A DNA stretch of 64,000 nt. Source: Dacryopinax spathularia (lineage: Eukaryota > Basidiomycota > Dacrymycetes > Dacrymycetales > Dacrymycetaceae). The DNA is taken from assembly GCA_037974965.1 (NCBI GenBank), contig JBBPFI010000002.1, forward strand, positions 806,001-870,000, given 5' to 3'. The notes below the pieces were generated by a model that had not been told where the DNA came from, did no database searches, and saw nothing but the letters and a program-made list of their open reading frames with translations. The translations under genes were made by a program, and so were the position numbers. This document shows positions 1-64,000 of this stretch, piece by piece; the first letter of the stretch is position 1, and every line of letters begins with the position of its first letter.

Positions 1-1247
1 TGTAGTACACGCTGTACGTTGATGCATATAGTAGGCCATCGAGGTTGCTCTGAGGTGCGGCGGCGGCGAACTTGCCAATGGCCATAGGAGAGCCCATGAG
101 AGCGCGGACCGCCCCAGCACCTGCTGAACCGCCGGTGATGGTTACGCGAGCTGGATCGCCGCCGAATGCCGTGATGTAGTTCTGGACCCAATCGAGGGCA
201 GTGATCATGTCTGCAAGGCCAAAGTTTCCGTTCGTCACCCCGTCCTCGAGGGCGAGGAAACCGAGCGTTGTCAGGCGGTAGTTGATCGTCACGACCACGA
301 TGTCGCCTCGTGATGCTTGAACACCGCCGTCGTAGTCGCTGCCGGCTCCACCGGTGTATGCACCTCTAAATCATGAGTCAGTCACAATACGAAAGTCAAC
401 AAGAGATGTCACGGACCCATGAATATAAAAGTGCACGGGCTTGAGCTGAGATGGTGCTGGAGTAGCGGATTGCGGGAGATACGGTGTCCAGATGTTCAAG
501 TAAAGACAGTCTTCCGAGCCACGACCAGTTTGCAGGCAGGCGGAGCCAAACTGGGTCGCATTGATGTTGGGTGATCCCGAATAGAGAGTCGAATAGGTGA
601 ACCGTTCTGGCTGGTTGGCATACGGGATACCGAGGAAACGAAATGATAGCTGGTTACGATATCTGGCAACACATGGTGAGCAGGTATGAGCGATAGACGT
701 AACCGAAACTTACCCAGTAACAGTCAGCCCCTTGCTCTGCACGGTCACCTCATTCTGTGGACCAGGAGTCGCATAATATCCCGCGCTCTGGGAGCACAGC
801 GCGCGATAGCTCGCCGCGCAATTGGCAGGCAAGATCGCTCCTCCCGCACTGAACGTATAGCAAACACCGTTCTCTTCGCGGATCCAAAATCGTTCGAAAG
901 GTTCAGACAGGCCAGCATACTCGAGGTAGGCGATAGCTGAGGTGAAGTCGGACGCGAAGGAAGGCGTTTGCGGTGCGATGGGTCCTTCGCTTAGCTGTCC
1001 GCAAGCTTCGACGGCGCTGCTGTAGGTGCGGGAGGAGATGAGAATGGCGCTTTGATGGTTCGGAGCGTCCGTATCTGCCAGGGATCAGGACTGCTACCAG
1101 AGATGAGGAGAAATACACACAATTCAAGTTGTTCTGGAAGATAAAGGTCAAGTCGGAGCCGACGGATGCCGGCGATGGAGCCGCCTGGGTACGCGGCGCC
1201 AGAGCCACCAAAAGCGTGGCACAAGCCAAAGACAGAGCAGAGAGCAT
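1..1247 (-). CDS. Secreted type-B carboxylesterase/lipase, 3' part beyond window
   Basis: Alpha/beta-hydrolase of the carboxylesterase type-B family (PF00135 type), expected to hydrolyse ester bonds outside the cell. Minus-strand exons are 1247-1121, 1074-714, 662-417 and 365-1 (running off the window), with introns of 46, 51 and 51 nt and GT-AG ends. The N-terminus MLSALSLACATLLVALA looks like a signal peptide. Family landmarks follow: FLGIPYA, EDCLYLNIWTP, the oxyanion-hole region FYIHGGAYTGG, and the nucleophile elbow GGSAGA (GESAG in most family members). An upstream in-frame ATG at 1406 would add 53 residues with another hydrophobic stretch; I prefer 1247 because it gives a plain secretory leader. 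The catalytic Glu/Asp and His lie beyond the left edge. The substrate cannot be read from the sequence. Confidence 0.88.
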
Positions 1248-2185
1248 CTCCCTCGCACTATTCAAGTCGAAGTTGGCGCTGAAGAATAGCCAGCTCGAAC
1301 CGCACGTAGCAGGAGCCGACCATCTTATAGCAATTCCCACGCACGCGGCAAGCAGCGCGAGCACCACCAGTGCTCGGGTGAAGACGGGTATGCGCAGAGC
1401 AGGCATTACATGGCGTGTAACGTCAGCTGACTCGAGTACACCAGCTGGCTAGGCACGGAAGACGGCGCAGGGGGAGATGAACTGAGAAGGACGGTGTGGG
1501 TCGACAGTTCAGCAGGAGAGGCCCAGAGGCGGGGCTTCGCGAAGACGCGGCATCCCTCATTAGCCAAAATGTGGGGGCATACAGTATGCGAGATCTGAGG
1601 AGGGATCGAAGGCCGGAAGGAGGGGCATGAGGTGTTTATCCATGGAGAAACCGAAGCGAACTGGATGAATGAAAGTGAGAGAGAAGGGCATGTTGGACGC
1701 TGCTCCATGGGGAAAGATGATCAATAACACTGATTATCGCCGACATCGATGTTGATGATAACGCCGCGTCGACGCGTCGCGTCCTCCTTGTGGCCATCAA
1801 CAAGTCGTCTTTGTGCTGTCACTCGTCGACTCATGTCCTCCTTAACAATGTCAGTCAAGATCAATACGCACACCAAAACCGTTCGGATCTGATGGAAAAC
1901 TGCATACTGTCCTCCATGCGTTGTTACTGTAAGCAATAACGTGACCTGAAACTTGCCGTCCAGCCTCGCCGAAAAGCCACTGGCGACTGAATCACGGCAT
2001 ACTCAATTACTGGCCTAACCGACTGGCCTTTCCAATGTCACCCTGGTCTACGTTCTTATAACCAACCTAGCAACCAACCACAGGGCGCGGAATGACTGTC
2101 ACTGCTGGCGTAGTTCAGCTCTCGAAGCTGATATATGCTGCCTGCTTCTGGACTTCGCCTCCTCTCCCGCTTCTCCTGATTCCTC
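1248..2185. other. Intergenic region between divergent genes
   Basis: About 0.94 kb between the carboxylesterase (leftward) and the membrane-protein gene (rightward), so it must hold both promoters. The short open frames here do not resemble known proteins. I see no clear TATA box or repeat. Confidence 0.6.
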
Positions 2186-3391
2186 ATGGCCGAGCTTGTC
2201 GAACTGTCACCGCTGCCCAGCGTCGGGCACACACTCCCGCCTGTCTCTCTCAAACTCGGTGATCTCGTGCATGTTACTAGCCCCTTTCCAGAGCCAACCG
2301 AAAGCATCTCGGACCTCTCGACCGTCTACCCTGAGACTGTGAAGGAGCCCGAGAACTCTGTCTTTCATTCGGAGAAGGCCGCTCAAGAGCTCTTTACTCC
2401 TGTCAAGACTCGCTCGGAGTTCGACGATGTGTGGTTTCTTCCAGCTCGGTACCAATTGGCTAGACTTTGCTTGAGTGCGTGATTTTGCTCAATGTATGCG
2501 CATGTATGCTGACGTTCTATGATAGTCCCGCTTTCCTTGCTCTGGGGATTAACGATCCTCCTCTCTATCGTATCTATCGCTCTGAACCCCGAAGACAAGC
2601 CGCTGCAAACGGCAGCAGCCGTTAACCTCGGCTTGTCTCTGCCCATCACGAGCTGGGTGACACTCCAGTAAGTCCATTCACCTCTAAGCCATGGTAATTA
2701 GAAGGATTGACGGACGATGGCCAGGGCATGCTCTATCCGAGCCGATCATCTTTGGATCCACGAGATCTGGGTATGGGCCATGACCTGGCCTATCGTACTG
2801 GTCCTCCATCTCTGTATGCCCTCCTAACTTCTACTATACCACCTGCTCACGACGCACTCAGGCACATTCCTCCCCTATACTCTCACTTCTCGCCCTCTCA
2901 GGCCCTGGCCTGACCTTCCAGAATGTTACACCATCCCCGGTGGCCCTTGCTCCCCCTCAGATGGCCAGACATACCAGCTCCTTCTCGTCCGGCAAATGAA
3001 CCGGGGTCTGTTCATAACCGGTATCGTCGCCCTAGGACTCGGTTCGTCTTTTTCTCCTATCCCATCACCATCGAACAACGTTGACGCATCGCTTTCTTTA
3101 GAGGTTGCCGCTCTCCTCATGCTATTTGCAATGCGCATATATCCAGCCATCAAATATCCCCACCGCAAGCTCTGGAAGAAAAGCGTCTACACCTCCCTCA
3201 ATCTCTGGAAGTTCGTCCCTTTCTGGGACTTGTGGGTCCCGGAGCGTAGCGCGAAGACCGGGGATGAGCCGAGGCCTGAGACTCCCCCGTTGACCGCGAA
3301 GGAGCAGAAACGGATTGCCAAGAAGGCTCAGGAGAGGGATAAGGAGCCTGAAGCTGGGAGGGTGTTACGCGAGCTCAGCGCGTTCGTTTGA
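2186..3391 (+). CDS. Predicted multi-pass membrane protein, unknown function
   Basis: Not recognised. Five exons (2186-2474, 2526-2667, 2725-2813, 2862-3041, 3102-3391) give a 329-residue protein; all four introns are 48-60 nt with GT-AG ends and keep frame. Residues 1-90 are hydrophilic. Roughly four hydrophobic segments follow: IPLSLLWGLTILLSIVSIAL, a stretch around VNLGLSLPITSWVTL, WAMTWPIVLVLHL, and a long one spanning GLFITGIVALGLEVAALLML. Between the third and fourth there is a loop with two cysteines (PECYTIPGGPCSPSDG). The C-terminal tail of about 60 residues is charged (TAKEQKRIAKKAQERDKE) and likely cytoplasmic. Splicing is well supported by the continuity of the hydrophobic segments; function is unknown. 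Confidence 0.72.
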
Positions 3392-3779
3392 CCCACACAA
3401 CCTCCAACAATCTTCCTGGTTAGAGTGATAGGGCGATAGCGCGAGGGAGAGAAGCACGAAATGTGTGCATTATGGGTATGTAGGTAGTACGGCATATGCA
3501 TGACGTGACATGACATGATGGCATGGCTTGTCGAAACCCGGTATGTAAGCCGGGAAGTCTATAGTCCGTACGAAACTGGATATCTTTATGTTACAACGAA
3601 AGCGGAAGAAGGAAAGGAGAGCTGTCCCATCCCCATACTCGCCGTTCGAATGACCCTGTTCCATCTATCAGCCAGAATTCATAACGCATATACGAAGGCG
3701 GAGTCGTACCATCTGTTCATCCCCCCTCTCCCCAAGCGCCCACCCGCATCTCGGGTGGAAGTAAATAGGTAGCAAGGGC
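3392..3779. other. Convergent intergenic region
   Basis: About 390 bp between the 3' ends of two convergent genes. I see no gene or repeat; it presumably holds both 3' UTRs. Confidence 0.5.
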
Positions 3780-4401
3780 TCATACGCCCCCAGCCCACTT
3801 CGCGCCGACAAGGACCATCACTTCCTTCAGCGGGGCGGACTCGTCACCCAGGATATAGAAGCGCGCGCGGCGGGAGATAAATTGGAGGTGGAAGGGGAGG
3901 TAGCGGTATATGCCGATGGTGAGGAGTGAGAAGAGGAAGAAGCAGAGAGATACTGCGTGGGTGGGTCAGTACTACTGCTCTACACGGCTGGCCGATCTGA
4001 ATAACGCCAGACGGGACAAGGCAAAAACGCGAAGAAGAGGGAGAAAGACACGAGGAGCGCGCGGGTTGGATGGATGCGCAGTGGAAGGCAGTGGAATACA
4101 CAGGAAGAGCAAACGCACCAACAAGCAACTTCTCCCACGGCTCGAGCATGCTCAACGCGAACGTGACCTCGAACCACAACTGCGTCCTCGTCACCCAGCT
4201 GCGCATCGGATCCACCCAGCTCCTCGCCCTCGCCTCCCTCTTCCCCACAAGCGCATGATGCGCCCGCTCCCGCTCGAGGAAGCCGGCTTTCGCTTTGGGC
4301 GCGGAGAGGGCGAGGTCGTATTCCATCCGGAGGTGCTCGGGGACGGCGGCGAGGGAGGAGGGAGAGGGCTTGCGCGTTGAGGAACGGAGTGTGGAGGGCA
4401 T
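3780..4401 (-). CDS. Serine palmitoyltransferase small-subunit-like membrane protein (copy 1)
   Basis: Two exons (4401-4119 and 3952-3780, intron 166 nt, donor GTGCGT, acceptor CACGCAG) give 151 residues. The middle holds FALSMLEPWEKLLV followed by a hydrophobic run and IGIYRYLPFHLQFISRRARFYILGD. The LEPWE motif next to a transmembrane helix is the signature of ssSPT/Tsc3-type small subunits (PF11779 type), which activate serine palmitoyltransferase, the first enzyme of sphingolipid synthesis in the ER. Animal family members are about 70-80 residues; here a hydrophilic N-terminal extension of about 80 residues is added. A second copy lies at 26714-27283 with its intron at the same place in the protein. 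With this splice the two copies have exactly 20 residues between EPWEK and the Arg of GIYR, which supports the model. Assignment rests on one motif plus topology. Confidence 0.75.
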
Positions 4402-4798
4402 TATGAGTGATTTGGGGGGTGGGAAGAGGGATGGATGGGTCGTGAGGATGGGAGGGGGCAGGGACGGAGGGCGGAGAGACGGTGGGAGGGAGGGAAGATG
4501 AAGGGAAGGAGAGGGAGACGAGGATGGTAGTGCCCTTGGCAAAAAGGGCGAGCGATATGCACTCTCACTCGCTCGAGAGCTGCGCGGGCTTCTTTCGCAG
4601 GGGACCAACCGTTCTTTGCTCTCTTTCCGTAAACCGGTTCCTTTTGCATCTTCTGTGTCCCCAAACGAATCGCCCGCCGTTCCTTCCTCAACGCGCGCGC
4701 CCCGCGCCCGGCGGCTGTTGACCAATCACACGCCACCGTGCAGGACAACCCTGAGAAAAATCAATACAAGCGGCAATGAACGCGGGCGCAAAATTGGG
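4402..4798. other. Intergenic region upstream of the ssSPT-like gene
   Basis: About 400 bp, purine-rich on the plus strand just upstream of the minus-strand ATG (a CT-rich 5' leader in the gene's own orientation). No other gene is evident. Confidence 0.45.
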
Positions 4799-4808
4799 TC
4801 AGCGGCAC

Positions 4809-4902
4809 GAGCGAATGACCCGGATGACCCCTTCGGACCGAACAATTGACGCGGATGACCCCTCGGCCGCGAATGTGCCCATTTTGACCTTCCTTAAGGG
4901 TC
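4809..4902 (+). repeat. Left terminal inverted repeat of the MITE
   Basis: About 94 bp, matching the reverse complement of 5264-5357 with only a few mismatches. Confidence 0.88.
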
Positions 4903-5263
4903 TTTTAAGCGGATATAACCGTCAAAAACTCGAAATATTGCGAAGCTTATCGTACATTTTCTTAAATAAAATGCATGTTGAAGAACTCAACACAAAGGGC
5001 AAAACTGTGAGAAGCGCACAAAAAAGCCCACAAACCGGCCCATGATATGTACGGCATGATCATCATCATAACTTATCGGTGAAGCAATAAAAACATTAGA
5101 CTTATTGTTCACTAAATCGACTAGTTTTCACATGAGTATGACGTGTCAATGGGGGCTTCTGCATCTTTAAGGGCCATTTTTGGCCTTGTGCGTCCGCTGA
5201 AATACAATATAACGAGACACACAGTGCAAAGCGAGCAAATAACAAATATTTTATGCACTTGAC

Positions 5264-5357
5264 GACCCTTAAGGGAGGTCAAACTGGGCACATTCGCGGC
5301 CGAGGGGTCATCCGCGTCAATTATTCGGTCCGAAGGGGTCATCCGGGTCATTCGCTC
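5264..5357 (-). repeat. Right terminal inverted repeat of the MITE
   Basis: Inverted partner of 4809-4902. The inner boundary of both arms is the CCTTAAGGGTC block. Confidence 0.88.
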
Positions 5358-5367
5358 TCAGCGGCAC

Positions 5368-5692
5368 GCACGGGCGCATCACCGTTTTCAGCGAAACGGG
5401 AGGTTTGGTCCCTTGAGTCAGGGTGCTTTCGGGTGTTTTCGGTTGCAAACGCGGAGTTGTGGTCGGTTCCGGCGAGCGTCGAAAAAATACGCGGAGAGCA
5501 TGCGTTTTCCTGTCTGCAACTACCATGCTCTCACCTTTTGCTCACGATGACCGCTCTCGGGACAAGGAAGGGCACTTCGCTGCGGCTACGTCTTCCTGCT
5601 AGTAGCCTGGGAAGGTGGGACGCACGTCCATCACAGTCACAGAATCGATCCCGTCGTACGACCGATCGCCGCAGGGCACCGATCCTTCCGCC
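5368..5692. other. Intergenic region upstream of locus L1
   Basis: About 325 bp between the MITE target duplication and the L1 promoter block. No gene or repeat recognised. Confidence 0.4.
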
Positions 5693-5768
5693 AATCACGT
5701 GATACCATCCGACTCGCGGATCGTCGTCGCCATATAAGAGGTCGCGCACAAGCTCTGAATCACTCGTC
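5693..5768 (+). promoter_or_regulatory. Core promoter of orphan locus L1
   Basis: Contains CAATCACGTGA (E-box CACGTG at 5696-5701), GACTCGCGGA at 5711-5720, a TATA box TATAAG at 5733-5738, and the block AAGCTCTGAATCACTCGTC ending at 5768. The same E-box context, TATAAG and 19-nt block recur at L2 (18418-18497), with the TATA-to-AGCTCTGAAT spacing identical (18 bp from start to start). L3 on the minus strand keeps CACGTGAT, GACTCGCGGA at the same 15-bp spacing, and AGCTCTGAATCA. I infer that transcription starts in or near the AGCTCTGAATCA block. Confidence 0.7.
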
Positions 5769-7513
5769 TTTCCCCTGGCCCTCACTCAACTGGCCACGTC
5801 GTGTCTCTCGTGCTCACTAACTCTGTGCTGGGTGTGGTGCTGCTTGCTGCTCGATTGGGTCTGCTTGGCTGATATATGCCGGATCGCTGTCGACCGTCGC
5901 CTCACGTAAACGCGTTGGGCTTTCGCTGCTGTCTCTCTTCCCTCTGGCACTTCTGGAGAATCCAGTACACCGGTGTGCTCTGGATGTCTCTGCAGAGTAG
6001 CGCTTTTCTTCGAAGGCAGTCTGGAAGTGCCCCTCGGAATGCATCCACATTCGATCTCTGGACACTCGGCTGCCTGCAAGGCCTGGACGGACTAGATCGA
6101 CCTCTGCGCGGGGCCAACCGCGCTCACGTTGCTGCTGAGACAGCCTCCCACTCTCATACCAACCCACGCTCCTAATACCTCCAACCCCTTGGGCGCTGCC
6201 TCCTCAGCTTCTCATCCTGCAACGCGCACCGCTTTCTCCGGATCCGCAACACGCTTAGCAACTACTCGACTAGCGGCAGAGGTTATAAAGAGGCCGGTCA
6301 CCGTACTCGATCGCAGAAGAGGCTCTGTTCGCGTTCCCTGCCCCACTCTCGCACGCGTCTCTCTGCCCTGGGGCGAGGGTCGATCCCTCGCGCGTCGCGC
6401 TTCACTTTCGCAAATCACATACCGCGTCCCTAGCAACAGTCGTCGGTGGGTGTCACAGGTCTACCGCGCGATCTTCAGGTCATGGCGTCGTCACTCACCA
6501 CCCAGCTCGTACGAGGGGAGCAGAGAAGCACTTGCTCGCGTGGGTTTCCTCCCGTCTGCAAGCCACCCTGCAGAGGTATATGAACCCAGAGGGGGGGAGT
6601 GGACGTCCGCCTCCCATCTTTCTTCCCAACTACCACCTGCACGCATCTTCGCGCGTGTACTCTCGCCCAAGAGGCACCGTTCTCTCCTCCCCGTTCTCTT
6701 CTCGCTGCCGCGGTTGCTTGCGACGCGCATATAACTTGCTTTCAAGCAACTTCGTTCCTCCTCCTCCCGCCGTTCTCGCGTAAAACTCCCCCGTTAATAC
6801 GACAGCTGCGCGTATTTCTATCTCTCCTCTACCGCTCCCGGCGCGGTTATTATCGCCACCACTTCGCATCGCCGCTCGGGGTGCCACCATCGCACCCGCC
6901 ATTCGAGTCGTCACCGCGCGGCCAGTGAAACGACGGTCGAGCCGATTCTCCACTTCGATATCACGTACGCTCGCCTCGTCGCCGGCAGTCGCAGGATCCT
7001 CGTGGACCAGCTCAGTTGTCGACACCGTCGGTCACACCGAGTCGCCACCGAAAACGGGCCTTAGTCGGCGTTGACACCACACCTACCCACCCTTCAATAG
7101 CGTCTTGTCGCGTGGCAAATATCCACCCACTTCATACCGCCTTATCATAGCCAACCGCCTGCGCGTCGCTACCGCCACTCAGCGATCATCACCGGGGCGT
7201 ATATAACCACCGCATCGCTAACCGTTATCGTCATATCAAAGCATTGCCATATCTGTTCATCACCGTTAGCACCGTCGCCATATCCACCATTCGCCATACC
7301 AGGCCCCCTACTTGACGTCGACGCCCGCCCATCGTTCCCCGACCCCCAATTCTCCACAAGGCAATCGCCGTTCTATCGTATCTCATCATCAATTGTTCGC
7401 CGACCTCCATCTACTTGGCGTAAATATCTTCTCCACGTATATCCACCACGTGCATATACGCAGCCACTCACCCTCTGCTATTCCCAACTTATCGCCATCG
7501 CACATCATCGAAA
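5769..7513 (+). promoter_or_regulatory. Long CT-rich leader of L1 with GCGCATATA motif
   Basis: About 1.75 kb between the inferred start site and the L1 ATG, with no convincing gene. It is rich in C and T on the sense strand. It holds one exact GCGCATATA (6725-6733) and variants GCGTATATA (7197-7205) and GTGCATATA (7450-7458). The first sits in a 21-nt block (6713-6733, core GCTTGCGACGCGCATATA) that recurs with one mismatch in the L3 leader. A small inverted repeat TTGCTT-TC-AAGCAA follows directly. The region could be a real 5' UTR, an intron-bearing leader, or a tandem of promoters. Confidence 0.5.
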
Positions 7514-8589
7514 ATGCCCCATAAACTCGTCAAAGCACTCTTCGGTCGCCGCGTCCGCGCACGCGCGGTCGGTGCTTGGGCCGTCCACCTCATCTTCGGC
7601 AATGCCACGCCCCATGGCTCTCCCGTGATCATCAGCACCCCAGAGGCATCTCCTACAGTTGAGCAAAAGTACGTACCGTCCTAGTATCTCGCACACTAGT
7701 TTTTTGACGCATACATAGTGCTTTCCTTGCCCGTGTCCAGTTTGACTCTGAGATGACTGACTTAGCTGATGAAGCGGCGAGATATGCGGATATTCCCTTG
7801 GAGGCTCCTTGGGATGACGAGTACCCGCTTGAGCGTCCAGTTCTCCCCGTCGCCGTCGACGGTCAGGTGCTCCAGTACGATGACGCCCTCTTGGATACCA
7901 TCTGCCCGGTCATCAAGAATAAGCGTCGCTCCACTCGTCCCGTCACTCGCCTTCCCGCCCAACCTTTCATTTACCCGACCGCTCATGAGGCTGATCTGCA
8001 ATCTGTTCACCCCGATTCCAACGGCGCTCCCGGGGACGCTTGCCACCGTGCCATCTCCTTCGCCACAACGCCACCCCAATGCAAGGCCAACGCCCGCCAT
8101 TTTCAGTGTTACGCTCCCATTTGCGAGGCACCGGGTTGTCCCGCTCATGGTAAAATCTCGCCGCCTTCCACGATCGTCTCGTTGCCTGCCACCATGTCAA
8201 CCATGACCTTCACAACCTCGATGTCCATGTCGACCTCGGCGTCTTCTCTTTCCATGGAAGAACCGGCGTCCCCGGCCAAGGCGATTGTCCTGCCTAGCAC
8301 GATGTTGCCTGGTCTCGCGCCGGTAGCGCGGCTGTCTGAGGACGTTCCGGTCTACGTCCGTCCCCGTAACCCGGAACCGTGGGAGGTCCCTCAGCACCCG
8401 GCTGGTCATCCCTACAGGTATCTGGCCCCGTTGGACCTTGACGGTGAGCCCGAAGGTATGGGCGCCGTGATCGGCGGACGCCGTACACCATCGAGACGCC
8501 CCTTCGAGGGCTCGCGCTCTACCGCGATGGGAGGCTCCTCGACTTGGCTGGGGGCATCATGGACTGAGTGGCACCAGCGATCGCCGTGA
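7514..8589 (+). CDS. Orphan L1 protein with Cys-Cys-Cys-His motif
   Basis: Unknown family. Exons 7514-7668 and 7719-8589 (50-nt intron, GTACGT...CATAG, phase 2) give 341 residues. The N-terminus MPHKLVKALFGRRVRARAVG is basic and could form an amphipathic helix. The middle carries FQCYAPICEAPGCPAHG, a C-x4-C-x4-C-x2-H spacing that might bind zinc, and further on VYVRPRNPEPW. The L3 protein (30535-31899, minus) has the same N-terminal pattern, an intron of the same phase at the matching place, the same Cys/His motif (FRCYAPTCQAPGCPAHG) and VYRRPRNPE. Alternative 3' end: splicing CAG|GTATCT at 8418 to GGAG at 8594 stays in frame and removes the stop at 8587-8589. It continues to about 8952 through a hydrophobic stretch (AASCFIICAFVGFGALLFIA), giving a C-terminal membrane anchor like that of L3. 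Transcript data would decide. Confidence 0.62.
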
Positions 8590-9463
8590 CGGAGCCTGAA
8601 GCTGGGCTGTCGGCTCGCACGGTCGCGTCGGTATGTATCGGTCGAGGTCTCCCCGGCTCCCCTTGAATATTTGGCCGCATCCTGTTTCATCATATGCGCC
8701 TTCGTTGGTTTCGGCGCCCTGTTGTTTATTGCACCCCTGCCTAGTAGCCCGGCTATCACCGTTCTGGCTCCACCTGTGTTACTACCTTTTGTCTTGCATG
8801 TGTTTCGATTCCGATCGTTCGTGTTCTTGTTGTCTTGCTTCGCGGGAGGAGGGAGGAGGGAGGAGGGAGAAAAAATGTTCCAGGACTGGGACTTTTGCGG
8901 TGGGGAGTTCTGTTTCGCTTTTTCGGCATTGTCTATTGTATCTTCGTTCTAGTCTACGCAGACGTGCAGACGCATGTGTCTGTGCCCCTGCCTGTTTTGG
9001 TTCGTGTACAGTAGTGTCGGGTGAATCCGATCCACAGTGAAAATGTCTGGAACAGTTGTGATAGCTTCCCCCAGGTTCTGATGCGTCATGTAAAACACGT
9101 CCGCGTCTCAACACCGTGTCTTCAGGTAGATCGAGAGAGTAACAAGCACTTGACGCCGGACGTGATCCTCTTCAACCTGAGCACAGTCCCGTACGCACTC
9201 CGGCTCCCCGCAACCGCGGCGTAAACCTCCCCGCTCGCATCAACCCCTCATCAACATCAACGAACGCACAACGCACAACGCCGAGCCCAATCCCCTGCGG
9301 GGAAGCCGAGAACAAAGAACCATCGATTTGCGGGGAAAATGAATACCCGGCATCGTGATTGGCCCATCACCTGCATGATCCCTGACCCAGCCAACCAAAG
9401 GACAGGCCAGGCTGGACCACAACGGCACCCACACCCCCAGGTCATGCCCTCAGCCGTACGTAC
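8590..9463. other. Region 3' of L1, possible extra exon
   Basis: The first 360 bp are open in the L1 frame after the stop and encode a strongly hydrophobic stretch near 8670-8750, a candidate alternative last exon (see L1). From about 8955 to the transposon at 9466 I see no gene. Confidence 0.4.
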
Positions 9464-9465
9464 TA

Positions 9466-11531
9466 CAGTCGCGCCCCCCGTTAACTATACCGCCAATTAA
9501 GCATCACCCCCCGCTTACTATCGAATTTGAGCCGGCCCGAGTCGGTACATAAGAAAGTCCCTATGATGATAAGAATCACCCCTCCTTAACCATATTATAT
9601 CACTATTCCCGCCCATTCAATATGTATGATTGTTAACCAGGATCAGGGTTCTGGAAGCTCCCGAAGTGCGGAGTGCGGAATCAAGTGGAAGTTAGTGGCA
9701 GTTTTGCGTGTCATCCTGCAGTTTCCACCCTATGCAATGGCTGGTGAGAAGCGACAGCGAAGTAACCACACATATGCACAGAAACTGGTCGTGCTGGACA
9801 AGCTCAAGGCAACCCAGTGGTCCCAGCGAGAAGCAGCCGCGTATTTCCGAAAAAATGGTTATCCGACATTAACCCAGCCCGTACTTGCCCAGTGGCTTAA
9901 GCAAGAGACAACCATTCGAGCGAGAGCAGCAGACCCAGTTCATGCTGGCTTCAAGCGGCCACGCCTGGTGGAGTTTCCTGAGGTAGAAGAAGCACTGGTC
10001 ATGTGGACCCAGCAAGCACAAGTCAAAGGGCTAGCAATGACCGATTCAATTATCCGAATGAAGGCCGACCAGTTTGCTACGCTACAGGGAATACCGAAGG
10101 AGGAGTTTCTTTCAAAATCCAATGGTTGGCTCCAGCGCTTTAAGCAACGCCATTCGCTTAAGCAATATCGGTATCATGGAGAAGCTGGGGAAGTTGCAGA
10201 GACTGAGGTGGAGCCCGAGATTCAACGTCTGCGAAAGCTCACGGACCAGTATGCGCTTCATGATATCTTCAATGGCGATGAAACTGGTCTGTTCTGGCGA
10301 ATGCCTCCAGATCGTACACTGGCAACACTGGCTTGTTCGGGGAAGAAGGGCGACAAGAAAAGGCTATCATACATGCTCACCACAAATGCGGCTGGTACCG
10401 AGAAGCTGAAGCCACTGGTCATCGGCCATGTGCAGAACTCTCGCAGTTTCAAAGGCAAACCAGCATCATATTATGGTTTCGATTATCACTGGAATAAGAC
10501 CGCTTGGATGAAAGGTTCAATCTTTCAACAGTACGCTTGCTTTGCTGCATTTGCTGGTTTTGCGCTCATAGCAGCATAGTTATGTATCAACGCTGGACCA
10601 GCAAATGAGACGACAAAACCGAAAAGTGCTTTTACTGGTCGATAATGCCTCGTCTCATATCTATGACCAGTCTGTGATCACAAATGTGCGCGTCGAGTTC
10701 ATCGCACCGAATATGACTTGCCGGATCCAACCAATGGATGCGGGCATAATCCGAAACTTCAAGGCCAACTACAAGCGGCATTTTTTCCAGCGGGCACTTG
10801 ACCAGGAAGCGGCTGGTGCAGTGGATCTCTACAAAATATACCAGCTGGAAGCGATGCGGTTGGCGGAGAAAGCGTGGGATGAAGTTACCAGCACAACTAT
10901 TGCAAATTGCTGGCGTCACACGAAAATCATCACACCACGGGGAGCAGATGGTCTACCTCTGCCAGATACTGGTCGTATTGAGATTCGACCTGGGTTTGCA
11001 CAGGATGACGGCCTCTCAACCTCAATTCAACAGCTTGAAGCAAGCATGCAAGAACTACAGAATGCTGGTGCAATCGGACCAGCAAGGGTGATGGCGATTG
11101 AAGAGTTGCTCAGCTTCCTGACAGAAGACCAGGGCCCACCTGAGCTCACGGACGAAGAAATTGTAGGGGAGGTCTTTGCACGCCAGCAGGTTGAAACTGT
11201 GCCAGATGATGTGGATTCCGACGATGAAGCATTACCACCAGTAATGACTGACAAGGAGGCAATGGCAGCTATTCGAGAGCTTTCTCGCCTTTTTGCTGGT
11301 CGAACTGAGCCAGAATTTCAGCAAGCGCTCAACCTCTTTCCTGGACTCCTTCGTTCACTGCGAGTTTCTCATGTCCAGCAGTTGGTACAACCCACACTGG
11401 CAGATTTTCTCTCAAAAAGTTAGTACCGGAGAAATTTCGCTTCCGGTGGTAGTACCCTAGCTAAAAATCACCCCCTAATAACAATATCTCTCCTCTGCAC
11501 CGACCCCGATTGTTAATCAGGGGTACGACTG
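9466..11531 (+). mobile_element. Pogo/Fot1-type (Tc1-mariner superfamily) DNA transposon, looks whole
   Basis: A 2,066-bp element. The ends are inverted repeats: CAGTCGCGCCCCCCGTTAAC at the left, and CAGTCGTACCCCTGATTAAC when the right end is read inward. Both sides carry TA (9464-9465 and 11532-11533), the usual Tc1-mariner target duplication. It encloses one transposase gene on the plus strand with an open reading frame and a single 49-nt intron. The repeat arms differ at a few positions, so it is not brand new, but coding capacity looks complete. Confidence 0.88.
9737..11423 (+). CDS. Pogo-type DDE transposase
   Basis: Exons 9737-10530 and 10580-11423 give 545 residues. The N-terminal 60 residues (HTYAQKLVVLDKLKATQWSQ...) form a psq/HTH-like DNA-binding region. 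A CENP-B-type HTH region follows, around residues 75-150 (VEEALVMWTQQA, then SNGWLQRFKQRH). The DDE_1 catalytic core (PF03184 type) carries FNGDETGLFWR (first Asp), KVLLLVDNASSH (second Asp) and MTCRIQPMDAGIIRNFKANY (third Asp), as expected for Pogo/Tigger/Fot1 enzymes. The 49-nt intron joins ...FQ to HYVSTLDQQMRRQN in frame. A longer start at 9626 is possible, but 9737 sits just ahead of the DNA-binding domain. The C-terminal 150 residues are acidic and less conserved. Confidence 0.9.
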
Positions 11532-11956
11532 TATCCCGTGCCCAAGCAGGCAGAAAGGAAGAAGGGGAAAAGGGACAAGAGCCTCAACCGATTTTCCAAC
11601 AACGAGTCACGCGTCGTCCGAGTCGCCGCCATTCCCGCACCCGCACTTCCGCCTTCCGTCCCTTCTGTCTGCCCTTACTGGCCGCCTTCTCGCCTGGGTT
11701 CTGCCTGATGTGGTTGGGAGAAGGGTCGAGGAAGGGGGGAAAGGGGGAGGAGGGGTATATATGCGCGCTGGTGGTTTGCTGGAGGGGTTTGGGGTTGCTT
11801 GACTTGGTTTGTTGCTTGGGATCAGAACTGCGGCGACTCCTCTCTCTTGGGCTCTTTCTCCCATCTACGTCTCTCGACAGTCTACGCTCAAGCAGTAAAG
11901 CCACCCAGCCAAGCCAATCACTAGCTAAGCAAGAACACACCAACCAGGCACCAACA
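11532..11956 (+). promoter_or_regulatory. Promoter region of the dioxygenase gene
   Basis: About 425 bp between the transposon and the ATG at 11957. A TATATAT box near 11756 lies about 200 bp upstream of the ATG; the transcript start would then be near 11785. The sequence just before the ATG (CACCAACA) is a good fungal start context. The transposon inserted just upstream of this promoter. Confidence 0.45.
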
Positions 11957-14497
11957 ATGGCGCACATCGACATCCTCCCCGTCGACCTCCCCCCCAACCC
12001 CTCCCTCTCCATGCCCATCTCCAACCCCAAGCTCGCGGCAACAGCCAAAAAACAGCTCCACTTCACCGGCGAGATCTTTCAGGGGTTTAACAGTCCGTGT
12101 CGGTTTGAGGGGAGTGTGGAGCAGCTTGAGGTGTTTGGAGAGATCCCGAGGGGGATCGAGGGGACGTTTTATAGGGTTATGCCGGATCATCATTATCCGC
12201 CTTATGTGCAGGTGCGTGCCGTTCGTTGGACTCCCTGCTCTCTCTTTGCTCGCCTCTCTCCTGCCCTTTTCTCCCTACCCTTCGACTCGTTTCGCCCCGA
12301 GAGGAGGCAGACAGACAGACAGGGAGAGGGGCGGAATGCATGAGTGTGAGACGCTCCGGGAACTGATTGCGTGGGCAGAACGACATCCACTTCAACGGCG
12401 ACGGCGTCATAAGCGCGTTCAAGATCCAAGATGGGGAATGCGATTTCCAGCAGATGGCGGTGAGGACGCATCGGTTCTTGGCGGAGAAGAAGTATCGGCG
12501 GGCTTTGTTCGGTGCGTCTCCCCTTCTTCCTTCCTTTCGTTTTATCCCGCATACATAGGAACAAGCAGCCGGGTTGCTGATGCTGCGAGACAGGCAAGTA
12601 CCGGAATGCCTACACCGACCACCCGCTCGTTGAAGGCGTCCTGCGCACAATATCCAACACGAACATCGTCTTCCACCGCGGGGTCCTCCTCGCCCTAAAA
12701 GAAGACGGCCCTCCCTTCGCGCTCAACCCCACGACTCTCGAGACGTACGGAGTCTGGGACTTCCAAGGTCAAATAACGACTCCCACATTCACAGCCCATC
12801 CGAAGTTCGACCCGCTGACGGGAGAGATGGTGTGTTATGGCTATGAGGCGAAGGGGGAGGGGAGCAGGGATATTGTCGTTTATACGGTTGATGGGGAGGG
12901 GAGGAAGACGGAGGAGGTGTGGGTGCAGGCGCCGTGGTGTGGGATGATACATGATATTGGGATAACGAAGAACTATATCAGTACGCACACTTTCTCTCCT
13001 CCTTCCTATCCCGACCATCCCTCTCCTCTCTCTTCCGTCCACCTCTCTCCCCTGCCGTCCCTAACCGCTCCACTTCGCTCTCTGGCTTCCCCTCCCCTCC
13101 CATCTTGTCCCATCCCATCCCATCTCCTCCCATCCCACCCTGTCCCTTGCCTTGCCTTTCTCCGGCGTAGAGCCCAGCTGACCCCCCACCCCCCACGCCC
13201 CCAGTCTTCCCCCTCACACCCATAACAGCCGACCCAGAACGGATAAAACGCGGCGGGAACCATTTTGCCTGGCAGCCGACGCTCGACCAAGCGTACGGGG
13301 TCTTACCGAGGAGAGGGGCGAAATCGGGGGATATGAAGTGGTTTTATGCGGATAACGCTTTTCATGGACATGGTTCGTCGTTCTCCCTCTCCTCTTCCTG
13401 CTCCTACTCGCCTTCTTCGGCCTTTCCGCCCCCGGTCCGCAACCCCCGTCCCACTCTCTGCCTCTTCCTCCCCTTTCTCCTCACCCCGCAGTCTGCTCGC
13501 AACAGACAGTGCGCAGCAGCTGACCACTTATCGCAGTGGCGAACGCGTACGAAAACGACTCCGGCCACATAGTGCTCGACCTAACCGTAGCAGACGGAAA
13601 CGTATTCTACTTCTTCCCGCCAGACGAATCCGTGGGCGGCCCTCCCAGACCCAACAAATTCAACTCTCCCATGCATCGCTGGGTGTTTGATCCCAACGCT
13701 CCTGATGGGACGCGGTACAAGCCACACGAGCTATATGACACGCAGGGCGAGTTTGCGCGCACGGACGATAGGTTCTTGGGCCAGGAGTATGAGCATTTCT
13801 TTTTGTGCGTGGTCGATCCGACGAAGCCGTATAATTTCCAGGTGGGTGTGCTCTTCCCTTAACTTCATTCTTTTCTCCTCCTGCTTCTCCCCCTGCTTCT
13901 CGCCTTCCAGCTTCTTCCCTCCCTCGTTCGCTCGTTCGCTCCTTCCCTGCACAGAAGGACAGTGGCTGACTCAGTTTGCGTGCGCAGAAATGCGGACCCC
14001 CCGTCGGAGGCCTCTTCAACTGCTATGGCCACTTCAACTGGCGCACGCGCTCCAAATCCCTCTGGTTCGCCGGCGACTGCTCAACAGTCCAAGAACCCGT
14101 CTTCATCCCCCGTTCCCCCACTTCCCCGGAGGGGGACGGCTGGCTCATGGGCCTCGTCAACAGACTCGACGAGCTGCGTAACGACCTCGTCATACTGGAC
14201 ACTGCGCGTCCGTTCGAGGAGGGGCCGGTGGCGGTTATCAAGCTGCCTTTCAAGCTCCGGACGGGGCTGCATGGGAATTTCGTGGAGGGGAGGGAGATTA
14301 GGGAGTGGGAGGAACGGTTGAAGGGGGAGAACATCCCGAGGCAGGACGTGGAGGAGGTTATCAAGCCTAAGCCGGGGAGCGTGTATAAAGATGGGCTGAA
14401 GCCGATTTTGAGTGGGATTATCCAGCCTCCTGCTGGGGCTGCCGAGGGGAAGGTGAATGGGGCGAATGGGACGAATGGCGTGAATGGGAGTCATTGA
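11957..14497 (+). CDS. Carotenoid/lignostilbene cleavage dioxygenase
   Basis: Six exons (11957-12211, 12379-12511, 12594-12980, 13205-13372, 13537-13841, 13988-14497) give 585 residues. The protein belongs to the carotenoid oxygenase family (PF03055 type): seven-bladed propeller enzymes holding Fe(II) with four histidines that split a C=C bond with O2. Candidate iron ligands are His in TAHPKFDP (about residue 198), MIHDIGIT (about 249), HVANAYE (about 314) and LHGNF near the C-terminus. The early stretch [17 protein letters not shown] and [11 protein letters not shown] is also typical. In fungi, close relatives cleave stilbenes such as resveratrol or lignin-derived dimers, or carotenoids; the sequence does not decide between them. 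The C-terminus ends in a short Asn/Gly-rich tail ([14 protein letters not shown]). Introns 1 and 3-5 are long (146-224 nt) and pyrimidine-rich; intron 2 is 82 nt. Confidence 0.92.
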
Positions 14498-14736
14498 GCT
14501 TGGTCGCGCGCGGGAGACACTGTTCCTTTCTTTTCGCTTCTCTCTCTTTTGTCTAGGTGGGTGACGTGTACTGGTCTCGAGATTACAATTCATTACGGAT
14601 TAAGCGTACAGATGACAGATAGTTCCTGAGCCGCATGGGTATGCCAAAGGAAAAGAAAGCAAATGAAAGAACAGAAGACTGGAAGAAACGCAACAACAAT
14701 TCTGAGAGAAACATGTGCCCATAACGGATAAGCACG
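14498..14736. other. Short convergent intergenic region
   Basis: About 240 bp shared by the 3' ends of the dioxygenase and GCP2 genes. No further feature seen. Confidence 0.4.
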
Positions 14737-17700
14737 TCATCCTCGCGCACCATTACTCCCTAGCCGGACGACCAGACTGAGAAGAGCGGTGTTTTCGCTG
14801 GAGGCGTAGAACTGCAAGCAGTCCATACAGACCTAGCGGGAACTGATCAGCAGGAGAGATAGAGTTAAGTACCACCGCAACGCACCTGGAACGAATGATT
14901 ATAGTTCGCCTCAAACTTCTGGAAAAACTCCCATCGTTTCTGCATATCCTGTTCTCCCCTCGCCGCCCACTTATTAAAGTTCGACGAATAGTTCGCAAAC
15001 GTCGAGCACGTGAGCAACAGCCTCGAGTAAACCTTCAAAAGCTTGGAGCTCGTGAGCATGCATTCTTTTAGGCAGGTGTCGAGGAAGTCGACGTGGTCTT
15101 TTAGGAGATGGTCGACGGTGGAGACTTTTTCGAGGGAAGACTCGAGCTTGCGCCAGTTGGGCTCCAGCACTTCGGTCGTCGCGTAGGCCATTACTTGCTG
15201 GACGAAGGCGAGCATGCGCGCGCGGAGGTTGAACACGCGGCGCCGCCAGGCTTCGTGTTCCGAGACTTCTTGGGGTACGGGGCTGGGAGGTGGGAGAGGC
15301 GAGGATCCAAGCCTTGATGAGGCTCTGGAAGGTGCAGCCGCGCGCGAGCCAGGACGAGAGGGGACGGAAGGCGTGGGTGTGACGGATTGGGAGAGGACGC
15401 CGCGGGAACGCCAGACCGGCTGGGATTGGTCGGTCCACATGCCCAGGAGGGCATGTTCGGTCACTTTGAGGTGAAAGAGGAACCGGAAGAGGAGCTGGTA
15501 CCGGAGGAGGGTCTTACGGGAGATGACGAGCGAGAGGGGGAAGGTGACCGTGTAGTCTAGCGTTAGGGCGTCCATCGCTTTCATCCTCTTCAGCAGACGC
15601 TCAAGCAATATGCGGGAAAAGGTCGCACCTAGTAAGTCCCGCTTATCTTTCTTGTCCTTATCCTTGTCCTTTTCCTTTTCTCGCGCGCTCTCCCCATGCG
15701 CCGCACTCCCCCCGGCGATCGACCCCAAATCCCCACTAACCGCCACGACCTTCAACAACCACTCATACAGCCCCTCCCGCGCCATAGTAAGCCTCACATC
15801 CTCCCTAAACCCCCCAACCCCCTCATCCGGAAGATTCATAGCGACCTCCAGCAGCGCCTGCAATTTGGGCAGGGAGACGCTGCGCGAGGGCTTGCGTAGG
15901 TCGGGCATGGCTAGGTCTAGGAAGTGCGTGAAGAACCCGGATTGGGAGAGAAAGAAGTAACGTTTTAGAGAGCGGAGACGCGGGATGAGCTGTTGGTCCT
16001 GGATGAGGAGGGTGAGGAGCGTGCGGTTGGCGTGTTGGTAGGCGTCTTCGATGCGTTTGTAGAACCTATCAGGGACATATTAGCATCAGCAACATATCAC
16101 ATCATCTCTGCTCTCTCTCTCCCGGCTTCCTTCTCTCGCTCGGGCTCGGGGAAATAGAGAAACACGCGGGGAGATGGAAGAAGAGAAAAGCAGAAGAAAA
16201 CACTCACGGCTCACAGTCCATCCCGCCCTCCCACTCCTCCCTCCTCCCCCCCACATCCCGTCCACACTCCCTAATAACATTCACATACTTCCCCGCCAAA
16301 AGCACCTTCCTCTTCCACCTCTCCAAAAACTCCGGCACGCACGCCCCGCCCGGCAGCCTCCCGCTCCCTTCCCGGGGAGGGGGGACACCAGTGGTCATAC
16401 GTTCTTTTTGCCCCGGCTCGGTGGGCGTGCCGTCACGGAGTTGGAACCGGCGGTCCCAGTATTCGTCGGTGTAGTCGCGGTCGAGGAAGGAGGGGGCGAG
16501 GGAGGGGTGCGAGCGGACGAAGAATTCCGAGTGGGGGTCGTGCAGGGTGCCAGATTCGACCCAGAGGAGGAGGGTGCGCGCGTAGGGCGTCGATAGGCGC
16601 GCTAGGAGGGGGTTGAGCAGTGCTGGGGTTAGCGGGTCCCTGCAACCCTTACTGTCAGCCTTTCCGCCTTGTGTGTCCTCGCGAAAGAGGGAAAGAGTGA
16701 GAGTGGGAGAGGGACGCACCCGGCCATCCGACGCATACAATCCCACACAACAGCAATAACCTCCCCGCCCAGAACCTCTCCTTCCTCTTCCGCTCCGGCG
16801 TTCAAGCCCTTAACGATCCCTCCAATCCCCCCGAGCCCCAATTCCGCATTCCTTCTCTCTTCCTCCGAGTCGACCTCACTTTCTTCTTCTCCGTCTGAGC
16901 TGCCTTCGCCGGGAGGGTCGAGTAGGAGCGAGGAGGTGAGCGTGTACAGTAGGGCGAGCGTGCGGGCGCTGGGGTCGAGGTGCGGCAGAAGGGAGTGGAG
17001 CGTAAGACCGGGCTCGCCAGGTCTGGGAGGGGAAAGGAACGCGTGTTCGAGCCTCGTCACCAGCGTTACGTGTTCCTACCAGTCCCCGACCCTTTAGCCA
17101 CAGGCACGAAAAGGAAGAGACCTCGAAGAGATGGGAGGACGAACCTGGAGGATCGCCCGCAGTGCTCCGCACAGAGCGTGGTTCACGAACCCGCACGACT
17201 CCACGCTCTTAGCGGCTATAAATGCTTCTAGGGCCGTGTAGTGCGTCGCGATCGGCAGTAATCGCTGCACGAGGTCTCTCATACTCGGGTCTATCCCCTA
17301 CCGTCAGCAGCTATCTTCGTGTAGGAGGAAGAGGAAGAAGGGCGTACCGAGAGAACCATTGCACTCAAACACCGCACCAGCGAGCGGGTCATCCACGTGC
17401 GGACTATCCGCCGAGTACTTGATGACAGACCCCTCAATGCCGAGCATAACATAGAGCAAGTCCTCAAGGACCATCGCTTCCTGCAGCTCCAAGCTCAAGC
17501 CCTTCAGGTTCACCTCTCCCTCTCCTTCTCCCGCTCCGCCGGTAGAGGCGCGCGACTTTCCCTTCCCGGAAGTTGAGGGGATGGCGTCCGGGAAGGAAGG
17601 TAAGGGAGGAGGGATGCGAGAGTTGAGCGGCGCTTGAAGGAAAGAGGGTTCGGCAGCGAAGGACGTTTCGGCCCATCTACTCGGTCCTACTACTCCCATC

Positions 17701-18011
17701 CCACCCAGTGCACCCAGTCCATCCCTACCATCTCGTGCTGCATGTCGTCTGCTCCTATCCCCCACTCCTAACCCGAGCCCGCCCACTCGGTCCCGCACCT
17801 CCTCCACTTCTTCCTCCTCTAGCACGGCATCCACATCCTCCTCTTCTTCTTCGTCCAACTCGTCAGATGCTCCGTTGACGGCTCGCAGACCTCGGCGCGC
17901 GGATGTGAGCGTGCTCGTTACTTTGTTCAACTGCTTGGCGGAGAGGCCGAGGGTTTTGTGTCGCCTCGTTGTGCGGGAATGGGGACGGAGTGGGGTGAAG
18001 GGGGTCGTCAT
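14737..18011 (-). CDS. Gamma-tubulin complex component 2 (GCP2/Spc97/Alp4)
   Basis: Six minus-strand exons (18011-17348, 17290-17145, 17075-16720, 16639-16208, 16065-14886, 14832-14737) give 957 residues. GCP2 pairs with GCP3 to hold two gamma-tubulins in the small complex that nucleates microtubules at the spindle pole body. Family landmarks: LEDLLYVMLGIEGSVIKY at the start of the N-terminal GRIP1 region, LLWVESGTLHDPHSEFFV, RSLKRYFFLSQSGFFTHFLD, SISLPKLQ-like SVSLPKLQALLEVA, DYTVTFPLSLVISRKTLLRY, and the C-terminal end DCLQFYASSENTALLSLVVR. The last 53-nt intron uses a CGCTAG acceptor; skipping it would lose this conserved tail. A Lys/Asp-rich low-complexity insert (EKEKDKDKDKKDKRD) and a Pro/Ser-rich insert interrupt the C-terminal half. 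The N-terminal 200 residues are acidic and poorly conserved. Confidence 0.93.
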
Positions 18012-18417
18012 CGTCGCCGTGCTTCAGACGTTGCTTTGAGTATCGCGCTGTGCAGAGGGCAACAACTGGCCCTTGGCTGATGTGCCTTTGTTGGCGGGAC
18101 TGTTGACAATGGTGGTCCGATTATTGGATTGACAATGATATGCCGACCACGCGCTGATATCGCGTTTTTGGGAACGCGTCGAAGTGAGTGAGACGCGCAG
18201 GACGACGGAGGCTTTTGCGGAGATTGGCACGTGTCGGGAGCCGGGATTGCAAGAAGCAAGGAAAGAGAAGTAAAGTCGCAATGCTAGCAGAAGCTCCCCG
18301 TCAACCTCATTTTCATTGAAATAATGCTCCCCCCGGCAGGCTGTCAGGATTCGTACCTCCCCTGCTACCCCTCTCACTCTTCGTTGTAGGTATGCAATGC
18401 GGGAAGAAGGCTTCATC
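18012..18417. other. Divergent intergenic region between GCP2 and locus L2
   Basis: About 400 bp carrying the GCP2 promoter and the upstream part of the L2 promoter. No gene seen. Confidence 0.4.
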
Positions 18418-18497
18418 AATCACGTGACAGACTTCTGATCTCAAATTGCTCCCGCGCTATGTATAAGAACGCGCGAACAAGCTCTGAATCACTCGTC
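18418..18497 (+). promoter_or_regulatory. Core promoter of orphan locus L2
   Basis: CAATCACGTGA (E-box at 18421-18426), TATAAG at 18462-18467 and AAGCTCTGAATCACTCGTC ending at 18497. The last block is identical to that of L1, the preceding ACA is also shared, and the TATA-to-block spacing is the same. Confidence 0.7.
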
Positions 18498-20315
18498 CCT
18501 TCGCTTCCCCTGCTCGATCAACTGCTGTCTTATGTCTCTCTCTACTGGAGATGCTCCTCTGTGCCTGTTAATGCAACTCGATGGGTCTGGATCTTCGGTG
18601 CTGGATAATGGTGGTGCGCTCTGTGGTCTAGGCTGGCCATCGTGATCGGGCCCTCTGCGAGCTCGTTTGCCCTCTTGCTTGGGTCTCCCCCACAGGACGC
18701 ATCGCTGCTGGCTCCGGTTGTCTCACCGTGGACAGCTCAGCTTCATGTTCTTCTCAGGCTGGAGGGCGCGCTCTCTTGCTATCACAGTCGATCGACACAT
18801 CATTCGAGCCCCAGCACAGCGCCCTGGTCCAACCCCTCTCGATCGGTGCAAACCTGGACTCAACAATCGCACCTGTGATCATGCATTCGTCATGATCGGT
18901 CATCATCCCGCATGACCTGCTCATCCTTCTCCATCTCCCTCCAAGAACTCCGCTTGCTCTGCTCCTTAGTGCTTCGTCTGCCTGCGCGTTTGCACAGCAG
19001 CGACTCAGCTAACTCGCCGGTACATAAACCGCGCGCTTGCGGCGGCCTCAACCATCGCTCTGGCTCTCCTCCTCCCGCGCGCCCGCGTGTATGTACCCTG
19101 GAATGTCTGACTCCCTCCTCACATCACATCGAGCACCTCGACTCACAATCACACACAGCTCGGTGCGTCGCTCGGTGCATACAGGCCTCGAACGCCCTTC
19201 CCACGCTCTCTTCGTCCTCCGTCCTCCGCCGACCAGTCCTTGGCATCTCTCCCTCCCTCTCGATCGGACGAACGTGCTCCCCTCCCCCCAGGCCTGCCCT
19301 AGAGCAACAGAGCAGCGTTCACGCGCATATACTCCCGCCCGAGCTCGCACTGACCACCCTCTGGCTCTATTTAAACCCCGCTTGGAGGGCGTTAGGGGGC
19401 GGTCAAGCTCTTCCTGCTACCACCACCTTCCCCCTCAGGCTTCCCTAGCCTGAGTGAGCGTCCCCTGCCCTAGAGGCCGTGGTTCCCCTTGCGCATATAC
19501 CTACCTACCTCCCTCCCTGCCTCTCCCTCCCTCCCTCCCTCCCTCCTCCCTCCCTCCCTCTGCGCATATACCTCCCTCCCTCCCTCTCCCTCTCCCTCTC
19601 CCTCTCCCTCTCCCTCTCCCTCTCCCTCTTCCCTCCTCCCTCCCTCCCTCCCTTCGTTCCACCCTCTCTCCACTTCGTTTCTCCCCCCTCCCTCCCTCCT
19701 TACGCCTTTCACGTCTCCCTCCCATTGTTTACGTCTCCTCCCATCGTCCAAATCCCTCTCTCATCGCTCACGTCTCCTCCGCATCCTCCACGTCTCCGGC
19801 CCATCGCTTACGTCTCCCTCTGTTCGGCGTCTTCTTCGCTTATCGTTCGTCACCTCCCTGTCTTTGTGACATCCTTTACTACCCACCTCCATCTCTCCCT
19901 TCCTCTCGCCTATCCGCGAGTCACCCCCGCCGCTGCGCGCGCTCCCTCCCCATCCCACCGCGGTTGAGCCCATCCATCGCTCCCGCATATATCATCAATC
20001 TCTATACCTGCTCCGCACCGTCGCCTACTCGGTCGGTTCAGTCCAAACCACTACCAAAACGGATATCCATCGCATCGATATCAACACGCGCAAGCGTTCG
20101 TCGTATCGCCCTCGACCGTCAACCATCACAGTCGTCGGTCTGCTCGGCTTGCTGAGCGCCACGCGCATCTAATTAAATACCTTCATCACCCGCTACCCCC
20201 TTCGTCACAACTCCTTCACCCGCCTCCGTATAACCTCCGCATCCATACCTCCTCCCCGAAAATACCATCCCGAACCGAGCACCACCCGCCCGACGCAATC
20301 CCCCAATCCATCATA
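18498..20315 (+). promoter_or_regulatory. Long CT-rich leader of L2 with GCGCATATA motifs
   Basis: About 1.8 kb without a convincing gene; the long frames here are Pro/Ser/Leu-rich readings of pyrimidine repeats. Three exact GCGCATATA motifs in sense orientation lie at 19323-19331, 19491-19499 and 19562-19570, and a CCGCATATA variant near 19983. Length and composition match the leaders of L1 and L3. Confidence 0.5.
19501..19700 (+). repeat. Pyrimidine simple repeat (CCCT/CCCTCT)n
   Basis: Runs of TCCC and CCCTCT units, interrupted by the third GCGCATATA motif at 19562-19570. The reverse strand is the matching purine tract, so this segment may adopt unusual structure and mutate by slippage. 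Confidence 0.85.
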
Positions 20316-20858
20316 ATGCAGTCCCAGCCCAACTGCTGCGCCTCCCCCCGTCCACCCACGCGCAGGGGGCGCCAAGACTCTGCACGTCCTTACGCGCCCA
20401 CCTGCTGTTGCAGGCCGGAAGCCGAATTCGCAGTTCACTCCTTTGCTTGTTTGCAGGCAAGCGCGAACGCGGCACCCTCGCTTCACGACCAACTCTACCC
20501 GATGCCGCATGTTCCCCCTGCCAGCGTCCTCGACGTCAAGGAGGCGCTCGTCGCCCACCAGGCCCTTCTGCTTGACTTCGAGCGGATGGAGCCTACCATC
20601 CATGACGCCTTACCGCCAACCCCCACTGCCACAACGTACTCATTCTCGGGTTCTCCTCTGCCCTCGGCAGTCCCCATCCTTCAGAACGTCCTCACCCGCT
20701 CCGCCGCGTCCGATGCCGTCACTCGCTCCTTCACCACCTACCTCTACCAATACCTGGTTGCGGCGCTCCCCTTCGGGGTTGAGCAGGAGCCCGCCAGCGA
20801 GAGCACCATCGCCGCGAGCGAAGAACGCCCTGGCTTCGTCCAGAGCGTGAGGGCGTGA
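20316..20858 (+). CDS. Orphan L2 protein
   Basis: Not recognised. A 180-residue single-exon frame placed behind the L2 promoter-leader just as L1 and L3 coding regions sit behind theirs. The first 50 residues are Cys/Pro/Arg-rich (CCASPRPPTRRG, YAPTCCCRPEAE); the rest looks helical (VLDVKEALVAHQALLLDFER, then a Thr/Pro-rich linker and SFTTYLYQYLVAALPFG). It lacks the L1/L3 N-terminus and the spaced Cys/His motif, apart from a weak echo in YAPTC. Alternative 3' end: a GTGAGG donor within the last few codons (near 20845) spliced to ...GTCGAG near 20980 would keep frame and add a hydrophobic end (PLLTGLFSSTATFISVFGFG). That would parallel the hydrophobic C-termini of L3 and, if spliced, L1. The start codon and the gene itself are tentative. 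Confidence 0.45.
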   Translation: MQSQPNCCASPRPPTRRGRQDSARPYAPTCCCRPEAEFAVHSFACLQASANAAPSLHDQLYPMPHVPPASVLDVKEALVAHQALLLDFERMEPTIHDALPPTPTATTYSFSGSPLPSAVPILQNVLTRSAASDAVTRSFTTYLYQYLVAALPFGVEQEPASESTIAASEERPGFVQSVRA

Positions 20859-21937
20859 GGGCTGTAAAGCCGCTCACTACTTGGGGACGTACGTAGAACG
20901 CACATGGGGACGGTGCATATCAAAAGGGGCTGCTTGTCACTCCCCACACATTGCATGGTACGGCGTTACCCGCGGAGTTTTGTCGAGCCATTACTGACGG
21001 GCCTCTTTAGTAGCACTGCTACCTTCATTTCGGTGTTCGGGTTCGGGATTTCGGTCGTGTCGAGACGTGTACGATTAATCGGCGAGTCTATCTTCGTAAC
21101 CACCAAAAAAAAGAGGTGTACGATTAATCGGCGAGTCTATATTCGTAACCACCAAAAAAAAGAGGTGTACGATTAATCGGGGGTTCTCTCAATATCTCTA
21201 ACTCCAAAAAAAGGGGGATGGACGGAGCGGGACGGGGCTTGGGTGGCTCTTTATATTCTTATATCTAAAAAAAAGTGGAGGTGCATGGTCTTGTTTTCGA
21301 CTTTCTGGCTGTGTTGCTTCTTCTTTGTATCATTACGACTGCTTACGACTCTTGATGACTGTGATTACTTTACGATTTTTTCTAGTTTTTGCTTTGTATT
21401 ACTAGTTTTGTAGTTCTGGTCCTTGGTTCGCTGTCGATCTCGTTGAATGGGAACAGTAAAAGCTCTTGATGTGTTCGAGTGACCAATAGGTTCACCCAGT
21501 TAGGCGGTCTTCACCTAAGTTAACAGCCATCCTCCTCTGGGTTGAACAGGCGGTGGTTGAGCTTACGTTAGTAACGATACGGAGTTGTGACTGTCTTCTC
21601 ATTGCCCAAATGAATCCTATCCTACACTTAAACACTCCCGCAACCAGCTACTATACAAGTCTATGCGAGTCTGCGAGCGAAAACTTGAAACATCGGGTAA
21701 GTCAGCAGAACGATGGGGTAAAGAAAGAAGAGGGACAGATTAAGCGACGTGGGTAACAAAACGAACTGGATGCGGATAGAAACGTCAGCAAAAGGGTATC
21801 GGGATGTTCACGAACTCGGAACTCGAAAACGAAAGCTGAGAAAGCTGGTGGAAAAAATAGTCGGCACGAAATGGATGCATGGCTGGCGAGAAATGGAGGC
21901 GAAGCGGAAGTCGTTCATGGTCGCATCCCGGGTAGGA
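20859..21937. other. Region 3' of L2
   Basis: About 1.1 kb between the L2 frame and the end of the next gene. It holds the 49-bp tandem repeat at 21067-21180, then AT-richer sequence without a recognisable gene. Confidence 0.45.
21067..21180 (+). repeat. 49-bp tandem repeat, about 2.3 copies
   Basis: Units start at 21067, 21116 and 21165 with GTGTACGATTAATCGG and include a run of A before AGAG. The first two copies differ at about one position and the third is partial. The period is 49 bp. Confidence 0.9.
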
Positions 21938-24250
21938 TCATTGCGCTCCAAGGGGCAAGTCAACGTCCAACTTCAGCCCCTCCTCCCCACTCGCACCTCC
22001 ACTCATGCTGCCGCTGCCGCGTCGCTCACTCCTCGGCGCACCACTCGCCAACGTCGCATGTCTCTTCCTTCCTTCTCCCTCTCCCTTCTCCTCCCCTGCC
22101 CTCTCCTGCCTCCCCTCGACGGAAGAAACAGCATCTCCATTCATCGACCCGGAAGGGGGGCCAGCAGCAGCGGTCTGGAGGTCGGAGAGACTTGCCGATG
22201 GACGGAACTCGAAGCTCGACCTGGATTTCTGCGAGTATATGCTCGGGTCTGACGTCGATCCTCCTTCGTCTGAGGCGTCCACTTCTACGCCTGCGCCTGC
22301 GCCTGCTCCGGCGTCTTGATCTGCTCGACCGGCCACTGCGGGTGTGATAGCCTCGGGAGGTGTGAACCGATATCCATACTCGCCTGGCGAGCTCGGCGCT
22401 GTTGGTGTGGACGGCTGAACACGGAGGAGAGGAGCGGTCATCGATGCTGTCAACCCTCCCTTCCGTTCTTGCACGCTTTCGGAGGCTGGACTGCGTGAAG
22501 AGAAAGAGGAAGAGGAGTGGGAGGTGGGTGCGTCGAGCTCGGAGAGGGCGGTGTCGACGTGGGCTATCATATCCCTCACTTGGGTGTTCGCGTCGGGTTG
22601 GTGGCCGTTGGGGAGGGATTGGGAGTCGGGGAAGAAGATCGCTGGTGCTGAGGCTGCTGCTGTCAAGCCGTTGGTGGTGGGTGGGTCATCGGTGGGAGCG
22701 TCGCGGCGGGTGCTGTCGGTCAGAGCGGTCGAGCTGCTGTCCAAGCTTGGCAAGCTCAGTCCAAGGCTCAGGGAGCTTTCGTCGCCGGTCGTACTGGGGA
22801 AAGACTGCATACTCCCACCGCTGACTTGGGAGGACATAGACGGCATCTGCTGCTGATCTGTCGGAGGAGAACGAGCTCCAAGAGCACCGTGCATCCCAGG
22901 TCGGCGGAGAATAGCGCCGAACAGGTCTTGCCGAGCCGCTTCCCTCTCTTTCTCCCTCTCACGGTCGGAATATGCCGAGCTGGCAGAAACAGCCGAAGGC
23001 GGCTGCGACTGTCCAAATGACGCTGCACCTGCTGCTGCTGCAGAGAGGGCCGCCGCAAGGGCGTCAGCGAACTGTTGCCCGGGGTTGGGATTAGGCGGAG
23101 AGGTAGGTATATGCGCCTGCTGCGTAGGGTGTGGAGGCGGAGGCGGCGACAGCAACGTACTAGGCGTCAACGGGAATGGGTACCCAGATGCCGGAGGAGG
23201 CGGGACGGTATACGGCCCCATACTGGCTACGCCCAGCGGGGGCATCGAGTGCGGCATATGCGGCATCGGAGCTGGTTGAGGTGCTGCGGCGTACCCGGGC
23301 GCGTACTGCGGTTGGGGTATGACGAGCTGCGGTTGACTCGGAGGGGAAGGAGAGAGCGCAAAGTGTTGCGGGCTTGGAGCTTGAGCATGGGTTTGGGGAG
23401 GGGAAAGTGCCCATGCTTGGTGTGCGGGGTGAGGGTGATGAAAGTGCTGCGCTTGGGGGTGTTGCTGCCAGACGGCGGGTGGTGGAGCGGAGTGGGAAAG
23501 AGCGGTGCTGAGTACTTGTTGGAGGTGGTGTACTTGCAGCAGGGCGTGTTCTTCTCGCGCGCGGGATTCGGCCAGCTGTATGCGCAGGCTTTCGACTTCT
23601 ACTTTGAGGCTTGCTACGTCGCCACCTGCTTGAGGCGGGGCGGAGACTGCGCTCCTTCCTGACCCGGGTGCAGAGGGAAGTGAAGGACTCCGAGAGGGAG
23701 AGAGGGAAGGAGTCGTATTCGGCGACGGCGAGAACCTAGGCGGAGGGCGGTAGAGATTACGCGGATGGGAGAAAGGCGGTGCGGAGAGATTGAACGATCT
23801 CGAGCTCTGTCTCGAGCCTCCCTGGCCATGCGCGTGCACAGGCGGAGAAAGATGATGTCTCCCACGTTGCGGTGACGGCCCTTGCGGTTTCCTGCCCAGG
23901 TTGAGGTTGCCTATCCTCCCCTCACTTCGCCCATTCGCGGAAGCAGACAGGAACGGCATATCCCCGTCCGCGGTCTCACTGGCGTTCTCGTCTACCCTTC
24001 TTCTCCTCAGTCCACTCCCGGCTGCAGGTGTACCAGACTCGGCCGAAGCGAGCGGTTCGGGTGTAGAGGGCAGAACGGGCGGCGTCGCGGATTTGTTGTT
24101 GCTGTAGAGCGGGCGGAGGTTGACGACGAGGTAGAGGATGGAGAAGAGGAGGAGGAGGGGGACGAGCATGTTCCCTGTTCCTTGCGGGGCCGTGGGGTTA
24201 TAGGACGGGAGAGAGGGCGATCCCAGGATGTCGGCTACGTAGCGCGGCAT
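21938..24250 (-). CDS. Membrane-anchored proline/serine-rich protein, unknown
   Basis: An intronless 770-residue frame, not recognised. One clear transmembrane segment lies near the N-terminus (about residues 28-46, NMLVPLLLLFSILYLVVNL) with no signal peptide before it, so the long C-terminal part is probably on one side of a membrane as a tail. A predicted coiled coil around residues 205-245 (VASLKVEVESLRIQLAESRA) follows. The remainder is low complexity: Pro/His/Gln-rich from 250 to 400, a short charged helix (YSDREREKEREAARQDLFGAI) around 435, then Ser/Thr/Gly-rich to the end. The 12-residue N-terminus MPRYVADILGSP resembles nothing I know. Its length without a stop in a GC-rich genome and the ordered TM-coiled coil make it a likely real gene. 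Confidence 0.68.
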   Translation of the reverse strand: MPRYVADILGSPSLPSYNPTAPQGTGNMLVPLLLLFSILYLVVNLRPLYSNNKSATPPVLPSTPEPLASAESGTPAAGSGLRRRRVDENASETADGDMPFLSASANGRSEGRIGNLNLGRKPQGPSPQRGRHHLSPPVHAHGQGGSRQSSRSFNLSAPPFSHPRNLYRPPPRFSPSPNTTPSLSPSRSPSLPSAPGSGRSAVSAPPQAGGDVASLKVEVESLRIQLAESRAREEHALLQVHHLQQVLSTALSHSAPPPAVWQQHPQAQHFHHPHPAHQAWALSPPQTHAQAPSPQHFALSPSPPSQPQLVIPQPQYAPGYAAAPQPAPMPHMPHSMPPLGVASMGPYTVPPPPASGYPFPLTPSTLLSPPPPPHPTQQAHIPTSPPNPNPGQQFADALAAALSAAAAGAASFGQSQPPSAVSASSAYSDREREKEREAARQDLFGAILRRPGMHGALGARSPPTDQQQMPSMSSQVSGGSMQSFPSTTGDESSLSLGLSLPSLDSSSTALTDSTRRDAPTDDPPTTNGLTAAASAPAIFFPDSQSLPNGHQPDANTQVRDMIAHVDTALSELDAPTSHSSSSFSSRSPASESVQERKGGLTASMTAPLLRVQPSTPTAPSSPGEYGYRFTPPEAITPAVAGRADQDAGAGAGAGVEVDASDEGGSTSDPSIYSQKSRSSFEFRPSASLSDLQTAAAGPPSGSMNGDAVSSVEGRQERAGEEKGEGEGRKRHATLASGAPRSERRGSGSMSGGASGEEGLKLDVDLPLGAQ

Positions 24251-26713
24251 CGCTCGTGACGCGTTTTTCGCTGCGAAGGGGGTGATGGGGGTGAAGAGTT
24301 GGTGGAGTTGAGCGAGGATGGAGGGGGGATCGCCGATCCTCGCTGCTTGGTCGCTGGAACGCAGGACGAAAGTCCAGGCACCGGGGTTTCAGACTGTTCC
24401 TTCAGCACTTCTCCCTCGAACCACGTCGGGCGCGAGCAAGCTCAAGCAGCAGTGAAATCCCAACAGAAATCCCTCCAAGCTCCTCCAACCTCGAATGATA
24501 GGAGCGAGTAGTCAAGCAGAATGCGAGTAGAGAGTGTCTGCGAGTCCGCTGACCGGGGTTGGGTTTTGGGGGTTGCGGCGGGCACGAGCAAAGGGTCGGC
24601 GGGCACGGGCGCAGGGGAAGGGGACGGCAGGCGGTCAGCCACGTGCCGGTGCGCGTGATTATAGCGGAGGCACTTTCGGAGCCGAGCTGCTGATGCCGTG
24701 CCTCTTGCGGTAGCTCTGACTCGTTCGACGACGACGACGACGAAGTTGTACAGTTGTTGACTGCGAGCAGAGTGCTGCTATGCAGCTCTGGACAAAAGGG
24801 CGAAAGCAAGGACGTTTAATTGTAGGCTTGTATCGTCTGGGTAGCCGCTCGACGACTTTGGCGTTACGCCATCCCCCTACATACGCCCAGCCTCCCACCC
24901 GCGCTAAACATCAATTCTTGGGCGCCAGGGGTAAATCGATAGCGAACAACAAGGTCATCACCCACCGTCCCTGCTCTCACTCTCTGTCCTACGATGTGGA
25001 GAACTTATCGGCGAAATGCATTTGTGGAGAAACAAATCGGACCGAGCAGCCCGCAACGACATTTCACAGTCGCGGCTCGCAGGCTCGGCTTACAAGTAGT
25101 TCCTCCTTCAGTTCTGCGTCGCTCATCTTCCTGCTTCGAGGGACTTCGCTCTCGCAGCTTCGTATTTCGACCTGCGGAAGCAGTCCCTTTTTTGGCAGAG
25201 CAATATTGCCGGTACTTGGGGATACTTTCACTCAGAATGCGGAGGAAGACTACCAACGCACCACTGGCAGCTTACTTTTCTCCGATTCAGCAAAATGTTG
25301 CCCATTCCGGCATTGCCCAAAGTGACAGAGCCAGTCTCAACTCCTGTTGTCCATATTCAAGCCCACCCGGCCCAGCAGGACTAGTACTAGTACTCTCATC
25401 ACCGTATAGTTATGTACAGTACTCAATATCACCGACCAATCGACTCCATTAAGCCAAGCCCAACCGGAATCAATCGGAAAAGCACGTACTAGTGCACGGC
25501 ATCAATCACCTCGCTCTGGCTGAGTAAGCCACTCCCACATCGTAATCCATCCCACGCTCTCATGCTCTTCATCCCTTCTCCGGAACTTTTTCGTCCGGCT
25601 TCTTCCTCCGGCAACCTTCTGGCGGGATTACGCAAGCAGCACGGCAACTTTTCTTCCCGCCTCACGCCCGATGGGCTGGCCCAGATCAGATCAGATCGGG
25701 CTCTGAGAAATGAGATCGTGGACTTTTTGCGTGACATAGACGCGCGTGAATGGATGTGGGCGGCGGGCGCTCGACTAAGCTTGCTTACTCCTTCTTGTTG
25801 GACCTACCCTGAGGGGCCGGAGGGGAGTTCCACGCTTTGGATGGTGGGATGGGGGGCATGGATCAGCGCGTTAGGATGAAGAAAGGGGCAGGAGAAAGCC
25901 CTCTGTGGAGAGGCTGGGCCGTGGGCTTGTAAGAGCGTGAGAGTGTGGAAGTGAAGCGCCAAACGAAAGAGAGCTGCTCGAAGCGTAGGACGAAAAGTCG
26001 CGCTTACATCCTGCAGCTGTAAGCTAGCGTCTCGTAAGCGCCCACAAACAGACCAAAATAACGAGTCGCGGCTGACGCACGACCGCGCGGTTGCCTCTCT
26101 GCTCTGCCGGTGTTCCTATCAAGCACCGCAACTCGGTCCTCCGGTACCTCCCGCCGTGCTCGTCATAGGCCAACCTACACCGCCGGCATCCTCATCTCCG
26201 AAGCAACTTTTGGCCGGTAAGACTTGAGTAGTCTTGCGAGCGATGCTGGGCGGGGACGACATCATCGTTCACACGCACAGAGTCTGCACGCGTCACGCCG
26301 GCCTCAGAGAAGAGGCGGAGTGAGTCCGCGGCTGTGTATTCCGTTGCTGTGAGATGAGGTCGCACGGGTAGGAAACGATTCCCGATCGGTCCACGCAGCT
26401 GATGTAAACCGCTGACTCCGCGTCTTCCCGTCCTTCTCTCGCTCGCTCACCTGCTTCCTCCTCGCCTTCTCAGCCGTGATGAGCGAGGCTTCTTATTCGA
26501 GAATGACATGGACAGATGGTGGGATGCTGGGATGGTGTATATAAGCGTAGGAATGGATGGGCGCTCGTGGGCTCGTCTTCGTTGGTCGCCCCCCCGCTCG
26601 TGTACTCGTCGTCTCCGCCGTCCTCCCCCATCATTAATTCTCCCCCTCCCCCTCCTTCAACTAATATAGCCCTTTCTCCCCCTGGTGTGGATATCGAGTG
26701 ACCGGAGCCAGCC
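24251..26713. other. Long intergenic region, no gene recognised
   Basis: About 2.5 kb between divergent genes. Several open frames of 80-180 codons occur (for example near 24780-25452 and 25562-25879), but none has a recognisable domain, consistent splice sites or family resemblance. A TATATAAG box near 26538, about 175 bp before the next ATG, probably belongs to the 26714 gene. Confidence 0.5.
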
Positions 26714-27283
26714 ATGCCATTCGTCACCGTCCCCTCCCCCTCCCCCCGCGCCCCTCCAGCCCTGAAGCTCTCCCCGCTCCACGCCGCCGTCCTATCCAAA
26801 CACCCCTCCCCCCTCCCCTCCCCCTCGGCGCTCACAGCCCCCCTCACCCAAATACAAACCCAAACCCAGCAGCTCCCCGGCCTCACCCGTCCACGCCGGC
26901 CGAGAGCTGTAAAGAGGTTTGAGGACCCGTATGGCACCACGCTTCGAAAGCTGTGGTTGTTGTTCGAGACGAGCTTTGGGCTGAGCGTGTTGGAGCCTTG
27001 GGAGAAAGCGGTCTTTTGGACTTTCCTGGTGGTGTTGTTCGCGTTCATGTTGTGTACGTCCCTCTCCTTCTCCCCCTCCCCCTCCCGTCCTCCTTCCCCT
27101 TCCCTCCTTCCTTTCTCCCACCCTGCGCAAAGGAGTGGGAAGGAGAGAGTTGTGGAATTGTATGCTGATACGTTTGTTGTAGTGGGCATCTACCGCCTCC
27201 CGGGGAACGTCGTCTTCCTAGCCAGAAGAGCGAGGTTCTATATCCTCGGAGAAGACGTCCATCTCTCTGCTCTCAGGTACTGA
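26714..27283 (+). CDS. Serine palmitoyltransferase small-subunit-like membrane protein (copy 2)
   Basis: Exons 26714-27053 and 27183-27283 (129-nt intron, phase 1) give 146 residues. Landmarks: LFETSFGLSVLEPWEKAVFW, a hydrophobic run, LLGIYRLPGNVVFLARRARF and YILGED. The LEPWE motif and topology match ssSPT/Tsc3-type activators of serine palmitoyltransferase. Compared with the copy at 3780-4401, the core from EPWEK to YILG aligns without gaps, and the intron interrupts the same hydrophobic segment. The N-terminal 75 residues (Pro/Ser-rich, then QTQTQQLPGLTRPRRPR) are unrelated to copy 1, and this copy ends soon after YILG. Both may be alternative subunits of one enzyme, or one may have taken another role. 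Confidence 0.72.
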   Translation: MPFVTVPSPSPRAPPALKLSPLHAAVLSKHPSPLPSPSALTAPLTQIQTQTQQLPGLTRPRRPRAVKRFEDPYGTTLRKLWLLFETSFGLSVLEPWEKAVFWTFLVVLFAFMLCTSLSFSPSPSRPPSPSLLPFSHPAQRSGKERVVELYADTFVVVGIYRLPGNVVFLARRARFYILGEDVHLSALRY

Positions 27284-28132
27284 GCCACAAACCTCCGAAG
27301 CTTCGAAGTGGCGAAGTGCTTCGAGAGCGCGTGCTTCCTGTTTGCGGGCTGAGGGCTTCCGTTTTGGTGCTGGCGGGCGATAAGGGCGAAAGGGGGAGAG
27401 GGTGGAACGGCACAGAATGATCTGGTATATGGTGCGCACTCCTTCCGTTTTGGGACTGAGAGGAGATGGGGAAAGCTGACGGGTCGGAGTAGTTGGTTTT
27501 TGTAGGAATATAATTCTTTGTTGTATACGACGATCACACTTCACTCGACTCCAACTTCCATCTCACTTCAACTTCCGATCTCATGCTTCATACATCTCAA
27601 GTTAATGCTTTCGAAATAACGACGTGCTCTCGCTACGCCCTTTACGTCTCACGTGATCGTTTACAATTGAACTACATACAACCTGTACGATTATGCGCTC
27701 AACGAGCCTGGAAATGGAGATGTTAACGAACAACTTCCTCCCTGATGTGCTTGCCTGAACGAGTGCATGCATGCGCACTTCGTGCTGAACAACAAGGATG
27801 TATGCGCTGTTCTCAGTGCCGCAACTCTGGCGACTGTTGCCAGCCTGCGTCGGAAGCTCGCCAGCTGGCTGGTATGATCTTGCTTCCTGGAGCTGGCTGA
27901 ATGGACTCGGACTTTACTGGATGGACTCGATATGGAAAGAGTGACTGGATGAATTGGACAAGTTCTGGGACTGATGCCAGCTCTTGAGGCTCTGGTTGGG
28001 AAGTCGGCATCCCGCACTGGCAACAGCTGGCACCAGCCGTGCAGAACGTGCAGAACGTCCTCCTCTCACTGAGGTCCCTCCAGACGGTGAGGCCTCGTCC
28101 GCCATCCACCACTTCCCGTACTTGTTCTGTCA
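27284..28132. other. Intergenic region
   Basis: About 850 bp between two rightward genes. I see no gene; it should hold the 3' end of the ssSPT-like transcript and the monooxygenase promoter. Confidence 0.4.
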
Positions 28133-29977
28133 ATGACCTCCCCGTCCTCATCCGACCCAAACGCCCCGCCCCTCCGGATCGCCATCCTCGGCGGCGGAAT
28201 AGTCGGCCTAACCCTCTGTGCAGCGCTCCAACATCTCTCCTCCGCCTCACCCTCTCCCCCCTCATCCGACTCGCCCTCCAATACACGGCTCACGTATACG
28301 TTATATGAAAGCGCCTCCAAGTTCTCGGAGATCGGGGCGGGGATCATGATAGGCTGGAATGCGCTTCGCGCTCTGGGGAGGCTGGGCTTGGGGGAGGAGT
28401 ACGAGAGGGTGGCCAGGGGAAGCTGGTTGGAGAATGTCGGTCGGCCGTCGGCGGACCAGGGCCAAGCCGGAGAAGTTGGGGAGGAGGCGGAGGACGGCGA
28501 CGAGGAGGCGCTGGCTGATGCGGACCAGGTCATCGCGGGTGGGGAGTGGGAGGACGCATCGGCAAGCAAGAGGGGAGTCTTCTTCCAGTACCGATTTGTT
28601 GAGGGTCGAAATGGGGGCGAGCCGTTCTGCACCGTATGCCCCCTCCTACCCCCCAGCAGCGGGCACGTTAACCGTGTGGCAGATAACAAGTCCAGGCGGC
28701 CAGACCAACACCCACCGCGCCGAGCTGCTCGATTTGTTGCTGAAACATATCCCGCTTGAGAGGGTCAAGTTCCGTAAGACTTTGGTGGGGTACGAGGTGC
28801 TCCCCGGCGGGGCGATAGAGCTGCAGTTCGGGGACGGGACAAGGGAGGAATGTGATGTCCTCCTTGGGGCGGATGGGATCAAGTCGACGTGAGCGCTTCT
28901 CCGTCTCCCTCATCCTCCCTGGTTGTCAGTCGGTTGGGGGAAGAGAGCTGATGAAGTGGGGTGTAGGATCCGACGGTTGATGTATGCCAAAGCTGGCAGA
29001 CCGAAAGAGGAGCAGGAACCGCGTTACTCCAGGTCGTATGGGTATCGCTCGCTTGTGCCCACACACCTGATGCTGGGCGCCGTGGGGAGGGAGATAACGG
29101 CGACGCCGACGATGTGGCTTGATCATCAGCGTGTGCGTCCTCTCCTCCCTCCTGCTATCAAGTGCTGGCCGCTGACAGCGAGGACGTGAAGCATGTAGTC
29201 CATTATCCCGTCGCTGCTGGAAGATGGATCAACGTAGTGGCTTTCCGGAGTGATTACTCCAAAGGCCGGCATCCGGAATGGACTGGAAAGCCGGAATGGG
29301 GTAGGAGACGAGCCGCTTGCCTTTTCAGAAGAGGAGCTGACTCTCTCCACTGCTATAGTGGAACATGGGGTCGACGAGAGGGAGATGATGGAGGACTACG
29401 AGGGCTGCGGAGAGCAAGTCCGGGCGATCCTTTCCGTGAGCGATCCTTTCCCATCACTCGAGGTGATCGGAGCTGAGAGCGAGTGGTGGTGCGTAGTTGG
29501 TGCAGCGGCCATCGAGATGGGCGATGTTTGACGTACCAGACTTGCCGTTCTTTGTCCAGGGGAACGTCGCCATTCTGGGTGACGCAGCGCACGGCATGAC
29601 GTGAGCCTCTCATCCTTACAGCGCATAGTGTAAGTACTCACAATAGCAGCCCGCACATGGGCAACGGCGCCTCCCAAGGCATCGAAGACGCCCACCTTCT
29701 CGCCCACCTGCTCACCCACCCGTCGGTCAACGCCCAGACCGTCTCGGCCGCTCTGAAGGCCTACGAGCTCGTGCGCAAAGAGCGCGTCCAGCGAATTAAG
29801 GAGCTTTCATATGAGATTGGACGACTTTGGGAGTTGTCGTCCCCTGTTGGAGAGGATACGGTTGAGTTTGACAGAGTGGCGAAGGGGACAATGAACTGGG
29901 TTTGGGATGTTGATGTTGGGAAGCAAGTGCAGAATGCTGTGGGGTGGTTTGAGATGAGCTTGCAGGACAAGTTGTGA
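28133..29977 (+). CDS. FAD-dependent aromatic monooxygenase, salicylate-hydroxylase-like
   Basis: Seven exons (28133-28633, 28683-28888, 28967-29132, 29192-29300, 29359-29435, 29506-29600, 29650-29977) give 493 residues. Class-A flavoprotein hydroxylase (PF01494 type), using NAD(P)H and O2 to hydroxylate an aromatic or related ring. Landmarks: the Rossmann motif ILGGGIVGLTLCAAL near residue 18, the HRAELLDLLL stretch, the DG motif DVLLGADGIKST, and the FAD-ribityl GD motif GNVAILGDAAHGMTPHMGNG with ASQGIEDAHLLAHLL. MWLDHQRHVVHYPV and RWAMFDVPDLPFF are typical of fungal salicylate-1-monooxygenase relatives; they appear only with the splice sites chosen here. An acidic insert of about 50 residues (GEVGEEAEDGDEEALADADQ) lies after the first 95 residues. 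Substrate unknown. Confidence 0.9.
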
Positions 29978-30534
29978 AGGCTCGGCCATCGTCGGCTTTG
30001 AATACCAAGAGTTTCGTAGCTTGGTAGGCAGGTGTATGTATGCACAGTCGCCATACGCTTGACTGCCTTGGAGGCGGCTGGCGTGTACAAACGCGGTGAA
30101 GTTGCGGTGCGCAATATCCGTCAACTCGTCACCTACGTCGGCAGACTCTGCGGTTTTACAATGCGCATCCCATTCGTTCAACGATGCAAACTAGTTATAC
30201 ACGATCAGACTAGAATAGAGTAATAGAAGAAACAACAGGACAAGCACAGGGAAAGGGTATATGACTTCCGCTCCGATCCAATCCATCCGCTCCACCTCCT
30301 CCAAGTATTAGGAATTATACGGAAAATAACGTATCACCCAAGCAACAGTCTAGGTAGAAAGACACACCCACAACACAACAAACGATCCCAAACTCACGGG
30401 CGGGTATAGGGGGTATATAGTACAAACTCTGATAAGGTGGGGAACGACACTGAGGTCGACGCCCCATCATGAACACCGTGTGGATACTAAGTTCACAGCC
30501 CGGATGTGAGCTCGCCCCCACGGTGCGTGGCCTT
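29978..30534. other. Convergent intergenic region
   Basis: About 560 bp between the monooxygenase and the 3' end of locus L3. No gene or repeat recognised. Confidence 0.4.
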
Positions 30535-31899
30535 TCAGGCTTGGACGTCCCCACCAATGGCAAGAGGGACGCCGGCAACGAACAGACCTAGACCGATAAG
30601 GGGCCGCTCAACGGTCTCCTGCGGCTCACTTGCGGAAGCAGCGGCCGGCTCGTCGTCCACCACTCGCTGGCGACCGAATAGAAAGTCACGGGCTGCGCCT
30701 GGCAGGAGACCAGGGATATCGCCAGACTCTGGGTTGCGAGGGCGGCGGTATACAGCCATGATTTCGTCCGACACGCGGGTGGTCGGCATCATGGTCTGAC
30801 GACGGGTGTGGGCCTCGACCCAGAGAGGCGGAGCTGGCGAGGCATTCGTCATCGGAACGCCAAACATTCCACCATGGGCGGGGCAGCCAGGCGCCTGGCA
30901 GGTCGGCGCGTAGCAGCGGAAGCGACCGGGAATGTGCGACGTCCTGGGCGGATCAGCGGCGAACCTGATAGTCGGCTGGCGAGCAGCACCACGAGGAGGC
31001 AGCACTCCAGGTTGCGTGCTCTGATGACGAGCGAGGAGATCGTCAATGCCTGCAGCGACGTGCTGATCGTCCGATAGGCGGTGAGGCACCTCCCAAGCAG
31101 GGGCATACCCAGGGAAAGCACGGAACTTGATGGGTTTCATGGGCGGATGAGGGCCGAAGCTGACTGCCGGGCGGCGAGCGTGAGTACGGATATACAGGGG
31201 CAGATTATTTTGCCCATCGAGCTTAGAATCCGCAAGAGAGTCGATCGCAACGGTCGATCCAGCAGGATGGATGGATGTGGAAGACACCGGATGGACGACC
31301 TCGTCGATCGACCGAGGTAGAATGTGAGGTTCGGGACGAGTCGTCGCATCCACGGAATGGTCAACAGCAGGAGCCTGGGGGCGACCCGTCATGCGGCCCA
31401 ACACGTCATCATCCAGGTGCAATCCCCGGCGGGTGACGGGGCGAAGAGCGTGGCGATCAGAGCCACGGGTAGCCGGTGGGGAAACAGATGTCGCCGGTTC
31501 CATGAGCACATGCTCACGGGACAGGACTTGGTTTTGAAGCTGAAGCTCTGGGAGCGAAGCGGGGTGGTCGGCCGTATGGCCAATAATGCCGTCAGCATCG
31601 GCGGAGATGGAATCGCGCGCAACGGGCTGGGTGGTGACGCTTGCCAGTGAAGAGCGATGTTCGACGGGAGGCAAAGGAGCGCTGGGTGGTATCGCGTCAA
31701 AAGGTTATCCAAGGATCGATAGGAAGTTAAAAGCGGCGCACCTGGGCTCACAGAATTCACTCGCAGTTATAATCCCATCGTCTGACGTACGTTGGACAGT
31801 CGCGACGTGGGTTGAAAGGAGGTTCGATGCCCACGCACGAAATCCGGTCGCGCGGAACGGGCGTTTGAAGATGGCCTTCAAGAACTTAGTTGGTGGCAT
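30535..31899 (-). CDS. Orphan L3 protein with Cys-Cys-Cys-His motif
   Basis: Related to L1. Exons 31899-31742 and 31681-30535 (60-nt intron, GTGCGC...CCCAG, phase 2) give 434 residues. N-terminus MPPTKFLKAIFKRPFRATGF then RAWASNLL corresponds to MPHKLVKALFGRRVRARAVG then AWAVHLIF in L1. The central motif FRCYAPTCQAPGCPAHG keeps the C-x4-C-x4-C-x2-H spacing of L1; VYRRPRNPE follows as in L1. The region between is longer than in L1 and rich in His/Pro/Arg. The C-terminus ends in a hydrophobic stretch (PLIGLGLFVAGVPLAIGG) that could be a membrane anchor. The motif might bind a metal ion, and the basic N-terminus might target a membrane or organelle; both are guesses. No known family recognised. 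Confidence 0.68.
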
Positions 31900-33562
31900 T
31901 TTGGATGATCGGGAGGGCTTATAGCCGTCGAAGATCAGTGATGGAAGCTGAATATATGCACAAATCTCGGTATGCGGCGGGTGCAGTCGAATATATGCGC
32001 GAGGTAGGGTGGAACAATAACCCTGACGACGGCGACGATGAGGGAGGCAGATATATGCGGGACCAGCGAACGACGACGTCCAAGTCGAGTATAGGAGACT
32101 CGGTCCTAGGAAATGCAGACGCTGGATATTGATGGGTCGGTTATCGACGCGAGACGGGAATATGGAAGACGGTTTAGTAGTTGGGTTGGTCCGCGCGGCG
32201 ATGGTGGCAGGGCCACTGGTAGCGGAGTTATGACAGTAAGCGATGTCGACTCACGAAGAGTATTCGCCCAGTCGGTGCTGGCTATGAGGCAGACCGATAA
32301 CGACAGAGTTGGGGTGGTCGGCAGCGATGTTGCGAGCCGATCTCTCTACCGACGATGGCTTGACGGCAGTCTTGGGTCGACGACGGTGAGATTGATAGGA
32401 TGGCGGTAGGGAGGATGGTGGTATGGGGTGAGGTTTATATGCGCAGCGGCGGGGTTATGAGAGGCGTGGATATGCGCGCAGCGGCGGTGGTATGGATGCG
32501 GTGGTTATACGGTGGAGGAAGGAGGGGAGGAGAGGAGAGGGGAGGAGAGAGGAGAGAGGAGAGAGAGAAGGCTATATGCGCGTTGCAAGCAACGAGCAAG
32601 GACAAGGAGTCGAGGGAGGGGGAAAACAGAAGCCTCTAGGCGGAGTACGCTCACGCGAGGAAAGGGGGAAGGTGGTGGTTGGGGGTAGAGTTGAGCGGGA
32701 GCGGTTCGCAGCCCCCGTTGGGGTTTATATATGCTGGAAAGGTGGCCGTGTAGGCGGCTCCAAATCCACGCGACTGTTCCTACTGTAGGACTTGTCTCTG
32801 GCTGGCGAGGTTTGCTGCTTCTGAAGGGAGAGGAAGGTGTGACGATCGGAAGATGTGCGTGATGAGACTTGTCCGGGCCCGCGTCGAGCGACGCGACTCA
32901 CAGTGGCTAGACGCGACGCGCGCGAGCGAAGTGCAAGACATACCACGGGTGCATACATGCACGCGCACCTTGCGAAGTGAGACGCGCGCGCGCAGCATGG
33001 CAGTATACCCGGTCGATAGCGAGAGTTGGCACCTTTATATGCTGGGAGCTTCGTCAAAAGGGAGCATGTGTGCAGTCGCGAGATCGGAAGCAAGGGTACC
33101 GAGATGCAGAGAAACCAAGCCAGCTTGGGCCATCCGCAGGAAGAGTTCGAACATGCCGCGAGACAGTGATTCCGCTCTACAGTCACAGACGATCACAGAG
33201 GCGAAGACACTTCGATCGCTGTACTAGTAGGCCAGCATCTTAGAGGCCGGAGAGACCCGCCGGGCGCCAGAAGCTTCAGGTGAGAGTACAACCTGGGCAG
33301 TCGATCGCAGAGACATCAATCGATCAGACAGCAGGAGGGAAACCATGCACGACCGCCAGAGTCGTGAGAGCAGGTCGACTTTGAACAACGAGCACGGTCT
33401 GAAGGGCAGTCCAAAGGGTAGTCCTCCATGGTCATCATGAGACCCGTTGATGTCGGAGGGTAGAGCTCTTGAGGTCAAAGACATGCCGAGCACCAGAAGC
33501 ATGCTCTATGTCGCCAGAAGGAGAGCGTTCCAGACCAGAGCGCGAGCGAGGGAGAGAGTCGA
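31900..33562 (-). promoter_or_regulatory. Long leader of L3 with GCGCATATA motifs
   Basis: About 1.66 kb, pyrimidine-rich on the minus (sense) strand. Exact GCGCATATA in sense orientation lies at 31992-32000, 32436-32444 and 32573-32581, with variants near 31953, 32052, 32470, 32727 and 33036. The block at 32573-32593 matches L1 6713-6733 with one mismatch and includes the inverted repeat GTTGC-TT-GCAAC. A purine tract (plus strand, about 32515-32572) sits beside it, like the pyrimidine tracts in the other leaders. No convincing gene within. Confidence 0.5.
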
Positions 33563-33622
33563 TGATTCAGAGCTCATCGTCGCGTCTCGCAGCGTCCGCG
33601 AGTCTAGAGACATCACGTGGTA
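33563..33622 (-). promoter_or_regulatory. Core promoter of orphan locus L3
   Basis: On the minus strand: CACGTGAT (E-box at 33619-33614), GACTCGCGGA (33604-33595) and AGCTCTGAATCA (33574-33563). The first two have the same 15-bp start-to-start spacing as in L1. Unlike L1 and L2 there is no TATAAG 18 bp before the last block, so this copy is more diverged. Confidence 0.55.
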
Positions 33623-34287
33623 CCATGCCGAGCTACCACAGTTGCGTGGACCGTACAACGCGTCCTGGACTTCTCCGTGCCATGAGAAGCTTGTTGATTC
33701 GCTGAAAAGAGAACTGAAGGCCGAGCCACGTAGAGGAAGTACCAAACCAAAAGTAGACAGGCGAGAGAATGGTGGTCGCCACCAAGAATCACCCACGTTG
33801 GCTCTTCTTGTTCGTGCAAACGCGCTCAAAAACGGAGTCAAACCGCCAAGAAGCTTTGATCACGTGAGAGAATCGGCGGGAGGAAGACCGAACAACCGAA
33901 CCTGCCGTACGCCGGCCTCCCGTACCCGGCATCAGAGGTCGCGACCGAGCTCTCAGAACTCCTGCTACAGGCCCGGTACCGCTTGACTTCACTGTAATGC
34001 GGCTGCGTAGCTCGGCCCGCGGTCCGAGAATGCTACGGCGGTCAAATGTGGCATACGAGGAGAGATGAAGAACGCCGGATGCCGATGTCCGAAACTTCAA
34101 TGCGTCGCGCCGACAATTCTCGACTTACCCCGGACTCACCGGCCAATGAGCGTCTGCGACCTTCAAGCGAGGGTGGCATATATGCCGTGAAGTCTACGAT
34201 ACCCCGCTCGCGACCTGCTTGGGCTTCTACCGTCACCGCGCATGGGTATCATCGGGAGGTCAGGCAGTGGACGATAGCACGAGGAAG
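33623..34287. other. Divergent intergenic region between L3 and an MFS gene
   Basis: About 665 bp. A CATATATG at 34178-34185, about 105 bp before the MFS ATG, may be its TATA box. Nothing else recognised. Confidence 0.4.
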
Positions 34288-35989
34288 ATGACCTCTCCGG
34301 ACCAAGCGGCAGTTGACTTGCCATCGCTGCTGCACACACAACAGCCAACGACGGCAGCGGCTTCACCACAGGCCAAGGAGGATAATGACCCGCCCGTCTC
34401 ACCCATACCACCAGAGTCGTCGACCTCGGAGAAAACGCCTACGCACCCTCCCGACCCAACCTCCGAAGATGCGACCGAAGACGGCGGCGACAAAGACCTC
34501 GAAGCGCGCGTCCCTGCCGGGGTACAAGGATCCGCCGCAGTCGATGCCAGACTAGACGGGGCAGAGTGGGAGTACCCAGAGGGTGGGAGAGGCTGGTGGG
34601 TCGTCGCGGGTTGTACGATCGTTGCCGGGGGTGCGCTTCCTGTTCCCTAGAAGCCTATGCTATATGCTGATGAGTTAGCCAGTTACGCTTGGATGGGGAC
34701 TTGCGTGGGGTGTACTACAAGCGTACTATAAGCAGCATGTCTTCCCGGATACACCGACCTCTATCCTGTCCTTCCTTGGCAGTCTGTCAGGAATGGTCAT
34801 GAACCCCGTTGGCTTCGTAGTGGGGAAGATTGCAGACCGATAGTACGTGAATTTCCAGCGCACGAGATGAGCACTGCTGACCTCGAACGCAGTGGATACC
34901 GGTTGTGCATCGTATGTGGCATCTTCGTCGCTTTCCTCGCCATGTTCTGTGCGGCTTTCTCGACGCAGCTGTGGCAGTTCTTCCTCACTCAGGTGAGCCA
35001 TTAGTCATGCCCACAGCAAGTTATCTTAACGTGTACTTAGGGGGTGCTGCAAGGTCTAGCTGTCGGCTGTATCCAGCCGGTCGTTATGTCAGCTCCTTCT
35101 CAGTGGTTCCGCAAGAAGCGAGGATTGACGACCGGCCTGGTCCTAACCGGTGCTTCCTTCGGTTCGTCTCCCCCACCTCCTCGGCTAAGACGACTCGACT
35201 GACTCTGTCACAGGCGGCGGCGTAGCTTCGCTCTGCGTCCAGCAGCTGCTCAATCGCATCGGGTTGCGCTACACCCTACTCTTCTACTCCTTCCTGCACC
35301 TTCTGCTCATGACATCGGCCGTGTTCATGCTCAAAGACCGCCCACACCCACTCTCAATCCGTTTCACCCGAGCCAAAATCCAGTGGTTCGACTTCTCCCT
35401 CTTCCGGGACCCGATCTTCTGGTCCGTAGCCCCAGCAATATTCTTCGCCTCCTTCGGCTACCTCGGGCCCTACTTCTACCTGCAACAATACACCATCTCC
35501 CGCTTGCCGGACCTAAACCCATCCCTCTACGCCGTTCCCCTCTCGGTGCTGAACTTCTCAGCCGCGATCGGGAGGAGCACTATCGGCCTCCTAGCGGACA
35601 AGATCGGCGTAGTCAACACGTTCATCCTCTCCGTCTTCCTTGCCGGCTTCGCCCAGCTCGTCCTATGGAACCTCGCCACAAGCTTCGGCCTAATAATCCT
35701 CTTCGCCATCGTAGTCGGTTTCTTCGGCGCGGCATTCGTGAGCCTCACGAGCGTCCTAGGCGCAAAGCTGTTTGGCGTCAAAGATCTTGCGGCGCTCAGC
35801 GGGCTCTTGATCATGTTTATGATGCCGGGCAACGCGGCTGGTACACCTGTGCTCGGAGCGGTGCATTCCGCTACTGGTGGGAACTGGCACGCGATGTTCT
35901 CGCTTAGTGGTGCGTGGTGCGTTGCGGGGTCGTGCTGCTTGCTCTATGCGAGATTTAAGAAGGAACCGAGGGTGTTCGCGAGTTACTAG
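34288..35989 (+). CDS. Monocarboxylate-transporter-like MFS permease (copy 1)
   Basis: Five exons (34288-34630, 34683-34842, 34893-34992, 35041-35161, 35214-35989) give 499 residues. Major facilitator of the monocarboxylate porter type (fungal Mch/Esbp6-like), with about 12 membrane spans at the plasma membrane or another membrane; substrate unknown. The cytosolic N-terminus has AVDLPSLLH and WEYPEGGRGWWVVAGCTIVA leading into helix 1. Other landmarks: LGWGLAWGVLQAYYKQHVFP, AFSTQLWQFFLTQGVLQGL, APSQWFRKKRGLTTGLVLTG, LKDRPHP, and GRSTIGLLADKIG. Two paralogues lie at 60300 and 62815. Introns 1 and 2 are shared with those copies; introns 3 and 4 are present only here. An upstream in-frame start at 34219 exists, but 34288 (GGAAGATGACC) gives an N-terminus like the other copies. 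Confidence 0.88.
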
Positions 35990-36228
35990 CGGCGCGCAGC
36001 CTTCCGGACTTTGTCTTCCCTGGCCCCCCCCTGCACTCGCTAGACGGACGACTACGACACGCTTTCAGTCATTTCACGGCATGTAGCATTGTGCATATGT
36101 GTACACTGGACGTATAATCAGATAACAATATATCAAGCTTCTTCCTTGCGCACAACTTTGTCTGAATTCTCGAAGTCGCCGAACATGCGGAGAACGCTCG
36201 TCAAACGTGGCTAGACCTGCTAGCCACG

Positions 36229-37850
36229 CTAAACCATGAAAACGACATCGAGTTCAGATGCGTCACTCGGTCTGGTTCTCCGATGCGCAACAAGCCGCTC
36301 TTCGTCCAGCCAGGTCCATTCCGGGTTCAGAGGAAACGGACCAGGAACGCGAATCTCGCGGAAAGGAAGGCAGCACTCGATCTCTCCCTCTTCGAAGGCC
36401 GGGTGGATGATCGGCGTCGTCGCAGTGATGATCCTCGATCCTCCTTCGGGCACGATGCCGCCTGACTTTGTCCCGAGTGCTTCCTGCCGACGGGAGGGGA
36501 GGATGTTGAAGTCGGCGATGACGTAAGTGTACGGCCTTCGTGGATCGTTCGCGTCGCCCGGGTCGAGTCTTTGAATGACGATCCTGCTCCCATGGACGCT
36601 TGGCGGCCCATGCAGGCCGTAGTACATATTCCCGTCCATTGCGAACCAGCGCGTATTGTCCGGTCCCCACCAATCCCACGATATCGGCGCGTCTCCGCTC
36701 GGTAATGTAGGATCGGTGAGTACAGCAGGGTCGATGACGACGTTGTAGAAGCCGGACATGGACAGGTCGATGGACACGCGAATGTAGTGCACGCGGGCTT
36801 CGAGGGGTAATGTCGATCGCCTGCCGATGGGATTGGAAACGTTTGTGGTGAATGCGAACGTCCGATCATCTCGTATTCGAGGCAGCTCGAGTGATCGCTC
36901 CAGCCGGATCGTATCGTCGAAAACGTAGTAGTCGATCGTAGGAGGTCGATGATATCCAGCGCTCGCGATGAATGTGTTAGAGGAGATGAAGTTGAAAGAG
37001 GTATAGATCTTGTCAACTCGGAGTTCGGGCAGGCGAACGCCCGTCTTCCAATTCCAGACGTGCAGAACGGTGCCTGCTCCCGTGCTCGGCGCAGCTGCGA
37101 TGTAATCGCCGCAGATATCGCATGGAACTGGCGCTTCTTCGTAGTACTGAAGACCATGCATGTTGTTAAGAGGTGGTGGTGGATCATGTAGTCCGCAATC
37201 GACGGATCCAGCCGCGCTAGGATGCACGAAGCCAGCTATGGTGAAGCAGTCAGCCCGGACGTTAAGCCCCCTACACTTCGTCAGACGTAATGAGCTCCAT
37301 CCAGTTAGAGTGCTTACTCATGGCCAGTGATCAAAAGCAGTAAGTCCTGGTCGGGATCTGCGAGAGCAGCCTTCACCTCAACCGCGTCAAGGGGAAGGGG
37401 GTACCGTGTTGTGGTCGAAGCAGTGCCGACATTTAGGGGCACGACGTCGTAATGGGACCGCCCTGCTTCCACGTATATTCCTTTGCGATAGCTGATCATA
37501 GGCTTCTCGAGAGCCGGCTTGGGAAGTGAGACGGTCTCTTTCCGCTTGCCTTCGAATTTGGCCCATCGCAGAGTATGTTCCCGCAAGAAAGTCTCCAGTT
37601 CAGGGATCGTACACGGCAGAGACTGAGGACGGATGATGTAGTTCTCCGCATACGCCGAGAGCAGGAACTGCAGTCGTAGAGAATCCCGTATGAGAGAATG
37701 CACGCGTCGACATGTCTGCCGCCGGTAAGAGGGTCAACCAAGTTAGGCGCCAGGACGACTCACTTCCGAGATTGTCAGGAGATCTTGGATAGGCAGGCCC
37801 GAAAGGATGTAGAGCAGAACGTCGTCATTGAGGTCATTGAATTGGACCAT
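36229..37850 (-). CDS. F-box protein
   Basis: Three minus-strand exons (37850-37764, 37715-37318, 37270-36229) give 508 residues. The N-terminal 45 residues form an F-box: MVQFNDLNDDVLLYILSGLP then IQDLLTISETCRRVHSLIRD. F-box proteins bring substrates to SCF ubiquitin ligases through Skp1. The remaining 450 residues look like the beta-rich C-terminal half common in basidiomycete F-box proteins (VLHVWNWKTGVRLPEL, SFNFISSNTFIASAGY, FEEGEIECCLPFREI), possibly a propeller-like fold, without clear repeats. The second intron (47 nt) ends at GTGTAG and restores the hydrophobic strand DCFTIAGFVHPSAAG. Target protein unknown. Confidence 0.8.
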
Positions 37851-38130
37851 TGTACTATAAATAGTGGTTTCGAGGTAGACAGATCAGAAGTATGCACAAT
37901 ACCGAGGCAACAGAGCATATGAGAACAGTGTGAGGTGGCATTAGCAGCCAGCGAAGCAGTCGTCCTTCCCCGCAGTCTGACACTGCCACGAGAAGCACAA
38001 TCCGAGACCCTCCCACCAAATCCGAACCCGTGACACGCGACTTTCATAAATAGTTAGCGACCAAATCAGGAAGTTAATTGTTGCCGCCCGTTGGCACGGC
38101 ATGGCCTAAGCTCAAACTCAGTGCCACTCG

Positions 38131-39720
38131 TCAAAAGGCTTGATGAACGCGAAACACACCTTCGGCACCTTGGCCCTTCAGCCTGACCAGCTCCTGCTGA
38201 ACCTCCGCCCAAATTAGGGCCCTATAGCCCATCCCGTTATGATACAGCTTCACATTCGGCAGCACGGCATGCAGGAACTGAGCGACGGATTCAGCGTCTT
38301 CGATCTCGGCTCTGCCCACGGATAACGTCAACGAATTGAGGCTGGTGGGTAGCAGCGAGCGGTGACGATAATGGACAGCAGCGGTGAGGGAAGTCAGGGA
38401 GAATTTCTCCAACAGACGGCAGCGCTCCACGAAGGGCACGATGCAGTTGAGAGTCAGCGCGTCCTCCTGCAAGAGTCCACCTTGAGTCAGGACAATGGGG
38501 ACGCCAGCACGGCGTGGAGGTCTACGTGGTGGTGTCCAGGTGATGGAGAAGGTTCGCAAGTCTGGCCAGGCATCAGCCATGCGTTCGAGGTCGTCATCCC
38601 TTAAATCAAGAGTGATGGTTGGCGATTGCAGCTTGAAAGTGAAATCTTGAACGCAGTTGGTGTCGCAAAGAACCGAAAGAAGTGTCGGATACAGAGATAG
38701 CGGGCGCTGTCGATATTCGCTGGACTTGTCCTTAATGGTGATTGAGACTGTCTTCATGTATCTCCCCACAGCTCGGAGCGCGTGCGAAAGCTCTTCGACA
38801 GGTATGAACGATTGCTCTTCGATATAGACTTGGAGCACGAGGTTGCTCAGATTGCATTCGGCGAGAGATAAGAGAATGGTGGCCTCCTCGATGCTGCAAT
38901 CGGTCATGACGAGGTTTCGAAGACCTTTGAACGTCTGTTCCTCGACCGTGATAAGTTGTAGAGGGCGGCTATCGGATGGTTTGTCTTCGATGATGAGGTA
39001 TTGAAGGCGAGGCGCAAACGATAAGGAGCGCATAGTTTCTGGTCCAGCGATCGATGTATTGGCTTTGAAGTGAAGAAGGTCGGGGTTGGAGTCAATGAGG
39101 ATGGCGAGACTGGCATCGAGCATTTCGGATTCTGGAACGGCCGTCCCGATGATCTCGAGGTCCTGCAGATGCTGGCACTTCATGGAGACGTGGTCCAGGA
39201 ACTGAGCAAGATGTAGGTCCCAATCTCCTTGCGCATGGCTGGGATCGCCGTACGTAATGGAGAGACGGAATAGGCCTTCAGTGACGAAGTGTCGAACTTG
39301 ACTTTGCATTAGATGCGGTAATCCAGTGACGTTGGCCTTCAATGTCGCCAGATTGGGCAAGATGATGGTGGGACCAAGCTTGGGATCTCTATTGACCGAT
39401 CGTCGTTCGAGAAGGGTGTAGACCACCGCAGTCCAATATTGATTCAGGTTGACCTCGAGGTCGGCATGCCGAACTAGTTGGACATACTTCTTGAGCCTTG
39501 GGCATTCTTTGGGAATGGGTGCTCGCCCTTCCACATGAGAGTAGATATTGCCGAGATTTGCGAGCCTCCGTAGTTCTATGAATGTTGCCGAAGCCCACAG
39601 TCTCTGGAGGGCGGGTTCCTCGAGAGTCTTGCATGTTCGGGCAAGACGCGCAAGATCGCCTTGTTCGAGGTTGTCAAAGATGAGGTTCTGGATATCCCGG
39701 ATGAGTAGAGCTCGGTGCAT
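38131..39720 (-). CDS. F-box protein with leucine-rich C-terminal half
   Basis: A single-exon 529-residue protein. Residues 3-45 (ALLIRDIQNLIFDNLEQGDL, then ARLARTCKTLEEPALQRLWA) are the F-box form common in mushrooms. The rest has spaced hydrophobic and Leu/Asn/Asp patterns (LPNLATLKANVTGLPHL, CQHLQDLEIIGTAVPESEML, LFKGLRNLVMTDCSIEE-like) that suggest a leucine-rich solenoid. Expected to be an SCF ubiquitin ligase adaptor; substrate unknown. It lies head to tail with another F-box gene 280 bp downstream, but the two share little beyond the F-box. Confidence 0.82.
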   Translation of the reverse strand: MHRALLIRDIQNLIFDNLEQGDLARLARTCKTLEEPALQRLWASATFIELRRLANLGNIYSHVEGRAPIPKECPRLKKYVQLVRHADLEVNLNQYWTAVVYTLLERRSVNRDPKLGPTIILPNLATLKANVTGLPHLMQSQVRHFVTEGLFRLSITYGDPSHAQGDWDLHLAQFLDHVSMKCQHLQDLEIIGTAVPESEMLDASLAILIDSNPDLLHFKANTSIAGPETMRSLSFAPRLQYLIIEDKPSDSRPLQLITVEEQTFKGLRNLVMTDCSIEEATILLSLAECNLSNLVLQVYIEEQSFIPVEELSHALRAVGRYMKTVSITIKDKSSEYRQRPLSLYPTLLSVLCDTNCVQDFTFKLQSPTITLDLRDDDLERMADAWPDLRTFSITWTPPRRPPRRAGVPIVLTQGGLLQEDALTLNCIVPFVERCRLLEKFSLTSLTAAVHYRHRSLLPTSLNSLTLSVGRAEIEDAESVAQFLHAVLPNVKLYHNGMGYRALIWAEVQQELVRLKGQGAEGVFRVHQAF

Positions 39721-40274
39721 ACCGCCGTCGAGGACGCAGGGAGGGGGAAGGACGACGGGGGAACGTCCGGGGGGGATGCAGGGCTAATATGTGAAAAGGG
39801 CATCTTCGTATCGATGGAATGGAGCGGCACGGTGCTGGCAGGAAGCAAGAGAAGACATTCCGCCGGAAGCGGTGGGAAGGTTTGGATGTATTGTTGGGAG
39901 GCGGCAGAGCCACGTGAGACGCACGTTTTCCTCGCTTGTCAACGCTCTTCTGAAAGGGCTCCGCACAGCCCACCCTTTATCAGGTCGAGGGGTTGATCAT
40001 CACAGGCGGATCGGGCGACAAAGGAGCGGCGATGGTAGAAGATAATAGACAACAAAGAACAGTCCACTGCGCAACAGCTGGCAACAAGTGCCGTCATTGT
40101 CTCTCGGTATTCATTTCTAGTTCTACAACCGCCTGCCGCGCGGGCCCCGCACATCATCGCTTGGCCCTCAGATATGCAGCATACCTCTAAATAAGGGAAA
40201 TCGAAGCAAATTCTCCATCTCGTCACATCTGGTTCCTTCCTATCGAATCCATCCCCATCTTATCCTTCGGCCAT
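39721..40274. other. Intergenic region
   Basis: About 550 bp between two leftward genes: promoter of the F-box gene and 3' end of the NCS1 gene. No further feature recognised. Confidence 0.4.
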
Positions 40275-42122
40275 CTAATCCCTAACCGGATCAGCTCGCG
40301 CCTCGACCTCAACCCCCTTCTTTTCCTCGTCCTCGATAGAACCTCCCGTCCGGCTATACGGTTCATACAGCTCGTTCTTCTCGAGATCCGCGGCGTCATA
40401 CGCCAGGCGCGGATCAACGATCCTGTCGCCGATTTCGAGCCATTTCCCAGTTGGGCTGGTCGCGGGTACGGGGAAGAACTTGGAGAGGAGGTAGTACGTC
40501 GAGCTCGCAACGATGAAGCCGGCGAAGAAGTTGACGTTGTAGATGTACTGTGCGCCAATGGGAACTTTATCCCCCACGGCACCCGCGAATCCAACGACGT
40601 TGATGACGATGCCTGCGATGTATGCGGCATAGGCACGCCAGTTGACGCCAAGGGTGTAGTAGTACGGTCCGTCCTTGTGTGCCGAGTACAGATCGAGCAC
40701 TTGTAGATATCCCTTCCGCACGAAATAGTAGTCACTGATGAGAACGCCGGCAATGGACGACAGGAAGACCGAGTAAGACGAAAGGTAAGTCGTAAAGTTG
40801 TTGCTTGAGCTCAGGAGGTTCCACGGGCACATAGCGAGCCCAACGATAGCGCAAACATATCCTCCACGCCGGATGTTCAGGTATCGCGGCAGGAGAGCGG
40901 TCATGTCCGTTCCTGCTGAGACAGAGTTCGCTGCGATGTTCGTTCCGAGCTGTGCGAGCGCGAATGCGAACGCGATGCAGAAGACGCCGAACCGCGCGCC
41001 GGAGTTGGCGCCGTCCAGGAAGTTGCCGAGCAGGTCGAGCGGGGACCAGATCGTCTGGTTGTAGATCACAGTAGAGGAGGAGGATACGATAATCCCGATG
41101 AATGAAGTGATGGCGAACCCAGTCGGGATGGTGATGAGCTGAGACCAGAGCTGATCCCTCGGCTTCGTTGCGAACCGAGCGAAATCGGGGTCGTTCACGA
41201 TCAGCGTCGCGAAGTTGGCGATGGAGGACATGATCCCGTTGACCATGGCCCACCCGAGTGCGGAGCCGTGGATGGTGTTGCTCTGACGGACGATGGGGCC
41301 AATACCGTGTGCTTTCACGATGGCCCAGATGAAGAAGGCGATGCCGGCGGTCGGGACGACATAGGCCTTGACGGTGAAGAGATGGCGGATCTTGTGGACT
41401 GGGAACCAGATGGCCGGGAGGGAAAGCAGCCAGAAGAGGAAGAAGGACACGTAGTCCCGGGTATTGATTCCAGCTGATGCGGGCATGGAGTTGGGTAGAG
41501 TCTCGAAGCTGCATATACACGTCAGCGTTGTTCAGCGACAATGAGAGGAGGCCGACGCACCTGCTCCAGATAGACCGGATCATCAAGTAGACGCATGTCC
41601 CACCAATCGCGCTCTGTACACCATACCAGATGCAGGCCATGGCAGCACGGTTAAACACCGGCCAGAGCGCGCCCCATACACCAAACGAAGATCGTGACAC
41701 GACCGGGAAACCAATATGGTACGTCGCGCCAATCCGACCGGTCAGGGTGATGAAGACAGCAGCGATGGTATAGCCAATCCAGACACTATCGTCAATGATG
41801 AGCTTCGGGACTTCCATCAGAGTGATGGCGGACGCACCATATCCATGATTGCCACCATGACAGACCAGCAGTGATCATGCTAGACGAGATCATCCATGTG
41901 TTCTGGATCACTAACGTCAGGCTAGCCCATTCGACGCTACTGGGCAGGGCTCACGATATTGAACGAGTCCGCAATCCAGAAGCAGACGAAGTTCCATGGC
42001 CCCCATTGTCGCCTTGCAGGCTCAACAGGCTTGAGGTCGTCGTTCGTGAGCAGGAGCTGGGCGGAGGTGAGGCCGGGCTCGTGGTCGGCCTCAAGCTTGC
42101 GTAGGAAGTCTTTGAAGCCCAT
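40275..42122 (-). CDS. NCS1-family permease (uracil/allantoin/uridine type)
   Basis: Four minus-strand exons (42122-41955, 41902-41838, 41785-41561, 41508-40275; three introns of 52 nt) give 563 residues. Nucleobase:cation symporter-1 (PF02133 type), Fur4/Dal4/Fui1-like, about 12 membrane spans at the plasma membrane, importing a nucleobase or related compound with a proton. Landmarks: N-terminal [20 protein letters not shown] then [55 protein letters not shown], and the long substrate-region stretch [20 protein letters not shown] then [15 protein letters not shown]. The acidic C-terminus ([21 protein letters not shown]) is cytosolic. The exact substrate cannot be read off. It is divergent to a Dal5-like permease across 2.7 kb. 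Confidence 0.93.
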
Positions 42123-44801
42123 TGTCGTCGTTCTGGACGAAGTTGAAGGAGTCAATTGGGAGTACTTGTACGCTCTGATGGGCAGCTCAGAGGGGGGAAT
42201 TAGCGAGATGCGCGGCGGTCGGAGTCGGGAGGGAGCGTTCAATTCGTGCACACGACCCTTTGTCGCACTGTTAACCGGTCCACCATTTATACATTCCTCG
42301 CCTCGTATCCTTGCTCATCCCCGACAAAGACGTCTCGTTGTTATCTACAATGCATGCTGTGACGAGAAGCCCAACCAAGAAAGGCAAGTACAAATTTTGT
42401 GTGGAGCTTCTAGCCTGGACAGCTGGAGCCAGTGAGGAGCGCCCATTCGCGCTGCTATCGATAACGAAAACCTGTGGGCGCCTAGCGCGGACAGACCCTT
42501 ATGCAGCCACACGGTTGCATCATTGCGGTTTGACCCCTACCAGCCAATCAGCTGCTGTATCACCTGTGGCGTAAGCGCTCCTCCTGCCAAGTACCTAGAT
42601 TGGCCGGGGAAGAGAGATAGAAGCACAACGAGAGGTCTCGATGCTGATGAACTGACGAAATTGCTTCCCCGCAATGGTAGTAAAAGTCTGACATTTGATC
42701 AACTTGAGCTCTACCAATAACAGCACGAGACGACCGAGGACGTTCTTATCATCGGCCTGAAACTAGTATGAGGTACTATCTGTGGCATACAGTAACTTCA
42801 AATTGACGTTAGCCCAGTACGACGCAGATACTTGTCTGCGAGCGGCGTTTCGGGGTTCTCGAGCTCCGACTACCAAGAATGATATGCTGCCCATTGTGGA
42901 GATGCATCCATTGATAACAAGGCTCGGATTCGACCGAGTATAATGACCGACAGTTGTCCTTATGTACCGTGCAGCTTGCTGTAGGGTCAGTGACAGTCGC
43001 ATCATCTACGATTTTGCGGAGGCACAGACCCCTCGACGTTTTTCTTGTGCTTGCCAAGCAGTGCGTTCTGCATCGTCGGGGATGTTCTTCCTGCCCCCAG
43101 CGAATTAGCGTTAAATATCGCACAAGTTTGGGAGGAAACTTCGCGCCTACATCTTCACAGTACATAAGCAACGGAAATGATAATTCCCGTTTCCTTTTCG
43201 CGAGTATGGCGGGGATAACCTGTCACGGGCCGAAGAGAACGATCCTGCAATGCGAACGAACCATGCTTCCTGCTCAAGCATACCGTGGTGTTAGAGGATC
43301 TGGGTTAGTCTGAGAAACAGCAAGGGGTTGTTTCCAGCCATCCCACGCTCCTCAACGGCAAGCTGTGCAGAGAGCAAAGTAGGATGGCATGCCATGATCA
43401 GGTCAGAGATAGCGGGAAGCTGGAGCAAGATGAAGGTGTCGTCCAGACGAATGGTGCTCTCAAGTTGGACGGAAGGCGATGGCCCAGATGCATTGTGTAA
43501 CGGTTGTGGTATAGCTTGCTGCGGAACCAGGAGTATACGACATGGCTCGCTGGAGATTATGTGCGGTACGACAGGGGGCCTTTCCCTCGTTTATAGCCAT
43601 TGGTGTAGGAAGGAAAAGTGGCGAAGCGCAGGAGAGGGTTGGGGAAGATAATGGGCGTAGGAGGTCAAGCCGTACCGGCTCTTGAAGGTAGGAAAGACGC
43701 GACTTTATATGAGTTCGAGGACCATGCCATGCGGATGAGACGAGACCATTCCCTCTGTTGCCTGCCTTCTTGTGAAGCCGCCTAACCTTCCGCCTAGGAT
43801 GTTGGGGACAAAGGGGAACGTGTTGGTTTGCGGCGTTTAGCGGGGATTGGGATCAGAAATGACAGCGCCAAATGAGCAGCGAGGTCGTCATCGTTTGAAT
43901 GAGGGCTAGAACGCGAAGTCCTCTTTTCTCGCTGAGCCGTGTGCGCGTTGCGTCGACCGACGCTGCATCGAACAGCACGGGCTAGACAGCTTGGGCTGAG
44001 ACAAGGACTTCAGTGCGGTCTTGTCGCCAACAGGCACCGGAGCAAGAGCATTTGGAGCCTTGGAATGTCAAGTGTGCCTTGTATCCAGGGCCAAGAGCGC
44101 TGACAGAAACCTTGGCGCCAGACAAAATACAGCTTTTGACAGCCGCCTCCTCGGGCTGGCGAGACGTTGATGTTGGTAGAGTGAATCAAAGGTCGCAGGA
44201 TGGTCGGTTTGCTCCCGCAAAAGCATCTCGCAAGAGCATTCTCCCGTCATTTGAAGAACCCTACCCAGCGTGACGCCATAAGTTACATAGAATTCGGTGC
44301 ATTTATCAGCTTGCTTCGGAACCTCCGTCCACCTGTTCAACCCTCTACAATGGACACGTCACCTCACTCAATACAAGCTGACCCTTTTCATATCGGAACT
44401 GTCCTCGAGCTCCGACCGCAAACTCGGTCAATTCAAGTGCTTGACCGACCGAATCCAGCTCACGTGTCCTTAACGCGTTATGCAGTCCGCTCCGCCCAGC
44501 CTAAGCGCCAAACCGTCCTTCTTTGGCATCATGGTTCTGACTGAATGGGGACAAAGAGTGCTTCTTCGCTCTGTACTGTATTCGGTGACCGCCGGCCCAA
44601 TCCGGTCCGGCGACTTGCTGGCAGGGTTATTCCCCACGGGGTGCGCCCCCGCTGCCCCGCACTCGTGTTTACTCCCCCGCAACTACTCCTTCGACTGCGT
44701 GCGGCCTGTTCCTGACCGCGACAGTCAAAGAACCACGGTCGCGTCGCCTCTGCCTTCTCCTTATCTCAACTTGCTCGCCGTTTGAGTTTTGCTGCACGAC
44801 C
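42123..44801. other. Large shared intergenic region of two divergent permeases
   Basis: About 2.7 kb between the NCS1 gene (leftward) and the Dal5-like gene (rightward). No open frame here resembles a known protein or has coherent splice sites. GATA-type (HGATAR) sites occur at about the number expected by chance. I see no repeat or transposon end. Confidence 0.5.
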
Positions 44802-46910
44802 ATGGCTGAGCAACCGTCTGCCAACCACTCTGTAGTGGACGAGAAGGAAGCCGCGGCGCACCACGAACACGCCGCGCATCATGCGCATATCGACGCGGAA
44901 AAGCTCAAGCATGCCGATCTTGCAGCCCAAATTCTGGGTGACAAGGAGGTTATCGTCACGCCTGAAGACGTAAGCGCGCTTCCAAGCCTCGTCACCCTTC
45001 TAGAACTGACGGAATGTTTTGCAGAACAAGCGCATCCTGTTCAAGACGGACTGCGTCATCCTAGTTATTCTCGTCTGGGTGTACTTCCTGCAGATTCTGG
45101 ACAAGTCCGTCCTAGGCTACTCGGCCGTTTTCGGCCTGCAAACCGATACCGTAAGTCGCGTTCTTCTCCCGTCCTGAAAGCTGTTTTGCTGACTCCCCGC
45201 TGCAGCACCTAGTCGGTTCGCAATACTCCCTCATCGGCTCCGTCGGCTACTTCGGGCAAATCGGCATCCTCCCAGTGATGACCTACATCCTCGTCCGCGT
45301 CCGGCCTCGTATCCTGATGCCTCTGCTCGTCTTCTGCTGGGGCGCGAGCCTTACTGGCATGGCTGGCGCACATGATTATGGCGGATTGATCGCGACTCGG
45401 TTCTTGCTTGGCTTGTTCGAGGCTGGGTGTTTGCCGTTGTTTACGCTTATTACGATGAGCTGGTATCGGAGGGCGGAGCAGCCTATGCGGGTTGCGGCGT
45501 TCTACGGGACCAACGGGGCTTCGTAGGTCTCTTCCTCTGACCTTCCATGGGCAGCTCATTGAACGTTTGTAGGACGATCATCGGCTCTGCGCTCGCCTTC
45601 GGCCTGGGCCACATCAAAAGCCCCGTCCTTCACTCCTACCAAATCATATTCCTCTTCTTCGGCCTCCTCACCGTCGTCAGTGCCTTCCCAATCCTCTGGA
45701 AACTCGACAACAGCATCGGCGAAGCGCGTTTCCTATCCGAAGAAGACAGGCTGAAGGGGATCGAGCGCCTGCGCGCGAATAACCAGGGAACGGGCACGAC
45801 GGAGTTTAAGTGGCGCCAGGCTGTTGAGTGCTTGTTGGAGCCGAAGATGTATCTGTTCTTCTGCATGACGTTCTTGTTGAATGTCGCTGCGGCTGTTACG
45901 AATACTTTCGGTATGATGCACTTCTCCTTCGGCTTTTGGAGGTTGAGCTGACGATGAATGCCGCGTGCAGGCCCGCTGATCATCAATGGCCTTGGGTACG
46001 ATCCCTACATCTCCTCCCTGCTCAACATGCCGTTCGGCGCCGTCCAGCTCATAACGATCTTCTTCTCCGCTTGGGCGGCGTACAACTTCAAGTACAAGGG
46101 GTACATCCTGATCGGTATCTGTCTGCCCGTCATCGCAGGTTGCGGTATGCTCTGTACGTCAGTTTCTCCTCTCCTTGGCCAACCGGCTGATTCGCCGTAA
46201 CAGACGGCCTGGGTCGCACTGCGAATCTGAACGGCGTCCTGCTGTTCGCATACTATCTCCTTGGGTTCGTGTTCGGCGGCAACCCACTCATCTTGGCTTG
46301 GATGATGGCCAACGTCGCTGGTCATACCAAGAAATCGACAATGATGATCTGCTGTAAGCCCCTACCTTTCCACCATGCCTTAGAGTGCTTAAGATGCAAT
46401 TCAGACCAGATCGCGTCTTCCGTCGGGAATGTTGTCGGCCCGCTGATGTTCAACAGCGCTGACAAGCCGTACTACAAGAACGGCCTGAAGGGGACAATGT
46501 CATGCTTCTGTATCCTCCTCGGGATCTACGTGTACGTTCCTTCTCTTTCTCTCCTTCTGCCCCTTCTGCCCCTTCTTCCGCTTCTGCTTTTCCTGCTCTC
46601 GGCCCGATCGCTGATCGGCTCCTCCCGCAGACTGCAGATCCTCAACCTCATGTACCTCAACAAGCAAAAAGAGAAACAACGCATCGCTAATGGCAAGCCT
46701 GGAAAACTGAGAGATCTGAGTATGATGAAGCATTTTGAGCAGGCGAATGATCAGACGCTTGCGGGTGAGGAGGCGGGGACGACTCATGCGCATTTGGGCG
46801 ATATCGCGTTCTTGGATTTGACTGACAGTAAGCTATTTTCTCCATCGTCCCGTGAAGGGTTGCTGATAATTGGTTCAGAGGAGAACGACGAGTTCGTGTA
46901 CGTCTTGTAA
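44802..46910 (+). CDS. Dal5-like anion:cation symporter (MFS, allantoate permease family)
   Basis: Nine exons (44802-44969, 45025-45150, 45206-45522, 45573-45910, 45971-46153, 46204-46353, 46405-46531, 46631-46827, 46879-46910) give 545 residues. Landmarks: VLVWVYFLQILDKSVLGYS-like first helix (VILVILVWVYFLQILDKSVL), LVFCWGASLTGMAGAHDYGG, ATRFLLGLFEAGCLPLFTLI with MSWYRRAEQPMRVAAFYG, ASSVGNVVGPLMF, and NLMYLNKQKEKQR. This is the pattern of the ACS family that in yeast and other fungi carries allantoate, ureidosuccinate, nicotinate or similar organic anions. The N-terminus is His/Ala/Glu-rich (AAHHEHAAHHAHIDAEKL), an odd histidine-rich tract of unknown role. The last exon is very short (ENDEFVYVL). 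Confidence 0.92.
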
Positions 46911-47299
46911 GGAGAATCGAGCGGTCAGATTGTGCCTTGTGCCTAGTACCGATAGCAGGAATCAGTGGGCGGAATAGCTATAAATGTAACTTATGACCAT
47001 GATCATTGGAACCGAGGAATAACGCCTCCAAAACCCCCATATCGACGCGTCTCTTACCCGAAAAGGCTATGGGCGCCAAGTGACGCGCGCGCATCATACG
47101 CCTCCGCGTGTGCGCAGACCCTGTTCCCAGCCTTCTCCCAATCCTCGCAGTCGTACGCAGTTGAGGCTGCACAGTTACACCATCAGTCCATTGTATATCG
47201 TCTGATATCGACCTATCTGTATCTTATATCTACTGTCTTGAGCTGCTGTTGTACGAGGATCATCTGCGTCGGCAGTTGAGGTCGGATACTCGACCGACG
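46911..47299. other. Intergenic region
   Basis: About 390 bp between two rightward genes; promoter of the TMEM184-like gene. No further feature recognised. Confidence 0.4.
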
Positions 47300-49899
47300 A
47301 TGTGGCCCACCTGGGGCGGCTCTGGCTCCTCCCTCGACCCGATCCTTCTCATCCTATGCGGTCTCTCAACGCTCCTAGCGACAGCCGTAGGAGCGGCGAG
47401 TATCTACTACCAGCTGAAGAACTACCGCAAGCCGCACTTACAACGGTGAGCCTGCCGTGTCCCTCAATGTGAGATGAGCAGGAACTGACGCGATGGGATG
47501 GATAGGCAGGTGATAAGGATCATGATTATGGTGCCCCTATATGCCATCTCCAGTCTCATCTCGCTCTTCTCGCTCGAAGCGGCCTTCTTCATCGATGCGA
47601 TTAGGGATATATATGAGGTGCGCTCCTTCCCCTGTCGCTGTATTACAAGTGACTGATATAGACGTATGAAGGCATATGTCATCTACTGTTTCTTCCACCT
47701 GCTATTGGCATATCTGGGCGGCGATCGTGCGCTGTTGATTATGCTGCATGGGAGACCACCGAAGGAGTATCTTCCACCGGTGAATATCTTCAAGCGCGAA
47801 TGCGACGTCAGCGATCCGTTCGTGTTCTTGGGTTTGAGGAGAGGCATCTTCCGTGCGTCACCTATCACCCCCTTCTCATGAATTGTCGCTGATAGTGCGG
47901 CAGAGTATGTGCAAGTCAAGCCGATACTTGCTATCGCCACTATGATCCTTAAGGCTACGAACAAGTACCACGAAGGCACATTCAAGCCTAACGATGGATA
48001 TCTGTATATCTCCGTGATATACAACACCTCCATCTGCGTCAGCTTGTACTGTCTGGCCATGTTCTGGAAGGTCGTCTACGACGATATCCAGCCATTTCGG
48101 TGCGTAAAGCCGGCAATGATCCTCAAGCCGTATGCTGACCGCGATGTAGTCCCGTCCCGAAGTTCCTCTGCGTCAAAGGAATCCTCTTCTTCTCCTTCTG
48201 GCAATCCATCTTCATCTCCATCCTCGCTGCCTCCGGAGCAATCTCCCACCTCGGCCCCTACACAGACGAAGAACACATCTCCCGCGGGATAAACGACATG
48301 CTGATCTGCTTCGAGATGCCCTTCTTCGCCTTCGCCCACTGGTACGCGTTCAACTACCACGACTATATCGATTCCTCCGTCCGGCTCGCAGCGAGGATGC
48401 CGTTCATGTATGCGTTCAGGGACGCGTTTGGCGTTAAGGACGTGGTGGAGGATGCGAAGGCTACTATGGAGGGCGGGGTGAGCTACCGGTACTACGAGCC
48501 GGCAGAAGGGGGGCTGCATCAAGGTTCCGGGCGGGAGAGGAGGATTCGGGCAGGGTTGCGATATGCCCAAGGGGGGAAGAAGAAGTACTGGCTTCCTCTC
48601 CCCCGAAACGAGGGTACGATCACCACCGGCCCGATCAACGCGATCAACAAACGCTGGGAAGAGCGCGAACACGAGGCCGAGGCCTATGCCCCGTTAATGG
48701 CAGAACAAGAAGCCCGCGTAGTGCACGGGGAGAACGGCGAGCTCGTACTCGAAGACGAGCTCTACGCAGAGGACGAATTTGACAGGACCTCACTGGACTT
48801 CGACCTCCCTTCTCGGCCAGAAGAACAGGATCAGGAGCTTTTGTACGCCAAGTCCCGTTTACTGGAGTTTGGGGACGGGAACTATCCGGTGATTGACTGC
48901 TCGGACGAGGCGGCGAAGCGGTGGATGAGGGAGGTGGAGGAGGGGATTGTTAGTGGGCGGATGAGCGCCGTCGGGAGGGGGATTCACGAGAGAGTGAGGC
49001 TGCTGAGCGAGCCTGGTGCTGGGGTTGCAGCGGGCGTACCGGGGTACGGCACTGTCCCGCCCGGTACCAATGGTCCACCAGGCCACGGCCACGAAGGCGG
49101 CGGAGGACCAGGAACACTGGAGCGAAGCCAGTCGACCGATGGCCAGCCAGGCAAGAAGGGCAAGGGCAAACAAGCAGAAGAACGAACGAGCATATACGGC
49201 GCCTGGGCCGAGTCTGCCCCTCCCATTATCCACGCCCCTCAACCTATCCCGCCTATCCCGCCACGCGACCCTACCGACCAGTCTCGCTCCCAGTCCCGAT
49301 CTACGAACCGCTCGCAGGAGCCTACCGGGCGGGCGGTGGTCGATCTCGCACCTCCTCCGCCAGACTTGGAGATAGACGGCGTCCGCCTTCACTTGGCTCG
49401 CAAGAAACCCTCTAATACCCGGACGGGGAGCACGACCAACCTGAACCTGAACCTCTCACCACCGCAAGTAGAGCCCGTGCGCCGTTCCCCCGCTCCAAGC
49501 AGGTCAAGTAGCAGCCGCCAAGCGAGTCGCGCGCATACACCAGCACTCTCGCCCGCTCCCCCGCAGGGAGGAAAACCGTTGCCGCCTGATGCGGTCGACC
49601 TCCTTATAGAAGACCCCCATTCTCCGGACGCCCCACCAGCTATCAGGCAGCACTCCGAAGCGCGCGCGATCTATAGGCGGGGCGTACCCGGCGAGGAGGG
49701 CAAAGAGGTCTTAGTGGAGCAGCGGGAGGGAGGGGAAGTGAAGGTCGAGGTTGGGCGGCTTGATGATGATTCCGCTGAAGAAGGGGGGAGGGGGGGGAGG
49801 ATCAGGGCTGAGGTCGTGCCGAATGAGCCGCCGAGGGGCCAGGTGAGCGTTTTGGTGGAGAGGTACGACGTGGGTGAGCTGGATAACCCTTGGGCTTGA
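47300..49899 (+). CDS. TMEM184/organic-solute-transporter-alpha family membrane protein
   Basis: Five exons (47300-47445, 47506-47617, 47672-47852, 47904-48099, 48150-49899) give 794 residues. PF03619-type family with seven membrane spans. Landmarks: LQRQVIRIMIMVPLYAISS, RDIYEAYVIYCFFHLLLAYL then GGDRALLIML, QYVQVKPILAIATMILKA, PVPKFLCVKGILFFSFWQSI, MLICFEMPFFAFAHWYAFNY. The acceptor at GTATGAAG (47671) was chosen because it restores RDIYEAYVIY. Beyond the membrane part (about residue 280) a cytosolic tail of some 500 residues follows, first with conserved-looking YWLPLPRNEGTITTGPINAI, then long Pro/Ser/Gly-rich disorder and an acidic end. Many family members are shorter. Function in fungi is not well defined. 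Confidence 0.9.
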
Positions 49900-50153
49900 G
49901 CCCGCTCGGCATGTTGTCGTGCCCGCTACAGTTGTCTACGTCATATACCCCTGGAGAAGTTGTGGCGGTTCTGGTTTTGGGTTTTCGGCTTTTGGTTTGT
50001 GCTTTGCGTTTTGGGGCAAGGGTAGATGTAGCTATAATTTATGTGTTTTTCTTAACGGTCAACTCAGGTTCTTCACTTTGTTCTAGGCGGTACATCTTTC
50101 TACTCTTCCTCTCTCCACTCCACAATTTGCTTGAGTGGGCGCTCGAGAGCCGC
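49900..50153. other. Short convergent intergenic region
   Basis: About 250 bp holding the 3' ends of two convergent genes. Nothing else seen. Confidence 0.35.
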
Positions 50154-50940
50154 TCAGACATGCGCCAGAACAGCGTCGATCCCCGTCTCCTCCAGACTTC
50201 CGGGCTTCGTATCGACCTACCGTGCCCAGTCAATATTGCTCGCGGCATAGAAAAATAGATCGACTCACCCCAATATACTTGACCTTCAAATCATCCAAAA
50301 CCAACGCATACCTCTTCGTCCGCCTCCCCATCCCCCTCTCCGTCAAGTCCAAGTCCAACCCCAACTGCGCACTCCACTTGGCGTCCGGGTCGGACAGCAT
50401 CAGGATCTCGTCTTTGATGCCTTGGGAGCGGCCCCAGCCGGACATTACGAATTGGTCGTTGGCTGCTAGGAATGCTATTACGTCTACTCCGCGGGATTTG
50501 AGCTCGCGGGAGCGGGCGACGTAGGGGGGGAGGTGGTTGGCGTGGCAGGTTGGCTGGGGTGGGCCGGTCAGTTTATGGCATCTTGCGAGAATAGGCAAAG
50601 CAGGAGGAAGGCGTCGGAAAGGGGGAGTGGCTAAAGCAGCGAGCGCAGGGGAAAGGAAGGCGAAGGGGGAATGCAAGTAGGGGGAGATGATGGTGGTGGA
50701 ACGGGTGTACGCACCGTGAACGCCCCAGGCACAGCGACCAGCACGACTTTCTTCCCTTTCCAAGCCTCCGTGCTCAGCTTATTGGGCACCCCGCACGCGA
50801 GGCCGTTCTCGAGCTCGGGCGTCCAGGGGATATAGGAGAACGTCCCTTCGGGGATCGTGTCGCCTACTTTGATTGTGGCCTGTCGCCCGTCTCAGTTAGC
50901 TCTCAGCTCTGGGCTCTCGTGAGGGGAGGAGGGGTACCAT
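50154..50940 (-). CDS. Prx5-type peroxiredoxin (Ahp1/PMP20-like)
   Basis: Four minus-strand exons (50940-50938, 50879-50715, 50553-50269, 50216-50154) give 171 residues; the first exon is only the ATG. Thiol peroxidase of the Prx5/redoxin family that reduces H2O2 and organic peroxides. Landmarks: KVGDTIPEGTFSYIPWTPEL, the active site VPGAFTPTCHANHLPPYV with peroxidatic Cys about residue 59, GVDVIAFLAANDQFVMSGWG, ILMLSDPDAKWSAQLGLDLD, and the C-terminus VDTKPGSLEETGIDAVLAHV. Cys30 (ENGLACGV) sits where yeast Ahp1 has its resolving Cys31, so an atypical two-Cys cycle is plausible. The C-terminus LAHV is not a standard SKL-type peroxisomal signal, so cytosolic location is likelier. Confidence 0.93.
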
Positions 50941-51453
50941 TCTGGTTGCTTGTGAGTACGGGCGGAGAGTACGAGATAGAGCGGTCAGACGATGAACTGT
51001 CGTTCTGGTGGTGGAAGTGAGGAGAGAGGCCATGACCATCCTTTCCGCAGTTTATATGCTCTCCACCCTCTCACCTCCCACCCTCCAATCCCCAAAGCAC
51101 ACCATCCACTCACCCACTCATTCCATCGGCAACAGTCGCCATCCCGCCCACACTCCCAACCCATCGCCGACCCCGAACCTCCGATAAGGGCCCACCCCAA
51201 TAACGCTGAGGTAAGCGTCACATGCTCGTGTGAAGTGGGCCGAGGCCGCGGAGATGTTGGAGGCTGTGCAGCGGAGGAATTTAGCGCGTCGCGTCTTCGT
51301 CCTGTTGGGCGCGTTGGGTGGGAAGTTGGACGCACGGGCGCGTTGATCGTCACCTGGTGCATACTCAAGTCATCCTCCTCCAACTCGTCTTGTGCAACGT
51401 CATACCTGCTTCATCTTGCACTCTAGTCATCCCAATCTCCTCGCATCAAGAAA
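50941..51453. other. Divergent promoter region
   Basis: About 510 bp between the peroxiredoxin and the myosin light chain genes. Both genes start with an exon carrying only ATG followed by an intron. No other feature recognised. Confidence 0.4.
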
Positions 51454-52608
51454 ATGGTACGTCCGCCTAGTCACCCACCCAGCAATCTAGGCTGACCATC
51501 GGCCGACGACACCACAGTCCGCAAACGCACAACAAGAAGCCGAGTACCGCGAGGCGTTCGCCCTGTTCGATAAGCGCGGGACTGGATCTATTCCCAGGGA
51601 GAAATTGGGCGAGCTTCTGAGGGCTCTTGGGCAAAATCCCACGCAGGCGGAGGTTGAGAGGCTTCAGGCGGAGGCGCCGAGGGAAGGTGCGTTTTTTGGT
51701 CGTGTTTTGGCTAGTGCGGCTGTGGGCGGGTCGAGGTTGGGTGGATGGAGGGCTGGGATGAGCGAGATTGGAGAGACGGGCTGGATGGATGCTCAGCTGA
51801 GCCTAGTTTGGAAGTGCCGATTGGCGGCGACCGAGTTGGGGGTTCATCGGACTGCTTGGAGGCGTCGCGGAGTTGAGTGCAGAAGCTGACGATTATTCAG
51901 TGGACTACAAGACATTCCTCCAAGTCCTCATGCGACCCGATGGCTGGAAGCCAGCAGGCACAGCAGGTACGTCCTCCCCCTTCCCCACCTCCCTCTCTTT
52001 CCTACATTTCCCTTCCCTTCACCTCTTCCATCTTCTGCATCTCTCCGTACCCTGCCCGTCCGTCCCTTCTGCCCGCTTTCGCTCTCGCCTCTTCCGTTCC
52101 CGATCCTCTTTACCTTAGCCACTTTCCCCAATTTCTCCGTTCGGCATCCGCTCGCTAACGCTCCCTCCCTCGCAGACGAATTCATCCGCGGCTTCCAAGT
52201 ATTCGACAAAGAAGGGAACGGCTTCATCGGCGCTGGCGAGCTGCGATACGTCCTTACCCAGCTGGGGGAGAAGATGTCGGACGAGGAGGTTGACGAGCTT
52301 ATGAAGGGCGTGCCGGTGGGGGCGTAAGTAACATCTCTCGCCTCACCTCGTTTTCCCTTCCTGCTCTTGGCCTTCCGCCCCGTGCTCTTCCGCTCCGTAC
52401 TTTCTCCGCCGCGTCCCGTGCAGCTGTTTCTGGCTCCGCACGCCTGCCTGGATGAAAATGCTTTCTTCTGGCCGAGTCTGCTTTTGCCCGAGTGCCTGTC
52501 TTTTCCGCACTATTCTTGCATTGAGGTGTCGAACGAGACTGATCCTTTTGATGTAGTGATGGCAACATCAACTACGAAAGCTTTACGAAGATGATCCTGA
52601 GCCAGTAG
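51454..52608 (+). CDS. cdc4: Myosin essential light chain Cdc4-like (EF-hand protein)
   Basis: Five exons (51454-51456, 51518-51686, 51901-51966, 52176-52323, 52557-52608) give 145 residues, close to the 141 of fission yeast Cdc4. This light chain binds IQ motifs of type II and type V myosins and is needed for the cytokinetic ring. Landmarks: EYREAFALFDKRGTGSIPRE, LLRALGQNPTQAEVERL, VDYKTFLQVLMRPDGWKPAG, DEFIRGFQVFDKEGNGFIGA, GELRYVLTQLGEKMSDEEVD, DGNINYESFTKMILSQ. GQNPT, VLxRPxG and GFQVFDK are diagnostic against calmodulin. EF-hand loops look mostly unable to bind calcium, as is usual in the family. The first exon contains only the start codon; three introns exceed 200 nt. Confidence 0.93.
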
Positions 52609-53413
52609 TCCCCCCACTCTCGGTGACGGCGCCAGTCTGCAGAGGAGGTGGGCGCGGTGCGGAGATGGATACACGGATGTGGATGTGGATATGAACGTTT
52701 ATGTTCGACATGGATTATGACAATCTCTCGCCTTTTTCTTTACTCTCCGGTGTCCGCAGGGGTGTGGACGAGTGTCAGTGTATGCGGTCACGTGCTTCCC
52801 TCAAACTCTTTTCTCTCCGTCCCTACCCCACCAACGAAACCAAGCGAAACCTCAGGAGAACCCCGGCCGACACATATGCACCATTCTCACAGTGAGGGGA
52901 ATGGACTGTTCGTGCACTTGGCCTGACACTCTGACCTGCACATTTGCAATTGCTCATTGTCTTCGGAGGAATGTTGCACTGGACAGTCCGGTCCGTCGTC
53001 CACCCTCCAGGTTCTCTCTTGCTCTCAGCAGGTACACGAGACCCAGTACATACACCACACAAACGGTTCAGCGGTATTTACTTCGGGGCTCAAGACTTTG
53101 GACAATCTGCCGAAAAACCTAAGGACGGACATGCGCTCTCTAAAAAAGTGGCAAAGCCGCAAAGTGTTCTTTGACGCACACAAATGTGGCAAACCACTTG
53201 CCTCTTACCTCCTCGCTTCGAGTCGTCCTGTAAAACACCCCACGCACTCCTCCAAGGTAGCCACATATCTTCCACTAGTACTTCAGACCACACCGCTGGA
53301 GGCTAGTGGCAGGAAATTTGCAGATAGAAATCGCATTTAATCCCCTCGCTTTCTCTCGAAATGTAGTATCCTCCTCCTTTGCCTGAGTTCCCTCCCCGAA
53401 TCCCAGCTCTACT
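52609..53413. other. Intergenic region; start of a tandemly duplicated block
   Basis: About 800 bp without a gene. The last 200 bp (from about 53200) resemble the sequence just before the second NADAR-like gene (about 56590-56740), for example CTCGCTTCG, GTAGCCACATA and the GGCAGGAAATTTGCAGAT / GGTAGGAAGATTTGTAGAT pair, so the 5' flank belongs to the duplication. Confidence 0.5.
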
Positions 53414-55705
53414 ATGCCTCCCCCACCCAATACGAAACTCCAAAAGCCCCGAGCCCCGACGACCCCTAGCACGGGTCGAGACCGCTCCTCCTCCCTCCAA
53501 ACGATCTGCCATCCCAGGCCTCCTGCGGCAGTTCAAAATGCCCTCCACCTCAATCTCCGCCCTCCAGCAGCTCAGCGACTCCCGCCTACTATAACTCGCA
53601 ACACCCGCGCATGCACCCGAACCAATTCCCTTCCCTCTGCTCCGCCTCTCGCGCCTCTCACACCGAGTGTCTATGGCTCGCAGAGAACTCGGAGGCCTAG
53701 TTTGCTCTCTTCCGAAGCTGAAGCTCCGTACAGCGCTACGGCTCCGTATTCGTCCAGGCTGCCCAGTCCCAGCCCAGCCCCAGTGAGGCCTCAGGTCCAA
53801 CGACCCAGCATACGCAATTTCTTCAACCTTGGAGGACTGTTGGGGAGGAAGACGGTTAGGATCCGGGTGGATGCTGCTACTTCGCCTTTTGGGCTGTCGA
53901 CGATCGAGGGGTCACAATATGGAAGTGAAGGGACTGGCGGACAGAGAGCCGGGAATGGTCATCAAGAGCTTCGAGGTTTGCAGAGGGGAGCTGGAGATGA
54001 AGGGACGTTTTCGTGGGAGGGGTGGGTCACTAGGGCTCCGACGGTGCTAGTGACCCAGGCGGAGGACGTTAAGCTGGAGTACGAGAGGAGGGAGGCCATG
54101 AAGACGGCCCTAGCTGGGCGTCCCTGTGCAGGTCCGAGCCGTGGGCCACTGCGCGAGTCTACGAACGTTCCCAAATCCCAGAGAAGGCTGGAGGCGAGCG
54201 GAGATTCGAGCGTGCATTCCCGCGAATTGGCTGGAAGACTGCCTACCCAGGAGCCGAAGAGAGGAGGGCAGAAGAAAGGCAAAGAAGTGGCGAGGGCAGT
54301 ACCCACTAGCAACCCGAACCACAGGCAGAGATCAAGCTCGATGATTGACGACCGCCCTTCCGCCCTTCACGAGATGTTCAGCAACGCCGGCAGTGACCGC
54401 CGTTCAGTTGCAGAAACATATGACACCAGGAGCAGAACACGAACCATGCTCCGTGGGACAGATCCGAGGAAGCGTCAGCAAGATCAGGGTAGAGGGCGAC
54501 AATCTGAGGAGGTTGGATCGCCTTTTGCACTTTTGCAGGAACTGTCGGAGGTTGCGAGAGAGGAGCTGCGGGAGAATCGAGGTCGAAAGGACGTGCCAGC
54601 CAAAGGAGGACCTGCCAAGCAGGGGAAGAACGACGCGCAGAGGCAGAAGGCTCGCACAGTGTCCCCCTTGCCTGGGCCAAGCAGGCTACGGATGCCAGGA
54701 ACCGGTCAAGCCCAAGTTGAGGCTATGATACGAGCTACCCAAAGGCCCGAGAGCTCTGCGGGAAGAGAGTCTCAGCCGCATCCAGGAGACCAGGCCCGAG
54801 TTGCACCAGAGGTCGGCAGTACAAGGCCAGCGCCACCGACTGCGACCGCCAGGCCACCATCACGCACGGCAACCACGATACCACCGACTCAACCGACCGA
54901 CAGAAACAGCAGCCAGCTCCAGCTGGGCCCGAGTGTGCAATCGGTCGTACCAGAGGCAGGGACAAGACCCCCACCACCGACCACGACGGCCACGAGGCCA
55001 GTAGCCCCCTTGACAGGCAGGACCATCAACCAGCCCCAGCCTGGTCCAACGGTCCAAGGAATCGAAAGACCCACACATCCTCTCGCTGGACCTGCGCAAC
55101 CCATGCCCCGAAGTCAGCCAACGAGAGCACCACCAGTAAGGGGCTACAGATACCCACCAGGCGCTATCTTCCCGGACGATCCACCCTACCTCCATATTCC
55201 GTTCCCAGCCCCTCCTCGACTCCCCCTTCCTCCATACGACATCTGGACGCCTCCCTTCCCGCCTCCCAACCGGCCGAAACTCGTTTTCGGAAATACCGAT
55301 CCGCCTCACCCGTTCTCCCTCCAATCCGCACATCCTGTGACGTACGAAGGGAACACGTATCGCACGGCGCTCAACCTTTATTTCTTCCTCCGCCTTATAC
55401 CGGGTCAGCACGACCCCAAGGTGGTGGAAGAGTTCCGCAAGACTGCCGATCCGAAAGGGCTCGCCGGGAGATGTAAAGGCGCGGTCATGTGGTCTATCTC
55501 GCCCGGACGGCATGCCAGGATTGTGGGCGTTGTTGTGAGGCACAAGGTGGCGCAGCATGAGGTTGTTGCGAGTGAGCTGCTGAAGACTGGGCAGGCGGAG
55601 CTGTGGGATGGGGAGGATACGTGTATGACCGGCGGAAACTTGGTGGGCAAGGCATTGATGGAGTGCAGGGCGGAGTTAAGCTCAAGTGGGAAGATTAGCC
55701 TGTAG
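53414..55705 (+). CDS. Disordered protein with C-terminal NADAR-like domain (tandem copy 1)
   Basis: A single-exon 763-residue protein. Residues 1-125 are Pro/Ser/Arg-rich; then comes a short conserved stretch SIRNFFNLGGLLGRK (about 130-147) and a disordered middle with two motifs shared with copy 2: RPSALHEMFSNAGS and SPFALLQELSEVAREE. After a Pro/Thr-rich linker, GYRYPPGAIFPDDPP leads into a C-terminal domain (about residues 622-760) that aligns by eye with the NADAR/YbiA fold (PF08719 type): FSLQSAHPVTYEGNTYRTAL, KVVEEFRKTADPKGLAGR, VASELLKTGQAELWD and GGNLVGKALMECRAEL. In characterised NADAR hydrolases, which cleave N-glycosidic or ADP-ribosyl bonds, the SEHYF segment carries a catalytic Glu. 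Here the matching position reads TALNLYF, so activity is doubtful. Confidence 0.72.
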   Translation: MPPPPNTKLQKPRAPTTPSTGRDRSSSLQTICHPRPPAAVQNALHLNLRPPAAQRLPPTITRNTRACTRTNSLPSAPPLAPLTPSVYGSQRTRRPSLLSSEAEAPYSATAPYSSRLPSPSPAPVRPQVQRPSIRNFFNLGGLLGRKTVRIRVDAATSPFGLSTIEGSQYGSEGTGGQRAGNGHQELRGLQRGAGDEGTFSWEGWVTRAPTVLVTQAEDVKLEYERREAMKTALAGRPCAGPSRGPLRESTNVPKSQRRLEASGDSSVHSRELAGRLPTQEPKRGGQKKGKEVARAVPTSNPNHRQRSSSMIDDRPSALHEMFSNAGSDRRSVAETYDTRSRTRTMLRGTDPRKRQQDQGRGRQSEEVGSPFALLQELSEVAREELRENRGRKDVPAKGGPAKQGKNDAQRQKARTVSPLPGPSRLRMPGTGQAQVEAMIRATQRPESSAGRESQPHPGDQARVAPEVGSTRPAPPTATARPPSRTATTIPPTQPTDRNSSQLQLGPSVQSVVPEAGTRPPPPTTTATRPVAPLTGRTINQPQPGPTVQGIERPTHPLAGPAQPMPRSQPTRAPPVRGYRYPPGAIFPDDPPYLHIPFPAPPRLPLPPYDIWTPPFPPPNRPKLVFGNTDPPHPFSLQSAHPVTYEGNTYRTALNLYFFLRLIPGQHDPKVVEEFRKTADPKGLAGRCKGAVMWSISPGRHARIVGVVVRHKVAQHEVVASELLKTGQAELWDGEDTCMTGGNLVGKALMECRAELSSSGKISL

Positions 55706-56800
55706 GATGCAGGTGTGGCAAGGCGGGCATCGAGGGCAAGATGCTGAATAAAACCGCTGAAAGCGGTCAAAAGGGGAAGCCCGCAGTTCTGTCTTCATCG
55801 CAGTGTATCTTGCACAAGCTTCGTTATCGCATCTTCCTGCTACATAGATTGAGTTGTATTCCCTCCTTTAGGGTTCTTTGAGATACAATATACTCGATTA
55901 ATGGTTTTGCACTATTTCGCCAGTAGAGTCTCTTGGTGGACGAGTCAGGTCCGGTCCTTCAGTCCCTGGAGGGCACCAACACGTCGAGAAGAATACAGCC
56001 TGCTGAGTCTCCACGTCGCAGAAGAAGAAGAGCGGTTTCAAGCAGTACAAGCAAACATGCCGAGTCAGAGTAAGTTGCCAGAAGATTTTGGGCACCAAAA
56101 GCCGCGGAGAGCGGTCCGCCCAAAGGGTACAGCCCAGGGAGATGAGAGCCCAAGAACGAGATAGCCCCTTCGTGACAACAATCATACAAGTGGTATACAG
56201 AATAATAGCCAGCAGGCATCCTCGTGCGCGATACAGGTCTAGAAGACAAGACAGTGAATGCTGAACCGGTGTTGATGTTCGCTGCAAAACCGCTCAGGTT
56301 CCGTCTCCGAGCCGAGCCGAAGATCCGGGCCTCCGCGCTCTTCTGTGGTCACGTGCCGAGCCCCCTTGCCCCCGCCCCTCTTTCGGCACCATAACAAACC
56401 AGCTGTTATAGGAGCCCTACAGGTACAATGACTTAGCGACCATATATACTCCTCTTTCAGGCGGTACGCTTGCCCTCACACCTGATATTGCGCTTTCTGA
56501 AAAACACCCGCCTGACTGACGAACCAAACCGGAAGCATCGCCATAATGTGGCAAGAGCATTCTGCCTACCCTCGATTCCGTGGCGAACTGCTCGCCTCTC
56601 GCCTCCTCGCTTCGTAGCCATGTCGAACACCTCACACAGTGCTCTCCGGTAGCCACATACCCTCTTCACTTAGACAGAACAGAGGGAGGTTTGTGGTAGG
56701 AAGATTTGTAGATGAAAATGGCTTAAATTCCGTGACTCAAGAGAAACGTACTGTACTCCTCTCCTTGATTCGGCACCCTCCCTCCCCCGAATACCCTTCT
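55706..56800. other. Intergenic region between the tandem NADAR-like genes
   Basis: About 1.1 kb. The first 600 bp parallel the region after copy 2 (59201-59920): shared blocks include AAAACCGCT, ATCTT-type and GAGATA-CAATATACTCGATTAA-like sequence, and GAGCCGA-CCGAAGATCCG at about 56315 and 59870. A CATATATAC near 56442 may be a TATA box of copy 2. Confidence 0.5.
55753..55767 (+). terminator. Small hairpin in the 3' flank of copy 1
   Basis: ACCGCT-GAA-AGCGGT forms a perfect 6-bp stem flanked by A-rich sequence (AATAAA just before, CAAAA after), 45 bp beyond the stop. Copy 2 keeps a 5-bp version (CCGCT-ATGC-AGCGG, 59255-59268). AATAAA supports a 3'-end processing region rather than a bacterial-style terminator. 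Confidence 0.4.
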
Positions 56801-59200
56801 ATGCCTCCCCCTCCTCCTCCGCCTAAGAGCAAAGTCCAAAAATCCAGGCCGCTCGCCTCAGTCCGGGAACGCGCCCCATCCCTCTCTCGCGACCAGAAGG
56901 TTCCCAACGTCCGACGGCAGCACTCGCGCCCACACCACAGGTTACCACCAACCACCGCTCCTCAACGCACACGAACGACATCCTTGCCCTCCAGGTCCCC
57001 GACTGTTGATGTCCTCCTCTCCCCCTCTGTATTGACCGGCAGGCCTAGCCAGTTCTCCCCCTCCTCCTCCAAAGCGGCGGGAAGCAACCTGAACATTCGT
57101 CTACCGCCGCCGACGCCGCCTCCCAGTCGGGTGAGACAAAATTCTTTTCGGAATTTGTTCAATAGCCTGGGTGGGCTGTTCGGACGGAAGTCAAGGGTCG
57201 ATCTTCCCAGCACGCCAAATTCGTTTTCGCAGGCCCCGACACCTCCTTTCAGCCCGGGTGATAGAGCAAGTCGAAGTGGACGAGTTGGTGATGGAGATCC
57301 TCGCATTCTGCAGAAGCGACAGTCCGCAAGAAAAAGAGACGAGGCACCATGGTGGGAGCCACGGATTGCACCTGTCTCGGTCGTCAGTCCGGCGGAAAAG
57401 GTTCGGCAGGAATGGAAGATGAAGAATGCGGGGAGAGGCGAGTTGCCTACTCCGTCCCGTGAGAGTCGGAGTCAGGTTTCCCTAAGGCAGTCCCAGAAGA
57501 GTGAAAAACAGCATGCCGGACGAGAAGCCACCGCAGAGCAGCGCAAGTCCCCGCCCGGAAAGCCATCTTCCGACGCATCCGGCCAACAGCGAAGGAAAGC
57601 CACGCAGAAAGACGCATCGACCGCGAGGAGCGCCCTGCCGCCCACACGAAAGCCGGCCGAGAGGGGCAGATCGAATTCCATGCCAGGGGACAACCCGTCT
57701 GCGTTCTTTGAGATGTTCAGCAATGCCGGGAGTGAGGTGGGGTCGAAAGAGGGACGGAAGGTGGATGAACGGCGGGAAAGGATACGCAAGGCCCAGGCGG
57801 ACTCTGACAAGCACGATCAGGGTGCTGCGCGTCGTTCCCCTGTTGAGGAGGACGGGCCCTTCGCCCTCTTGGAAGGGCTGATGGGCGTAGTCCGGGAGGA
57901 GAAGGGCAAGAACGTGCAGCGGGAAGAGCGTCCAGGAGCACCACCACAGGAGCCTGATGCGGCGAAGGCGAACATCACCCAGGCCGAACAGAGGAAGAAA
58001 GAACTGCAACAGCGTGCCAGAGCTGGTCGGACGATGGGACCGCGCGTCGCGGTGGAGGATGATTTGCCCATGGGGTTGTTGAAACTCATGGGGATGGGCC
58101 GTGAAGAGCAAGGGAAGAACGTTCTGCAGCAGGAGCGACCGATTGAGCCACAGCAGACGGCCAAGGCAACGAACACCACGCTTGCAGAGCAGAGGAAGAG
58201 AGAGATGATACAGCGGGCTGGAGCGGGTCGGGTCGTGGGGGCGGCAGCAGCGGGCCCGGGTCCAAGCGCGATTAGGCTCCCAGTGCCAGTCGTCCATCCG
58301 GCACAAGGGGCAAATCCGGCGCCGGGCGAGGCGAAAGGGAAAGGGCCTGGGGATGGCGGAGAGAAGGAACCCAAAGCACAGCCAGAAGCAGAAGCAAGTA
58401 CGCGGGCGCCACCCCTACCGATGCCCAAGACCACTGCTGACGCGCCGACCGTTCTCAGCATGGCTCCTGCTGGGAGGGTCGCACCGCCGCCGGCTGCTGC
58501 GCCTACCAGGCCAGCCAATCTGCCCCAAGCGGGTCCAACGGTCCAACCTCTGGCAGCAGCCGGGCTCACCCAGCCTGCCCAGCCCGTGCAGATCCTGCAA
58601 GCTCAACCGACCAGACCAGCCCAACCGCCCACCAGGGGAGGAAATCGCTACCCACCCGGGGCGATCTTCCCCGATCCCGATCCTCGTTTCCCTGCTGCTC
58701 CCGCTCCCCCCCTTCCTCCCGTCCTGCCTCAGATCTGGATCCCTCCCTCGGCCCCGCCGCCCGCACGAGCGAAATACGTGTTCGGGAACACGACCCCTCC
58801 CGACCCGCTCTCTCTGCGCTCTGCTCATCCCGTCATTTACCAAGGGGAGACCTTCCAGACGGCCCAACACCTCCTCTTTATCCTCCGGCTCGAGCCTGGA
58901 TTCCATAACGCAGAAGTCCTGCACGCTTTCCGCATCCACCCAAACCCCGTCGCAATGGCCGGTCGGTACCCGGGCGCACTGCGCCAGAGGTGGTGGGGGG
59001 AGTACGGGCTGAGGTGGCAGCTCACCAGACTGGTGGTGAGGTTGAAGGTGCAGCAGCATGAGTATGTGAGGGAGGCGCTGGTGCGGACGGAGGATTGGGA
59101 GCTGTGGGATGGGGAGGAGTTTGGAGAGGAGAATTTGGTGGGGAGGGCGTTGATGGAGTGTAGGACGGAGATACGGGAGGGGAGAACCATCGCAGTTTGA
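56801..59200 (+). CDS. Disordered protein with C-terminal NADAR-like domain (tandem copy 2)
   Basis: A single-exon 799-residue paralogue of the gene at 53414. The start at 56801 matches copy 1 (MPPPP); the frame is open further upstream to 56639, but that part corresponds to the 5' flank of copy 1. Conserved pieces in order: SFRNLFNSLGGLFGRK, NPSAFFEMFSNAGSE, GPFALLEGLMGVVREEKGKN, NRYPPGAIFPDPDP, and the NADAR-like domain (LRSAHPVIYQGETFQTAQHL, VLHAFRIHPNPVAMAGRYPG, REALVRTEDWELWDGEEF, NLVGRALMECRTEI). The expected EHYF catalytic segment reads QHLLF, so Glu is replaced by Gln. Unlike copy 1, the middle holds an internal duplication of about 65 residues (see findings). The gene ends directly before a run of 20 G. 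Confidence 0.72.
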   Translation: MPPPPPPPKSKVQKSRPLASVRERAPSLSRDQKVPNVRRQHSRPHHRLPPTTAPQRTRTTSLPSRSPTVDVLLSPSVLTGRPSQFSPSSSKAAGSNLNIRLPPPTPPPSRVRQNSFRNLFNSLGGLFGRKSRVDLPSTPNSFSQAPTPPFSPGDRASRSGRVGDGDPRILQKRQSARKRDEAPWWEPRIAPVSVVSPAEKVRQEWKMKNAGRGELPTPSRESRSQVSLRQSQKSEKQHAGREATAEQRKSPPGKPSSDASGQQRRKATQKDASTARSALPPTRKPAERGRSNSMPGDNPSAFFEMFSNAGSEVGSKEGRKVDERRERIRKAQADSDKHDQGAARRSPVEEDGPFALLEGLMGVVREEKGKNVQREERPGAPPQEPDAAKANITQAEQRKKELQQRARAGRTMGPRVAVEDDLPMGLLKLMGMGREEQGKNVLQQERPIEPQQTAKATNTTLAEQRKREMIQRAGAGRVVGAAAAGPGPSAIRLPVPVVHPAQGANPAPGEAKGKGPGDGGEKEPKAQPEAEASTRAPPLPMPKTTADAPTVLSMAPAGRVAPPPAAAPTRPANLPQAGPTVQPLAAAGLTQPAQPVQILQAQPTRPAQPPTRGGNRYPPGAIFPDPDPRFPAAPAPPLPPVLPQIWIPPSAPPPARAKYVFGNTTPPDPLSLRSAHPVIYQGETFQTAQHLLFILRLEPGFHNAEVLHAFRIHPNPVAMAGRYPGALRQRWWGEYGLRWQLTRLVVRLKVQQHEYVREALVRTEDWELWDGEEFGEENLVGRALMECRTEIREGRTIAV

Positions 59201-59220
59201 GGGGGGGGGGGGGGGGGGGG
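59201..59220 (+). repeat. Poly-G tract of 20
   Basis: Twenty G directly after the TGA stop of NADAR-like copy 2. Copy 1 has no such tract. It may form a G-quadruplex and is prone to length change or sequencing error. Confidence 0.9.
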
Positions 59221-60299
59221 TCCATCAGGGCACCGAAGGGGCGGCCGAACAAAACCGCTATGCAGCGGGTAAAAGGACGAAGGGCTGGTATTCTTTCTTC
59301 ATCGCTTTGTATCTGTGTTAAGCTTCGTTCCGACGGTATCTTACCTTTTCGTATCCTTAGATTGCATAATACCCGTTCCTTTTGCGGTCATTTGAGATAG
59401 AATATGCTTGATTAACCGGTTTTGCATTGTTCCGGGCCACCGAAGTCTCCTGGCAGTCGAGTCAGGCATCCAAGTTCGCCGGTCCCTGGAGGGGCGAGGT
59501 GCATCAACGTACCGAGCAAAGTCTATGGCCGTGAGCATACAGTTCACACAATCCGGCCGCCGTCGTTGAATTTGCGTTCATGCCGAGATTTCAGAGTTGC
59601 CAGAAGACCTTGAGTACCAGTGGCCGAACATGGCCGAACATGGAGAGCGGTCCTTCCAAGAGGGTTCAGCCCAGAGCAGATAACGTTGACCATTCAAGCA
59701 AGAGATAGCACGTTCGTAAGATTAGCCATACAGACAGCAGAGCCATTGTATTGTAGCCAGCAGGAATCCTTGAGGATCAAGAAGCGGCGAACAGCCTGCG
59801 AGTTCGAGTTGGTTCAACGTCGGTCACCCGACTCTTTACCTCCGAGCGAAGCGATGATGTAACTCCGAGCCGAACCGAAGATCCGCGCCTCCGCGCCGGC
59901 CCAAACAGCCGGCCCAGACCGGTTCTGCTCTTGGTCCCTGACTTCCTCCCCTCACCAGCCACCTACCAAGGCTGCTCATTCGTCATTTTTTCAATTTCAC
60001 CTCGGCACAGTTTTCTAATGCCCGATCCACTCGACTCTGGGCCGGTATCGGGCTTCTTGCAACACGGACCGGAGCTTGCTGCTTCTCACGCGTCCAGCCA
60101 AGTTCATCGTGGTTGAACCTAGGCGGGAAGAGTCTCGACCGCGCAAATAGGTAAATGGGCGAATGGACGAATGGGTGAGCCAGCAAATCTGCCGGCTATG
60201 AGCTCACTCATGTTGTACCCTGTCTTCTTAGCTGGCGGTATATATCCCCCACCCGGGCATAATGGGATTGAGTAGCCCGCACCAAGAGATTTGAGCGTC
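59201..60299. other. Intergenic region after NADAR-like copy 2
   Basis: About 1.1 kb. The first 700 bp are the duplicated 3' flank (see 55706-56800). TATATAT at 60239-60245, 55-60 bp before the ATG of the next gene, is its likely TATA box. Confidence 0.5.
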
Positions 60300-61982
60300 A
60301 TGTCAGAACACCAGTATCCGAGGGATTCGAGCGAGTATGTTGACCTCCCTAGTGGGGTCACTACGCCTGGGATATCTCTGTCGAGGGATGTGACTGCAGT
60401 CGACCTCCCATCTCTGCTGCATGCGTTCGCGACAGATCTGGAGAATGCCGATGATGTGGAGAAGGCGAAGATCAAGGCTTCGTCCGGCTTCTACAACAAC
60501 ACTTCTGCTCAAGGTCCTGCTTCGTCGCCGGACACGCCGACTTCGCCGAACGAGAAGCAGCTCACTGATGCCGAGCTCGAGGGAAGGATACCCCAGTCCT
60601 TGGCGGGAGCTGAGGCTGCTGGGAAGCTGGTCGAGGATGGAGAGGCTGATGAGTGGACATACCCGGAAGGCGGCAGAGGCTGGTGGGTCGTCGCAGGTTG
60701 TGCGATCGTTGCTGCAGGTGCGTTCAACCTTCCCTTTTCTATCTTCCCACTCCTGAGCTGACTTTCTCCTCTCTAGTGACCCTCGGTTGGGGTTTGGCGT
60801 GGGGCGTCTTCCAGACCTACTACAAAGAACACCTGTTCCCCGACGTACCGAATTCCGTCCTTTCAGTGATGGGCAGCATGCCTGGGATGATCATGAACCC
60901 CATCGCCTTCGTCGTCGGAAAGTTCGCAGACCGATAGTACGTCCCTCCCTTCCCCAATGCGTCTTCCTCTGATGCTGACTGCAAATAGCGGATACAGGAT
61001 ATTCATCATCTGTGGCTGCATCGTCGCCATCATCGCGATGCTCACAGCGGCATTCTCGACCACCCTGTGGCAGCTCTTCCTGACCCAAGGCCTCCTTCAA
61101 GGGATCTGCACCGGCCTAATCCTGCCCATCGCCATGTCAGCGCCCTCCCAATGGTTCCTACGCAAGCGAGCCCTAGCAACAGGAATCGTAATCGCCGGCA
61201 GCTCCTTCGGGGGCGGCGCCGCCTCCCTAATCGCCCAACAACTCCTGACACACCTCGGTTTCCGGCACACACTGCTCATCTACACCGGCGTCCATGCGCT
61301 CCTCATGACCTCAGCAATATTCATGATCCGCGACCGCCCGCACCCGCAAAGCGCGCGCTTCACCCACGCCCCGATAGAGTGGTTCGACTCGTCCTTGTTC
61401 AAGAACGGACTATTCTGGACCGTCGCGGCCAGTATATGCATAACGGTGTTCGGATACTTGGGGCCGTACTTCTATATCGAGCAGTACACCCAATCCAAAC
61501 TGCCCGACGTGAGCCCAACACTGCTCAGCGTACCGGCAGCAGTGATGAACTTTTCCGCTGCTGCCGGTCGGAGCTTGATCGGCCTGCTCGCCGACAGAGT
61601 AGGGGTGCTGAACGCATACATCCTCAGTGTGTTCATCTCAGGATGTATGCAGCTCCTCGTCTGGAACTTTGCCGACTCACTCGCCTCCATACTCGCTTTC
61701 GCGGTCGTGGGAGGGTTCTTCGGCGCAGCGAGCATATCCCTCATCTCCGTCCTCGGCGGCAAGCTGTTCGGCGTGCGCAACCTAGCCACGTTGAGCGGCG
61801 TACTGATGATGTTCAATATGCCTGGCCAGGCTGCTGGGGCCCCGCTACTGGGCGCGATCTTGGCGGCGAGCGGGGGCTGGAGGGCGCCGATTGTGTTTAG
61901 TGGGATGTGTTGCGTTGTGGGGGCGGGGGTGATGGTGCCCGCGAGGTTTGCGAGGGAGAAGAGGGTGCTGGCGGTGTATTAA
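60300..61982 (+). CDS. Monocarboxylate-transporter-like MFS permease (copy 2)
   Basis: Three exons (60300-60717, 60777-60936, 60989-61982; introns 59 and 52 nt) give 523 residues. Same family as 34288-35989 and 62815 onward: AVDLPSLLHAF and WTYPEGGRGWWVVAGCAIVA at the N-terminus, LGWGLAWGVFQTYYKEHLFP, AFSTTLWQLFLTQGLLQGI, APSQWFLRKRALATGIVIAG, IRDRPHP, GRSLIGLLADRVG. About 12 membrane spans, monocarboxylate-porter (Mch) type; substrate unknown. The second half is one uninterrupted exon, whereas copy 1 has two extra introns there. The start at 60300 follows CGTC and a TATA box lies 60 bp upstream. Confidence 0.9.
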
Positions 61983-62814
61983 TCGCTTGCACTCCTGTTC
62001 CTCTCCCGCTTCTCTCGCTTCTCTTACTCTCTCCCTTACTCCTTCGCTTTTTGCATTGCCGGACGTCGGTTATCTTGGACTTTGGGATGGAAGACTCTAT
62101 GCACGATGATACCCTAATACGCACGAACCGAGATGCACTAATTGTAATATCCCCATAACTGGGGCTAACGAGCTATGTACCCGATGAACCCGATCTATCC
62201 ACAAGTCTAGATACGAAGATCTCCATACAATCAAATGATGATAATATCAATGAAAGATAGTCGGCGATAATCATCCCGCCCTGAAGCCTGCAGGGATCCT
62301 CGAGGACCTGATCGGCGCTCGGACATAAGCCAGAAAAGGAAGTTACTCCCGACATGTCGGCCGTTCCGGCCATCCGGCGTATTTTCCGGCCGGGCTAGAC
62401 CGCCCTCATCGACCGGCAACCACCAGCAAAGGACTTCTTGGCACGCTCCCTCTGCGTTCGGCACCACCCACAGTCAACGGCACCGGAGGTCCGAAAATGC
62501 GACGACGACTGTCAACTGGCGGTTGGAGTGAGTACGGCAAAGATGCGCATATATGTATTGCACACCCAAAGAACTCCGGAACCCCGCATCCGCCCGCAAG
62601 ACGGCAGCCAGCCCGCATTTCGGTCGCTCGGCCCGTGCCTCGACTCGACCTTCCGGTCTGGGGAATTCTATTGGCTTTGGACCTCGCTCGAGACGTGAGG
62701 CGAGCGACATGATGTGCCACAGCCGGCCAGGTTCAGGTTGTATATATATATCGATCGGGCTGGTGCGATGATGTTGCTCTTTCGCTTGCTTTGCTTTGAG
62801 CCTCTCATGGGAGG
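61983..62814. other. Intergenic region between MFS copies 2 and 3
   Basis: About 830 bp. TATATATATATC at 62741-62752, about 70 bp before the ATG at 62815, is the likely TATA box of copy 3. No gene seen in the rest. Confidence 0.45.
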
Positions 62815-64000
62815 ATGTCGTTCCCCCACGACCAGGACTTGTTGTCACATACGCCAGATGTTTCTGCTGTACCGGAACGGCCTACCTTTCATTCGAGGGA
62901 GGTGACCGCTGTGGACCTGCCTTCTCTCCTACATGGGTTCTCTGCCGATCCCGAGAAACGCGATCATGAGCCTCCGTCATCACACCCTACGACATCAACG
63001 AAGGAGTCAAATGGATCGCCCATCTCGTTAACGGAGAAGAGCCTGCACGATCCTGATCCGCATGCCGTCGTCCCTCCTACGCTCGGCGGTGCTGAAGGTG
63101 CTGCAGCGCCCCTGATAGAGGACGAGAATGCCGGCTGGACATATCCCGAAGGCGGGCGGGGCTGGTGGGTCGTCTTGGGTTGTACGATCATCGCTGCCGG
63201 TACACATATTACCCTCTTCCCCGTTTCTGGGATGATGCTGATTGGGTGGATACTAGTGACGCTTGGATGGCCCCTTGCTTGGGGGGTATTTCAGAGTTAT
63301 TATAAGGAGTACCTTTTCCCCGATGTTGAGAACTCGGTCTTGTCGACGCTTGGCAGCCTGCCGGGGCTGCTCATGAACCCCGTCGCGTTCGTCGTCGGCA
63401 AGTTGGCTGATCGATAGTACGTCCCTCTCCCTGCGGCTCAAGAAATATATGCTAATATGTGGGTGCAGCGGCTACCGCCTCTTCATCATCTGCGGCTGCG
63501 TCGTCGGCATCATCACCATGCTCACTGCAGCATTCTCCACCACCCTATGGCAGCTCTTCCTAACCCAAGGCCTCCTTCAAGGGATCTGCAACGGCCTCAT
63601 CCTCTCGATCGCAATGTCCGCACCCTCCCAATGGTTCCTCCGCAAACGAGCGCTCGCAACAGGGATCGTCATCGCAGGCTGCTCATTCGGCGGAGGCGCC
63701 GCAACCCTAATCCTGCAACAACTCCTCACCCACCTCGGGCTGCGCAAGACACTCCTAATCTACACCGGCATCCACGCGGTGCTTATGACAGCAGCGGTAC
63801 TGATGATCCGCGACCGCCCCCACCCGCTCAGCACGCGATTCACGCACGCCCCAATCCAATGGGTCGACCGAACGCTCTTCCGCGACCCGCTCTTCTGGCT
63901 CGTAGCGGGGTCGATCTTCTTCACGGTGTTCGGGTTCATGCCTCCATACTTCTACATCCAGCAGTTCACGCGCGCCAAGCTCCCCGGGCTGGACGCAGCG
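62815..64000 (+). CDS. Monocarboxylate-transporter-like MFS permease (copy 3), cut by window end
   Basis: Exons 62815-63199, 63257-63416 and 63469 to beyond 64000; 359 codons visible. It is closest to copy 2: AVDLPSLLHGF, WTYPEGGRGWWVVLGCTIIA, LGWPLAWGVFQSYYKEYLFP, AFSTTLWQLFLTQGLLQGI, APSQWFLRKRALATGIVIAG, IRDRPHPLSTRFTHAPIQW. Introns 1 and 2 are at the same places as in copies 1 and 2, and introns 3 and 4 of copy 1 are absent, so copies 2 and 3 are the younger tandem pair. The C-terminal half is outside the window. Substrate unknown. Confidence 0.88.

Follow-up and report, generated by a model that had tools for sequence, protein, structure and literature searches.

Each of three loci in the 64-kb window, by which we mean the whole stretch of DNA analysed here, would carry two stacked promoters, a distal one (P) and a proximal one (block 3), with a long AUG-free leader on the productive mRNA; we regard this reading as about evenly poised between right and wrong. 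P would start a distal transcript whose first 0.84-0.91 kb holds upstream ATGs and would be poorly translated. Block 3, a proximal promoter of the TATA type located 0.83-0.95 kb before the ATG, would start the productive mRNA, and its pyrimidine-rich leader, kept free of AUG, would allow ribosomes to scan to the start codon of an orphan gene. The repeated proximal element, GCGCATATA or in shorter form GCATATA, could act in the leader RNA, as a site there, or in the DNA, as an element lying downstream of the start. We infer both start sites, the translation of upstream open reading frames (uORFs) and any role of the motif. A long form bearing uORFs together with a short form free of them is the simplest reading.

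The conserved blocks, the absence of ATG, the enrichment of the motif and the pyrimidine step at P are seen directly in the sequence. The original prediction had proposed a functional leader of about 1.7 kb running from each shared promoter to its gene. One part of this stands, since a transcribed leader is strongly supported by the complete lack of proximal ATGs at all three loci. A single 1.7-kb leader starting at P is not the best reading, given the 30 distal ATGs and the presence of block 3.

The three loci and their orphan genes

The coordinates of the genes, the putative promoters and the ATG-free zones are collected in Table 1. Sequence comparison indicates paralogy between proteins A and C: positions 7999-8391 of locus A are matched by protein C (E 2.7e-9, 33% identity), and over 26 residues the first exons of the two genes are 46% identical. 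Protein B has no clear homology to A or C, its best match (to C, E 0.064) including a YAPTC stretch; this pairwise comparison used a 56-aa model of protein A, not the 341-aa model. The search for relatives in viral_contigs returned seven pattern matches for protein C, none of them confirmed, and none for the P sequence. The window itself has a GC content of 57% and contains pieces of a gamma-tubulin complex gene, a Tc5/DDE transposase, a purine permease and an MFS transporter, its genes being apparently split by short introns, and the source would be a filamentous fungus, likely one of the basidiomycetes; RPE65, F-box, NADAR and Ost-alpha gave weaker Pfam matches, below the curated cut-off.

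Table 1. Positions of predicted genes, putative promoters and ATG-free zones at the three loci.
Feature	Position	Strand	Description
Locus A CDS (predicted)	7514..8589	+	341 aa; exons 7514-7668, 7719-8589; one of 11 in-frame models
Locus B CDS	20316..20858	+	180-aa ORF; no Pfam match
Locus C CDS (predicted)	30535..31899	-	434 aa; predicted exons 31899-31742, 31681-30535; exon-2 ORF without Pfam match
Locus A putative distal promoter P	5695..5768	+	TCACGTGA at 5695-5702, then TATAAGA...ACAAGCTCTGAATCACTCGTC at 5733-5768
Locus B putative distal promoter P	18420..18497	+	TCACGTGA at 18420-18427, TATAAGA...AGCTCTGAATCACTCGTC at 18462-18497
Locus C putative distal promoter P	33558..33620	-	CACGTGA at 33613-33619 and GAGCTCTGAATCA from 33575; no TATA between
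Locus A block 3	6577..6587	+	TATATGAACCC; contains the ATG at 6580, the last upstream ATG
Locus B block 3	19368..19378	+	TATTTAAACCC; TCA with its A 37 nt past the first T
Locus C block 3	32721..32731	-	TATATAAACCC; TCA with its A 39 nt past the first T
Locus A ATG-free zone	6581..7513	+	GCGCATATA at 6725; GCATATA at 7452
Locus B ATG-free zone	19104..20315	+	GCGCATATA at 19323 (upstream of block 3), 19491, 19562; GCATATA at 19985
Locus C ATG-free zone	31900..32940	-	GCGCATATA at 31992, 32436, 32573; GCATATA also at 31953, 32052, 32728 (overlaps block 3)

The distance from the promoter anchors (5733 in A, 18462 in B, 33575 in C) to the start codons (7514 +, 20316 + and 31899 -) is 1781, 1854 and 1676 nt, respectively, and this measured range of 1676-1854 nt bears out the similar leader length proposed at the outset. 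The proposed base skew is borne out as well: pyrimidines make up 0.596 (A), 0.672 (B) and 0.615 (C) of the sequence between P and the ATG, and not one of 1036 other 1700-nt strand windows (overlapping) reaches the level of these three regions, the maximum being 0.584. Fifteen sense ORFs of at least 110 aa overlap the leaders, and the ten of them that were searched gave no Pfam match.

Conserved blocks and two candidate promoters

The three upstream regions share a common order of elements, beginning with CACGTGA and AGCTCTGAATCA (joined by TATAAGA in A and B), which together constitute P, followed by a TATA-like block near 6284 (A), 19021 (B) and 33039 (C) and then by block 3. The sequence GCTCTGAATCA occurs exactly three times in the whole window, and the 36-nt block of P is 88.9% identical between A and B (E 6e-8). 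By E-value P clearly beats the reverse-strand control, in which low-complexity matches go down to 3e-5. Two matches between B and C (about 8e-7) also beat the control, one being a pure pyrimidine repeat and the other a non-collinear stretch, CGTATAACC-CCGCATC, whose position varies from about -610 in C through about -310 in A to about -90 in B. After block 3, A and C have GTTGCTTGC-ACGCGCATATA in common and, some 60 nt ahead of the start codon, GTGCATATA. The three upstream regions are probably related copies, and because conserved blocks are common to them, A, B and C are not independent witnesses.

On sequence alone, each locus has two conserved promoter-like blocks, with C devoid of a TATA at P. 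P also looks real as a promoter, and it is there that pyrimidine content steps up in all three loci, from 0.51 to 0.58 in A, 0.48 to 0.60 in B and 0.53 to 0.59 in C (600 nt before and 600 nt after). As a putative origin of the productive mRNA, block 3 suits all three loci: in A the last upstream ATG is the one it contains, and a CA downstream has its A at 39 (A), 37 (B) and 39 (C) nt from the first T of the block. In excerpts of a Cryptococcus study, the spacing between TATA box and transcription start site (TSS) is given as 35-40 bp (PMC11302930); the agreement would be a weak indication, CA being common in these regions. The block 3 of A reads TATATGA, which makes a poor TATA box. Block 3 is found at the boundary of the ATG-free zone in A, and 264 nt (B) and 209 nt (C) inside it, the extra stretches being expected to hold 1.7 and 2.0 ATGs. 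Since the ATG-free zone thus extends above block 3 in B and C, the transcript start may sit higher, and the additional TATA-like block between P and block 3 makes the latter one candidate among several.

Absence of ATG from the proximal leaders

The main result for the three loci is that the proximal 0.83-0.94 kb between block 3 and the start codon (2.7 kb for the three together) does not contain a single ATG, versus 18.7 expected from base composition and 16.6 from dinucleotides; the count begins 5 nt inside block 3, since that of A holds one ATG. The five remaining permutations of A, T and G are each present 11-14 times in the same regions. The distal halves, from P to block 3, hold 30 ATGs (4 in A, 11 in B, 15 in C) versus 25.5 and 29.4 expected under the same two models. 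Speaking against the two-promoter reading, the four of locus A compare with 6.9-8.5 expected, and there is a 443-nt ATG-free run inside that half.

When the window is scanned on both strands and its ATG-free runs are ranked by length, numbers 1, 2 and 4 terminate exactly at the three start codons, and number 3 (16175-17130 +) is next to the gamma-tubulin complex ORF but on the opposite strand. The third-longest ATG-free run attained at least 830 nt in none of 300 local shuffles. The longest run in such shuffles has a median of 688 nt and a 95th percentile of 935 nt, so that a single run of this size is not rare, and the weight of the argument is carried by three such runs that end at the three ATGs. 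Overlapping windows of the same lengths elsewhere are free of ATG in 3 of 11206, 1 of 11198 and 13 of 11294 cases for the three lengths. A proximal count of zero is the trace expected if upstream AUGs were selected against in a leader that ribosomes scan, and it argues that the three ATGs, including that of B, are real starts and that the last ~0.83-0.94 kb is leader. The AUG-free 0.83-0.94 kb beside an ATG-bearing half would then be a footprint, legible from sequence only, of where scanning begins. For the rest of the window, gene starts were assigned mechanically on the basis of ORFs. One such gene, at 24250 (minus strand, 770-aa ORF), has a 621-nt ATG-free stretch upstream with no GCATATA, and long AUG-free leaders may consequently be common in the genome, the motif not.

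Removal of the upstream ATGs by splicing was considered and rejected, since the stretch from P to the first upstream ATG has no GTRNGT donor at any of the three loci (weaker donors are possible); one canonical intron could therefore not remove all of them. A single transcript might instead run from P, its short distal uORFs being translated and scanning then resuming through a 0.9-kb ATG-free spacer long enough to regain initiator tRNA, as in reinitiation of the GCN4 type. This would agree with the pyrimidine skew, which from P onward suggests in all three loci that the distal half is transcribed too, and with the uORFs starting before block 3, which all end before it or no more than ~85 nt past it. 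We nevertheless find it unlikely, because 4, 11 and 15 upstream ATGs with longest ORFs of 99 (A), 178 (B) and 92 (C) aa would be a severe load, and the second TATA-like block is left without explanation.

Common descent, with nothing regulatory beyond it, might also account for the pattern: a single promoter region would have been duplicated and its three copies would have diverged, in a genome where GCATATA and upstream sequence rich in CT are both frequent. The blocks common to all three regions, the paralogy of proteins A and C and the raised level of GCATATA across the window are all in keeping with it. Descent on its own is very unlikely in our view, as it fails to explain how ATG vanished from 2.7 kb while the distal halves hold chance levels, or why copies of the motif are conspicuous where the remaining sequence aligns poorly.

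A repeated motif in the leaders

The original prediction counted seven copies of GCGCATATA in the leaders, and we find all seven, each placed and oriented as described; three further copies had been reported elsewhere, and the actual number in the rest of the window, on both strands, is four (3133+, 11758-, 23108- and 62545+). All four are inside stop-to-stop ORFs of at least 110 aa, a location that says little, since ORFs of this kind occupy a large part of the window, including the leaders. The number of copies far exceeds that in shuffled sequence: whole-window shuffles give a mean of 0.14 matches and none of 100 reaches 11, and leader shuffles give a mean of 0.00 versus the seven sense copies, with none of 500 reaching seven. 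GCGCATATA heads the 9-mers when these are ranked against a fourth-order model of the window (11 versus 0.92), and GCATATA is raised window-wide (32 versus 11.5), with 14 of the 32 copies in the three leaders (13 sense, 1 antisense) and 18 outside.

Without the motif having been chosen beforehand, GCATATA came out as the most over-represented 7-mer common to the three proximal halves (10 versus 0.21 expected), and GCGCATATA as the top 9-mer among k-mers common to all three proximal leaders. Other enriched proximal k-mers are ACCACC (11 versus 1.29), CCTCCC (32 versus 8.75) and ATATCCA (6 versus 0.27). Six of the seven leader copies of GCGCATATA belong to the proximal leaders, the exception being the copy at 19323 in B, which precedes block 3 by 45 nt. 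Pairs of loci have motifs at matching places, namely A -787 with C -680, A -62 with C -60, and B -331 with C -159.

Repeated start sites were among the functions first suggested. The copies of GCGCATATA would then be weak core-promoter elements, each with its own start, within a long dispersed promoter where the absence of ATG keeps all isoforms translatable. The CATATA core does resemble TATA, A and C both have a copy 60-62 nt ahead of the start codon, and the ATG absence continues right to the start codon. The fit is however poor, and we judge the idea quite improbable: the motif is conserved on its 5' side (GC or GCGC) and not in the WAW after TATA, and just one of the ten proximal GCATATA copies continues as TATAWA, on which ground GCGCATATA was likewise rejected as a plain TATA box. 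A translational delay, the remaining function of those first suggested, is neither favoured nor disfavoured by the sequence.

An RNA-binding array had been argued from the sense-only orientation of the leader copies, and this argument is lost. The reverse complement, TATATGC, contains the ATG that is avoided in the leaders, and heptamers made of the same letters are found 14:0 (sense:antisense) if their reverse complement holds ATG and 18:20 otherwise. Avoidance of ATG therefore forces the sense orientation, which cannot tell a DNA role from an RNA role, and we discard orientation as evidence of RNA action.

The array may still serve as a site for an RNA-binding protein governing translation, stability or transport, which is compatible with two promoters. 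All ten proximal GCATATA copies are downstream of the putative start, and several occupy matching places in two loci. Apart from the forced orientation, what speaks against such a protein, and makes us rate it quite improbable, is the behaviour of the elements searched for. The Pumilio motif TGTANATA, tested as UGUANAUA, has no occurrence in any of the three leaders. The Ssd1 motif, CNYUCNYU (CNYTCNYT in DNA), displays no common enrichment (2 versus 2.7 expected in A, 5 versus 3.4 in C); in B it reaches 28 versus 8.0, where the sequence is a simple CCCTCT/CCTC repeat. PTB-like and Whi3-like motifs gave no enrichment common to the three leaders, and the leaders have no Rfam match. As regards a structured leader, such as a riboswitch or a structured IRES, fold z-scores, from 20 shuffles each, are -0.65 (A) and -1.42 (C), the structure of these two leaders being close to that of shuffles, and -5.57 in B, an unsafe value because whole-length shuffles are a poor null for a leader with a pyrimidine-repeat block.

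Within the two-promoter arrangement, a broader and distinctly improbable possibility is that a portable module is common to several orphan genes, two paralogous and one without clear homology. It would comprise tandem promoters and an AUG-free, pyrimidine-rich leader of 0.8-0.95 kb with 2-5 GCAUAUA sites, read by an undescribed RNA-binding protein that would control these genes as one set. The GCGCATATA repeat would be a new candidate control site. The matches listed in our literature search for it looked unrelated to fungal promoters, and CATATA was absent from the papers listed for it together with mushroom terms.

Comparison with known systems

A two-promoter arrangement yielding long and short isoforms is already known, as excerpts of the respective studies describe for Cryptococcus (PMC11302930) and for the long undecoded transcript isoforms (LUTIs) of budding yeast (PMC8153250). 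Among the matches listed, the one closest to our subject surveyed mRNAs of mushroom-forming species by long reads and reports UTRs longer than annotated; the terms TSS, uORF and leader are absent from its main text (PMC4503453).

With alternative TSSs in Cryptococcus, a distal start adds uORFs and a proximal start is uORF-free, CNA08250 skipping 11 uORFs in this way according to passages of PMC11302930. The loci described here are similar in having ATGs between P and block 3 (4, 11 and 15) and none in the proximal leaders (block 3 excluded). They differ in that the uORF-free leader, known here from its sequence, would be 0.8-0.95 kb, which would be unusually long compared with the median of 105 nt for C. 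neoformans leaders given in part of PMC7049704. The loci also resemble the TATA-box core promoters of Cryptococcus, as excerpted from PMC11302930, in having a TATA-like block with a candidate CA start 37-39 nt downstream, and depart from them in that GCGCATATA itself mostly comes without TATAWA; the motif array has no counterpart in those excerpts.

As for the LUTIs, ATG is no more frequent in their extensions than upstream of other genes, as stated in passages of PMC8153250, and our loci are comparable in their putative tandem promoters and in an ATG density of the distal extension that remains at background. Developmental switching and repression of the proximal promoter are features of LUTIs and would be hypothetical for the present loci, which belong to another fungal group. 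If block 3 is indeed a start, these loci would provide a ready test of control by tandem promoters and a uORF switch in mushroom-type fungi.

Features shared by the three orphan genes

The cysteine motif CYAP-C-APGCPAHG is common to the paralogous proteins C and A, encoded by two of the three orphan genes (loci A, B and C), and a partial match to it, YAPTC, occurs in the locus B ORF. A further stretch, CGTATAACC-CCGCATC, is common to the leaders of all three loci, where its spacing to the ATG is not constant: it lies near -310 at locus A, near -90 at locus B and near -610 at locus C.

Positions of the protein motif and the shared leader stretch
Feature	Locus A	Locus B	Locus C	Basis
Cysteine motif CYAP-C-APGCPAHG	8099-8150 (+)		30850-30950 (-)	read from sequence
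CGTATAACC-CCGCATC	7203 (+)	20226 (+)	about 32509 (-)	

Other ATG-free stretches

On the minus strand, 621 nt without ATG (24251-24871) immediately precede the start codon of a 770-aa ORF, for which a Pfam search returned no match; GCATATA, the short motif over-represented in the proximal ATG-free leaders of the orphan genes, is absent from this stretch. An ATG-free run of 957 nt (16175-17130, +) adjoins a gamma-tubulin complex ORF located on the opposite strand.

Repeats and probable mobile elements

Downstream of the locus B ORF, a 49-nt unit with A-runs is repeated three times in tandem (21063-21209), the second and third copies being 96% and 67% identical to the first. Repeated blocks occur at three sites (34564-34853, 60651-60947 and 63133-63427), one of them adjoining an MFS_1 ORF (60957-61982) and one lying upstream of locus C. 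Closely downstream of locus A, a Tc5/DDE_1 (pogo-like) transposase is spread across two ORFs (9590-11420). About 375 bp upstream of the locus A copy of promoter P, the distal promoter block shared by the three genes, sits an element of about 550 bp (4809-5357) whose ends are 94-nt inverted repeats, 97% complementary, with CAGCGGCACG found immediately before it and again immediately after. This element looks like a small non-autonomous transposon.
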